Positions 1 through 52,315 of a DNA stretch of 52,315 bases are shown here, in pieces; position 1 is the stretch's first letter; each line of letters starts with the position of its first letter. The DNA comes from Halanaerobiales bacterium (lineage in GTDB: Bacteria; Bacillota; Halanaerobiia; Halanaerobiales; M55B127). The translations under genes were made by a program, and so were the position numbers. Location of the stretch: positions 1 to 52,315 of the forward strand of contig JAIPEX010000003.1 in assembly GCA_021736945.1 (NCBI GenBank). Direction: 5' to 3'. The notes under the pieces were generated by a model. The model was not told the origin of the DNA. It did not search any database and saw only the letters and a list, made by a program, of their open reading frames with translations.

Positions 1-136
1 GAGTCTGTAAAAGGATAGGAGTAGTGGGTATGGACTACCCGAATAGGTAACTTGATCGATGTTACGGGTGAAATTCATCTTATGTCCCATAAGATCAAGC
101 GACTATGAAGCTCGGTATTTCAATGCCGAGTAGTTC
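1..136 (+). mobile_element. Possible right end of an IS200/IS605-type (tnpB) element, with terminal hairpin ctcggta-tttcaa-tgccgag followed by TAGTTCAC
   Basis: Perfect 7-bp hairpin followed by a TTCAC-like end at the left edge; non-coding and resembling tnpB-element 3' ends. The transposase/tnpB itself is outside the window. Confidence 0.4.
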
Positions 137-167
137 ACGAAGATAAGTAATTAAATTGAAATACTTC

Positions 168-196
168 TTGAAATGTACTATGATTGGTGTTATAAT
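168..196 (+). promoter_or_regulatory. Sigma-A type promoter TTGAAA-N17-TATAAT upstream of the NSS transporter
   Basis: ttgaaa 168-173, 17-nt spacer, tataat 191-196. Confidence 0.6.
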
Positions 197-197
197 C

Positions 198-225
198 AAA
201 AAAATAAATAAATGAATGAATGAAG
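198..225. repeat. Short tetranucleotide-like tract (aaataaataaatgaatgaatgaa)
   Basis: Read directly; AAAT/GAAT reiterations in the leader of the transporter gene. Confidence 0.6.
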
Positions 226-336
226 GGAAGTGATATATGAGTAGTAAGTAGTAGAGAAAATATCAGTTTCTTGATTTTAGAAGTTGAGGAGCAAAAACCA
301 AAAAAACATATGAGTAGAAAGGAGTAGATAGTAGAT

Positions 337-1824
337 ATGCAAAGAGATCGATGGGATAGTAGAACGGCTTTTGTTCTTGCGGCAATTGGTTCTGCAGCTG
401 GTTTAGGCAATGCTTGGCGTTTTCCGTATATGGCTTATTCAAATGGAGGTGGCGCCTTCTTAATTCCATATTTTATAGCCTTATTAACAGCTGGTATACC
501 ACTTATAGTTCTTGAGTTTTCAATGGGTCAAAGTACACAGAGAGGTGCTCCAGGAGCTCTTGCCAAAGCTGGTAGAAAATTTGAAGGTTTTGGTTGGTGG
601 GCAGTTCTGTCCGGTACTATTATAACCAGTTATTATGCTGGTGTAATGGCATGGGCCTGGGACTTTTTAGCAGGTTCATTTACTTTAGGATGGGCAGATG
701 ACGCTGGTGCATTCTTTTACGATGAAGTTCTTGAGATATCCTCTGGACCCGGAGTATTGGGAGGATTTTCTACTTCAGTATTAATTGGTTTAATAATCAC
801 TTGGGTTGTCATCTATTTTATCTTAAGAAACGGTGCCCAAAGTGTAGGTAAAGTTGTTATGATAACAGTCCCCTTACCTATTATTCTAATGGGGATATTA
901 TTAATTAGAGCAGTCACCCTACCAGGTGCTGTAGAGGGGTTAAATTATTTCTTAGAACCGAACTTCTCAATGTTATCGAATCCAAGTGTTTGGATTGATG
1001 CTTATTCACAGGTATTCTTTACTCTTAGTTTAGGTTTTGGTATTATGATTGCCTATGCTAGTTATATGCCTGAAGATTCAGATATTATTAATAACGCTCT
1101 TATAACTGTATTTGCAAACTCTGGTATAAGTTTTATGGCTGGTATTGCTGTATTTGGTACCCTTGGATATATGGCTGAAACTCAGGGAGTAGCAATTTCT
1201 GAAGTAGCTACTGCTGGAGTAGGGTTAGCGTTTGTTGTTTATCCAAATGCAATCTCGCTGTTACCAGGTGGTGCTTTTGTTGTCGGATTGTTCGGTTTTG
1301 TATTCTTCGCAATGTTACTTTCTTTAGGTATAGACTCGGCTTTCTCAATTGTAGAAGCTGGGGTTGCTGCCCTCAAGGATAAATGGGGCGGTTCTAAAAG
1401 AAAAGTTACTCTATTTTATAGTCTCTTCCTTTTCATTGTCGGACTACTTTTTGTTACAAAAGGAGGACTATACTGGTTAGATATAGTTGACCATTATGTA
1501 AATACTTATGGCTTAGTATTTGCCGGTTTAACTGAAGCTATCATTATTGGTTGGTATTATGATACCAGCAAATTAAGAAATTATTTCAATTCAGTTTCTG
1601 AATATAAATTTGGAAGCTGGTGGGATATTATGATCAAGTATGTTACTCCAATAGTGCTCACTATTTTACTTGTTACTGAATTGATAGCTGATATTGGAAC
1701 TCCATATGGCGGTTATGAATTACGATACTTAGTCTACGGTGGATGGGTTGGAGTAATTGGTTTACTAATAGTTGCTTCATATATCTTATCCCGTCAGAGA
1801 GGCGTAGATGATGTTGATGTTTAA
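337..1824 (+). CDS. Neurotransmitter:sodium symporter (NSS/SNF) family transporter
   Basis: 495 aa; N-terminal RDRWDSRTAFVLAAIGSAAGLGNAWRFPY is the NSS signature; about 12 hydrophobic segments. Confidence 0.93.
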   Translation: MQRDRWDSRTAFVLAAIGSAAGLGNAWRFPYMAYSNGGGAFLIPYFIALLTAGIPLIVLEFSMGQSTQRGAPGALAKAGRKFEGFGWWAVLSGTIITSYYAGVMAWAWDFLAGSFTLGWADDAGAFFYDEVLEISSGPGVLGGFSTSVLIGLIITWVVIYFILRNGAQSVGKVVMITVPLPIILMGILLIRAVTLPGAVEGLNYFLEPNFSMLSNPSVWIDAYSQVFFTLSLGFGIMIAYASYMPEDSDIINNALITVFANSGISFMAGIAVFGTLGYMAETQGVAISEVATAGVGLAFVVYPNAISLLPGGAFVVGLFGFVFFAMLLSLGIDSAFSIVEAGVAALKDKWGGSKRKVTLFYSLFLFIVGLLFVTKGGLYWLDIVDHYVNTYGLVFAGLTEAIIIGWYYDTSKLRNYFNSVSEYKFGSWWDIMIKYVTPIVLTILLVTELIADIGTPYGGYELRYLVYGGWVGVIGLLIVASYILSRQRGVDDVDV

Positions 1825-1854
1825 AAACAAGTATTTAGAAGGGAGTATATAATT

Positions 1855-1965
1855 ATGAGTGGATCAGCAATTGTAACCTTGATTTTTGCTAGTGTTGTAC
1901 TTTATGGAGGACTTTTTATAACAGTGCGAAAAGCTGTAAAATCTCGAAATAAAGATGAAGAATAA
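1855..1965 (+). CDS. MetS-like small subunit of NSS transporter (MSGSAIVTLIFASVVLYGGLFITVRKAVKSRNKDEE, 36 aa)
   Basis: RBS gggag at 1841-1845; single TM small ORF directly after an NSS gene, as in MetP/MetS pairs; below the size cut-off of the supplied ORF track. Confidence 0.75.
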   Translation: MSGSAIVTLIFASVVLYGGLFITVRKAVKSRNKDEE

Positions 1966-1979
1966 TTTTAAATATAACA

Positions 1980-2007
1980 GGGTCCGAATTTATTCGGGCC
2001 CTTTTTT
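1980..2007 (+). terminator. Intrinsic terminator
   Basis: gggtccgaatttattcgggccctttttt hairpin plus U-tract. Confidence 0.85.
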
Positions 2008-2031
2008 AAGTTATAAAAAAGAAGTGATATT

Positions 2032-3105
2032 ATGGTAAATAATGATATAAAAGCAAAATTTAATAAGTTGGGTTTTGATTTAATTGGCTTTACTAGGCCT
2101 AAGTTAAACAAAGAATTATCTAAAAATTTCAAAAATAGATATAATAAGGATGACTTACCTCCATTTGTACATCATAATGTAGAGAGAATACTTGACCCTA
2201 AAAAAGAAGCTCCTTGGGTTAATACTATTATTGTAGTCGGATTGTCATATGCAAGTAGTACGATTCAAAATACTGATGGTTTCATCTCAAGATACGCTCG
2301 TGGAAATGATTATCACAAAGTTATGGAAGAAAAAATTATAAAAGGAATTGAAGTTTTAAAAAAAGAGTTTAAAGCGCTTAAGTATTCTTATTATATAGAT
2401 AATGGGCCAGTTTTAGAAAAGGCTTTAGCCCAACAAGCTGGATTAGGTTGGATTGGTAAAAACACCCTTTTGATTAATGAAAAATACGGTTCATATATTT
2501 TCTTGGGAGAAATATTTATTGATAAAAAACTTTCTATAGATAATCCAGCAACTAATAAATGTGGTAACTGTACTTTATGTAGAGATAACTGTCCAACTGA
2601 TTCTTTAGAGACTCCATATTATTTAAACTACAGAACTTGTCGAAGTTATTTAACGCAAGAAAAAGGCATATTGGAGCAGAGCAAAGAACAATTAATAGGT
2701 AATTGTATTTGGGGATGTGATAATTGTCAAGAAGCCTGCCCTTTCAATGAAGAAATACCAAAGGATTTACATACTGAATTTGAACCTAAAATTACAGGAA
2801 ATATAGTTGATATATTGAATTATAAAAGAAAGGACTTTCCAAAAAGGTGGTTAAATACTGCTTTAAGTTGGAGAGGAATGAGAGTTATTCAAAGAAATGC
2901 TCTGATTTCATTGATAAATTTCGATGTTAAAAAAGAAAATTATAAGCAAGTGATAATAAAAAAAATGAACGATAATTCGCCTATTTTGAGATATTATGCA
3001 TATAAAGCTTATATAAGTTTAGGTTATGATCTAAGTCAAATTCAAGATAAAATAAATAAAGAAGATGAAATAAATATCAAAAAATTATTAGAAGGAAGTG
3101 GTTAG
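2032..3105 (+). CDS. queG: Epoxyqueuosine reductase
   Basis: 357 aa; two 4Fe-4S clusters (CGNCTLCRDNCPT, CIWGCDNCQEACPFN), EKALAQQAGLGWIGKNTLLI motif, C-terminal HEAT-like repeat. Confidence 0.93.
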   Translation: MVNNDIKAKFNKLGFDLIGFTRPKLNKELSKNFKNRYNKDDLPPFVHHNVERILDPKKEAPWVNTIIVVGLSYASSTIQNTDGFISRYARGNDYHKVMEEKIIKGIEVLKKEFKALKYSYYIDNGPVLEKALAQQAGLGWIGKNTLLINEKYGSYIFLGEIFIDKKLSIDNPATNKCGNCTLCRDNCPTDSLETPYYLNYRTCRSYLTQEKGILEQSKEQLIGNCIWGCDNCQEACPFNEEIPKDLHTEFEPKITGNIVDILNYKRKDFPKRWLNTALSWRGMRVIQRNALISLINFDVKKENYKQVIIKKMNDNSPILRYYAYKAYISLGYDLSQIQDKINKEDEINIKKLLEGSG

Positions 3106-4755
3106 ATGCCTAATGTTAGGTATAATAATTCTGAATATAAGATTTCTCATAGCATTAAAGCTTTGGACTTGTTATCAGAAATTGATATAGATAAAAAAGA
3201 TTTAGTAGTTGGAATAAAAGTAAATAATGAAATGGTAGATTTAAATTATGTTATTGAAAAAGATTGTAAGATAGAATTTGTATATAAGGATAAACCAGCG
3301 GGTAATCGTTTATATAAAAGAAGCTTATTTATGTTATTGGCCAAAGCAATTTATGAAATGTATGGAGATGAAATTTTAAATATTGAACATTCTTTAAGTA
3401 ATGGAATATATTGTGAATTAAGTGATAACAATGTTCTTAGTAAATCAGAGTTAGAAGATATTGTTGAAAAAATGAATGAAATTGTAAAAGAAAATTATAC
3501 AATTAATAAACATATAGTATCTCAAGAAGAAGGAATATCAATACTTAAAGATCAGGGTAATTTAGAAAAGGTAAGAATTATTGAACAAAAAAATCTTGAA
3601 CAGGTAAAACTTTATGAGCTGGATGGATATTATAATTACTATTATTATCCTTTAGTACCGAGTACAGGTTGCTTAGATAATTTCAAGCTACATTATCATT
3701 TTCCAGGATTTGTTCTCTTATATCCACCGGTTGAAAGTCCAAATACAGTTAAGGAGTTTATAGCCCAACCAAAATTAGCCGATATATTCTATGATTATGA
3801 AAAGTTAGGAGATATTTTAGAGGTAGGTTTTGTACCTGATTTAAATGATCACATAGAAAAAAATGAATACGGTGAATTAATTAGAATTTCGGAAGGTCTT
3901 CATGAAAAAAATATAGCAAAGATAGCCGATCAAATAGCTTCTCAGAAAGAGCAGAAAAGAATTATATTAATAGCTGGTCCGTCTTCTTCAGGTAAAACAA
4001 CCTTTACCAAAAGACTTTCGACCCAATTAAGAATCAATGGTTTAAAACCGGTTTCTATTTCTACCGATAATTATTTTGTCAATAGAGATAAAACCCCTCT
4101 TGATGAAGATGGGAATTTTGATTTTGAATCACTTCATGCTATAAATTTAGAATTATTTAATGACCATCTTGTAAGATTAATGAGAGGTGAAAAGGTCAGA
4201 CTGCCTCGATTTAATTTTAAAAAAGGAGTACGAGAAAAAAGTGATAAAGTGATGGAGTTGAATTCCGATCAGCCAATATTAATTGAAGGGATCCATAGTT
4301 TAAATAATAAACTTACAGAATTTATCCCAGAAGATCACAAATATAAGATATTTGTAAGTGCCTTAACGCAATTAAATATTGATATGCAGAATCGAATTCC
4401 TACCTCCGATACAAGGTTAATAAGAAGAATAGTAAGAGATAACCTATTTAGAGGTCATTCTGCATATGATACACTAGAAATGTGGGGGAGAGTTCGCAAA
4501 GGAGAGGAAGTTAACATTTATCCTTATCAAGAAAATGCTGATGTAATGTTTAATTCTGCTTTGATTTATGAATTAGCAGTTCTAAAAAATTGTGCTGTTC
4601 CCTTACTAGAGGAAATTGATAGGGAAAACCAATACTTCTATGAAGCAAAAAGATTATTGGAAGTTCTTGACTGTTTCAAAAATATGCCATTTGAAGAGAT
4701 ACCAAAAACTTCCATTTTAAGAGAGTTTATCGGAGGTAGTGTATATAGAGAATAG
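3106..4755 (+). CDS. Nucleoside kinase with N-terminal TGS/ThrRS-like region and C-terminal uridine kinase domain
   Basis: 549 aa; Walker A IAGPSSSGKTTF, Udk-like SISTDNYFVNRDKTP and LIEGIHSLN. Confidence 0.85.
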   Translation: MPNVRYNNSEYKISHSIKALDLLSEIDIDKKDLVVGIKVNNEMVDLNYVIEKDCKIEFVYKDKPAGNRLYKRSLFMLLAKAIYEMYGDEILNIEHSLSNGIYCELSDNNVLSKSELEDIVEKMNEIVKENYTINKHIVSQEEGISILKDQGNLEKVRIIEQKNLEQVKLYELDGYYNYYYYPLVPSTGCLDNFKLHYHFPGFVLLYPPVESPNTVKEFIAQPKLADIFYDYEKLGDILEVGFVPDLNDHIEKNEYGELIRISEGLHEKNIAKIADQIASQKEQKRIILIAGPSSSGKTTFTKRLSTQLRINGLKPVSISTDNYFVNRDKTPLDEDGNFDFESLHAINLELFNDHLVRLMRGEKVRLPRFNFKKGVREKSDKVMELNSDQPILIEGIHSLNNKLTEFIPEDHKYKIFVSALTQLNIDMQNRIPTSDTRLIRRIVRDNLFRGHSAYDTLEMWGRVRKGEEVNIYPYQENADVMFNSALIYELAVLKNCAVPLLEEIDRENQYFYEAKRLLEVLDCFKNMPFEEIPKTSILREFIGGSVYRE

Positions 4756-4767
4756 TAGATAGTTAAT

Positions 4768-5346
4768 TTAACTTTTAATATCTGTAATAATTTCATCAAT
4801 AATTTCTTCAATATCATTCCAGTTATCTACCCTGTATAATAAATCTGAATCTTGTATATCTTGATTATGATATTTATTAACAAGGATGACTGGAATGTTT
4901 TTGTTTAATATATTTTTTGAATTAGCCTGATTATCTTCAATGAAAACTTTTATATTTTTATCTACAGCTAATTCAGCTTTATTATGGTCGTGATAAAGAT
5001 AATCATAATTGACATTATGCTGAGCAAGCCATTTGATTGTTAATGGTCTAAACTTCTTATGGCGAGCTGTTATCAAATAAATAGTATGCCCATCATTTTT
5101 TAATTGGTCCATAATATTTTTTGCGTTGGGCGCGATTTCGACGTTAGAGTATATTTCATGTATTTTATTATTAAGAAATTCTCTTAAATCTTCCAAAGGT
5201 AAATCATAGGCTTCTGAAAAGTCATATACATCTTTTTTTCTTTTAATATTTTCTTCGAAATAATTATTTAAAGATCTTAACCAAATATTTTCTTTACCCT
5301 TTTTCTCATGTGTTATTACACCATCAATATCAATACCAATATTCAT
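4768..5346 (-). CDS. HAD-family 5'-nucleotidase (NT5C-like)
   Basis: 192 aa; IGIDIDGVI motif, LITARHKKFRPLTIKWL, FIEDNQANS. Confidence 0.75.
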   Translation of the reverse strand: MNIGIDIDGVITHEKKGKENIWLRSLNNYFEENIKRKKDVYDFSEAYDLPLEDLREFLNNKIHEIYSNVEIAPNAKNIMDQLKNDGHTIYLITARHKKFRPLTIKWLAQHNVNYDYLYHDHNKAELAVDKNIKVFIEDNQANSKNILNKNIPVILVNKYHNQDIQDSDLLYRVDNWNDIEEIIDEIITDIKS

Positions 5347-5459
5347 ATTTATTGCCTCCCAAACTTCAATATAGAGTGAAATTATGATATAATTTTTTTA
5401 AGATGATCAATAGTTATTTTAACATTTTTTTGGTAGATTTTCCAGAAGGAGATGATAAT

Positions 5460-6101
5460 TTGGAAAAAAATATAGAAGAAATTATTGAATACTTTGAAGA
5501 AAAATATCCCGATCCGGAAACAGCTTTAAATTATAAAACCCCTTTTCAATTGTTAATAGCAACCATCATGTCAGCGCAGACCACTGATGTACAGGTTAAT
5601 AAAGTTAATGAAGAACTGTTTAAGAAATATAAAACGCCTAGTGATTTTGCTAAATTAAATGTGGAAGAATTACAAAAAGAAATACAATCTATAGGGTTAT
5701 ATAAAAATAAGAGTAAATATATTATAGAAACGAGTAAGATGATTTTAGAAGACTATAATGGAGAAATACCTAAAAGCAGAAAAGAGTTAACAAAATTACC
5801 AGGAGTTGGTAGAAAAACGGCTAATGTAGTTTTAGCTAATGCTTTTAATCAGGAAACAATTGCAGTTGATACACATGTTTTTAGAGTTGCTAACAGATTA
5901 GGTTTAGTTCATACTTCAAATAGAGACCAGGTTGAACAAGATCTTATGAAAGTAGTACCTGGTGATTATTGGACTAAATTTCATCACTGGTTAATATTTC
6001 ATGGTAGAGAAGTTTGTAAAGCCAGAAAACCTCGTTGTGATGAGTGTGAGCTTAGTTCTTATTGTGAGTATTATCAAAATCAAATTAAGGAGGCTAATTA
6101 A
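5460..6101 (+). CDS. nth: Endonuclease III
   Basis: HhH motif LPGVGRKTANVVLANAF, VDTHVFRVANRLGL, C-terminal 4Fe-4S CKARKPRCDECELSSYC. TTG 5460 chosen because gaagga lies at 5445-5450; the track start is 5403. Confidence 0.92.
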   Translation: MEKNIEEIIEYFEEKYPDPETALNYKTPFQLLIATIMSAQTTDVQVNKVNEELFKKYKTPSDFAKLNVEELQKEIQSIGLYKNKSKYIIETSKMILEDYNGEIPKSRKELTKLPGVGRKTANVVLANAFNQETIAVDTHVFRVANRLGLVHTSNRDQVEQDLMKVVPGDYWTKFHHWLIFHGREVCKARKPRCDECELSSYCEYYQNQIKEAN

Positions 6102-6840
6102 AATGTGTAAAACTAAAAAAATATTATTATTTTCTTTAATATTTGTTTTAATGTTTTCTATTTCTACACAAGCACAGAGCTTATTAGAAAAGGGAATTAA
6201 TGAATATAACAGTGGAAATTATAAAAAAGCAATAGATCATTTAACAAGTTATGCTGCTGAAAATCAAAGTAGCTATCTTGTTCATTTTTATCTGGGACTT
6301 AGTTATACTAAATTAAATCAATACAACCCTGCAATAGATTCATTTAATTATGCTAGAGAAATCAAAGGGGATTCCTATAATCTCTTGGTTAATTTAGGTC
6401 GTGCTTATTATAATAATGATGAAAAATCAAAAGCTTATGATATACTTTTAAAGGCTAAAGGTTATACACCAAAAGATGAACAGGTATATAATTTACTTGG
6501 CTTAATTCATATGGATAAAAGAGAATATAATCAAGCCATAGATAACTTTGAACAAGCAATTGAATTAAATAAGGATAACTTTTATGTGTATAACAATTTG
6601 AGTTTAAGCTATATAAATTTAGGTAACTTCAGTGAAGCAAGAAAATATATTAATAAAGCTTTAGAATTAGATCCTTCCGTACCATTTGTTTATAACAATG
6701 CTGGCATTGTATATGAAAATTTAGAACAGTACTCCCAAGCTGCCAAATATTACAGAAAAGCTCTAGAAATAGATGAAAATTATAAAAAAGCAGAAGTTAA
6801 TCTAGATAGAGTTGAGAACAAAATACCTGAGGAGGAATAA
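6102..6840 (+). CDS. Secreted/lipid-anchored TPR protein
   Basis: ATG 6102 after aggaggctaatta; signal peptide-like N-terminus and several TPR units; the track start at 6001 overlaps nth. Confidence 0.8.
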
Positions 6841-6841
6841 A

Positions 6842-7261
6842 ATGCTTAAAGAATTTAGTGTAGATGAAGTATATATGGGTAGGCTTGAAAAAGATGATGA
6901 CCTCCTAAAAGAACTAACAAAAGTGGTAAAAAATAAAAATATTCAAACTGGGATTATAAAAGTAATAGGTGCAGTTCAACAAGCTAAAATAGGTTTTTAT
7001 AATCAGGATAAGAATGAATATGAATATAAGAAATTTGATAGAGAAATGGAAGTTGTAAGTTGTATTGGAAATATATCTCTAATGGAAGGTGAACCCTTTA
7101 TACATGCACATATAGTTTTAGCAGATGAAGATGGCAGTTGTTATGGAGGCCATTTAGCAGAAGGCACTAAGGTTTTTGCCAGTGAATTTTATATTCAACC
7201 TCTTAAAGGAAATAAGCTTGAGAGAAAGCATGATGAGGCTACACAGTTAACTCTCTGGTAA
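6842..7261 (+). CDS. PPC/DUF296 domain protein
   Basis: MLKEFSVDEVYMGRLEKDDDLLKELTKVVKN... GIIKVIGAVQQAKIGFY; HAHIVLADEDGSCYGGHL. Confidence 0.85.
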   Translation: MLKEFSVDEVYMGRLEKDDDLLKELTKVVKNKNIQTGIIKVIGAVQQAKIGFYNQDKNEYEYKKFDREMEVVSCIGNISLMEGEPFIHAHIVLADEDGSCYGGHLAEGTKVFASEFYIQPLKGNKLERKHDEATQLTLW

Positions 7262-7280
7262 TTGGAAAGGAGCAATAAAT

Positions 7281-8597
7281 ATGAATAATAAAATATATGT
7301 ATTAGATACAAATGTTTTGCTCGATGATCCTAGTGCTATCTATGATTATAAAGAACACGAGGTTATGATACCTTTAGCTGTTTTAGAAGAACTTGATAAT
7401 CAAAAAAACAAAACTTCTGATATTGGTTATAATGCCAGGGAAACCTCCCGAATTTTAGATGACTTAAGAATTAAAGGAAAACTCAATAAAGGGATTGAAT
7501 TAGAAAATGGTAGTTCATTAAAAATTGTTATTGATAAAGAAAAACTTAAACTGCCTCCACATCTAAGCGCAACTAAATTTGATAATAGAATACTATCAAC
7601 TGCTATTGAATTAAAAGAATCTAACCCTGAAAAGGAAGTAGTAATGGTTTCTAATGATATAAACTTAAGATTAATAGCAAATGCATTTGATATTCAAGCA
7701 GAAGACCATAAAAGTAATGGTATTGATGGGGAAGAGTTATATGATGGATTTATTGAAATTAATACTACAAGTAGTATAATTGATAAATATTATAATGATA
7801 AAAAACTTGATCCTCAAGAATTAGATGGAGATTTTAATGAATTATATCCTCATCAAATGGTCCAGTTATCAACTACTGATGATAAAAACAAGAGTGCCCT
7901 TGGTCGTTTTGATGGTAAAAAGATAGTTCCATTAATTTTTGATAAAAATACTCCCATGGGCATTAAACCACTAAATAGAGAACAAAAATTTGCATTAGAA
8001 TTATTATTAAATGATGATATAAAAGTGGTAACTGTCTCTGGTAAAGCAGGTACTGGAAAAACTTTGCTTGCTTTAGCTGCAGGATTACAAAAAGTTACAA
8101 ATGATAAGATTTTTGAAAGGGTGCTTATAGCAAGACCAGTTGTTCCAATGGGTAAAGATATGGGATATTTACCAGGATCTGTAGAAGAAAAATTAGAACC
8201 CTGGATGCAGCCTATTCTAGATAACTTAAATTTAATCATTCATAGCAATGAGGGCTCTTATCTTTCTATTGATCAGTTAATTGAAAATAATTTTATTCAG
8301 ATTGAAGCTTTGACATATATAAGAGGTAGATCAATTCCAAATCAATATATTATTATAGATGAAGCACAGAACCTTTCAAAACATGAAGTTAAAACTATTT
8401 TAACTAGGGTAGGTAAAGATTCCAAAATAATTTTAACAGGTGATCCTTTCCAAATAGATAACCCTTATTTAGATAAAGTCAACAATGGTTTATCTCAAGT
8501 TGCAAATCATTTTTATGAAGAACAAATAGCAGGACACATCATGTTATTAAAAGGCGAAAGATCTAAAATTGCACAAATAGCTAGTGATTTACTTTAA
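7281..8597 (+). CDS. PIN domain plus PhoH-family ATPase (YlaK-like)
   Basis: 438 aa; N-terminal PIN (IYVLDTNVLLDDPSA), VSGKAGTGKTLLALAAG, IIIDEAQNLSKHEVKTILTRVG. Confidence 0.92.
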   Translation: MNNKIYVLDTNVLLDDPSAIYDYKEHEVMIPLAVLEELDNQKNKTSDIGYNARETSRILDDLRIKGKLNKGIELENGSSLKIVIDKEKLKLPPHLSATKFDNRILSTAIELKESNPEKEVVMVSNDINLRLIANAFDIQAEDHKSNGIDGEELYDGFIEINTTSSIIDKYYNDKKLDPQELDGDFNELYPHQMVQLSTTDDKNKSALGRFDGKKIVPLIFDKNTPMGIKPLNREQKFALELLLNDDIKVVTVSGKAGTGKTLLALAAGLQKVTNDKIFERVLIARPVVPMGKDMGYLPGSVEEKLEPWMQPILDNLNLIIHSNEGSYLSIDQLIENNFIQIEALTYIRGRSIPNQYIIIDEAQNLSKHEVKTILTRVGKDSKIILTGDPFQIDNPYLDKVNNGLSQVANHFYEEQIAGHIMLLKGERSKIAQIASDLL

Positions 8598-8633
8598 AAT
8601 AACCAATTAACTTGATAAAATTGCTCATATTCC

Positions 8634-8662
8634 TTGACAGGTTAAATATATTATTATATACT
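8634..8662 (+). promoter_or_regulatory. Sigma-A promoter TTGACA-N17-TATACT for the lysine riboswitch/nhaC unit
   Basis: ttgaca 8634-8639, tatact 8657-8662. Confidence 0.75.
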
Positions 8663-8689
8663 AATTTAAAATTAAATATAAGAAATTAC

Positions 8690-8966
8690 CTCATCTTTGA
8701 ACGGATGAGGTAGAGGCGCAAAACTAAAGAGTAACTTTTTTCTTAAAAAACCTGTAGAAAAAAGTGAAAGGGAGTTTTGCCGAAGTCTGTAATCTTTATG
8801 GTTTTAAAGGTTATGGATTGGGTCTGTGTATAACATATGCAGGACTGTCATTGAGGTATAACCCGTATTTCAATGTTGAGCTATCTCATCAAATGGGAAA
8901 GAGGAGGTGGTTTCTACTGGTGCTATCAGAATTTACACCCAGCGGAAATCCCGCTGGGTTTTATTA
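8690..8966 (+). promoter_or_regulatory. Lysine riboswitch (L box) with downstream intrinsic terminator
   Basis: gatgaggtagaggcgc ... gtgaaagggagttttgccgaagtctg ... gggtctgtgtata...caggactgtca ... ctatctcatc (P1 gatgaggtag/ctatctcatc); terminator acccagcgg-aaat-cccgctgggtttt at 8937-8965. Confidence 0.92.
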
Positions 8967-9032
8967 TTTTCATAGGAAAAAAATATAACAAAAATTTTAT
9001 AAAATATAAAATAATATGGAGGTTTTATAGAT

Positions 9033-10598
9033 ATGGATAACTATGGATTAATTTCGCTTCTTCCACCGCTTTTAGCTATAATTTTAGCTTGGTGGAGTAA
9101 AGAAGTAATCATTTCATTATTTTTAGGTGTATTTTCTGGAGCATTAATATTATCGAACTATAATCCTATAGCAGGTTTTGTGAGTACTTTAGATAATTAT
9201 ATGTTAGGTTCTTTGGCTGATTCTTGGAATGCTGGTATTATTATATTCTTGTTATCAATGGGTGGTATGATTGGTATCATAAATAAAGCCGGTGGAGTAG
9301 TTGCAATTGGAGAATATGTAGCTAAAAAAGCTAAAACCATAAAAAACACATTACTTGTTACCTGGTCAATGGGAGTTTTAATTTTCTTCGATGACTATGC
9401 AAACACTTTGATTGTAGGAAATACCATGAGGCCAATTACTGATAAAATGAAGGTATCAAGAGAAAAATTATCATTTGTTGTAGACCTAACCGCAGCAGCG
9501 GTTTCAAGTATAGTACCAATTTCAACTTGGATTGCATTCGAAGTTGGAGTAATAAAAGACGGTTTTCAGAACTTAGGTATAGAACAAAGTGCATATTCAA
9601 CTTTTGTTCAATCCATACCTTATAGATTTTATTCAATTTTAGCACTTATTTTTGCTCTGATTATTATATATACTATGAAGGATTTTGGACCGATGTATAC
9701 AGCTGAACATAGGGCAAGAACTACTGGAGAAACACTGAGACCTGGTTCTACACCAATGGTTTCAAAAGAGTTAGAAGAAGTTGAAAAACCTGAAGGCGCT
9801 TCTTTTAATATATTTGATGCCTTTTTCCCTATTCTTGTTGTAATTGTAGTAACCATATTTGGTTTATGGTACAATGGAGGGGGAGCTGCCTCTGATGTTA
9901 GTATCCAAACAGCTTTTGGTGATGCTGATGCTAGTGTTGTTTTATTATGGGCTTCTTTTGCAGGTGGTTTTACAGCTGGTATATTAGCACTAGTTAAAGG
10001 AATTTTAAATATATCTAAAGTTGTAGAAAGTTGGATAGATGGTGCAAAATCAATGTTTATTGCTACCATGATTCTCATTTTAGCCTGGTCAATTGGGGGA
10101 ATCACTGATGACTTAGGTACTGCCGATTATCTGGTAGGTATCTTAGAAGGTAATTTACCTGGATTTTTAATTCCGGTGTTATTATTTGTAATATCAGCAT
10201 TTATTGCCTTTACAATTGGTAGTTCATGGGGAACAGTTGCAATTGTTATGCCTTTAGCAATTCCTTTGGCATATAATATTGCTTCACCAATGTTACCAGC
10301 GATTGGAGCTGTATTAACAGCTGCTGTAATGGGTGACCACTGTTCACCTATATCAGATACGACTATTATGTCATCCACTGCCTCGGCAGTTGATCATATG
10401 GACCATGTTACTACACAGCTACCTTATGCTTTAACAGTAGGTGCAGTTGCAGCATTATTTGGTTTCTTACCGGCTGGTTTTGGAGTATCTCCGATAATAA
10501 CATTACCGGTGGGGGTAATAGTACTATATTTAATTGTGCAAGTATTTGGTAAAAGTGTAAAAGAAGAGAAACTTGAAGATGTTAGTATGGATCATTAA
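9033..10598 (+). CDS. NhaC-family Na+/H+ antiporter-like transporter, probable lysine transporter (LysW-type) because of the lysine riboswitch
   Basis: 521 aa NhaC fold; HCSPISDTTIMSSTAS motif; directly after L box. Confidence 0.85.
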   Translation: MDNYGLISLLPPLLAIILAWWSKEVIISLFLGVFSGALILSNYNPIAGFVSTLDNYMLGSLADSWNAGIIIFLLSMGGMIGIINKAGGVVAIGEYVAKKAKTIKNTLLVTWSMGVLIFFDDYANTLIVGNTMRPITDKMKVSREKLSFVVDLTAAAVSSIVPISTWIAFEVGVIKDGFQNLGIEQSAYSTFVQSIPYRFYSILALIFALIIIYTMKDFGPMYTAEHRARTTGETLRPGSTPMVSKELEEVEKPEGASFNIFDAFFPILVVIVVTIFGLWYNGGGAASDVSIQTAFGDADASVVLLWASFAGGFTAGILALVKGILNISKVVESWIDGAKSMFIATMILILAWSIGGITDDLGTADYLVGILEGNLPGFLIPVLLFVISAFIAFTIGSSWGTVAIVMPLAIPLAYNIASPMLPAIGAVLTAAVMGDHCSPISDTTIMSSTASAVDHMDHVTTQLPYALTVGAVAALFGFLPAGFGVSPIITLPVGVIVLYLIVQVFGKSVKEEKLEDVSMDH

Positions 10599-10628
10599 GA
10601 TCATAATTTCAAATTGAATATTTAAGAT

Positions 10629-10658
10629 AAAAGTGCAGTTTAAAAACTGCACTTTTAT
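10629..10658. terminator. Hairpin terminator aaaagtgcagtttaaaaactgcactttt
   Basis: perfect stem with A/U flanks. Confidence 0.75.
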
Positions 10659-10729
10659 CTATATATAGCAGGGATAAACTCTTTAATATAGAAATTAATA
10701 GTATAGAAGATAAATAAGGTGGGCAAATA

Positions 10730-12901
10730 ATGAATAAAAAATTTACTGTAATAATTATATTAGTTTTATGTTTCTTTATTGGGTTTTCCATTCCTTATAT
10801 ATATGAAAATTATGGTCCTTTATTAGGAGATTATGTAAATGGGGATGAGTCATCACAGGTCGAGAAGAGTTCTAAAGAAGAAAATAATAATAAAGAAAAA
10901 GTAAATAAGGAAGAAATAGATGTGAAAGTTGATTATAATGCAATTTTAAAAGAAGCTGTTGATAATTTTTATGCAGGAAATTATGAGAAGAGTATGGATA
11001 AGTACATTGAATTATATGAGAAAGGTTATAATAAATTAGAAGTAAGTAAAAATGTGATTGTACTTAGTGATTATTTAGATGCTAATGAAGAAAAAATAAA
11101 GAGTATTTTAAGTAAAACATATAATGAATATCAAAATTCCCCTGAATTTAACTATTATTATGGAAAATATCTGTACGAGAATAATAATAGGCAGAAAGCA
11201 GAAGAAATATTCAATAATCTTTTAACATTAATAAAAGACTCTGAGAAAGGTTTATCTGCAAGAAAGACTGCTTTAGTACATTATTATTTAGGTAATATAT
11301 TATTAGTACAAGAAAACCAAAAATCAGCCTTAAATTACTATAATGAGGGAATAAAATATAATGAACAGATCATTCTTAATTATTTAGGTGCTGCTAAGAT
11401 TTATAGAAATAATAAAGATTATGACAAAGCTATTGAGATGTACAAAAAAGCTCTTAGGCAAGATCATAGTTTAAGTGAATTATATTATGATTTAGCTATC
11501 TTATATGATAAAAATAATGCTCCCTTAAAAGCATATGATTACTGGGAAAGAAGCTTAAATAGTGGTATTAAAGTTGATACTGCAAGAAAACGGATAAAAG
11601 AAATTGAAAATAATTATCCTCAGTACTTTGAAGAAAAACCTGCTACCAAAGAGAAAAAAGAAATAGATTGGTTTAAGATTGTAAAAATTGAACCAAATAA
11701 AAAGTATAATGAAATCAAAATTGGTTTACAGGAAAATTTAAATAGAATTAGGTTTCAATCCAAAAATGATTTTTATATAAAACAAAACAACAAAATTTTG
11801 TTTGAAGGAGAGAAAAATACTCAGTATCAAATTAATTTTAATAATAATACATTTTATGTGCTGAAAAACGGGAAAATATTAGAATATCTATCAACTAATC
11901 AAAAAATAAAAATTACAGAAGAGAATAACAATAACTTGTTTGCAATTTATGATATAAAATATGCCCAAAATTATTTTTGGGGTGGTAAGGAAAATAGACA
12001 ATATCGAGGAGATATATACTTAAATCCTGCTTCTAACAAAAGGTTTAATCTATTAAACTATATAGATCTTACATCATATATGTTATCCGTGGTCCCATCT
12101 GAAATGCCTGCATCATGGCCTTCTGAAGCTTTAAAAGCGCAGAGTGTTGTTGCAAGATCATATATTTTGAATAATCTTAATAGTCATAATGATAAAGAAT
12201 ATGATTTATGTGCAAGTGTCCACTGCATAGTTTATGCAGGTGCAAGCAATGAAAATAAAAACACTACTGAAGCCATTATTGCGACCAAAAATGAAGTTAT
12301 TACATATAAAGACCGTATTATCGATGCTGTATTTAGTAGTAATAGTGGTGGTTATACAGAAGCCAGTGAAAATGTATGGATAAACAGTTTGCCCTATCTA
12401 AAAGCGGTAAATACATCTAAACAAAATAATTATGAGTTTCCACTTGCTCCCTATCAAATAGAAGAATGGTTTATTGAAAAACCTGAGTCCTATTCAAATA
12501 ATAAATATACTACTCAAAGTAGTTACAGGTGGATTAAAAATATTAATCTAGAGAAATTAAAGCAAAGACATAATCTTAAAGGGATAAAAAGAGTTTATGT
12601 AACGGAAAGAACCACGACGGGAACTGTTAGAGAAATTGTAATTGAAGGCTTTAATGAATCCATTACAGTAACGAATTCTTCTATAAGAAGAGCGTTGACT
12701 GGACTTAAAAGCAACAAATTTACACTTAAAAATATTTATAACGAAAAAGGATTAGAAAGTTTAATTATATTTGGAGCTGGATGGGGTCATTCAGTTGGTA
12801 TGGACCAGTCTGCAGCAGCAGGTATGGCAGAGGATGGTAAAGACTATAAGACTATTATAAATCTATTTTATCCTGATACTAAAATCACAAAATTAGAATA
12901 A
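10730..12901 (+). CDS. Membrane-anchored TPR plus SpoIID/LytB domain protein
   Basis: 723 aa; N-terminal TM, TPR units (~75-290), C-terminal SpoIID (LTSYMLSVVPSEMPASWPSEALKAQSVVARSYIL; GAGWGHSVGMDQSAAAGMAEDGKDYKTIINLFYPDTKI). Confidence 0.85.
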   Translation: MNKKFTVIIILVLCFFIGFSIPYIYENYGPLLGDYVNGDESSQVEKSSKEENNNKEKVNKEEIDVKVDYNAILKEAVDNFYAGNYEKSMDKYIELYEKGYNKLEVSKNVIVLSDYLDANEEKIKSILSKTYNEYQNSPEFNYYYGKYLYENNNRQKAEEIFNNLLTLIKDSEKGLSARKTALVHYYLGNILLVQENQKSALNYYNEGIKYNEQIILNYLGAAKIYRNNKDYDKAIEMYKKALRQDHSLSELYYDLAILYDKNNAPLKAYDYWERSLNSGIKVDTARKRIKEIENNYPQYFEEKPATKEKKEIDWFKIVKIEPNKKYNEIKIGLQENLNRIRFQSKNDFYIKQNNKILFEGEKNTQYQINFNNNTFYVLKNGKILEYLSTNQKIKITEENNNNLFAIYDIKYAQNYFWGGKENRQYRGDIYLNPASNKRFNLLNYIDLTSYMLSVVPSEMPASWPSEALKAQSVVARSYILNNLNSHNDKEYDLCASVHCIVYAGASNENKNTTEAIIATKNEVITYKDRIIDAVFSSNSGGYTEASENVWINSLPYLKAVNTSKQNNYEFPLAPYQIEEWFIEKPESYSNNKYTTQSSYRWIKNINLEKLKQRHNLKGIKRVYVTERTTTGTVREIVIEGFNESITVTNSSIRRALTGLKSNKFTLKNIYNEKGLESLIIFGAGWGHSVGMDQSAAAGMAEDGKDYKTIINLFYPDTKITKLE

Positions 12902-12905
12902 TTAC

Positions 12906-12934
12906 TTGAAATAATAAAATAAATTGTATATAAT
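12906..12934 (+). promoter_or_regulatory. Sigma-A promoter TTGAAA-N17-TATAAT for the FMN riboswitch
   Basis: read directly. Confidence 0.65.
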
Positions 12935-12955
12935 TAACAAAGAATTTAATAAAAT

Positions 12956-13112
12956 GTCTTCAGGGCATGGTGAAATTCCAGACCGGTGGTAAAGTCCACG
13001 AGCGAATGCTGAACTGGTGAAATTCCAGTACCGACGGTATTAATAGTCCGGATGAAAGAAGATAATATAGTTAACCATAGCAATGCCCTGTTTTTATATT
13101 ACAGGGCATTTC
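12956..13112 (+). promoter_or_regulatory. FMN riboswitch (RFN element) with terminator
   Basis: tcttcagggcatggtgaaattccagaccggtggtaaagtccacgagc...gaactggtgaaattccagtaccgacggt...agtccggatgaaagaaga; terminator aatgccctgt...acagggcatttctt. Confidence 0.96.
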
Positions 13113-13148
13113 TTATTGTTCTAATATTTTATAGGAGGAATAATAGAA

Positions 13149-13736
13149 ATGGATATTAAAAAGATCGCAAACATAGGAGTATTAATTGGTTTAGCCCTTA
13201 TATTAATGTTAACTATAAGGTTTCCACTTTTTTTACCATTCTTAATTTATGAACCAGGTGATATTCCAATTTTAATTATTGCTTTTCTTTATGGCCCAAT
13301 GCCTGCTTTAAGTGCTACTTTTATACTATCAATTTTAATGGCGGCTTTAACTGGTTTAGGTGGACCCTTTGGAGCATTTATGCATTTTCTTGCAACAGGA
13401 GTACTAGTAGGACTTGCTGGGTATTTTTATAAAAAATACCATTCTAAAAAAGGAGCTATTATCGGATTAACAATAGGTTCGCTTGCTATGACAGGAGTAA
13501 TGGCGGTAGCAAATATATTATTGAACCCAATTTTTTATGGTATACCATATGAACGAACTATAAATATGTTATTACCAGGTATTATTCCTTTTAACTTAAC
13601 AAAAGCAATCATAAATTCAATTTTAACAGTATTAGTATATAAAAAGATTGCTGAATTTTTAAGAAGGAAAGGCTTATTGACTTCATTAGATAGGAAAGAA
13701 AACAGTGAATATGCATATATAGATGAAAATAACTAA
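13149..13736 (+). CDS. ribU: Riboflavin ECF transporter S component
   Basis: 195 aa, about 6 TM, RibU-like EPGDIPILIIAFLYGPMPA, directly after FMN riboswitch. Confidence 0.92.
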   Translation: MDIKKIANIGVLIGLALILMLTIRFPLFLPFLIYEPGDIPILIIAFLYGPMPALSATFILSILMAALTGLGGPFGAFMHFLATGVLVGLAGYFYKKYHSKKGAIIGLTIGSLAMTGVMAVANILLNPIFYGIPYERTINMLLPGIIPFNLTKAIINSILTVLVYKKIAEFLRRKGLLTSLDRKENSEYAYIDENN

Positions 13737-13756
13737 AAATAGATAGTCTTATTATA

Positions 13757-13791
13757 ATCCTTTATATATTTTTCTATAAAGGATTTTTTTT
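13757..13791 (+). terminator. Intrinsic terminator after ribU
   Basis: aatcctttatatatttttctataaaggattttttt. Confidence 0.85.
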
Positions 13792-13921
13792 AATAGTAGT
13801 CATTATAATATATGTAATAAAAGGTAAGGTAGAAAGATTTTAATTTTCTCTCATCCGCTAATATTTGACATTTGTTTGCAACTAATATACAATTTACATA
13901 AGTGTATTGGAGGTAATATAA

Positions 13922-14680
13922 TTGGATGTAACAATACTTGGTTCGGGAACTTCACATGGAGTTCCTATTATTGGTTGTAATTGTGAAACTTGTACTTCAG
14001 ATAATCCTAAAAATAAGAGGTTTAGATCTTCAATATATATAAAAACAAATGTTAAGAATATATTGATTGATACGTCTCCAGATTTAAGATTACAGCTTTT
14101 AAATAATGAAATAACCGATATTGATATTGTGTTATTCACACATCCCCATGCAGATCATATAATGGGGTTTGATGATTTAAGAGCTATAAATAGAATTAAT
14201 AAAAGAGATATACCTTGTTATGGAAATAAATATACGATTGAAGCAATTAAGAAAAAATTTGAATATATATTTAAAGATCGACATTGTAGGTTTTCTGTAC
14301 CAAGTGTGGAATTAAATGAAATCAAAAATGAACTTCAATTTGAAGATTTAAAAGTTACTCCTTTACCTGTAAAACATAACCATGATAATGTATTAGGTTA
14401 CAAAATTGATAATTTTGCTTATATTACTGATTGTAGTGAAATTCCTAAAGAGACAATGAAACTATTAAAAGATGTTGACCTGTTAATTTTAGATGCACTT
14501 CGCTATAAAAGCCATCCGAAGCACTTTAACATCAATGAAGCTGTAGAAGTTATTCAAAACCTGGGTATAAAAAAGGCATATTTAACACATGTTTCTCATG
14601 AAATTGAACATGAGAAAGTAAATGAAGAATTACCTGAAGGAATAGAGTTAGCTTATGATGGATTACAGTTAAAAGTTTAA
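13922..14680 (+). CDS. MBL-fold metallohydrolase (PhnP/YycJ-like phosphodiesterase)
   Basis: MDVTILGSGTSHGVPIIGCNCETC, FTHPHADHIMGFDDLR; promoter ttgaca-N17-tacaat upstream. Confidence 0.82.
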   Translation: MDVTILGSGTSHGVPIIGCNCETCTSDNPKNKRFRSSIYIKTNVKNILIDTSPDLRLQLLNNEITDIDIVLFTHPHADHIMGFDDLRAINRINKRDIPCYGNKYTIEAIKKKFEYIFKDRHCRFSVPSVELNEIKNELQFEDLKVTPLPVKHNHDNVLGYKIDNFAYITDCSEIPKETMKLLKDVDLLILDALRYKSHPKHFNINEAVEVIQNLGIKKAYLTHVSHEIEHEKVNEELPEGIELAYDGLQLKV

Positions 14681-14695
14681 AGGAATGAGAATTTA

Positions 14696-15181
14696 ATGAA
14701 TATAGTATTAGTAGAACCAGAAATTCCACAAAATACTGGTAATATTGCTCGTACTTGTGCAGCTACAGATAGCAGTTTACATTTGGTACATCCTCTAGGA
14801 TTTTCTACTGAGGATAAATATCTTAAAAGAGCTGGTTTAGATTACTGGCACTTATTAGATATTAATTACTATGATAATTTTGAATCATTTTTAGAAAAGA
14901 AAAAAGACGAGCGTATGTTTTTTGCCTCGACTAAATCTCCTCATCGATATGATCAAGTAGATTATAAAAAGGGAGATTATTTGGTTTTTGGTAAGGAAAC
15001 AGCCGGATTACCTGAAAAATTTCTAAAAGAAAGATTAGATTATACGATTAGGATACCTATGATAGAAGAGGCACGTTCTTTGAATTTAGCAAATTCAGTC
15101 TCTATTGTATTATATGAAGCATATAGACAGTTAGATTTTCCTAATTTTAATCAGGAAGCTAAGTTTAGTAATAGTGTTTAA
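14696..15181 (+). CDS. trmL: tRNA (cytidine(34)-2'-O)-methyltransferase
   Basis: 161 aa SPOUT: VLVEPEIPQNTGNIARTCAATDSSLHLVHPLGF, FGKETAGLP, LNLANSVSIVLYEAYRQ. Confidence 0.92.
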   Translation: MNIVLVEPEIPQNTGNIARTCAATDSSLHLVHPLGFSTEDKYLKRAGLDYWHLLDINYYDNFESFLEKKKDERMFFASTKSPHRYDQVDYKKGDYLVFGKETAGLPEKFLKERLDYTIRIPMIEEARSLNLANSVSIVLYEAYRQLDFPNFNQEAKFSNSV

Positions 15182-15265
15182 TTTAAATGAAAGAGCAGGT
15201 ATATTTTAACATACCTAGAAATATATTAATAGTATGAAAGATTCTAAACTAGGAGGATAGAGGAG

Positions 15266-16306
15266 ATGAATTTAAAGGATAGTAATTATTTAAAGTTAAG
15301 TATAACAATATCCACCACAATATTATTATTAATAGTATTTTCAATAAGTACATATGCTATCAGTTTAGAAGTTGAAGATCGTGGTGAAGCAGTAAAAGAA
15401 GTACAATCTTTGTTGAAAAAAGTTGGTTATGACATTAGTACTGATGGTATTTTTGGCTATAGAACTAAAGAAGTAGTCAAAGATTTCCAAGCTAATAATA
15501 ATCTTAAAGTTGATGGAATCGTCGGAGATAATACATACAACAATTTAAAAAAGATGGCAGAAGATATTAAGTATGTAGTAAATAAAGGCGATACACTTTA
15601 TGAAATTGCAAATAAATTTGATACCACTGTTCAGGATATTAAAAAGAGTAATAATATATCAGGAAATATAATCAGACCTGGAGATACGTTATTTATACCG
15701 AACACTGGACGCGGTGGTGGTGATGAAGATAGACTTTCTTCAAATATTATCCATGAAGTTCAACGTGGAGATGCATTATTTTCAATAGCAAAAAAATATG
15801 GTGTTGATGTTCAAACCATAAAAAACGCAAACAATTTAAATTCTAATAAAATTGTTATTGGTCAAAATTTAGTAATACCTTTTCAAGACAGAAACAATAG
15901 TGGTAAATTTTCATTGAGAGAGGGTGTATTTATTTGGCCATTACAAGGGAGTATATCTTCCTATTTTGGCTGGAGATCTGATCCTGTCAATGGAAGAAAT
16001 GATTTTCATCAAGGTTTAGATATTTCAGTACCCTTAGGTACTAAAATAAGAGCTGCTTCCAGTGGAAAAGTTGTTAAAAGTGGCTGGATAAGTGGTTTTG
16101 GGAAAACAATTGTTATTGACCATGGGGAAGGTATTGAAACCCTCTATGCTCATAATTCGGCTTTACTAGTAAATACAGGACAAAAAGTAAGTACTGGTCA
16201 AATTATTGCAAGAGCTGGTAGTACTGGAAAGAGTACAGGTTCTCATTTACATTTTGGAGTTTTAGATAATGACGAGCCGGTTGATCCTATGCAATATTTA
16301 CCATAA
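15266..16306 (+). CDS. Peptidoglycan-binding, LysM x2, M23 peptidase
   Basis: 346 aa; PG_binding_1, two LysM (YVVNKGDTLYEIANKF; HEVQRGDALFSIAKKYG), M23 HQGLDISVPLGTKIRA, GSHLHFGV. Confidence 0.9.
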   Translation: MNLKDSNYLKLSITISTTILLLIVFSISTYAISLEVEDRGEAVKEVQSLLKKVGYDISTDGIFGYRTKEVVKDFQANNNLKVDGIVGDNTYNNLKKMAEDIKYVVNKGDTLYEIANKFDTTVQDIKKSNNISGNIIRPGDTLFIPNTGRGGGDEDRLSSNIIHEVQRGDALFSIAKKYGVDVQTIKNANNLNSNKIVIGQNLVIPFQDRNNSGKFSLREGVFIWPLQGSISSYFGWRSDPVNGRNDFHQGLDISVPLGTKIRAASSGKVVKSGWISGFGKTIVIDHGEGIETLYAHNSALLVNTGQKVSTGQIIARAGSTGKSTGSHLHFGVLDNDEPVDPMQYLP

Positions 16307-16331
16307 AAGTATAGTATATATCTTGAATATT

Positions 16332-16360
16332 ACCTCATATCTTTTGATATGGGGTTTTTT
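16332..16360 (+). terminator. Intrinsic terminator
   Basis: acctcatatcttttgatatggggtttttt. Confidence 0.75.
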
Positions 16361-16463
16361 ATTGTCTTATTTTAAAAATATTATAATTTTTATTAAATAA
16401 ATTGATAATAAAGATAAAAGATGTTAATATAATTTTAACATCATAAAGACAGGGGGTCATTTA

Positions 16464-17036
16464 ATGAAGAAAATTGATGCGAGAGGGTTGGATTGTCCAA
16501 AACCTGTAATAAAAACGAAAAAAGTGTTAGAAAAACATGGTGAAGCAGAAGTATTAGTAGATAATGAAGTAGCAGCTGAAAATGTAAAAAAATTAGGAAT
16601 TAAAATGGGTGCTAAAGTTACAAAAGTAAAGGAAAATGAAGGTAATTATAAATTAGTAATAGCAGATTTCAAAAAAGCTGAGAAAAAAAGAGATAAAGAA
16701 GGTAAAGAAAAAGTTATTTTTATAAAATCTAATCTTTTAGGTGAGGGAGAAGCAGAATTAGGTGATATTTTAATAAGAGGATTTATTAACACCTTAAAAG
16801 AGATAGAGCCTTTGCCAAATAAGATTATTTTTATGAATTCAGGAGTTAAGCTACCTTGTGAAAACGATGAAGTTATCAATTCTTTAAAAGAATTAGAAAA
16901 TAAAGGTGTGGACGTTTTAACCTGTGGTACTTGTCTTGATTATTATAACTTAGAGGATAAACTAAAGGTGGGTAATATTAGTAATATGTATGAAATAGTA
17001 GATAGTCTAAATCAAGGAGACGTATTAGAAATATAA
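16464..17036 (+). CDS. yedF: Sulfurtransferase-like selenium metabolism protein YedF
   Basis: N-terminal TusA-like (IDARGLDCPKPVIKTKKVL) plus C-terminal DsrE-like; upstream of selD. Confidence 0.9.
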   Translation: MKKIDARGLDCPKPVIKTKKVLEKHGEAEVLVDNEVAAENVKKLGIKMGAKVTKVKENEGNYKLVIADFKKAEKKRDKEGKEKVIFIKSNLLGEGEAELGDILIRGFINTLKEIEPLPNKIIFMNSGVKLPCENDEVINSLKELENKGVDVLTCGTCLDYYNLEDKLKVGNISNMYEIVDSLNQGDVLEI

Positions 17037-17072
17037 TAATTTTCATGAATTAAGTTAAAGGTGGTGAAATAG

Positions 17073-18113
17073 ATGACTGATGAAATTAGATTAACACAGT
17101 ATAGTAAGACTTCTGGTTGAGCTGCTAAATTGGGCCCCAATGCCCTGGCGCAAGTTTTGCGTCAAGTTAGTTTTGAAAATACAGACCAGAACCTCTTGAT
17201 TGGTATTGAAACCGGTGATGATGCGACAGTGTATAAAATGAATGAGGAAACTGCTTTAATTCAATCAGTAGACTTTTTTACGCCGGTTGTAGATGATCCT
17301 TACATATACGGACAAATTGCAGCTGCTAATGCGCTAAGTGATATATACGCAATGGGTGGTAAACCAATCTTAGCTATGAACATAGTAGGTTTCCCGGAAT
17401 GTTTAAATCAAAGTTTATTAGTTGAAATATTGCAAGGTGGAGCCGATAAAGTTAAAGAAGCAGGTGCTTCATTGGCAGGTGGACATACTGTAAAAGATGA
17501 TGAACCTAAATATGGTTTATCTGTAACTGGATTAGCTCATCCGGATAAACTCTTAACAAATTCAAATGCAAAACCAGGTGATAAATTGATTTTAACTAAA
17601 CCTCTAGGTACAGGAGTAATGATCTCTGCTATTAAAGGGGGACTTGAAAAAGGTGATAAAGCTAACCCAGCGGTTAAATCAATGATAGAATTAAATAATA
17701 AGCCTGTTGATATATTAAAAAAATATAGAATAAATGCTTGTACTGATATCACTGGTTTTGGGTTAATGGGACATTTAACGGAGATGGTAAAAGCAAGTAA
17801 TGTAAATATCAAATTAAATATTAATGATATTCCTATCTTTGATAGTGTAATAGATTATGCTCAAATGGGACTTTTCCCTGAAGGTGGGTATGCTAATAAA
17901 GAAAATTATAAAAATATGGTTTTAGATAAATCAGAGGTCGATGTTGATAGAAAAGATCTTATTTATGATCCTCAGACTTCAGGAGGTTTATTATTTTCGG
18001 TTCCTGGAGAAACTGCAGATAAGATAATTAAGGAACTACATAACCATGGAGTAAATAAAGCGGCAATTATTGGAGAAGTAAAAAAAGGTAAACAAGAAAT
18101 AATATTAAGTTAG
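17073..18113 (+). CDS. selD: Selenide, water dikinase, selenocysteine-containing
   Basis: ATG 17073 after ggtggtga; MTDEIRLTQYSKTSG-U-AAKLGPNALAQVL; in-frame TGA 17118-17120 at the catalytic Cys/Sec position; the track ORF starts only at 17130. Short hairpin attgg-gcc-ccaat 9 nt after the TGA is a SECIS candidate. Confidence 0.96.
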
Positions 18114-18123
18114 GGTGATAAAA

Positions 18124-18384
18124 ATGAAATATTATATACTAACATTTCAATCTACACATCATTATATGAGAGCGGAAAAATTATTTGATGATCTAGATTA
18201 TGAATTTGAACTGGCAAATATTCCACCTGAAATTAGTGCTGATTGTGGTTTGGGATTAAAATTTGATTCTTGTGTAGATGAAGAAAAAGTTTATACAATT
18301 ATCAAAAGAAGTGGAATAGAAATTGACGGTCTATATTATATAGAAAAAAATGAAAATAGTAAGGATTTAGAAAAAATAAAATAA
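18124..18384 (+). CDS. DUF3343 protein (putative Se/S carrier)
   Basis: MKYYILTFQSTHHYMRAEKLFDDLDYEFELANIPPEISADCGLGLKF; adjacent to selD. Confidence 0.87.
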   Translation: MKYYILTFQSTHHYMRAEKLFDDLDYEFELANIPPEISADCGLGLKFDSCVDEEKVYTIIKRSGIEIDGLYYIEKNENSKDLEKIK

Positions 18385-18400
18385 ATATTGTCTAACTACA

Positions 18401-18429
18401 TTGACAATTGGAGCACTGTCTTATATAAT
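18401..18429 (+). promoter_or_regulatory. Sigma-A promoter TTGACA-N17-TATAAT for the grdX/grd operon
   Basis: perfect -35 and -10 hexamers with 17-nt spacer. Confidence 0.85.
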
Positions 18430-18474
18430 ATTAACAGACTTTGTGAAAAAAATATTATATAGATGGTTGAAGAA

Positions 18475-18688
18475 GATGGGAGAGTGCTTAACAGCCGCCG
18501 AAGGGGTAAATTTCCTGATGCCATAGTAGGGAAATGAAACTTTCAGGTAAAAGGACCGTCTTCTGACAGAACTCTGGAAAGTTTATTGTTGAACACCGAA
18601 GGAGCAGTCTACTTCGTGTAGGTAATCTCTCAGGTTTAAAGACAGAGTAGTAATGGTCTATCATTACTATTCTGTCTTTTTTTAGTTT
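18475..18688 (+). promoter_or_regulatory. Tandem glycine riboswitch plus terminator
   Basis: Aptamer 1 gatgggagagtgct...cgccgaaggggtaaa...caggtaaaaggaccgtc; aptamer 2 gacagaactctggaaag...acaccgaaggagcag...aatctctcaggt...aaagacagag; terminator gacagagtagtaatg-gtctat-cattactattctgtcttttttt. Confidence 0.93.
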
Positions 18689-18704
18689 GAAAAAGGAGAT
18701 AATT

Positions 18705-19091
18705 ATGAAAAAATATATTATGATTACAAATAACCCAAAAGTTATTAAAAAATATAAGGATAAAGAAATTTCCATTTTTTCTTTGAATAAGATAGATAAA
18801 ATTTTTACTACCACACGTGATTTAATTCATAAGGGATATATTTTAGTCACTCATCCTTTAGCAGGTAGTATAAAACCTTACCAGAATCCTTATAGATCTA
18901 TTATATTAAAAGAAGGAGAAGAATTAGATTATAATTCCTTAAAAAATTTTGAAAATTCTTTTAAAAAATATAAACAATTTGAACATAATAAATCTAAAAT
19001 AAATAATTTGTCTCAAAAAATATTAGATGATTATCAAGTTATTGATCTTTCTTTGATTGAGAGTGCATTGCAATCAATTAAGAAGGGTTAA
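18705..19091 (+). CDS. grdX: GrdX family protein
   Basis: MITNNPKVIKKYKD...TTTRDLIHKGYILVTHPLAGSIKPYQNPYRSIIL; first gene of grd operon. Confidence 0.9.
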   Translation: MKKYIMITNNPKVIKKYKDKEISIFSLNKIDKIFTTTRDLIHKGYILVTHPLAGSIKPYQNPYRSIILKEGEELDYNSLKNFENSFKKYKQFEHNKSKINNLSQKILDDYQVIDLSLIESALQSIKKG

Positions 19092-19129
19092 TTTAATATA
19101 TAATATTAAATGAGGGGGTGATTATACAA

Positions 19130-19456
19130 ATGCTTGAGCTTAATAAAGAAAATTTTGAATCTGAGGTTCTAGAATCAGAAGGAATTGTTGTTGTAGATTA
19201 TTGGAGTGATAATTGTGATCTTTGTTTAGATTTGATGCCTGATATTGAAAAATTAGCAGAAGAATATGGAGATAAGATAAAGTTTGCTAAACTAAATATC
19301 AAAGGTAATCGAAGATTAGCTATTGGACAGAAGGTATTGGGCTTACCCTCGATAGTATTTTATGAAGATGGTGAGAAACAAGAACATCTGAGTGGTGACG
19401 AACTGGAGCCTGAAGATATAGAAGAAGTACTTGATAAATATTATAAACAGGCTTAA
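19130..19456 (+). CDS. trxA: Thioredoxin (glycine-reductase associated, CDLC active site)
   Basis: VVVDYWSDNCDLCLDLMPDIEKLAEEYG, LGLPSIVFY. Confidence 0.88.
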   Translation: MLELNKENFESEVLESEGIVVVDYWSDNCDLCLDLMPDIEKLAEEYGDKIKFAKLNIKGNRRLAIGQKVLGLPSIVFYEDGEKQEHLSGDELEPEDIEEVLDKYYKQA

Positions 19457-19471
19457 GAAAGGAGGGAAGTT

Positions 19472-20758
19472 GTGAAATTAGAATTAGGTAAAGTTCAAAT
19501 TGATGATATCAGTTTTGGAAATTCCACAGAAATTAATAATAATGTACTTAACATTAATAAAGAGGAACTACTTGAAAATATTAATGGTAACGATGAAATA
19601 AAATCCATTGATATTCAATTAGTTAAACCTGGTGATAGTGTTCGTATTATACCTGTTAAGGATGTAATTGAACCTAGAATTAAGGTCGAAGGACCTGGTG
19701 GAGTCTTTCCAGGTGTTTTATCAGGGGAAGAAATTGTAGGATCTGGTAGAACATTGGCTTTAAAAGGTTGTGCAGTTGTAACAACGGGTAATATTGTTGG
19801 TTTCCAGGAAGGTATTATTGATATGAAAGGACCTGGAGCAGAATATACTCCTTTTTCTAAATTCAATAATATTGTAATTAACTGTGAAGTAAAAGATGAT
19901 GTTCCTCAACATGAACATGAAGAAATTGTAAGAATGGTTGGTCTTAAGGCTTCAACATATTTAGCAGAAGCAGCTAAGGAAGTAGAACCAGATACAGTAG
20001 AAGTATTTGAAAACAAACCATATTATGAAGCTGCGAATCAATATCCAGACTTACCTAAAGTAGGTTATGTTTATATGCTACAAAGTCAGGGATTACTACA
20101 TGATACCTATGTATATGGAGTTGATGCTAAAGAGATCCTACCCACCACTATTTCTCCTACTGAGATTATGGATGGTGCAATTATAAGTGGGAACTGTGTT
20201 TCCGCCTGTGATAAAAACGCTACATATGTTCACCAAAATAATCCCGTAATTGAAGATCTTTATGAAAGACATGGGAAAGACTTTAATTTCATCGGTATTA
20301 TAATAACTAATGAAAATGTAACACTAGCTGATAAAGAAAGATCTTCAAATTATACTGCCAAATTAGCAGAACAAATGGGTCTAGATGCCGCTATAGTTTC
20401 TGAAGAAGGTTTTGGTAATCCTGATGCAGACCTAATCATGAACTGCACAAAATTAGAAGATAAGGGAATTCAAACTGTACTTATTACTGACGAATATGCA
20501 GGAAGAGATGGCAGTTCTCAGTCCTTGGCAGATGCGGATCCCAAGGCTGATGCAGTAGTTACAGCAGGAAATGCTAATGAAGTAATTACCTTACCAAAAA
20601 TGGATAAGGTTATAGGATATAAAAAGACAGCAAATGTTATTGCTGGTGGATTTGATGGTAATATAGAAGAAGATGGCAGTATAACAGTTGAGATACAGGC
20701 AATTACAGGTTCCACTAATGAATTAGGTTTTAATAAGTTAACTACAAGAGATTATTAA
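19472..20758 (+). CDS. grdE: Glycine reductase component B alpha/beta proprotein
   Basis: 428 aa; IISGNCVSACDKNATYVHQNNPVI; between trxA and grdA. Confidence 0.92.
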   Translation: MKLELGKVQIDDISFGNSTEINNNVLNINKEELLENINGNDEIKSIDIQLVKPGDSVRIIPVKDVIEPRIKVEGPGGVFPGVLSGEEIVGSGRTLALKGCAVVTTGNIVGFQEGIIDMKGPGAEYTPFSKFNNIVINCEVKDDVPQHEHEEIVRMVGLKASTYLAEAAKEVEPDTVEVFENKPYYEAANQYPDLPKVGYVYMLQSQGLLHDTYVYGVDAKEILPTTISPTEIMDGAIISGNCVSACDKNATYVHQNNPVIEDLYERHGKDFNFIGIIITNENVTLADKERSSNYTAKLAEQMGLDAAIVSEEGFGNPDADLIMNCTKLEDKGIQTVLITDEYAGRDGSSQSLADADPKADAVVTAGNANEVITLPKMDKVIGYKKTANVIAGGFDGNIEEDGSITVEIQAITGSTNELGFNKLTTRDY

Positions 20759-20782
20759 AAAATTAACGGAGGTGCTAAAAGA

Positions 20783-21253
20783 ATGTTAGAAAATAAAAAA
20801 GTTGCTATTCTGGGAGATAGAGACGGAGTTCCCGGACCAGCTATAGAAGAATGTATAAAAACAACTGGAGCAGAAGTTGTTTTTACTACTACTGAATGTT
20901 TCGTCTGAACAAGCGCAGGCGCCATGGACTTGGAAAATCAGCAACGTGTTAAAGATTTAGCTGAAAAACACGGAAAGGAAAACCTAGTTGTTATTTTAGG
21001 TGGAGCAGAAGCAGAAGCTTCCGGCTTAGCCTGTGAAACAGTAACAAATGGTGATCCTACATTTGCAGGTCCATTGGCAGGAGTCCAGTTAGGACTCGCG
21101 TGTTATCATATTTTAGAACCTGAAGTCAAAGAAGAAGTAGATGCAGAGGTTTATGATGAACAGGTATCAATGATGGAAATGGTTTTAGATGTTGACGATA
21201 TTATTGAAGAAACTAAAAAATATAGGGAAATGTATTCTGAATATACCGAATAA
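20783..21253 (+). CDS. grdA: Glycine/sarcosine/betaine reductase selenoprotein A, copy 1 (Sec codon 42)
   Basis: [64 protein letters not shown]...; TGA 20906-20908 in frame with ATG 20783. Confidence 0.97.
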
Positions 21254-21283
21254 ATGTTCCCAATGAAAGGGGGCGTAAGATAA

Positions 21284-22591
21284 ATGGCAAAATATAAAAT
21301 TGTCCACTATTTAAACCAATTTTTTGGTCAAATTGGTGGAGAAGAGAAAGCTAATATTGCACCAAAAGTAAAAGACGGCTCAGTTGGGCCCGGTAATGCT
21401 TTCAATAATGCTTTAGGAGATAAAGCGGAAATAGTAAATACTATAATTTGTGGTGATAGTTATTTTAATGAAAATAAAGATGAAGTACAAACTATAATAA
21501 AAGAAAAGTTAAGTGAAATTAATCCTGACATGGTCATTGCTGGACCGGCTTTTAATGCAGGTCGCTATGGTATGGCATGTGGCGGTGTTGCAGAAGTTGC
21601 TCACGATTTAGATATACCTGTAGTATCTGGAATATATCCAGAGAATCCTGGTTATGATATGTATAAGCAATTTGCTTATTTTGTTGAAACAACTGATTCT
21701 GCTGCTGGTATGAGAACTGCCTTACCAAATATGGCCGAATTAGTTAAGACATATATAGAAAAAGAAGGAGAATTAGGTTTACCTGAAGAAGAAGGTTATT
21801 TACCCAGAGGTATTCGAAAAAATATCTTTGTAGATAAAAGAGGTTCTACACGAGCAGTAGATATGTTAGTAGCTAAATTACAGGAGAAAGAATTTAAATC
21901 AGAATATCCAATGCCTAACTTCGATAGAGTAGATCCAGTTGATCCTTTAGAAAATATAGAAGATGCCAAAATAGCTTTAGTTACTTCCGGAGGTATTGTA
22001 CCAAAAGGTAATCCGGATCATATAGAGTCTTCAAGTGCTTCAAAATTTGGCAAATACAGTATTAATGATATATATGAAATGACAGCAGAAACTCACGAAA
22101 CAGCACATGGAGGATATGATCCTGTATATGCTAATGAAGACCCTAACTGTGTACTTCCAGTTGATGTATTAAGAGATATGGAGAATGAAGGAAAAATTGG
22201 TAAACTCCATGATTACTATTATTCTACAGTAGGAAATGGTACTTCTGTAGCAAATGCAAAAGCATATGCCCAAGAAATCGCTCAAGAACTACAGGAGGAT
22301 GGAGTTCAGGCTGTAATACTCACTTCTACCTGAGGTACTTGCACACGTTGCGGAGCAACGATGGTTAAAGAGATTGAAAGAGCAGGTATTCCGGTAGTTC
22401 ATATTGCGACAGTAATACCAATTTCTAAAACTGTAGGAGCTAATAGAATAATACCAGCGGTAGCTATACCACATCCTTTAGGTGATCCTAAACTAGCTGA
22501 AGCTAAACAAAAGGAAATTAGAAGGATATTAGTTGAAAAGGCCTTAGATGCCTTACAAACACCTATTGATAATCAAACAGTTTTTGAATAA
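21284..22591 (+). CDS. grdB: Glycine reductase component B gamma, selenoprotein
   Basis: Track ORFs 21284-22333 and 22361-22591 joined across TGA 22331-22333: ILTST-U-GTCTRCGATMVKEIERAGIP; UxxCxxC motif; SECIS-like cgttgc-gga-gcaacg at 22346-22360. Confidence 0.96.
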
Positions 22592-22617
22592 AAAAACAAC
22601 ACAATATTATTTAGATG

Positions 22618-22648
22618 GACTGTAGTTAATTCTACAGTCCTTTTTTAA
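22618..22648 (+). terminator. Intrinsic terminator after grdB
   Basis: ggactgtagttaattctacagtcctttttt. Confidence 0.9.
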
Positions 22649-22724
22649 TTTTGCATTTAAAAAAGAAAAAATTTGTTAATTAGGGAGGATTTTTAGGATT
22701 TATATAGTATATTATATTAATAAC

Positions 22725-22737
22725 GAAACATTGTTCC
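22725..22737. promoter_or_regulatory. Candidate IclR-type operator gaaacattgttcc
   Basis: imperfect palindrome 34 bp upstream of the iclR-family start. Confidence 0.35.
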
Positions 22738-22770
22738 AATATTATAAACAAAATTGAGGAGGTAGAATTT

Positions 22771-23547
22771 ATGAGTAGTGATGAGGGCAATTATATTCAT
22801 TCTATTCAAAGAGCAGTGAAAGTTTTAGATTTGTTTGATAATGATGTTAAATATTTGGGAGTAACTGAAATAGCAAGGAATTTAGATCTAAATAAAAGTA
22901 CAGTTTACAGATTAGTTAATACACTAAAAAAGGAAGAACTATTAATACAGGAAGAAGATAGTAAAAAATACAGACTAGGATATAAAATACTGGATATTGC
23001 TAATAGAATGAGAAATCAATTAACTCATAATGATGCAGCGTTAGAGGAAATGAAGAAATTAAGAGATCAGACTGGAGAAGCTGTTTTACTCTCCGTTTAT
23101 ACTAATATAGGAGGGGTTTGTATAGAAAAAATTGATACTAAAAATGCAATTAAAGTTACTTCTAAGCCCGGCCATACAACTCCTCTTCACTGTGGAGCAA
23201 CAGGTAAAATTCTTTTAGCTTATGCAGAACAAGATGAAATTAATAGAGTTTTAGAAAAAGATCTAGAAAGTTATACTGAGAATTCAACTACTGATCAAGA
23301 AAAAGTACGTAAACAGCTTAAAGAAATTAGAGAACAGGGTTATGTAATTAGCTGGGGAGAAGTTGATAAAGGTGCTATAGGTATTGGCGCTCCCATTTTA
23401 GATGAGGATGGGAAGTTACTATATGGTTTAAGTTTAGTAGGTCCTGAAGATAGAATTAAATCAAATGGATTAGAAAAAACAATTGATATGGTTGTAAATT
23501 CTGCGGAAGAAATTTCGAGGAAGATCAATATGTTAGACTTTACTTAA
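22771..23547 (+). CDS. IclR family transcriptional regulator
   Basis: 258 aa; N-terminal wHTH SIQRAVKVLDLFDNDVKYLGVTEIARNLDLNKSTVYRLVNTL; C-terminal IclR effector domain. Confidence 0.92.
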   Translation: MSSDEGNYIHSIQRAVKVLDLFDNDVKYLGVTEIARNLDLNKSTVYRLVNTLKKEELLIQEEDSKKYRLGYKILDIANRMRNQLTHNDAALEEMKKLRDQTGEAVLLSVYTNIGGVCIEKIDTKNAIKVTSKPGHTTPLHCGATGKILLAYAEQDEINRVLEKDLESYTENSTTDQEKVRKQLKEIREQGYVISWGEVDKGAIGIGAPILDEDGKLLYGLSLVGPEDRIKSNGLEKTIDMVVNSAEEISRKINMLDFT

Positions 23548-23669
23548 AAATTTAAGTATATAATGGAGGTGATTGTCTAAAGGAGCAAAGTTAGTAGTTA
23601 GTAGTGAGTAGTGAATATTTTTTAATACTAGTATAATTAATAATAAAATACAAAAGGAGGAATTGAGTA

Positions 23670-24857
23670 GTGAGAAGTAGTGAAGATATTATTTATTTAG
23701 AAGACAAGTATGGTGCAGACAATTATAATCCATTACCGATTGTTATTTCAGAAGCTGAAGGAATTTGGGTTGAGGATCCGGAAGGTAATAGATATATTGA
23801 TATGTTAAGTAGTTATTCAGCAGTTAGTCATGGTCATAGTCATCCTGAAATTGTAAAAACATTAAAAGAACAATCAGAGAAGTTATCACTAACATCCAGA
23901 GCATTTTATAATAATCGATTAGGCTCATTTTATAAGAAATTAGCAGAAGTTACTGGTAAAGATATGTTTTTACCAATGAATACCGGTACTGAAGCAGTTG
24001 AAACTGCTTTAAAAATGGCTAGACGGTGGGGATATTATAAAAAAGGTATACCAGAAAACAAGGCAGAGATAATTACCTGTTCTAATAACTTTCACGGTCG
24101 AGCAATATCAATTATAACATTCAGCACTTCTGAAACATCACGTGATGGTTATGGTCCCTATGTACCGGGTTTTAAAGTTATAGAATATGGAAGTGTAGAA
24201 AAACTTAAAGAGGCAATTAATCCCAATACTGCAGCCTTTTTAGTGGAACCTATCCAAGGAGAAGGCGGTATTATAATTCCCCCCGATGGATATTTAAAAG
24301 AAGCATATGAGGTTTGTCAAGAAAATGATGTATTGTTTATGGCAGATGAAGTTCAGACTGGATTTGGGCGGACTGGAAAAATGTTTGGTTGTGATTGGGA
24401 AAATGTAACTCCTGATGTCTATATATTAGGTAAAGCCCTGGGAGGTGGAGTATTCCCCGTTTCTGCAGTAGGAGCAGATCAGGAGATTATGGAAGTTTTT
24501 GATCCTGGTTCACATGGTTCCACATTTGGAGGTAATCCATTAGGATCTGCGGTTGCTAAAAGAGCTATTGAATTACTTGAAGAAGAAAATATGGTTGAAA
24601 ATTCCAGGAAAATGGGTGAATATTTACTAAACAAATTAAAGGAAATTGATAACCCAGTAATTAAAGAAATTAGAGGCAGAGGCCTATTTATTGGTATTGA
24701 ATTAGAAGAAAAAGCCCGACCATATTGTAAAGAATTAAAGAAAAATGGAGTATTGGTCAAAGAAACCCATGGTAATATAATTAGAACTTTACCCCCTTTA
24801 ATTATAAATAAAGAAGAGGTTGATGAAGCAGTAAGAAGAATAAAGCAAGTGTTTTAA
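23670..24857 (+). CDS. rocD: Class III aminotransferase, ornithine aminotransferase-like
   Basis: 395 aa; [63 protein letters not shown]. Confidence 0.82.
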
Positions 24858-24904
24858 TTAACTGTTTAATATTAATTATATTAAAATAAAATAAGCATAT
24901 TATT

Positions 24905-24940
24905 AAAGGACCTGTAGATATAGGGTCCTTTAATTTTTTT
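24905..24940 (+). terminator. Intrinsic terminator
   Basis: aaaggacctgtagatatagggtcctttaattttttt. Confidence 0.85.
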
Positions 24941-24972
24941 TATTTATATATAATTTTACCGAATAGGATACA

Positions 24973-25027
24973 TTGACAATTTAAAACCTGAGTGTTATAC
25001 TAAGATAAATAATACCCATGTGGGGTA
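24973..25027 (+). promoter_or_regulatory. Sigma-A promoter TTGACA-N17-TATACT with CsoR-like operator TACCCATGTGGGGTA
   Basis: ttgaca 24973-24978; tatact 24996-25001; TACCC-N5-GGGTA at 25013-25027. Confidence 0.6.
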
Positions 25028-25076
25028 TAAATACAGTCTAAGAATAATAGATTTAAAGTTCTCAGGAGGGGAATTT

Positions 25077-25625
25077 ATGTATAAATATATGAGTATATTT
25101 TTTATTGTATTTTTGATATTAATAATGGTTGGAGGTAGTGTTTTAGCACAACCTGGAATGGGTCCAATGGGTAATGGTCACATGATGGAATCTATAAGCA
25201 GTGAATATGAATTTTTAATAAAAATGATTCCTCATCATGAAGAAGCAGTTTATACTGCAAAAATTTTAAAAGAAAAGACTAATCGAGAAGAAATGAGAGA
25301 GTTTGCTGATAAAATTATAGAAACTCAAAGTAGAGAAATAGAACAAATGAATGAGTGGCTTGATAAATGGTATCCAAACAGAGAAAATTATTATGAATAT
25401 CAAGCAATGATGGGAAATTATGAAAATATAGAAGGTAATCAGTTAGACCAGGTATTTTTACAAGATATGATTTTTCATCATATGGCAGCAGTAATGATGT
25501 CTCAACAACTAATTGTAAATGGATTCGCAGAACATGAAGAAGTATATAATTTGGCATTGAGTATTAGAACCAATCAAAGAAATGAAATCTTCCAGATGAG
25601 AGAATGGCTTGGAAGTTGGTATTAA
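25077..25625 (+). CDS. DUF305 domain protein, secreted
   Basis: MYKYMSIFFIVFLIL...; FLIKMIPHHEEAVYTAKI and QDMIFHHMAAVMMSQQL paired His motifs. Confidence 0.85.
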   Translation: MYKYMSIFFIVFLILIMVGGSVLAQPGMGPMGNGHMMESISSEYEFLIKMIPHHEEAVYTAKILKEKTNREEMREFADKIIETQSREIEQMNEWLDKWYPNRENYYEYQAMMGNYENIEGNQLDQVFLQDMIFHHMAAVMMSQQLIVNGFAEHEEVYNLALSIRTNQRNEIFQMREWLGSWY

Positions 25626-25747
25626 TCTCAATAATATAAAAAATAATCATTCAACTTCATATTATCTTCATATTTATAATTTATTATATAATTAGTCAAT
25701 CAATTAACACATTAGTAAGAAAGTAAGAGTATTAGGAGGTAATAAAT

Positions 25748-26002
25748 ATGATGGGAATTGGATATGGAATGATGGGTGGAGGCGGTTTTTCTTTGTTGAT
25801 CTTCTTAGTAGTTATAGTTGCAGCATTCTTTTTGTTTAATAGCTATAATAGAAATAATCATCAAAGAAAAAACCCGCAAGAAATAAATAATTATAAAAGT
25901 ACAAACCAAGCAGCAGAAATGGCAAGAGAGAGATATGCAAAAGGTGAAATTTCTAAAGCAGAATTAAATGAAATATTAGATACTCTAAATAGAAGAGGCT
26001 AA
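25748..26002 (+). CDS. Small membrane protein with C-terminal SHOCT-like domain
   Basis: 84 aa; MMGIGYGMMGGGGF, TM, ARERYAKGEISKAELNEILDTL. Confidence 0.8.
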   Translation: MMGIGYGMMGGGGFSLLIFLVVIVAAFFLFNSYNRNNHQRKNPQEINNYKSTNQAAEMARERYAKGEISKAELNEILDTLNRRG

Positions 26003-26197
26003 TTTAAACGTAGTTTATTAGAGCTTAGATTCTATTTAAAATGGTTTTATTAGAATAGTTATGAAGTTCAGAACACAATCAGTTTAATCAATTATGAAAC
26101 GAATATAATTAATAAATATTAGACAAATAATTTTTATAGTTAGAACAAAGTGAAATCACAAAAAGATTAAATTAAATGAATATTTTCATTATTAAAG

Positions 26198-26239
26198 AGC
26201 AGAAATTTCCAAATTATTTGGAAATTCTGTTCTTTTTTT
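26198..26239 (+). terminator. Intrinsic terminator
   Basis: agcagaaatttccaaattatttggaaattctgttcttttttt. Confidence 0.85.
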
Positions 26240-26329
26240 ATGCAATAAATAATATTCAGAATATTTTATTAAATTTTTAATTGTTAAGATTATTGAATTG
26301 ACAGTAATCATAATTTTTTTAATTATTAA

Positions 26330-26384
26330 TTTCACAATCATGGTTGATATATAATCATGATTATGTTATTATAATATTGTGAAA
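26330..26384 (+). promoter_or_regulatory. Promoter TTGATA-N17-TATTAT with palindromes TAATCATGATTA (26352-26363) and CAATCATGGTTG (26335-26346)
   Basis: read directly; candidate repressor operators overlapping the -35 and in the spacer. Confidence 0.5.
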
Positions 26385-26414
26385 ATAAAAACGATTATGG
26401 AGGTGTAAGTTAAT

Positions 26415-26882
26415 ATGCTTAAAGGTAAAAAAGTCGCAATTTTAGGTGACAGAGATGGAGTACCTGGCCCTGCTATAAAAGAATGTATTGAATCAGCTGG
26501 AGCAGAAGTAGTGTTTACTACTACTGAATGTTTCGTCTGAACAAGCGCAGGTGCCATGGACTTGGAGAACCAACAACGTGTTAAAGATTTAGCTGAAAAA
26601 CACGGGAAGGAAAACCTTGTTGTTATATTGGGTGGAGCAGAAGCAGAAGCTTCCGGCTTAGCCTGTGAAACAGTAACAAATGGTGATCCTACATTTGCAG
26701 GTCCATTGGCAGGAGTCCAGTTAGGACTCGCGTGTTATCATATTTTAGAGCCAGAGATTAAAGAAGAGATAGATCCTGATGTTTACGATGAACAGGTTTC
26801 CATGATGGAAATGGTCTTAGATGTAGATGAAATCGCTGATGAAGTATCTACTTATCGTGGAAAGTATTCTGAATTTGCTTAA
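26415..26882 (+). CDS. grdA: Glycine/sarcosine/betaine reductase selenoprotein A, copy 2 (Sec codon 42)
   Basis: [56 protein letters not shown]...; TGA 26538-26540. Confidence 0.97.
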
Positions 26883-26935
26883 TTCCTACTGTTATTTATT
26901 AAACAATTTAATTTTAAGAAAAGAGGTGGACTAAG

Positions 26936-28261
26936 GTGAAACTAGAACTCGGTAATTTTCATGTAGAAGATATTGAGTTTGGAGATGAAACAACTTTCAA
27001 CGATGGTGTCTTAACTATTAATAAAGAAGAAGCACTGGAAGTTGTTTATAAAGATGAACATATCACTGAAGCTGATTTAAAAATAGTAAAACCCGGTGAT
27101 ATGGTCCGCCTGGTTCCGGTTAAAGAAGCAATTGAACCCCGTTATCGTGAAGAAGGGGGACCGGTATTTCCCGGTGTAACTGGTGATTTGATGCAGGCCG
27201 GTGATGGTAGGACACTTGCAATGAAAGATATGAGTGTACTTGTCGTCGGTAAACATTGGGGAGGATTCCAGGACGGTTTAATTGATATGGGAGGAGAAGG
27301 TGCTAAATATACATACTTCTCTCAGTTGAAAAATATTGTTTTAGTTGCTGATACTGATGAAGAATTTGAAAAACATGAGCAACAAAAGAAAAACCATGCC
27401 TTAAGATGGGCGGGTATGCGCTTATCAGAATATCTTGGTGAGACTTTGAAAGATCAAGAACCTGATGAAGTTGAATCTTACTTGTTAGATCCAATTACTA
27501 AAAGATCTGAGGATGTAAATTCACTTCCTAGTGTAGTAATGGTTATGCAGCCTCAATCCCAAATGGAAGAACCTGGTTATAATGATTTAAACTATGGTTG
27601 GGATACAAACAAAATGCTGCCAACTTTTATGCATCCTAATGAAGTATTAGATGGTGCTATGATTTCTGGTAGTTTTATGCCCTGTTCTTCAAAATGGTCA
27701 ACTTATGATTTTCAAAATTTTCCTTTAATTAAAAGACTATATAAAGAACATGGAGAAACTATAAACTTCTTAGGCATTATAATGTCTAACTTAAATGTTG
27801 CTATGGAACAAAAAGAAAGAGCAGCTCAATTTGTAGCTCAGATGGGTAAATCATTGGGTGCAGATGCAGCATTAGTAACTGAAGAAGGATATGGTAACCC
27901 AGATGCAGATTATGTTGGTTGTTTAGTTGCTTTAGAAGATGCTGGTATAAAAACTGTAGGAGTAAGTAATGAGGCCACTGGACGTGATGGTGGTTCACAG
28001 CCTCTAGTAACATTAGATCCCAAAGCAGATGCTTTAGTTTCAACAGGTAATGTATCTGATCTAATTGAATTACCTCCGATGGATACTGTAATTGGAGAAT
28101 TAGAAGCATTAGCTAGAGACGGTTTATCCGGAGGTTGGGAAGATGATGAAGTACTAGGCTCTTCAGTCAAAGAAGATGGTTCAATAATTATGGAAAATAA
28201 TTCTATGTTCTGTGGAGACCAAATTGCTGGTTGGTCCCCTAAAACAATGAAAGAATATTAA
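26936..28261 (+). CDS. grdI: Betaine (or sarcosine) reductase component B alpha/beta proprotein, GrdE paralogue
   Basis: 441 aa, GrdE/GrdG/GrdI family; betaine assignment inferred from adjacent BCCT transporter. Confidence 0.72.
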   Translation: MKLELGNFHVEDIEFGDETTFNDGVLTINKEEALEVVYKDEHITEADLKIVKPGDMVRLVPVKEAIEPRYREEGGPVFPGVTGDLMQAGDGRTLAMKDMSVLVVGKHWGGFQDGLIDMGGEGAKYTYFSQLKNIVLVADTDEEFEKHEQQKKNHALRWAGMRLSEYLGETLKDQEPDEVESYLLDPITKRSEDVNSLPSVVMVMQPQSQMEEPGYNDLNYGWDTNKMLPTFMHPNEVLDGAMISGSFMPCSSKWSTYDFQNFPLIKRLYKEHGETINFLGIIMSNLNVAMEQKERAAQFVAQMGKSLGADAALVTEEGYGNPDADYVGCLVALEDAGIKTVGVSNEATGRDGGSQPLVTLDPKADALVSTGNVSDLIELPPMDTVIGELEALARDGLSGGWEDDEVLGSSVKEDGSIIMENNSMFCGDQIAGWSPKTMKEY

Positions 28262-28280
28262 TACACGGGAGGTGAATTTG

Positions 28281-29600
28281 ATGTCAAAAGCAATTGTATA
28301 TTTAAATCAATTTTTTGGACAGATTGGTGGAGAAGATGTAGCAGACCATGCACCAGAGATAAGAGATGAAAAAGTTGGGGCTGCTATGCTCTATGACCAA
28401 TTATTAGATGCCGATGTAACCCATACTATAATATGTGGAGATAATTTTGTAGGTTCAAATGAAGAAGAAGCAATTGAGAGAATATTAGGATTTTTAGAAG
28501 ATAAAGAATTTGATATATTCTTTGCCGGACCAGCTTTTCAGGCCGGAAGATATGGTAATGCCTGTGGGGCAATTGGAAAAGCGGTTAAAGAAGAATTTGA
28601 TGTACCTGTGATTTCTTCAATGAATGAAGAAAATCCTGGTGTTGATATGTATAAAAAAGATATCTATATTTTCCCGGGTGGTCAAAGTGCTGCTAAGATG
28701 CGGGATGATGTACAAAAGATGGTTGATTTTGGTAATAAAATATTAAATGATGAAAAATTACTTCCTGCAGAAGAGGAAGGTTACTTTATAAGAGGTATTA
28801 GACACCAATACTTTTTGCCAGACGAAACACCAGCTTATGAAAGAGCGATTGATATGTTATTAAAGAAAATTAACGATGAAGAATATGAAAGTGAACTTCC
28901 TATCCCTGAATTAGATACTGTTGAGATAGCTGATCCTATTAAGGATTTAAGCGAAATTACTATTGCTTTAGTTACTTCAGGAGGAATAGTTCCAGTTGAT
29001 AATCCAGATCGTATTCAATCTGCATCAGCTACTCGCTGGGGTAAGTATTATATTGATGATCTAGATCAACTTCAAAACAGAAGACAAGAAGCATTTAAGA
29101 CTATTCATGCCGGTTATGATCCGGCCGCAGCTGATACAGATCCAAACAGAGTAGTACCTGTTGATGCTATGCGTCAATATGAAAAAGAAGGTAAGATCGG
29201 AAAACTGTATAAGTATTTTTATTCTACTGTGGGTACAGGAACTACCCAGGGTGAAGCTGCAAGAATGGGTCAAGAAATAGCTCAAGAACTACAGGAGGAT
29301 GGAGTTCAGGCTGTAATACTCACTTCTACCTGAGGTACTTGCACACGTTGCGGAGCAACGATGGTAAAAGAAATTGAAAGAACAGGTATCCCTGTAGTAC
29401 AAATGGCTAATTTAATTCCAGTAGCTAAAACTGTTGGAGCCAATAGGATGGTTCCCACCATATCTATACCTTATCCATTAGGTGACCCTTCTACAAGTGA
29501 AGAAGAGCAGTGGAAACTTCGTTATCATAGAGTAGGAGTAGCTTTAGATGCTCTTACTACTGATATTGAAGAGCAAACTGTCTTTAATGTGGAAATATAA
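28281..29600 (+). CDS. grdH: Betaine (or sarcosine) reductase component B, GrdB-paralogous selenoprotein
   Basis: Joined across TGA 29331-29333: VQAVILTST-U-GTCTRCGATMVKEIERTGIP; 439 codons. Confidence 0.8.
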
Positions 29601-29608
29601 ATATAATA

Positions 29609-29636
29609 TCCTCATCTCTCATAAGAGAGGTGAGGA
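29609..29636 (+). other. Intergenic hairpin tcctcatctctc-ataa-gagaggtgagga without U-tract, between grdH and the BCCT gene
   Basis: 12-bp stem with one G-U; no U run. Confidence 0.55.
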
Positions 29637-29698
29637 ATTATTAATTTAATAGTATTTAGTATATGTTCAAAAATACTTACATAAAAGGGTGAAAATCA

Positions 29699-31282
29699 TT
29701 GAAAAATTCAAAAGATAAAAATGGCAATATTATAAAAGAGCGGGGAAAAGAAGTATTTTATATTTCCTTGATTATAGTATTTTCAATAGTCATGTGGGGT
29801 ATTGCAATGCCTGATAACTTCAGCAGTATTGCAAATGGATTATTTGATTATCTAACAGGCAATTTTGGCTGGCTTTATCTAATTACGATGTCATTATTTG
29901 TAGTCTTTTGTGTTTGGGTTGCTCTAAGTAGACATGGAAAAATAAAATTAGGTAAACCGGATGAAGAACCAGAATTTAGTACAATATCCTGGTTTGCAAT
30001 GCTATTTAGTGCTGGAATGGGAGTAGGTTTAGTATTTTGGGGAATGGCAGAACCACTAAATCATTTTGTTAATCCTTTAAATTTACAAGGGGGATCTGCT
30101 GCTGCAGCAGACTTTGCTTTAAAAACTTCCTTTTTCCACTGGGGATTACATCCTTGGGCTAGTTACGGAGTCTTGGCACTAGCTTTAGCATATATGCAGT
30201 TTAGACATGATAAACCTGCCCAGATTAGTAGTGTTTTTATACCAATTATTGGGGAAGCAAGAGCAAGAGGTGGACTTGGTAAAGTAATTGATATTTTAGC
30301 AATTTTTGCTACAGTTGCTGGAGTTGCTACTTCATTAGGTTTAGCAACTTTACAAGTGACAAGTGGCTTTAACTTTCTCTTTGGAATTCCTGAAACGAAT
30401 CTTGTTCGGATATTGGTGATTGGTGTTATTACAATCTTGTTTATGATTTCAGCTATAACTGGTGTAGATAAAGGAATTAAGTATTTATCTAATGTTAATA
30501 TTTCCTTAGCTGGTATTATAATGTTGATTTGTTTAATTGTAGGTCCGACAGTTTTAATTATTAATAATTTAACAAATTCATTTGGAATATATATGAGTAG
30601 TCTAGTTCGAGATAGCTTTAAAATCGGTCAAGAACCATGGTACGGTTGGTGGACAATATTCTACTGGGCCTGGTGGATTGCCTGGGCACCTTTTGTAGCT
30701 ACATTTATTGCCCGTATATCTAGAGGGAGAACAATTAGAGAATTTGTGGGCGGAGTACTATTTGCTCCTACATTAGCTTCATTTGTCTGGTTTTCAATTC
30801 TAGGTACAATGGGTATAGAAAGTGGGATGGAAGTTGCTGAAGAAGCTATTGCTACTACCGAAACGGCCTTCTTTGTCGTAATGCAAAACTTCCCATATGG
30901 TGGCTTGATTTCAATTATAGCTGTTATTTTACTAGTAACATTTTTCATAACATCAGCAGATTCAGCTACTTTTGTTTTGGGAATGTTATCTGACAAAGGT
31001 AATCAAAATCCAACAGTACGTAGAAAAGTTACCTGGGGCTTTATTCAATCAGGTTTAGCAATAGCATTAATGCTTTCTGGTGGATTAGGTATGTTACAGA
31101 CTGGATCTATTGTAGCAGCTTTCCCATTTGCCATCATTATGCTTTTTGCAATGGTAGCGATGATTAAGTCATTAAATGCAGAACATAAGGTAGATGGAAT
31201 TGTTGATCTAAATAAGGTGGCTGATACTACTTTGGAGGATCTTTCAGAAGCAGATGAGTTAGAGGAAGCTGTAAATGATTAA
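29699..31282 (+). CDS. BCCT family betaine/carnitine/choline transporter
   Basis: 527 aa; GMGVGLVFWGMAEPLNHF, WGLHPWASYGVLALALAY, PWYGWWTIFYWAWWIAWAPFVATFIARISRGRTIREF. Confidence 0.95.
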   Translation: MKNSKDKNGNIIKERGKEVFYISLIIVFSIVMWGIAMPDNFSSIANGLFDYLTGNFGWLYLITMSLFVVFCVWVALSRHGKIKLGKPDEEPEFSTISWFAMLFSAGMGVGLVFWGMAEPLNHFVNPLNLQGGSAAAADFALKTSFFHWGLHPWASYGVLALALAYMQFRHDKPAQISSVFIPIIGEARARGGLGKVIDILAIFATVAGVATSLGLATLQVTSGFNFLFGIPETNLVRILVIGVITILFMISAITGVDKGIKYLSNVNISLAGIIMLICLIVGPTVLIINNLTNSFGIYMSSLVRDSFKIGQEPWYGWWTIFYWAWWIAWAPFVATFIARISRGRTIREFVGGVLFAPTLASFVWFSILGTMGIESGMEVAEEAIATTETAFFVVMQNFPYGGLISIIAVILLVTFFITSADSATFVLGMLSDKGNQNPTVRRKVTWGFIQSGLAIALMLSGGLGMLQTGSIVAAFPFAIIMLFAMVAMIKSLNAEHKVDGIVDLNKVADTTLEDLSEADELEEAVND

Positions 31283-31292
31283 ATAAATAAAA

Positions 31293-31319
31293 AACCCGGC
31301 ATTTAACTAATGCCGGGTG
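31293..31319. terminator. Bidirectional terminator between BCCT gene and tetR
   Basis: acccggcatttaactaatgccgggt. Confidence 0.85.
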
Positions 31320-31326
31320 AAATTAA

Positions 31327-32001
31327 CTATTCGTTTTCACAACAGATTGCGTCATTCACAATCGTCTTAATGTGTGATGTAATTTTATTTACTGCTTCTT
31401 CAACTGAATAATCAATTCTATTATTAATGGTTAAAGTCAACATTCCATGGTAGATGTAAGTAATCATATTATCTACTTCTTCAGCTTTTTCTGGAGATAA
31501 ATAACCATTTTCAATTAATGGTTTAGAAGCTATGGAAGCCCGGCGTGATAAATCTGGATCTAAAAGCATGGGAATTAGTCTTTCAGGGGGATCGCCTAAT
31601 TTTTCAGGAAAAATCTGAAAATATTTTTCCATTAATGTCTCTGGATGATCCCCAAGTTTTTCAGTAAAAATTGCATAATAGATATTGGGATTTTCAAAAG
31701 AAAACTTACAAAAACATTCCCACATCAAAATGAAGCGTTCGATTTCATCATCAGCTTTTTTTATGTATTCGGGCATAGTTTGAATATAATCACTTAAAAA
31801 ATCTAAAGAAGCAAAGAAAATAAGTTGCTTATAGTTATCAAAATAATTATATATGGTAGCACTATTATAGCCCGCTTTTTTTGCAACACTACGGATAGTA
31901 ACTTTTTTAATACCTTTTTCTTCGATAACTTCTTTAGTTGCTTGGATGAAATATTTTAAGATTCGTTTCTTTTTAATATCTTTTTTATCAATATCAATCA
32001 A
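31327..32001 (-). CDS. TetR/AcrR family regulator
   Basis: N-terminal HTH GIKKVTIRSVAKKAGYNSATIYNYFDNYKQLIFFAS. Confidence 0.9.
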   Translation of the reverse strand: MIDIDKKDIKKKRILKYFIQATKEVIEEKGIKKVTIRSVAKKAGYNSATIYNYFDNYKQLIFFASLDFLSDYIQTMPEYIKKADDEIERFILMWECFCKFSFENPNIYYAIFTEKLGDHPETLMEKYFQIFPEKLGDPPERLIPMLLDPDLSRRASIASKPLIENGYLSPEKAEEVDNMITYIYHGMLTLTINNRIDYSVEEAVNKITSHIKTIVNDAICCENE

Positions 32002-32085
32002 AATATATCAGTCCTTTCTAGCCGTAAATATAAGGATAATCACTATTGTAAGGATATAATAAAACTATTTTAAATGCAACATTAA

Positions 32086-32114
32086 TTGACTTTATGTCTG
32101 AATTTTAATATAAT
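32086..32114 (+). promoter_or_regulatory. Sigma-A promoter TTGACT-N17-TATAAT upstream of trxB
   Basis: read directly. Confidence 0.65.
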
Positions 32115-32166
32115 TTCTAATGGAAATACATTGTGAATTCAATTACTAATCAGAGGGGGAATACAA

Positions 32167-33372
32167 ATGAGCAATACATATGATCTAATAGTTATTGGAG
32201 GCGGTCCAGCAGGTATGTCAGCAGCAATTTATGGTTCGCGTTCTCGCCTCAATACATTGGTTTTAGAAGCAAAGAGAAAGACAGGTGGACAACCTTCTAC
32301 ATATCATGATATGGAAAATTATCCGGGGGTACCTGAAACTACAGCACCTGAGTTGATGGACAACTTTAGAGAACATGCCGAAAAGTTTAATACAGAATTT
32401 GAAAGAGGAGAAGTTGTAGACCTTAAGGTCAACGGACTTGAAAAGATAGTAAAGACTAAAAAGGGTGAGGAATATAAAGCTAAAAGTGTTGTTTTAGCTA
32501 CAGGAGCTGAACCAAGAAAATTGGGTATCGAAGGAGAAGAAGAGCTCAAAGGAAAAGGTGTGTCCTACTGTGCCACATGTGATGCAGATATTTTTGAAGG
32601 GCTTGATGTAGTGGTAGTAGGTAATGGTAATTCTGCTGTTGAAGAATCAATATATCTCACAAAATTTGTTGAAAATTTAACAATGATTGTTATCCATGAT
32701 GAGGGAGTTATGGATGCTGAAAAGATTTTGCAAGAGAAAGCAATGGAAAATGAAAAAATAGATTTTGTTTGGAATTCAGTTGTAGAAGAAATTAAAGGTG
32801 ATGGTATGGTAGAAAAGGCAGTCGTGAAAAACATTAAAACTGGAGAAACTGAAGAACTTGACTGTCATGGAGTATTCTTTTTCGTAGGAAGAGTACCTAA
32901 TACTGATTTCTTAAAAGGAACCGTAGAACTAACAGAAAATGGTTATATAAAAGCAAATGACGAGATGGAAACAAATCAACCTGGAGTATATGCGGTTGGA
33001 GATGTAAGAAACAAGGTAGTTAGACAGGTAATAACAGCAGCGGGAGATGGAGCTACTGCTGCAGTAATGGCACAAGGATATATAGAAGAGGAAGATTATT
33101 GGCAGAATAATGTATTGAAATCAGAAAATCCTGTTATAGTTGCTTTTTGGAGTGTAACAGACCAGGACAGCATGGATATGATAAGTGAATTAGAGGCTAT
33201 GGGGATTGAAGATAAAGATTATAGGTTTGTAAAAATAGACACCTATAAAAACAGATTGATTTCTAATCGTTATGATATTGAAGAGATTCCAACTATAGTT
33301 AAATTGGTAGATGGTGAAGTAGCAGAAAAATTAGTAGACCCATCCACCGAAGAAATTAAAAGCATATTATAA
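32167..33372 (+). CDS. trxB: Thioredoxin reductase with C-terminal thioredoxin-like extension lacking CxxC
   Basis: 401 aa; IVIGGGPAGMSAAIYGSRS, redox CATC, VVVVGNGNSAVEES, AVGDVRNKVVRQVITAAGDG; extra ~80 aa NPVIVAFWSVTDQDSMDMIS...IEEIPTIVKL. Confidence 0.92.
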   Translation: MSNTYDLIVIGGGPAGMSAAIYGSRSRLNTLVLEAKRKTGGQPSTYHDMENYPGVPETTAPELMDNFREHAEKFNTEFERGEVVDLKVNGLEKIVKTKKGEEYKAKSVVLATGAEPRKLGIEGEEELKGKGVSYCATCDADIFEGLDVVVVGNGNSAVEESIYLTKFVENLTMIVIHDEGVMDAEKILQEKAMENEKIDFVWNSVVEEIKGDGMVEKAVVKNIKTGETEELDCHGVFFFVGRVPNTDFLKGTVELTENGYIKANDEMETNQPGVYAVGDVRNKVVRQVITAAGDGATAAVMAQGYIEEEDYWQNNVLKSENPVIVAFWSVTDQDSMDMISELEAMGIEDKDYRFVKIDTYKNRLISNRYDIEEIPTIVKLVDGEVAEKLVDPSTEEIKSIL

Positions 33373-33390
33373 AATAAGGAGGAAATAATA

Positions 33391-33708
33391 ATGTTAGAAT
33401 TAGGAAAAGAAAATTTTGAAGATGAAGTATTAAATTCTAAAGAAATTGTTTTAGTGGACTTTTGGAGTGATAACTGTGACCTTTGTTTAGATTTAATGCC
33501 TGATGTAGAAGAATTAGCGGAAGAATATGGTGATGATATTAAATTTGCAAAACTTAATATTAAAGGTAATAGAAGGTTAGCAATTGGTCAGAAAGTACTT
33601 GGACTACCTTCCATTGTGTTATATGAAGATGGAGAAAAAGTAGAACATTTAAGTGGAGATGAATTAGAAGTAGAAGATATCCGTGAAGCTATAGAAGCAA
33701 GAGTTTAA
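33391..33708 (+). CDS. trxA: Thioredoxin, copy 2 (CDLC)
   Basis: VLVDFWSDNCDLCLDLMPDVEELAEEYG; close paralogue of 19130-19456. Confidence 0.9.
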   Translation: MLELGKENFEDEVLNSKEIVLVDFWSDNCDLCLDLMPDVEELAEEYGDDIKFAKLNIKGNRRLAIGQKVLGLPSIVLYEDGEKVEHLSGDELEVEDIREAIEARV

Positions 33709-33725
33709 GTCTTAAATAAAAGTGA

Positions 33726-33758
33726 TAATGCTCTTCTTCAAATCGAAGAAGAGCATTA
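33726..33758 (+). other. Perfect 14-bp hairpin taatgctcttcttc-aaatc-gaagaagagcatta between trxA and grdC, no U-tract
   Basis: read directly. Confidence 0.75.
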
Positions 33759-33786
33759 CTATGAAAATAATTCGGAGGTGGAAATA

Positions 33787-35331
33787 TTGAGTTTTCCAGT
33801 AATTAAAGGTTCAAGTTATATACTTGTACACACACCAAATATATTAAAACAAGGTGGTTCTACTCAGACCACAACAAGAGCAAAAGACCCTAATGATGAA
33901 TATCTTAAACAAATGGATGATCACTTACGTAGTTTTGAAGAATTTGTAGGTTATGCCCCCAATCAGGCTTATATAGGCAATATTTTACCAAATGACCTAG
34001 AAGAAATAGAACAACCATGGTATGAAAATGATAATCTTCTGGAAGCAAAAAAAGAAGGACAATTCGGAGAAATTATGCCGGAAGATCAATTTATTGCCCT
34101 TATAAAACATGTTGATGTATTTGATCTTGTAAAATTAAGTGAAGAGTTTTGTGAAAAAGGTCAAAATTTAGTTAATGAACATCCTATTTTAAAAGAGATG
34201 GATATTGATTTAGGAGCGGGAGAACCAAAAGAAGATTTACAGAAATTAGTTGACGAACATTCAGAACCACTTTATTTAGATAATGAACTAGTAGGTTGTG
34301 TAAAAAAAGCACATGAAACTGATATTAATTTAAGTGCCCACGTAATTTATGAAAACTTAATAGCTAAAGCTTCAGCAGTATTAGCTATGAAAGATCTTGA
34401 ATATAGAAATGAAGATGTTGACCTCTCAGAAGTAGATTATATTTTAGAATGTTCTGAAGAAGCATGTGGAGATATTAATCAACGTGGAGGAGGAAACTTC
34501 GCAAAAGCAATTGGAGAAATGGCAGGTTGTAATGATGCAACTGGTTCTGACGTGAGAAGTTTCTGTGCTGCTCCTGCTCATGCCATGGTTAATGCAGCTG
34601 CATTAGTTAAAGCCGGAGTTTACGACAATGTTGCAGTTGTAGCTGGTGGTTCTGTAGCAAAATTAGGGATGAATGGTAAAGACCATGTTAAAAAAGAGAT
34701 GCCAATTCTAGAAGATGGACTTGGTGGTTTCGCAATAATAATCTCTAAAAATGATGGTGTAAATCCAATAATTAGAACAGATATTGTAGGACGCCATAAA
34801 GTTGGTACCGGTTCTTCACCACAGGCTGTAATAAGTTCTTTAGTTACTGATCCCCTTGATAAACATGAGATCAGTATAAAAGATATTGATAAATATTCCG
34901 TAGAGATGCAGAATCCTGAAATTACAAAACCGGCTGGGGCTGGAAATGTACCAGAATCAAATTATAAGATGATTGCAGCTCTTGGTGTTAAAAGAGGAGA
35001 CTTAGAACGCAAAGAATTAATGGATTTTGTAGGAGAACATGGAATGCCCGGGTTTGCCCCTACTCAAGGTCATATTCCTTCAGGAGTACCTTTTGTGGGT
35101 CCAGCAGTGGAAATGATAAAGGACGGTAAGATCAATAATGCCATGATTATTGGTAAAGGTAGTCTTTTCCTAGGCAGAATGACCAATCTATTTGATGGAG
35201 TATCTTTTGTCATGGAAAGAAACAAAGGAACTGAACCTGAAAAATCAGAAGTCAGTGATAAAGAGATTAAAAATATGATTGCTGATGCCATGCGTCAGAT
35301 GGCTGAAAACATAACCGGCGAGTCTAATTGA
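33787..35331 (+). CDS. grdC: Glycine/sarcosine/betaine reductase component C subunit beta
   Basis: FPVIKGSSYILVHTPNILKQGGSTQTTTR; FabH-like; GFAPTQGHIPSGVPFVGPA; the track start 33778 is also possible. Confidence 0.95.
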   Translation: MSFPVIKGSSYILVHTPNILKQGGSTQTTTRAKDPNDEYLKQMDDHLRSFEEFVGYAPNQAYIGNILPNDLEEIEQPWYENDNLLEAKKEGQFGEIMPEDQFIALIKHVDVFDLVKLSEEFCEKGQNLVNEHPILKEMDIDLGAGEPKEDLQKLVDEHSEPLYLDNELVGCVKKAHETDINLSAHVIYENLIAKASAVLAMKDLEYRNEDVDLSEVDYILECSEEACGDINQRGGGNFAKAIGEMAGCNDATGSDVRSFCAAPAHAMVNAAALVKAGVYDNVAVVAGGSVAKLGMNGKDHVKKEMPILEDGLGGFAIIISKNDGVNPIIRTDIVGRHKVGTGSSPQAVISSLVTDPLDKHEISIKDIDKYSVEMQNPEITKPAGAGNVPESNYKMIAALGVKRGDLERKELMDFVGEHGMPGFAPTQGHIPSGVPFVGPAVEMIKDGKINNAMIIGKGSLFLGRMTNLFDGVSFVMERNKGTEPEKSEVSDKEIKNMIADAMRQMAENITGESN

Positions 35332-35341
35332 GGTGAATGAA

Positions 35342-36481
35342 ATGGCAGATAAAACTAAGGAAAAAGTAGCTGGAATTTTTAATGAACTGGCAGATGCAAT
35401 TGAATCTGGACAGTTTGGCGAAAAGAAAAAAATCGGACTAACTTTACTTGATAGTGAGCATGGACCAGAAGAACTACAAAAAGCTGCTAAGATGGCTCAA
35501 AATAATAATAGTGATATAGATGTTGTAGAAATTGGTTGTGATGGAGATAAGTGTTCTTGTTTAGCTGATGCTCATGAAATTATGGATCAAAAATTAAAAA
35601 ATAATGATATTGATGCATCTGTAACTTTACACTATAATTTCCCATTCGGTGTATCAACTGTAGGTAGGGTGATAACACCTGGAAGAGGCAAAGAAATGTT
35701 GATTGCAACCACAACTGGAACTAGTGATACTAATCGTGTGGCTTCAATGTTAAAAAATACTATTTATGGAATTGCTACTGCGAAATCTTTAGGTATTGAA
35801 AATCCCAAGGTAGGTATTTTAAATGTTGATGGAGCCAGGCTAGTTGAAAATAACTTGAGAGAGCTAAAAGATAACGGTTATGATATAGAATTTGCAACTT
35901 CAGTAAGATCAGATGGTGGATTTGTAATGCGCGGGAATGACCTTTTAATGGGTGTTCCTGATGTGATGGTTACAGATACATTAACCGGAAATATGTTAAT
36001 GAAAATATTCTCTGCTTATACTACAGGTGGTACTTATGAAGCTAAGGGCTTTGGTTATGGTCCTGGAGTTAGTACCGAATATGATCAATTGGTAGGTATT
36101 ATTTCTAGAGCATCTGGGGCACCAGTTATAGCAAATGCTATTAAATATATGGCAGAAGTTAGTAAAGGGAACTTGCTTAAAGTTACAAAAGAAGAGATGA
36201 AAAAGGCCAAAAAAGCAGGACTTACAGACCTTATTGAAGAATTAAAAAGTAAGAGTGAAACCAAAGAAGTAGAAGATGTAAAACAACCTGAGAAAAAAGT
36301 TACAGGTGAAGAAATAGCAGGTATTGATATTTTAGAGATTGAAACTGCTCAAAAATCACTTTGGAAAGAAGATATATATGCTGAAACAGGTATGGGGTGT
36401 ACAGGCCCAGTAGTATTAGTAGCAGAAGAAGATGAAGAGAAAGCAAGAGAAATCCTTAAGGAAGAAGGATTTATTCATTAA
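35342..36481 (+). CDS. grdD: Glycine/sarcosine/betaine reductase component C subunit alpha
   Basis: PlsX-like; follows grdC; KTKEKVAGIFNELADAIESGQFG, ETGMGCTGPVVLVAEEDEEKAREIL. Confidence 0.94.
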   Translation: MADKTKEKVAGIFNELADAIESGQFGEKKKIGLTLLDSEHGPEELQKAAKMAQNNNSDIDVVEIGCDGDKCSCLADAHEIMDQKLKNNDIDASVTLHYNFPFGVSTVGRVITPGRGKEMLIATTTGTSDTNRVASMLKNTIYGIATAKSLGIENPKVGILNVDGARLVENNLRELKDNGYDIEFATSVRSDGGFVMRGNDLLMGVPDVMVTDTLTGNMLMKIFSAYTTGGTYEAKGFGYGPGVSTEYDQLVGIISRASGAPVIANAIKYMAEVSKGNLLKVTKEEMKKAKKAGLTDLIEELKSKSETKEVEDVKQPEKKVTGEEIAGIDILEIETAQKSLWKEDIYAETGMGCTGPVVLVAEEDEEKAREILKEEGFIH

Positions 36482-37629
36482 TGATATATTTTAATAATGC
36501 AGCGACTACTTATCCAAAACCTGAAAGTGTTTATCAAGAAGTTAATAAATTTTTCAGGCAGGAAGGGGTTAACCCCGGTAGGTCGCAGGATGTAAAAACT
36601 ATGAATATAAATAGAAGAATCTTTAATACAAGGGAGCAGATTGCCCAATTTTTTGGTATTAAAGATTCTTCTCGTTTTATTTTTACATCTGGTGCAACTG
36701 AATCTTTAAATTTAGCAATTAAAGGTTCTTTAAATAAAAATGATCATGTAATTACTACTAAGTTAGAACATAATTCAGTAATCCGCCCTCTCAATAAGTT
36801 GAGTAACGAGGGCCGGATTACTGTTACTTATCTTGATTTTAATAAAAATGGTATAATTTCTCTAGAAGATATTAAAAAAACAGTTCAAAAAAATACAGCT
36901 CTTATTATTATTTCTCATGCTTCAAATGTTTTAGGAACTGTAAATAATATCATTGAGATAGGAAAATTTGCAAAAAACAATGATTTTTTATTATTAGTAG
37001 ATGCAGCTCAAACAGCTGGTATTTTAAATATTGACATAGATAATTTAAATATTGACTTATTATCTGTACCAGGTCATAAATCTCTTTATGGACCCCCAGG
37101 TATAGGTGGTCTATATATTAGAGAAGGGCTTGAAATTGATACTCTTATGGAAGGTGGAACAGGTAGTAATTCATTAAATACTCTACAACCTAAAATAATG
37201 CCGGATAAATATGAAAGTGGTACTTTGAATACCTTAGGTATTATTGGTTTAGGAGCCGGGATAAAATTTATAAAAAATACTGGAATGAAAAAAATATATA
37301 ATCATGAGATGAATTTATTAAATAGATTTTTAAATGGACTTAGAAGTATTAAAAATATCCTAATTTATGGACCAACTGATTTGGATAAAAAAGTTGGGGT
37401 GGTTAGTATAAATTTAATGAATCTAAGTGCTGCTAAATTTTCTCATCTCCTGCAAAATAAATATAATATATCTGTCAGAGGAGGATTACATTGTGCTCCA
37501 TTACTTCATAAAAAAATGGGGACTGACAATAAAGGAATGGTAAGATTTAGTTTTAGTTATTTTAATACCTTAAAAGAAATTGATAATGCTTTAAATGCTA
37601 TTAAACGGATAGCGGAAAAAGAGGGATAA
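36481..37629 (+). CDS. Class V aminotransferase, NifS/CsdB-like cysteine desulfurase or selenocysteine lyase
   Basis: 382 aa; FNNAATTYPKPESVYQEV, HNSVIRPL, VDAAQTAGILNIDIDNL, PGHKSLYGPPGIGGLYI, RGGLHCAPLLHKKMGT. Confidence 0.88.
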   Translation: MIYFNNAATTYPKPESVYQEVNKFFRQEGVNPGRSQDVKTMNINRRIFNTREQIAQFFGIKDSSRFIFTSGATESLNLAIKGSLNKNDHVITTKLEHNSVIRPLNKLSNEGRITVTYLDFNKNGIISLEDIKKTVQKNTALIIISHASNVLGTVNNIIEIGKFAKNNDFLLLVDAAQTAGILNIDIDNLNIDLLSVPGHKSLYGPPGIGGLYIREGLEIDTLMEGGTGSNSLNTLQPKIMPDKYESGTLNTLGIIGLGAGIKFIKNTGMKKIYNHEMNLLNRFLNGLRSIKNILIYGPTDLDKKVGVVSINLMNLSAAKFSHLLQNKYNISVRGGLHCAPLLHKKMGTDNKGMVRFSFSYFNTLKEIDNALNAIKRIAEKEG

Positions 37630-37632
37630 ATT

Positions 37633-39036
37633 ATGAAAAAGGAATTATTTAAAAAAATACCGGCCGTTAATGATCTTTTGGAGAATGAAAAAGGTAAAGA
37701 ACTAGTTGAAACTTACAACCATAGTTTAGTTCTTAAAGGTATCAGAAAAGTATTGGATCGGAAAAGAAAAATAATTTCAAAAACTGATGAAGAAGAACTT
37801 AACGAGTTAAAGCTGTCTTTAGAATTAACAAACTTATATAATGAAATTGAAGAATACATAGTTGATTATTTAGCCCCCTCTTTAGAACAAGTTATTAATG
37901 CTACTGGAACAATAGTCCATACTAATCTAGGTCGTTCTTTATTGTCTAAAGAAGCGGTAGATTCTCTAGTGAAGGTCGCTCAAAATTATTCAACTTTAGA
38001 GATAGATAAAAGGACAGGTGAAAGGGGTTCCCGTTATAATAATGTAAAAGATCTATTAACAGATCTCTGTGGAGCAGAAGATGGATTAGTGGTGAACAAT
38101 AATGCTGCTGCAGTTTTACTGATATTAGATACTTTTGCTAAAAATAAAGAAGTGATTTTAGCAAGAGGAGAAATGGTTGAAGTAGGAGGATCATTTCGAA
38201 TTCCAGAAGTAATGGAAAAAAGTGGGGCCGAGCTAGTTGAAGTAGGAGCCACAAATAAGGTATACATAGAAGATTATGAGAATAAAATTAATGAAAATAC
38301 TGGTATGCTTTTAAAAGTTCATACCAGTAATTATAGAGTGATGGGTTTTACTGAAGAAGTAAAACTAAAAGAACTGGTTGAATTAGGTAATAAAACCAAT
38401 TTACCAGTTGTAGAAGATCTAGGTAGTGGGATTATTGAAGATCTTAGTGATTTAGGTCTTAAGGATGAACCAACTGTTAAAGATAAAATAGATCAAGGAG
38501 CTGATTTGGTTTCTTTCAGTGGAGATAAATTATTAGGTGGTCCTCAATCTGGAATAATTGTAGGCAAAAAAGGTTTTATTGATAAGCTCAAAAAGAATCC
38601 TTTAACTAGAGCTTTAAGAGTAGATAAATTCACATTAGCTTCTTTAGAAGCAACTCTAAAGGCTTATATAGAAGAAGATGCACGCGAAAAATTACCCACC
38701 TTGAATATGTTAAGCCAAAATATTGATTTAATTAAAGATAAGGCAGTTAGACTTAAAGAAAAGTTAGATAACTTACAGATTGAAAGTTTAGATATTGAGA
38801 TAGAAAAAGATTCAACGAAAATAGGTGGAGGGGCATTTCCTCTGCAGGACATACCAACTTATGTGGTTAAAATTAAAACAGATAAAATGGAATTAAATGA
38901 ACTTTCTTATAAATTAAGAATGAATAAACCTCCAATTTTTACTCGTTTATATAATGAAAATATGTTTTTTGATTTAAGGACTATTAAAGAGACAGAAATA
39001 GACCAAATCGTAACGGCTTTAAAAAATATATTATAA
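37633..39036 (+). CDS. selA: L-seryl-tRNA(Sec) selenium transferase
   Basis: 467 aa; VINATGTIVHTNLGRSLLSKEA, VEDLGSGIIEDL, VSFSGDKLLGGPQSGIIVGKK. Confidence 0.97.
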   Translation: MKKELFKKIPAVNDLLENEKGKELVETYNHSLVLKGIRKVLDRKRKIISKTDEEELNELKLSLELTNLYNEIEEYIVDYLAPSLEQVINATGTIVHTNLGRSLLSKEAVDSLVKVAQNYSTLEIDKRTGERGSRYNNVKDLLTDLCGAEDGLVVNNNAAAVLLILDTFAKNKEVILARGEMVEVGGSFRIPEVMEKSGAELVEVGATNKVYIEDYENKINENTGMLLKVHTSNYRVMGFTEEVKLKELVELGNKTNLPVVEDLGSGIIEDLSDLGLKDEPTVKDKIDQGADLVSFSGDKLLGGPQSGIIVGKKGFIDKLKKNPLTRALRVDKFTLASLEATLKAYIEEDAREKLPTLNMLSQNIDLIKDKAVRLKEKLDNLQIESLDIEIEKDSTKIGGGAFPLQDIPTYVVKIKTDKMELNELSYKLRMNKPPIFTRLYNENMFFDLRTIKETEIDQIVTALKNIL

Positions 39037-39052
39037 CTCAGGAGGAAGCGTT

Positions 39053-40957
39053 ATGTCCCAGAAAAATTTTATTATAGGAACTGCTGGACATATCGATCAT
39101 GGTAAAACCACACTTATCGAAGCTCTTAGTGGGACAGATACCGACCGATTATCCGAAGAAAAAGAAAGAGGAATCTCTATAGATTTAGGCTTTACAGATC
39201 TTAAATTAAACGATGATTATACATTAGGTATTGTTGATGTTCCTGGTCATGAAAAGTTTATTAAAAATATGTTAGCAGGTGCTGGGGGAGTTGATATTGC
39301 TCTACTTGTAGTAGCTGCTGATGAAGGTGTTATGCCCCAAACTAGAGAACATCTAGATATTTTGAGTTTGTTGAATGTTAAAAGGGGTATTACTGTAGTA
39401 ACTAAAACTGATCGGGTAGAACAAGAATGGTTAGAATTGATGATTGAAGAGATTAGAGAAGAGCTTTCAAATACATTTCTTAAAGATGAGCCTATACTAC
39501 CTGTTTCTGCGCTTGAAAATACTGGCTTAGATGATTTGAAAGAAACGATAATAACTACGATAGAGAGTATGCAAGAAAAAGAGATTACTGGTAATGTATA
39601 TTTTCCTATCGACAGAGTTTTTACAATTAAAGGCCATGGTACTATAGTGACTGGTACATTGGTAAGTGGAAAAATTGAAAAAGAAGATAATTTAACGATA
39701 TATCCTTCTCAAAAAGAAGCAAGAGTTAGAAGTCTAGAGGTACATAATGAAGATGCCGAAACAGCTTATCCAGGCCAAAGAGTAGGAATAAATTTATCAG
39801 GTGTAGATAAAGATGAAATTGATAGAGGAGATGTATTAGCTACTTCCGAGAGCTTAATTAACACAAAATTTTTGGATGGTAGATTAACTGTCTTAAAAAA
39901 TGCTCCTTTAATAGTTGAACACGGTGATCGGATAAGGTTTCATATTGGTGCCAAGGAAGTTATTGGAAGAGTTTATCTTTTAGATAAAGAAGAACTTTTA
40001 CCTGGCGAGAGTGGATTGGTTCAATATAGGTTAGAGGAAGAAGTTGTAGCTCGTTATAATGAGAATTATGTTATTAGGCGATATTCTCCAATGACTACCA
40101 TTGGAGGAGGCAATATTTTAGATACTCATCCTCATCGCAGAAAACGTTTTGATGAAAAAGCAATTGAAGAATTAAAGAAAAAAGAAAAATTAGATGATAA
40201 AGAGCGAATAGAATTTATAATAAAATTAAACAAAAAAGAAACAATAAACACTAAATTTTTAATAAAAAAGAGCAGCTTGCGAGAAGATAAAATAAATGAG
40301 ACTTTAAATAAATTATATTCTGAAGAAAAAGTCAAATATTTTGATAAAGGGACCAATACGACATGGATTCATAATAAAAATTATGTAAAACTGAAAAAAG
40401 AGATTATTAATAAGTTAGAAAAATTCCATAACGAAAACAGACTTAAGATAGGAATCTCGAAAGAAGAGTTAAGAACAAAAGTAAGCATAGATTTGGATAA
40501 TATTGAATTTAATCAATTACTTAATGAATTAGAAAATGAAGAAAAAGTTGATATTAAAGGTTCGTTTGTAAAGCTATTTAATCATAAAATTAAGCTTAAT
40601 GAAAAAGAAAAAGAAATTAAAAAAGAAATATTAGAGGAATTTGAAAAAAATATATTTATGCCGCCTCAAGTGGACGAAATTATTGAAAAAAATACAAAAA
40701 AGGAAGAAGTGTTTAATTATTTAATAGAAGAACGAATAATTATTCATATTAAAGAAGATTTATTTTTCCTTGCTTCAGCAGTAAAAAAAGCAAAAAAATT
40801 ACTAATAGATTACTTGGAGAAAAATCAAGAAATTACTTTAGCTGAATATAGAGATTTATTGGATAGTAGTAGAAAATATACCTTAGCTTTACTTGAATAT
40901 TTTGATCAAAATAATATTACAAAGAGAACCGGAGAAAAAAGAATTTTGGTAAATTAA
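39053..40957 (+). CDS. selB: Selenocysteine-specific translation elongation factor
   Basis: 634 aa; GTAGHIDHGKTTLIEALSGTDTDRLSEEKERGISIDLGF; C-terminal winged-helix repeats. Confidence 0.97.
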   Translation: MSQKNFIIGTAGHIDHGKTTLIEALSGTDTDRLSEEKERGISIDLGFTDLKLNDDYTLGIVDVPGHEKFIKNMLAGAGGVDIALLVVAADEGVMPQTREHLDILSLLNVKRGITVVTKTDRVEQEWLELMIEEIREELSNTFLKDEPILPVSALENTGLDDLKETIITTIESMQEKEITGNVYFPIDRVFTIKGHGTIVTGTLVSGKIEKEDNLTIYPSQKEARVRSLEVHNEDAETAYPGQRVGINLSGVDKDEIDRGDVLATSESLINTKFLDGRLTVLKNAPLIVEHGDRIRFHIGAKEVIGRVYLLDKEELLPGESGLVQYRLEEEVVARYNENYVIRRYSPMTTIGGGNILDTHPHRRKRFDEKAIEELKKKEKLDDKERIEFIIKLNKKETINTKFLIKKSSLREDKINETLNKLYSEEKVKYFDKGTNTTWIHNKNYVKLKKEIINKLEKFHNENRLKIGISKEELRTKVSIDLDNIEFNQLLNELENEEKVDIKGSFVKLFNHKIKLNEKEKEIKKEILEEFEKNIFMPPQVDEIIEKNTKKEEVFNYLIEERIIIHIKEDLFFLASAVKKAKKLLIDYLEKNQEITLAEYRDLLDSSRKYTLALLEYFDQNNITKRTGEKRILVN

Positions 40958-41004
40958 TTTACATCTAACAATAAATAATGTATAATAATCTTTGTGAAAA
41001 ACAA

Positions 41005-41103
41005 GGGAGCGGCTGTGTCCATGGTGGACACCTTGGACTTCAAATCCAATGGGAGGTCGGCAGACCGGCCTTTGGTGGGTTCGATTCCCACACGTTCCCG
41101 CCA
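41005..41103 (+). tRNA. selC: tRNA-Sec (anticodon TCA, 41040-41042)
   Basis: gggagcgg-ct-gtgtcc atggt ggacac (6-bp D stem)-ttggaCTTCAAAtccaa-long variable arm gggaggtcggcagaccggcc-gtggg ttcgatt cccac-acgttccc-g-cca; own promoter tttaca-N17-tataat (40958-40986). Confidence 0.97.
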
Positions 41104-41121
41104 CTATCATAACAAAGATTA

Positions 41122-41150
41122 AGCCCCTTTTTAATTAAGGGGCTTTTTTA
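41122..41150 (+). terminator. Intrinsic terminator after tRNA-Sec
   Basis: agccccttttttaattaaggggctttttt. Confidence 0.85.
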
Positions 41151-41294
41151 TATGTAATGTAACTTTTATTTATTTGTCGCCATTTTTAGAAATGTTATTT
41201 GCTGCTTTATTTTTCATTTTCTTTTTATCATGAGAAGAGGAACAAGAGCTTTCATCAATTAGTTAGTTTTTTATTTAAATGGATGTATTATTTA

Positions 41295-41816
41295 TTAATT
41301 AGTTTCCTCTCGTATTTTCTTAATAGCCTCAGCTGAGCCTTCTAGTGTAAATTCAAAATACACTTTATCTTCTCCATACCAATCTATTTCTATAAGCACT
41401 TTGTTATTTTGCATAATTTTATTTATTGCTTTTTTATCCTCTACAAAATGGACAAAATCTGAACCCCATTCTTGAGTGAAGTCCATATTAGTAATATCAT
41501 CATTCCATTTTACTCTAGTAGTAAATGTGCTATATCCATCATTTGTTGGAGTTGTGTTTTTGATATTAGGTTGTTTGGTAAAACCAATATAAACCCATTC
41601 ATTATCCCCGTCAGTCCCGACCCCTAACCACGCTTGAGTATCACTATAGGGAAAGCCCATAGGGTTATTAGTGGTAGTATCAGGAGAATAAGCAAACCAT
41701 TTTTCCTCATTAGTCATTTCATCTTTACTAGATGAAGTCGACCATTCATCTGCAATGGCTAATGTAGAAAAACTTATTAAAAATATCAATATAATTACAG
41801 AAATTTTTTTAAACAT
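41295..41816 (-). CDS. Secreted hypothetical protein
   Basis: signal peptide MFKKISVIILIFLISFSTLAIA; RBS-like gggtgatat upstream on the minus strand. Confidence 0.75.
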   Translation of the reverse strand: MFKKISVIILIFLISFSTLAIADEWSTSSSKDEMTNEEKWFAYSPDTTTNNPMGFPYSDTQAWLGVGTDGDNEWVYIGFTKQPNIKNTTPTNDGYSTFTTRVKWNDDITNMDFTQEWGSDFVHFVEDKKAINKIMQNNKVLIEIDWYGEDKVYFEFTLEGSAEAIKKIREETN

Positions 41817-42053
41817 AATATCACCCTTTTGGTTTTATTTTAATATTGAATAAAACTAAAATTTCACCTTTTTTATATTTAACAACTTTTTACGTATCCA
41901 TATAGTTGTAAATTAATGATTTATGGTTATGATTTTATAGATTTAAAAAAGGTAATAACATAGTTTTATATAATTATAAAAATAATGAATAGTTATGAAT
42001 AATAATTTTCAATCAACCCACTATTAAATAAGGTCAAAAAATATTGATGGGGG

Positions 42054-42746
42054 ATGATTTATATTTATTTTAAAAAGAGTTTAATCTTAATAATATTTAT
42101 AAGTTTATTAGTAGTCTTTAGTTCTGGTTTTGTTGGGGCCCAAAATAATAATGAAGTATTTGAGAATCTTAAATTGCCTTCTGATGTAGAAGGTTTAGTC
42201 AAAAGCTTTAGTTATATGAATTATGATTTGGTTGTGCTAAGAAATGGTGAGAAAGTTCAAGATTCAACTATAGAATATGATTATTTAGGTAAAGAAGATA
42301 TTAAAAATGTAGAGACAGATAAGGTGTCTTTCAATATGTCGGATAGTTTAAATAATGATATGCCTACTAATATGTTGTTTTGGTTTGATGGGACTGATAT
42401 TAAGAAAATGGAAATAGATGGTGAAGAAATTTCAGCTCAAATGGCTGGAGTTATGGGAGATAGATTATTAAGTGCTATTTTTTCTCCCTTTTATAGTTTG
42501 TCAGAATATAATTTAGAGGAACTAAAAAAGATTGGAAAAGTCACTCAATCCCAAGAAATGTTTGGTGGAGAAAATATTGATGTGACCACAATAGAAGTTA
42601 ATAATATCCCAGAATATGAAATTGAAACTGGAACTGTAAAATTAGGTAAATATAATGAGATGTCTTTTGTAATTAGATATGAATATGTATCTTCTACAGA
42701 AGATTTAAAAGTGACTTTTGATGTAAATAATATAGAGTTTCATTAA
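42054..42746 (+). CDS. Secreted hypothetical protein (outer-membrane lipoprotein sorting-like size)
   Basis: signal peptide-like hydrophobic N-terminus; 230 aa. Confidence 0.7.
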   Translation: MIYIYFKKSLILIIFISLLVVFSSGFVGAQNNNEVFENLKLPSDVEGLVKSFSYMNYDLVVLRNGEKVQDSTIEYDYLGKEDIKNVETDKVSFNMSDSLNNDMPTNMLFWFDGTDIKKMEIDGEEISAQMAGVMGDRLLSAIFSPFYSLSEYNLEELKKIGKVTQSQEMFGGENIDVTTIEVNNIPEYEIETGTVKLGKYNEMSFVIRYEYVSSTEDLKVTFDVNNIEFH

Positions 42747-42810
42747 TAATATAAAAGCATTAAATAATGATAAATATTTTAAAAATATTTATAGATTAAT
42801 GATTTACTAC

Positions 42811-42842
42811 ACTCACCCAATCACTCTTATGGGTGAGTTTTG
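42811..42842 (+). terminator. Intrinsic terminator
   Basis: actcacccaatcactcttatgggtgagttttg. Confidence 0.75.
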
Positions 42843-42902
42843 TATTTAAAGCATATATTTTAAATTTTCAAGGGAAAAATTTTTAATAAAGGTGGTATGA
42901 GT

Positions 42903-44528
42903 ATGTTTAAAAATTATAAAAATATTTTTATTGGCATTTTGATTATTCTGCTGGTATGTGTTTTTTCTTTTACAATTTATGCTTTTCCAGAAAAGGCTGA
43001 GACACAAGATGTACCGAATAGTAATGATCATCCATTAATTTCTCGTTTTGATGGTTCATATATAAGATTTTTTAAACATAAAAATTATGATAAATTTATT
43101 TTTCCATTCAGTAATTTAAAAGAACCTGAAGATAGTGAGGATATCCTTGTTAATGACAAAAGAGTTGAAGGTGAAGTTTATAACTACTTTTATGTTATTC
43201 CTGATGATCATTCAGTATTAGAGGTATTTAAGAATTATGAAATGGCCTTAAAGAAGGCTGGATTTCAAACAATACGTAAACAAGAGAAAGATATTAGTTA
43301 CAGTCTTTCTAGTGAATTATATTCTAAGATTAACTGGCAGTCCTGCCCGGGTAACCGCTTTAACGGAGTAGGTGCAAAAACTGATACAGGTGATCAATCA
43401 TATTTAGCAGCTAAACTAGAACGTCCTGAAGGAGATGTGTATATTTCTCTTTATGTAGCTGACCATGGTATTGATGGAGGTAGTTGGGGAGAACAGCGAC
43501 CTGCAGTTTACCAAGTAGTAATTGAAGAAAAAGAAATGGAAACCGGACTTGTGACTGCAAATGCTGAATTTGATCGAAAAGATAAAGAAGATAAAAAAAC
43601 TATATTCCCTGCTAAAGCAAAAACAAAAGATGTTCCAAATAGTAGTGACCACCCAATAATCTCTAGATATAAAGATTCATATTTAAGGTATTATGAACAT
43701 ATTAATTATGGTGAATTCACGTTACCTTTTAGTGAATTGGATGATAGTGAAGAAAATATGAAAGTTGAAGGAGAGATCACTAAAAACTTCTATGTAATAC
43801 CTGATGGGACTTCAGTCTTAAAGGTATTTAGAAATTATGAAATGGCCTTAAATAACGCTGGTTTTGAGACAATTCGAAAGCAAAAGCGAGATATTAGTTA
43901 TAGTCTTTCTAGTGAATTATATTCTAAGATTAACTGGGAGGCCTGTCCAGGTAACCGTTTTAATGGAGTAGGTGCAAAAACTGATACAGGTGATCAATCA
44001 TATTTAGCAGCCAAACTAGAACGTCCTGAAGGAGATGTGTATCTTTCTCTTTATGTAGCTGACCATGGTATTGATGGAGGTAGTTGGGGAGAACAGCGAC
44101 CTGCAGTTTACCAAGTAGTAGTTGAAGAAAAAGAAATGGAAACTGGACTTGTAACTGCCGGTAGTATAATACAGGATATTGAAAGTACAGGGAAGGTTAG
44201 TATCTATGGAGTATATTTTGACACAGATAGTGCTGAAATTAAATCTGAATCGGAACCCACAGTAAAAGAAATTGCTAAAGTACTTAATGATAATCCAGAT
44301 TTGAGTATCTATATTGTAGGCCATACAGATAGTACTGGAGAATTTGATTATAATATGGACCTTTCTGAAAGAAGAGCAGAAACATTAGTGGATAAACTTG
44401 TTGAAGAATACAATATTAATAGGAATCGTCTTGAACCGGCTGGAGTAGGTCCTTTAGCACCTAAAGCTAGTAATGAGACTGAAGATGGAAGAGCAAAAAA
44501 CCGTAGAGTTGAATTAGTAAAAATGTAA
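42903..44528 (+). CDS. OmpA family protein with two tandem DUF4892-like domains
   Basis: two ~200-aa repeats (DVPNS.DHP.ISR...QRPAVYQVV.EEKEMETGLVTA) then OmpA C-terminal (GVYFDTDSAEIKSESEPTVKEIAKVL; VGHTDSTGEFDYNMDLSERRAETL; NRRVELVKM). Confidence 0.88.
   Translation: MFKNYKNIFIGILIILLVCVFSFTIYAFPEKAETQDVPNSNDHPLISRFDGSYIRFFKHKNYDKFIFPFSNLKEPEDSEDILVNDKRVEGEVYNYFYVIPDDHSVLEVFKNYEMALKKAGFQTIRKQEKDISYSLSSELYSKINWQSCPGNRFNGVGAKTDTGDQSYLAAKLERPEGDVYISLYVADHGIDGGSWGEQRPAVYQVVIEEKEMETGLVTANAEFDRKDKEDKKTIFPAKAKTKDVPNSSDHPIISRYKDSYLRYYEHINYGEFTLPFSELDDSEENMKVEGEITKNFYVIPDGTSVLKVFRNYEMALNNAGFETIRKQKRDISYSLSSELYSKINWEACPGNRFNGVGAKTDTGDQSYLAAKLERPEGDVYLSLYVADHGIDGGSWGEQRPAVYQVVVEEKEMETGLVTAGSIIQDIESTGKVSIYGVYFDTDSAEIKSESEPTVKEIAKVLNDNPDLSIYIVGHTDSTGEFDYNMDLSERRAETLVDKLVEEYNINRNRLEPAGVGPLAPKASNETEDGRAKNRRVELVKM
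43291..44160 (+). repeat. Intragenic near-identical direct repeat, 600-bp period (43291-43560 vs 43891-44160)
   Basis: same line offset 600 bp; e.g. tctctttatgtagctgaccatggtattgatggaggtagttggggagaacagcgacctgcagtttaccaagtagta in both. Confidence 0.92.
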
Positions 44529-44552
44529 AAATTATAATATTAATAAATTTTA

Positions 44553-44588
44553 AGGGGTTCTGTGTGAAAGCAGAATCCCTAAGTTTTT
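44553..44588 (+). terminator. Intrinsic terminator
   Basis: aggggttctgtgtgaaagcagaatccctaagttttttt. Confidence 0.75.
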
Positions 44589-44696
44589 TTAATTACTGTT
44601 ATTAAGTTTAACAAAGTTGTAGTTATATTTGACTTTTAATTTTTTTTAAGGTAATATATGTGTGTAATCGAATTTAATCATATGGAAGGTGAGTTT

Positions 44697-45044
44697 ATGG
44701 ATTTAATAAAAATAATCAAAGCTTTATCACATCAAAACCGTTTACGTATCTTAAATTTAATTAAACAACAAGACCTATGTGTATGTGAATTAGAATATAT
44801 TATGGATGTTAATCAATCTAATGCTTCAAGACATTTAACTAAGCTCAAAGAAGCCGAGATTATTTACGGGAAAAGAAAAGCTCAGTGGGTTTATTATCAA
44901 ATTAATAAGAGGCTATTAGATAAACATAAGTTTTTAAAGGAAATTATTGATAACGAATTGAAAAATATTGAATTAGTTAATGAGGATAATAAAAAATTAA
45001 AAAAATATATAAATAGTAATTTATCGTGTGAAGATTTAACATAA
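44697..45044 (+). CDS. arsR: ArsR family regulator
   Basis: IIKALSHQNRLRILNLIKQQDLCVCELEYIMDVNQSNASRHLTKLKEAEII; includes CVCE metal motif. Confidence 0.9.
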   Translation: MDLIKIIKALSHQNRLRILNLIKQQDLCVCELEYIMDVNQSNASRHLTKLKEAEIIYGKRKAQWVYYQINKRLLDKHKFLKEIIDNELKNIELVNEDNKKLKKYINSNLSCEDLT

Positions 45045-45071
45045 ATATTACAAGATATGGAGGGTTATATA

Positions 45072-46142
45072 GTGGCACAAGAAGAAATCAAAGTGGAAGA
45101 CAAGACAAAAGAAATTGGTTTTTTTGAGAAATATTTAACTGTATGGGTTGGAATTTGTATTGTTGCTGGTGTTGTTATTGGTAGGCTATGGCCGGCCTTT
45201 CCTAATACTTTGAGTCAGTGGGAATATGCGCAAGTTTCAATTCCTGTTGCTGTATTAATTTGGTTTATGATTTATCCTATGATGGTTGAGATCGATTTTA
45301 GTAGTATTAAAGAAGCTGGTAAGAGGCCTAAGGGTTTAACAATAACATTAGTTACAAATTGGATTATTAAACCTTTTACTATGTTCTTTTTCTCTTGGTT
45401 GTTTTTAAGAGTAATTTTTCAACCGTTTATTTCTGATGCTTTAAGCCAACAATATGTAGCAGGAGCAATATTATTAGGTGCTGCCCCCTGTACTGCGATG
45501 GTTTTTGTGTGGAGTTATTTAACTGATGGAGATTCTGCTTACACTCTTATACAGGTTTCTATTAATGATGTTGTATTAGTTTTTGCATATGCACCTCTCG
45601 TAATGTTTTTATTGGGTTTAGGTCAGTTAAGCGTTCCTTGGAATACCGTGTTACTTTCTGTAATTTTATATGTAGTGGTTCCCTTGACCATGGGATATAT
45701 TTCTAGAAAATATATCTTAAAGAAAAAAGGTAAAGATTGGCTTGAAAATGTATTTTTAAAAAAATTGGATAATGTTACTATAATAGGCTTATTATTAACC
45801 TTAATTATATTATTTTCATTTCAAGGAGATGTGATTGTAAATAATCCATTCCATATAGTTCTAATTGCTATACCTTTAATCATTCAGACCTTCTTTATCT
45901 TTACGATTGCCTATGGTTGGGCAAAAATGTGGAAGGTAGAACATTCAGTAGCAGCTCCGGCTGCAATGATTGGAGCGAGTAACTTTTTTGAATTAGCAGT
46001 TGCTACCGCAATTTCCGTTTTTGGTATAAGTTCTGGAGCTGCATTAGCTACAGTTGTCGGTGTATTAGTAGAAGTACCTGTTATGTTAGGCTTAGTTGCT
46101 ATTGCTAATAGAACAAAACATTGGTTTCCAGAAAAAGTTTGA
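45072..46142 (+). CDS. acr3: ACR3 family arsenite efflux transporter
   Basis: LGAAPCTAMVFVWSYLTDGDSAYTLIQVSINDVVLV; 10 TM; follows arsR. Confidence 0.93.
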   Translation: MAQEEIKVEDKTKEIGFFEKYLTVWVGICIVAGVVIGRLWPAFPNTLSQWEYAQVSIPVAVLIWFMIYPMMVEIDFSSIKEAGKRPKGLTITLVTNWIIKPFTMFFFSWLFLRVIFQPFISDALSQQYVAGAILLGAAPCTAMVFVWSYLTDGDSAYTLIQVSINDVVLVFAYAPLVMFLLGLGQLSVPWNTVLLSVILYVVVPLTMGYISRKYILKKKGKDWLENVFLKKLDNVTIIGLLLTLIILFSFQGDVIVNNPFHIVLIAIPLIIQTFFIFTIAYGWAKMWKVEHSVAAPAAMIGASNFFELAVATAISVFGISSGAALATVVGVLVEVPVMLGLVAIANRTKHWFPEKV

Positions 46143-46170
46143 TAAATAAATATAATATGTAAGTACTTAA

Positions 46171-46208
46171 TAACCGTTCTATAATTTGATTATTATAGAA
46201 CGGTTTTT
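46171..46208 (+). terminator. Intrinsic terminator
   Basis: aaccgttctataatttgattattatagaacggttttttc. Confidence 0.9.
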
Positions 46209-46305
46209 TCAATTATATAAAATTTAATAAAGGTATTGAACTTCGTGGTGTTTAAATTAATAATTAGGAAGATATTATTTAATTACAATTTTGGAGGTGG
46301 TATAT

Positions 46306-46818
46306 ATCAAACCATGGAGATGTCAAATTTGTGGAGAAACATATTTAGGAAGTGAAGCACCAGATCGTTGTCCATACTGTGGAGCAGAAGGGGAAAATGT
46401 AAAATCAGCTGCTTATTATCTAGAATATGGTAAAGTCGAAATGAGTGAACAGAGTCGTAAAGACTGTCTTGAAGCTTTAAGACTAGAACTTAACAATGAA
46501 AAGTTTTATGAAAAATGTGCTGAAGAAGCTGAAAACCAGATCTCTAGAGCAATTTTTAAACGACTCGGTAAACAAGAAGGTGAACATGCTGAAGTGTTTG
46601 AAGACATGTTAGGAGAGGAAATTGAACTAAAAGAAGAAGTGCAAATTCCTGATAATGATTACGATCGATTTACAGAAGCCCATGAACATGAAAAAATGGC
46701 AATTGACCTTTATTTAGCGGTTGCTAGAAGGGCTCCAGAAAAAAGAGTTAAAGATGTTTTTAGAGCAATATCAGATGTTGAAAATGAACATTTAATTATG
46801 TCTAATACATTTAAATAA
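46306..46818 (+). CDS. Rubrerythrin-like protein (N-terminal rubredoxin-type Zn/Fe ribbon plus ferritin-like domain), apparent ATC start
   Basis: KPWRCQICGETYLGSEAPDRCPYCGAEG; EALRLELNNEKFYEKCAEEA; RBS ggaggtgg 46293-46300. Confidence 0.85.
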   Translation: MKPWRCQICGETYLGSEAPDRCPYCGAEGENVKSAAYYLEYGKVEMSEQSRKDCLEALRLELNNEKFYEKCAEEAENQISRAIFKRLGKQEGEHAEVFEDMLGEEIELKEEVQIPDNDYDRFTEAHEHEKMAIDLYLAVARRAPEKRVKDVFRAISDVENEHLIMSNTFK

Positions 46819-46831
46819 GAACATATATAAT

Positions 46832-46859
46832 GGAGCACTATTGAAAGTGCTCCATTTTT
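46832..46859 (+). terminator. Intrinsic terminator
   Basis: ggagcactattgaaagtgctccattttt. Confidence 0.85.
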
Positions 46860-47193
46860 GATTATTGTATTATAATAAGGGTCAACATTCTAACATATAC
46901 ATCATTAATCCATAAATTGTATCTATATGGTTTAGAGATACATTCTGAAATTGATATTATATAATTTATATGTTAATATTATATTAGTTAACGATAACTA
47001 ACATAATACATTTTATAATAAAAAGGATTAAAACCTAGAGGAACGCTAACTTATAAGATGGATTGATATCTTACTTTTCAATTAGTAATGTTGATTTTAA
47101 AGTGAATAATAGAATTAAAGATATTGGTTAAAAATTAATTTATTATTACAAGTACTTTAACAAATTATATAAAAAATTTTAGGAGGAAAAAAC

Positions 47194-47781
47194 ATGTCTA
47201 GGAAAAGTACAGCGGAAAGAAAAAAAGAAGTTTTAGATATAGCAAAAAAAATTATTTATGAAAAGGGTTTTTATAGATTAACAATTAGAAATATTTCGGA
47301 TAAAATGAATATTTCGGAAGCAGCTATTTATCGCCATTTTAAGGGTAAAGAGGATATTATTGATCAATTAACAGATTTAGTTTTTTCTGAAGGATGTTCT
47401 TTTAATATTGAGAGTACTAAAAATCCCGTTGAAGTACTAAAAAAATTTATTGATAAACAAATAGAGTTTTTTGAAAAGAATCCTTACTTATCCATTATTA
47501 GTTTTCAAGATGATATGTTTAGAGAATATCCAAAAATAAAGGAAAAATTTATACACCATCAAAAGAAAAGAGAAGATGAAATTATTAATTTAATTCAAAG
47601 AGGTATTGAAAAGAATTTAATTCAAAACAAAGTGAACCCAGAGGTTTTTGCTTCTTTATATATGGGGAGTATTAGACTTACTGTTTTAAAATGGAAAAAT
47701 AGCAATTTTAATTACTCATTAAGTGATAAATTACAAGAAATAAAAAGAGAATTATTCAAATATCTAGAAGGTGATTATTAA
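47194..47781 (+). CDS. TetR family regulator
   Basis: KKIIYEKGFYRLTIRNISDKMNISEAAIYRHFKGKEDIIDQLTD. Confidence 0.9.
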   Translation: MSRKSTAERKKEVLDIAKKIIYEKGFYRLTIRNISDKMNISEAAIYRHFKGKEDIIDQLTDLVFSEGCSFNIESTKNPVEVLKKFIDKQIEFFEKNPYLSIISFQDDMFREYPKIKEKFIHHQKKREDEIINLIQRGIEKNLIQNKVNPEVFASLYMGSIRLTVLKWKNSNFNYSLSDKLQEIKRELFKYLEGDY

Positions 47782-48258
47782 ATGGTAGCCTGGATTATTA
47801 ATATAACTACTATTTCATTAGTTGTTTATACAATTATTAAAGATAAAGAGAAAGCAAAAAAGGCTTTTGTTAAAGCATTTGTTAAGTTTATTAATTTATT
47901 ACCAATGCTGGTTATTATAATTGTTTTGATTGGATTAATTTTTGGCTTTATTCCACCTGAATTAATCAAAAATTATCTCGGGTCCAATGATAATATCTTT
48001 CAGGTAATTGCAGCTGCTATTTTTGGAGCAATAACTTTAATTCCTAGTTTAGTAGCACTGCCTCTGGCGGGTTCATTACTAGAAGCTGGGGCCTCTCATA
48101 CTCCAATTGCAGCTTTTATTACTACATTAACAATGGTAGGGTTTGTTACTTTACCTATTGAATTGAAGGAATTAGGTAAAAAAATAACTATATTAAGAAA
48201 TATATTTGCTTTTGTATTTGCAATTGTAATTTCATTGATTATTGGGGTGTTGATGTAA
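47782..48258 (+). CDS. Half-size permease (PF03773/COG0701-like), first half
   Basis: 158 aa; LLPMLVIIIVLIGLIFGFIPPELIKNYLGSN...AAIFGAITLIPSLVALPLAGSLLEAGAS. Confidence 0.75.
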   Translation: MVAWIINITTISLVVYTIIKDKEKAKKAFVKAFVKFINLLPMLVIIIVLIGLIFGFIPPELIKNYLGSNDNIFQVIAAAIFGAITLIPSLVALPLAGSLLEAGASHTPIAAFITTLTMVGFVTLPIELKELGKKITILRNIFAFVFAIVISLIIGVLM

Positions 48259-48806
48259 TGAAGACAAAAGATATTGAAATAAAAAATAAAATTAAAGATG
48301 GTTTAATGAAGTTAGTTAAATATTTGTTTGTTATTACTATAATACTGTTAAGTCTATATTATTTTTTCCCCGAAAAAATAATTGCTGGTTTAGGTATTTC
48401 AGCAGATTATGGAATTGAAATGGTAGCTATTTTTCCGGCAGTTATAGTTTTAATGGGTTTGGCAGATGTTTGGATACCAAAATCTTTGATTAACAAATAT
48501 CTTGGTAAGGAGTCTGGTTTTAAAGGTATTATACTATCGATAATTATGGGGACCTTACCAACTGGACCTGTATATATTGCATTTCCAATTGCAGCAGAAT
48601 TATTGAGAAAAAAAGCAAGAATTAGTAATGTAATGATCTTTCTAGGGGTTTGGGCATCTTCAAAGATTCCCCAGGTTGGTGTTGAAATAAAGTTTTTAGG
48701 GTTTAAATTTGCAATGTTGAGATTAATATTGACATTAATATCATTAATAATTATTGGATATTTAATTGAATATATAATAAATAAAAAAGAAGAGGCCGAA
48801 GTATAA
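48258..48806 (+). CDS. Half-size permease (PF03773/COG0701-like), second half
   Basis: 182 aa; PKSLINKYLGKESGFKGIILSIIMGTLPTGPVYIAFPIAAELLRKKARISNVMIFLGVWA; ATG overlaps preceding TAA. Confidence 0.75.
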   Translation: MKTKDIEIKNKIKDGLMKLVKYLFVITIILLSLYYFFPEKIIAGLGISADYGIEMVAIFPAVIVLMGLADVWIPKSLINKYLGKESGFKGIILSIIMGTLPTGPVYIAFPIAAELLRKKARISNVMIFLGVWASSKIPQVGVEIKFLGFKFAMLRLILTLISLIIIGYLIEYIINKKEEAEV

Positions 48807-48820
48807 ACTTGCGGCCTCAT
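48791..48820. terminator. Convergent terminator-like hairpin gaggccgaagtataaacttgcggcctc
   Basis: between convergent genes. Confidence 0.65.
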
Positions 48821-48825
48821 TAATG

Positions 48826-49566
48826 TTATTCTACAAAGGAACCTCTGATATTAATTTCTTGGTTTAAAGGTTTACCCGATATAATTAAAAACCTTGCTTT
48901 TTCTTTTGATTTAATAGTTGCTGCCTCGATTTTTTCAAAAAGTATTGCACTACCTTCTTTTATATTTTTTTCTTCTATTTTTATAGATCCTTTAACCACA
49001 TATATTAATCCATGGTGGTTTTTATTTATTTTCTGTTTAAGTTCATTATTTTTATTAAGAGTGATGTCTAGGTAATCTACCTCAGTATTTAAATCCACTG
49101 ATATATTTTTACCCAATACTTTTTTAATTTTACCCTCATCATCATCTTTAATAACTTTAGTTTCTTTTAGTTGTTGATAAGTTGGTTCAGAATTTTTTAA
49201 ATCATTTGGCAAATTAACCCAAAGTTGAATACCATGACTAAAACCAGTTTCACCCGGCTTTTCAGAGTGAATAATACTCTTGCCGGCATTAAAGGTTTGC
49301 AACCCTCCTGCATTAACTTCACTATTGTTTCCTAAGTTATCTTCATGAACAAAAGAGCCCTCTAACATATAAGTAACAGCTTCAAAGCCACGGTGTTCAT
49401 GTTTTGGAAAACTGGCTGGGCTCTTAACAAAAAATTCATCCATTAGAACAAATGGATCGTGGTGTTTAGGATAATCTTTACTTGGAAATATCCTTTTAAC
49501 AGTTGCACCTTGACCCTCTCCCATTTCTTTGCTTTCTATTATTTTAAAATTTTTCATATGGCTCAC
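48826..49566 (-). CDS. Pirin family protein
   Basis: GQGATVKRIFPSKDYPKHHDPFVLMDEFFVKSPASFPKHEHRGFEAVTYMLEGSFVHEDNLGN. Confidence 0.92.
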   Translation of the reverse strand: MSHMKNFKIIESKEMGEGQGATVKRIFPSKDYPKHHDPFVLMDEFFVKSPASFPKHEHRGFEAVTYMLEGSFVHEDNLGNNSEVNAGGLQTFNAGKSIIHSEKPGETGFSHGIQLWVNLPNDLKNSEPTYQQLKETKVIKDDDEGKIKKVLGKNISVDLNTEVDYLDITLNKNNELKQKINKNHHGLIYVVKGSIKIEEKNIKEGSAILFEKIEAATIKSKEKARFLIISGKPLNQEINIRGSFVE

Positions 49567-49712
49567 CTCAAAAATATATTTTTCTCATTCTATCTTATAT
49601 TTATTATACATATTTTAAATTATATATTCAGTCAAATAACTTACTATTATATGGATAATTTGTTATAATATAATTGAAAAGAAAAAATCAACTATAAGGG
49701 GTGAAATATAAA

Positions 49713-50840
49713 ATGTATTCAAAGTTAGGAGAAGCCATAATTGATGGTAATAAAGGTGAAATAAGAAGTATAATTTCAGATCTTGAAAAAAAAGATATAA
49801 ACTTAACTAATTTTGTTGATGAATTTGCTTCAGTGATGTTAATGGAAGCCAATTTGTCCTATGGTAACTTTCATTTTATTAAGATGGCTTTGTTTTTAAG
49901 AGAACTATCTATTCAAGGGTATCTTAGTAAAGAAACAGAAAAAGAACTTATTAATCTTATGTCATTAAATATGACAGAAAGACATTTTGTGAAGGTAGAA
50001 GCTTATAGGTTTGGATATATGGAAAAAGAAGCAGACCAGTCAACTATTAAAAAAATGGTAGAGGAATTAGATAAAGGCAATTCTCATAATGCTTATTACT
50101 ATAGTTTAGGTCTTTTAGAATATAAACCAGAAGTATTAAGAAATAATCTGCTTTCTTTAGGAACTGAGTCCTTGTCAGAATCTTTAGGACACAGTTTTAC
50201 TTGCTTTTATCCTGTCATGAGAGATCTTATGGTTGCAAATTCTCGCCACGACACAAATGCTTTATTTAGTTACATATTATATTTATCTCGTTTTGATTAT
50301 GATGAAGAAGTACATATTCAATATGATAAAGATAGTTTTAAAAATATTTCTCATTTAATAGAAGTTTGTTCTTCAGGTGAAGGTATAGTTAATCTTCATC
50401 ATATGATTACTTTAACAATGTACTTGTTATGGGAAAAAGATGAAATAAATGGTGATTATATTCCATATCATAATTTTAATAATTGGATTGGAAATAAAAA
50501 TGTAGATGAAAAGCAGAGAGAAAAAATTGTAAATATGAAAACAGGAGGAGTTCACCTACCAAAAAATTATCATGACTTTGAAAATATATTTTCACTCAAT
50601 GATTTAGATAATTCATTACCAGTTTATTTTAAATTATTAGATGAGGATTATAAAAAAGCTGTAGACTGGATGTTTAGATTATATACTACTTATTATAATC
50701 CAAACTGGGATCCTCATTATTTCACAAGTCTTTATTCAGCATTGAAGTTGTTTCAAATGGATAATAGCAAAGATAAACTTCCTTCTAAAATGGCAATTTA
50801 TCAAGCCTTACGCTATTTTTCTCAAAGAGTAGAGATATAG
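49713..50840 (+). CDS. Hypothetical protein of unknown family
   Basis: ~375 aa, good RBS (ggggtga), mostly alpha-helical composition; no family recognised by eye. Confidence 0.8.
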   Translation: MYSKLGEAIIDGNKGEIRSIISDLEKKDINLTNFVDEFASVMLMEANLSYGNFHFIKMALFLRELSIQGYLSKETEKELINLMSLNMTERHFVKVEAYRFGYMEKEADQSTIKKMVEELDKGNSHNAYYYSLGLLEYKPEVLRNNLLSLGTESLSESLGHSFTCFYPVMRDLMVANSRHDTNALFSYILYLSRFDYDEEVHIQYDKDSFKNISHLIEVCSSGEGIVNLHHMITLTMYLLWEKDEINGDYIPYHNFNNWIGNKNVDEKQREKIVNMKTGGVHLPKNYHDFENIFSLNDLDNSLPVYFKLLDEDYKKAVDWMFRLYTTYYNPNWDPHYFTSLYSALKLFQMDNSKDKLPSKMAIYQALRYFSQRVEI

Positions 50841-50898
50841 AGGGGAAGTAAAAGAAATGGAAGTAAGAAATGAATTGTAGTGAATAAAAAGGGGAAAA

Positions 50899-50935
50899 GG
50901 GTTCTGATTTTTAAAATTGCTTTAAATCAGAACCC
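50899..50935. terminator. Convergent hairpin gggttctgattt...aaatcagaaccc
   Basis: perfect 12-bp stem between convergent genes. Confidence 0.7.
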
Positions 50936-50978
50936 AAATTGTGTTATTGGCAAAGTGTTAATTAAATAATATTTGTTC

Positions 50979-52115
50979 TTAAAATTCATTTGCCAAATCA
51001 GCAGGTTTCTTACCAATTTCAGCAAATAATATTTCAGAACTACCATCTCTAATTATTTTGATCATAATAGTTTCTCCAATACCATTATTTTCAATGATTT
51101 TTGATACTTCGTCAATATTTTCAATCGGTTTTTCATCGATTTCTTTAATTATATCATATTGCTGTAATCCTGCTTCAGCAGCTGGACTATCTTCTATAAC
51201 TTCGTGTACCATGACACCTTGTTTGTTATCTAGCTCAAAGTAACTTTGTACTTTCTCAGTTACAGGACCGTATACTATACCTAACCAAGGCCTTCTAATT
51301 TCACCTTCAGTTTTTAGATCATTTATATAGCCCTTAACTTCATTAATAGGAATTGCAAAACCAATACCTTGTCCTCTACGACTAACAGCAGTATTTATAC
51401 CAATAACCTCTCCATTAATGTTTAATAGTGGTCCCCCACTATTACCTGGATTAATAGCAGCATCAGTTTGAATTAAATTTTTATAGGTTCTTGAAGGCCC
51501 TCTATTTGTAGGAATTTGGATTGGACGTTCTAATGCACTAATTACTCCCGTAGTTACAGTGTGGCTTAAACCAAATGGGTTTCCAATAGCTATTGTCCAA
51601 TCACCAGGTCTAAGGTTATTTGAATTACCTAATGGAATAGGATTTAGACTTTTATCTACGTCAACTTTCAAGATAGCCAAATCAAGACTGTAATCCGCCC
51701 AAACAAGTTCAGCAGGAAGAGGTTCCTCAAAACCATTAATAGTGACATTTATTTCATTTGCATTGTGTACTACATGTTCATTTGTAATTATATATCCATC
51801 TTCAGTTACAACAAAACCACTACCATATCCTTCTCTTACTCGGGGTTGTTGTTCAGGTAATTGTTCGCCGAAAAAGTATTCGTAAAATTCTTCATCATAA
51901 TAGTACGGCATATTTCCATTAGAAACTTCTATTTTTGAAGTTACTTTTACTACACCTGAATCTACTTCCGAAGCAATTTCACTAAATACATTATTAGGTT
52001 TTACAGTGTCTTGTTTATTTTCTTGGGCAATTACTCCAGTTGAAAGTAAACCTACTAATAAAATTGAAAAGGCAATCATTAGAAGTGATTTAGGAAGCCT
52101 ATTTATTCTTTTCAT
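50979..52115 (-). CDS. HtrA/DegP-type trypsin-like serine protease with PDZ domain
   Basis: 378 aa; TNEHVVHNA, DLAILKVD, TDAAINPGNSGGPLLN, PDZ RRPWLGIVYGPV... Confidence 0.95.
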   Translation of the reverse strand: MKRINRLPKSLLMIAFSILLVGLLSTGVIAQENKQDTVKPNNVFSEIASEVDSGVVKVTSKIEVSNGNMPYYYDEEFYEYFFGEQLPEQQPRVREGYGSGFVVTEDGYIITNEHVVHNANEINVTINGFEEPLPAELVWADYSLDLAILKVDVDKSLNPIPLGNSNNLRPGDWTIAIGNPFGLSHTVTTGVISALERPIQIPTNRGPSRTYKNLIQTDAAINPGNSGGPLLNINGEVIGINTAVSRRGQGIGFAIPINEVKGYINDLKTEGEIRRPWLGIVYGPVTEKVQSYFELDNKQGVMVHEVIEDSPAAEAGLQQYDIIKEIDEKPIENIDEVSKIIENNGIGETIMIKIIRDGSSEILFAEIGKKPADLANEF

Positions 52116-52236
52116 GGAACTTTCCCTCCTTTACTTTAAATATAATGATTTTTTCTTCAATAGTCAAGTTATTTTCTAATTAAGGAAATTTCATATAAAT
52201 AAGCCTTGAGTTAACAGCATTGAAAACAATATAAAA

Positions 52237-52312
52237 AAGGCTTCACCCCATTTTTTGTTGAATATAGTTAATAGGCAAAAACAAAATAACCACAAAAAGA
52301 GAGGTGAAACCT
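52237..52312. other. Possible mobile-element edge: imperfect inverted repeats aggcttcacccc / gaggtgaaacct
   Basis: 10/12 match between the first and reverse-complemented second motif; sequence stops at window end. Confidence 0.25.
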
Positions 52313-52315
52313 ATT

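Follow-up and report, generated by a model that had tools for sequence, protein, structure and literature searches.

Selenocysteine genes joined to glycine and betaine reductase genes in a probably vertically inherited chromosomal cluster of Halanaerobiales

The window analyzed here is the whole stretch of 52,315 nucleotides from a Halanaerobiales bacterium (assembly GCA_021736945.1, contig JAIPEX010000003.1), in which family and Rfam scans revealed genes for selenocysteine (Sec) metabolism side by side with glycine and betaine reductase genes between positions 16464 and 41103. The first half of this block runs in the order yedF, a Sec-containing selD, a DUF3343 gene, a glycine riboswitch, grdX, trxA, grdE, grdA, and grdB, after which follow a second grdA, grdI, grdH, a BCCT transporter gene with tetR, trxB, a second trxA, grdC, grdD, a NifS-like gene, selA, selB, and selC. 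The block is not made up exclusively of selenium and grd genes because iclR, an ornithine aminotransferase-like gene (oat), a DUF305 gene, and an 84-aa open reading frame separate its glycine part from its betaine part. A preliminary description of this DNA had proposed a complete Sec pathway combined with glycine and betaine reductases, and the predicted enzymology bears this out. Family scans, ARAGORN, and Rfam recovered all the genes that it had named where it had placed them, but its inventory passed over grdX, grdE, grdI, the BCCT transporter, tetR, iclR, oat, the DUF305 gene, and the riboswitch.

All features lie on the forward strand unless indicated otherwise. The block opens with yedF (16464..17036), coding for a sulfurtransferase-like selenium metabolism protein (TIGR03527, 222 bits; cutoff, 110), followed by selD (17073..18113; TIGR00476, 398 bits), whose product is a selenocysteine-containing selenophosphate synthetase with a TGA at codon 16, and by a gene for an Se/S carrier-like protein (DUF3343, PF11823, 75.2 bits; 18115..18384). 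The glycine riboswitch (18467..18568; RF00504, 57.9 bits; cutoff, 32) lies 5' of the glycine reductase genes and ends about 120 bases before the start of grdX (18687..19091; NF038093, 127 bits). Next come trxA1 (19118..19456; NF047697, 152 bits), coding for a grd-type thioredoxin with a CDLC active site; grdE (19472..20758; PF09338, 709 bits), coding for the glycine reductase component B proprotein with a GNCVS site (SGNCVSACD in the translation); grdA1 (20783..21253; NF040748, 281 bits), coding for selenoprotein A; and grdB (21284..22591), coding for glycine reductase selenoprotein B. The last scores 648.7 bits against the glycine-specific model TIGR01917 (cutoff, 602.2) and carries both a Sec codon (nucleotide 22331) and a SECIS element (22334..22371; RF01990), which, together with the GNCVS site in GrdE, identifies the set as a glycine reductase. 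The meanings of GNCVS in GrdE and of GSFMP in GrdI follow the relevant part of PMC7530209. Between the two reductase sets lie the genes for the IclR-family regulator (22771..23547; PF01614/PF09339), the ornithine aminotransferase-like protein (23670..24857; TIGR01885, 541 bits; cutoff, 378), and a DUF305/CopM-like protein (25020..25625; PF03713, 105.5 bits).

The betaine part begins with grdA2 (26415..26882; NF040748, 283 bits), coding for a second selenoprotein A, and continues with grdI (26936..28261), coding for a betaine reductase component B proprotein that is related to NF040793 (352 bits, under the model cutoff) and has a GSFMP site (SGSFMPCSS), and grdH (28272..29600), coding for betaine reductase selenoprotein B with its Sec codon at nucleotide 29331 and a SECIS element at 29334..29371 (RF01990). 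The GrdH score, which lies above the model cutoff (NF040795, 825.5 bits; cutoff, 775), and the GSFMP site in GrdI together predict a betaine reductase, which would form trimethylamine and acetyl phosphate from betaine. Downstream are genes for a BCCT glycine betaine transporter (29699..31282; TIGR00842, 503 bits, above the cutoff; NF047988, 633 of 650) and, on the reverse strand, a TetR-family regulator (31327..32001; PF00440). These are followed by trxB (32167..33372; TIGR01292, 354 bits), whose thioredoxin reductase is fused to a cysteine-free thioredoxin-like domain (PF00085, residues 309-399), and trxA2 (33391..33708; NF047697, 151 bits), coding for another grd-type thioredoxin with CDLC. 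The two subunits of component C are encoded by grdC (beta; 33778..35331; NF040746, 794 bits) and grdD (alpha; 35333..36481; NF040747, 572 bits).

Directly behind grdD lies the NifS-like gene (36481..37629), coding for a cysteine desulfurase or selenocysteine lyase-like enzyme. It fits the wider TIGR01977 desulfurase family (491 bits; cutoff, 377), and its score of 388 bits is below the curated cutoff of 525 for an assignment as the selenocysteine lyase SclA. The block closes with selA (selenocysteine synthase; 37633..39036; TIGR00474, 594 bits), selB (Sec-specific elongation factor; 39053..40957; TIGR00475, 394 bits), and selC (tRNA-Sec; 41005..41103; ARAGORN; RF01852, 67.5 bits). With selA, selB, selC, selD, and selenoproteins with UGA at the active site, the bacterial Sec-decoding trait is complete. 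Each of these four genes occurs once in the genome; a search for the additional selA, selB, or selC copies that would have spoken against a self-contained block returned none. Spacing is almost gapless (trxB-trxA2, 18 bp; grdC-grdD, 1 bp; nifS-selA, 3 bp; selA-selB, 16 bp), with a 1-bp overlap of grdD and nifS, and nifS-selA-selB-selC are therefore probably cotranscribed with grdC-grdD.

The five selenoproteins of the preliminary description (SelD, two GrdA, GrdB, and GrdH) all have an in-frame TGA at the expected site. In GrdA1 and GrdA2 it is codon 42 (nucleotides 20906 and 26538, respectively), within ECFVU in both, whereas in GrdB and GrdH it is codons 350 and 354, respectively, within STUGTC in both and directly followed on the 3' side by an Rfam SECIS_4 element (61.5 and 61.2 bits). 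At least three more selenoprotein genes lie outside the window, namely, two for peroxiredoxins with an in-frame TGA and one PrdB-like gene. For comparison, we used the five species of the genus, G000 (the genome of the window) to G004, all represented by draft genomes. Family searches recovered two peroxiredoxin genes with TGA in each of G000, G001, and G003 and at least one in G002 and G004; the PrdB-like gene with TGA is present in G000 and G001. A screen for coding stretches flanking TGA over 1.31 Mb (about 60%) of the G003 genome returned a PrxU-type selenoperoxiredoxin, and a search with the UGSC family returned nothing other than GrdB itself. The in-frame TGA of the ACR3 gene at 45057 was rejected as a Sec codon, being merely a double stop at the gene end. 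The expected acetate kinase is encoded elsewhere in the genome (G000:C49); a TAA flagged within that match is the normal gene end.

Several known systems resemble this block in part. The grd operon of Clostridioides difficile and other proteolytic Clostridia (PMC10880999, PMC11477304) likewise brings together grdX, trxA, trxB, grdE, grdA, grdB, grdC, and grdD with a glycine riboswitch in front. The cluster described here differs in that it also includes a second reductase set, specific for betaine and accompanied by a transporter gene; its trxB product ends in a thioredoxin-like domain that lacks cysteines, its TrxA motif reads CDLC rather than [G/S]C[V/E]PC, and its Sec genes come immediately after the grd genes. 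Closer in taxonomy are the glycine betaine fermentation genes of Halanaerobium, a member of the same order (PMC7530209, citing Daly et al. 2016), which share betaine reductase, GSFMP in GrdI, GrdH, GrdA, and GrdC/D; the relevant part of that paper lists the genes but describes no linkage to sel genes. In proteobacterial selA-selB-selC-fdhA clusters (PMC1794560), the Sec-decoding genes also adjoin a selenoprotein client, but that client is formate dehydrogenase, the sole selenoprotein there. Sec and grd genes are joined as they are here in Shewanella sp. MTB7, where selA and selB lie upstream of a grdB, grdE, selD, grdD, grdC, grdA, trxA, trxB operon (PMC10059138). That cluster is strain specific and held to be horizontally acquired, whereas the one described here appears to be long established in its genus, with sister species having lost part of it.

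On the basis of these and the following observations, we consider it highly probable that the block is a vertically inherited chromosomal cluster of an uncultured, salt-loving anaerobe of the Halanaerobiales, which joins the only Sec synthesis and decoding set of the genome to glycine and betaine reductases with one common component C, was present at this locus in the ancestor of the genus, and was lost by deletion from the interval between the DUF3343 gene and nifS in the line leading to three sister species. Trees of selAB and grdIH are congruent with rpoB at the family level, though the placement of G005 and of the class-level outgroups is weak in some of the trees, and G001 and G005, which belong to different families, have identical rpoB sequences, which points to misbinning. 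Congruence fails in the grdCD tree for G014, a member of family f3, which groups with the genus of the window and not with its own family (support, 91/93); an AU test of its grdCD against an f3 clade gave a P value of 0.017. Component C may thus have undergone one or more exchanges. One alternative is that families of Halanaerobiales exchanged component C, alone or together with some of the betaine genes, whereas all else, including the Sec genes, was inherited vertically; we regard this reading as unlikely but deserving of some weight. Because several genomes (G011 and G012) carry two grdCD copies, loss or conversion of paralogues is possible, which adds to this reading. Against it, no such pattern is seen in the grdIH and selAB trees, though G014 lacks grdIH, and a single conflict among many tests could reflect model error.

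The absence of the grd part from three of the five species at one locus raised the possibility of a recent insertion between the DUF3343 gene and nifS. At this locus, G002, G003, and G004 have the order yedF-selD-DUF3343-tetR-nifS-selA-selB-selC and lack the grd genes; no match to grdA, to grdC at the component level, or to the GRDB family was found anywhere in G003 (97% complete). A clean empty site was not found in G002 to G004, all three sites being scarred with cluster remains. The tetR common to them is the one from within the betaine operon and is an intact ORF (81 to 85% identical in G002 to G004). G004 also retains a pseudogene relic of grdD, 205 codons long and disrupted by two stops and several 1-bp frameshifts, and DNA of the riboswitch/grdX start. 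The scar matches score at least 53.6 bits, whereas none of 600 shuffled controls scored above 44.6 bits. For the riboswitch remains of G002 and G004, the support is DNA similarity, as they have no Rfam score even at an E value of 1. The retained tetR, decayed riboswitch region, and grdD pseudogene thus turn the reading from an empty site to deletion, and one loss suffices because G002 to G004 form a single clade beside G000 and G001 in the selAB tree.

For this genus, the scars largely refute a recent horizontal entry of the block. The preliminary description had seen in the compactness of the block a self-sufficient and possibly mobile Stickland module, a reading that finds no support here. 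The grdCD conflict is the one tree result in favor of entry, and movement of such a block would not be impossible in principle, given the Shewanella cluster and the transfer of the Sec trait with a glycine-reductase selenoproteome in Photobacterium profundum (PMC1273633). Nevertheless, none of the five species of the genus lacks the sel genes, the composition is native (GC, 0.328 versus 0.302 and 0.293 in the flanks; GC3 of the genes in the same range), and family scans detected no integrase or transposase among the window proteins scanned. Nor is the block self-sufficient, because it lacks acetate kinase and its Sec machinery has further clients outside it, the peroxiredoxins and the PrdB-like protein. 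We therefore consider recent entry very improbable.

Neighborhood comparisons lead in the same direction. Among 23 genomes with grdC above the cutoff, the distance between selA and grdC is no more than 4 kb in 12 and no more than 17 kb in 14, and the linked genomes span families f1, f2, f3, f5, f8, and f11. G035, from another family, has nearly the entire block order over about 23 kb (yedF-selD-grdX-grdE-grdB ... grdA-grdI-grdH-bcct-tetR-trxB-trxA-grdC-grdD-selC-selA-selB). Linkage is thus common across the order and class, largely as expected of ordinary vertical inheritance, and compactness does not single out a mobile module. That the packing is due to chance, with no functional or historical meaning, is scarcely credible even though the two sets lie apart in G011, G028 (76 kb), and G039 (about 400 kb), since the same partners and order recur across several families and, by our estimate, random placement in a 2.5-Mb genome would bring selA within 4 kb of grdC in less than 1% of cases.

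For this cluster, a working scheme can be conceived in which glycine, via the riboswitch, would switch on grdX-trxA-grdE-grdA-grdB, while the BCCT transporter would import betaine for reduction by GrdI/GrdH together with GrdA2. A carboxymethyl group would pass from both reductases to the GrdA selenol, and GrdC/D would convert the GrdA-bound group to acetyl phosphate, with ATP then formed by the acetate kinase encoded elsewhere; GrdA would be reduced by the dedicated TrxB/TrxA. More tentatively, and with somewhat less than even confidence, we propose that trxB-trxA-grdC-grdD-nifS-selA-selB-selC forms a single transcript that ties Sec capacity to reductase demand. In the scarred sisters, this coupling would have been cut, with the reductases decaying first and the Sec genes, needed for selenoperoxiredoxins, and the orphan TetR remaining under selection. 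The idea that the sisters keep Sec decoding for SelD alone was rejected, as peroxiredoxin genes with TGA occur in all five species; the sisters would keep it for SelD and the selenoperoxiredoxins, and such non-grd clients probably explain the retention of the machinery after grd loss.

Selenoprotein loss was inferred in earlier surveys largely from presence and absence. The series at one locus within one genus, from intact through pseudogene bearing to nearly erased, offers a direct view of it and indicates that an energy and selenium block that looks tidy and portable can be of long residence and be lost piecemeal in individual lineages.

The selenium and glycine/betaine reductase block (positions 16464 to 41103) lies on contig C8 of a draft genome of 2.36 Mb in 154 contigs. 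Its left end, with yedF, selD and a DUF3343 Se/S carrier gene, is followed by a glycine set comprising a glycine riboswitch, grdX, trxA, grdE, grdA and grdB, a spacer with iclR, an ornithine aminotransferase gene (oat), DUF305 and a small ORF, and a betaine set comprising grdA, grdI, grdH, a BCCT transporter gene and, on the opposite strand, tetR; trxB, trxA, grdC, grdD, a NifS-like gene, selA, selB and selC form the right end. The genes for SelD, both GrdA copies, GrdB and GrdH have an in-frame TGA at the known Sec position of each, and in grdB and grdH a SECIS_4 element lies 3' of this codon. Every gene named in the preliminary description was found, and its account of the content is right as far as it goes, having omitted some genes and elements. 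Right of the block, an apparent metalloid-resistance group (44658-48806) includes an ArsR-type regulator, an ACR3 arsenite exporter, a rubrerythrin-type gene (46291-46818), a TetR gene and two ArsP-like half permeases.

GrdB scores above the glycine-reductase model cutoff and GrdE has the GNCVS site, while GrdH scores above the betaine-reductase cutoff and GrdI has the GSFMP site, motifs that one published study uses to separate the two enzymes (PMC7530209). A betaine transporter gene is directly 3' of grdH, and a single component C set serves both reductases in the block. The glycine riboswitch would be expected to switch on the glycine set, and similar control has been suggested for C. difficile (PMC11477304). 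GrdA would then be reduced by TrxB and TrxA, and GrdC/D would release acetyl phosphate for ATP; the acetate kinase gene sought elsewhere in the genome was found on contig 49. Since the gaps from trxB to selB (18, 69, 1, -1, 3 and 16 bp) are operon-like, the Sec synthesis and decoding genes may share a transcript with component C.

The grd-linked thioredoxin reductases (32167-33372 in the window; about 400 aa) have a C-terminal thioredoxin-like domain lacking CxxC, in which the active-site position reads FWSVTDQDS or FWSPTNEES. This CxxC-free domain is common to all 22 grd-linked TrxB copies examined across the class; among the 55 listed relatives of solved structure, none aligns over it. The grd-type thioredoxins of the window (19118-19456 and 33391-33708) carry CDLC, and those of nearly all relatives carry CDxC or CExC; the proline in the motif described for Clostridia, [G/S]C[V/E]PC, is often missing.

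Sec genes have been reported to form operons with the genes of their clients and to be transferred together with glycine reductase (PMC1794560, PMC1273633, PMC10059138); our searches, which covered only a minority of subscription journals, found no literature linking glycine reductase to Halanaerobiales or glycine betaine reductase and selenocysteine to Halanaerobi-. Among 61 genomes (the window's own and 60 relatives), grdC was above the model cutoff in 23; selA lies within 4 kb of it in 12 of these and within 17 kb in 14. Two blocks, grdX-trxA-grdE-grdA-grdB and grdA-grdI-grdH-bcct-tetR-trxB-trxA-grdC-grdD, recur in several families, and G035, from a different family, has nearly the whole arrangement inside about 23 kb. 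In place of the window's iclR, oat and DUF305, the grdB-grdA spacer of G035 (L049/L050) contains alanine racemase and alanine dehydrogenase genes and a further membrane-protein ORF that looks like an alanine:sodium symporter; these alanine genes are likely a Stickland electron donor adjoining its acceptor. The two gene sets are separated in G011, G028 and G039. The same order thus largely recurs in relatives, an outcome that the preliminary description itself had named as speaking against its reading of the compactness, though it is not universal.

The block is an inherited cluster undergoing loss in some members of its genus. The proposal that it could move as a module finds no support: its base composition is that of its flanks, and family scans of the window proteins revealed no integrase or transposase. 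The rpoB, selA+selB and grdI+grdH trees agree in making family f3 the neighbour of the window's family and in separating the latter from f5, and the selA+selB data do not reject the f1+f2 grouping seen with rpoB (p = 0.228). The grdC+grdD tree places G014, a member of f3, with the window's genus and rejects G014's own family as a clade (p = 0.017), so either the history of component C differs in part or the model is at fault. Separately, G001 (L063) and G005, which belong to different families, share 100% identity in the rpoB protein, which points to a misbinned contig in one or the other draft.

Of the four other members of the genus, G001 has the same block, divided between two contigs. G002, G003 and G004 lack grd genes and have, at the same place, yedF-selD-DUF3343, then tetR and nifS-selA-selB-selC; the upstream genes match those of the window wherever the contig extends that far. 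The retained tetR, the betaine-operon regulator, is an intact ORF of 222 to 223 residues. At this site G004 keeps the riboswitch-grdX start region and a 205-codon grdD stretch interrupted by 1-bp frameshifts and two stops, and G002 a short piece of grdD (matches of at least 53.6 bits versus at most 44.6 bits in shuffled controls; n = 600). These sequences are deletion remains, and the block therefore existed there before the loss. In the selA+selB tree G002, G003 and G004 group as a single clade next to G000 (the window's genome) and G001, so a single loss suffices. A rubrerythrin-like gene now occupies the tetR-nifS gap in G002 and G003 (L039, L040).

The Sec machinery is not private to the block, contrary to the self-sufficiency first proposed, because selenoprotein genes exist outside it, also in the grd-less species. 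G000 has at least three beyond the window: one PrdB-like gene and two PrxU-type peroxiredoxin genes with an in-frame TGA at the peroxidatic position (C50:18639-19037, L210; C21:9173-9535), one verified as DFTFV-U-PTEL. G003 encodes another protein of this type (L163:10146-10751; 355 bits) with TGA at the same position. The PrdB-like gene (L219:1492-2262 in G001; L220:1492-2016 in G000, C52) has the motif APTUPICNQS and scores 168 bits against a PrdB cutoff of 300; no PrdA-like gene is among the ORFs listed at these two short loci. At least one TGA-containing peroxiredoxin gene occurs in each member of the genus, including the three grd-less species, which also retain Sec-SelD. We offer these selenoproteins outside the block as the probable reason why the Sec genes stayed after the grd genes were lost.
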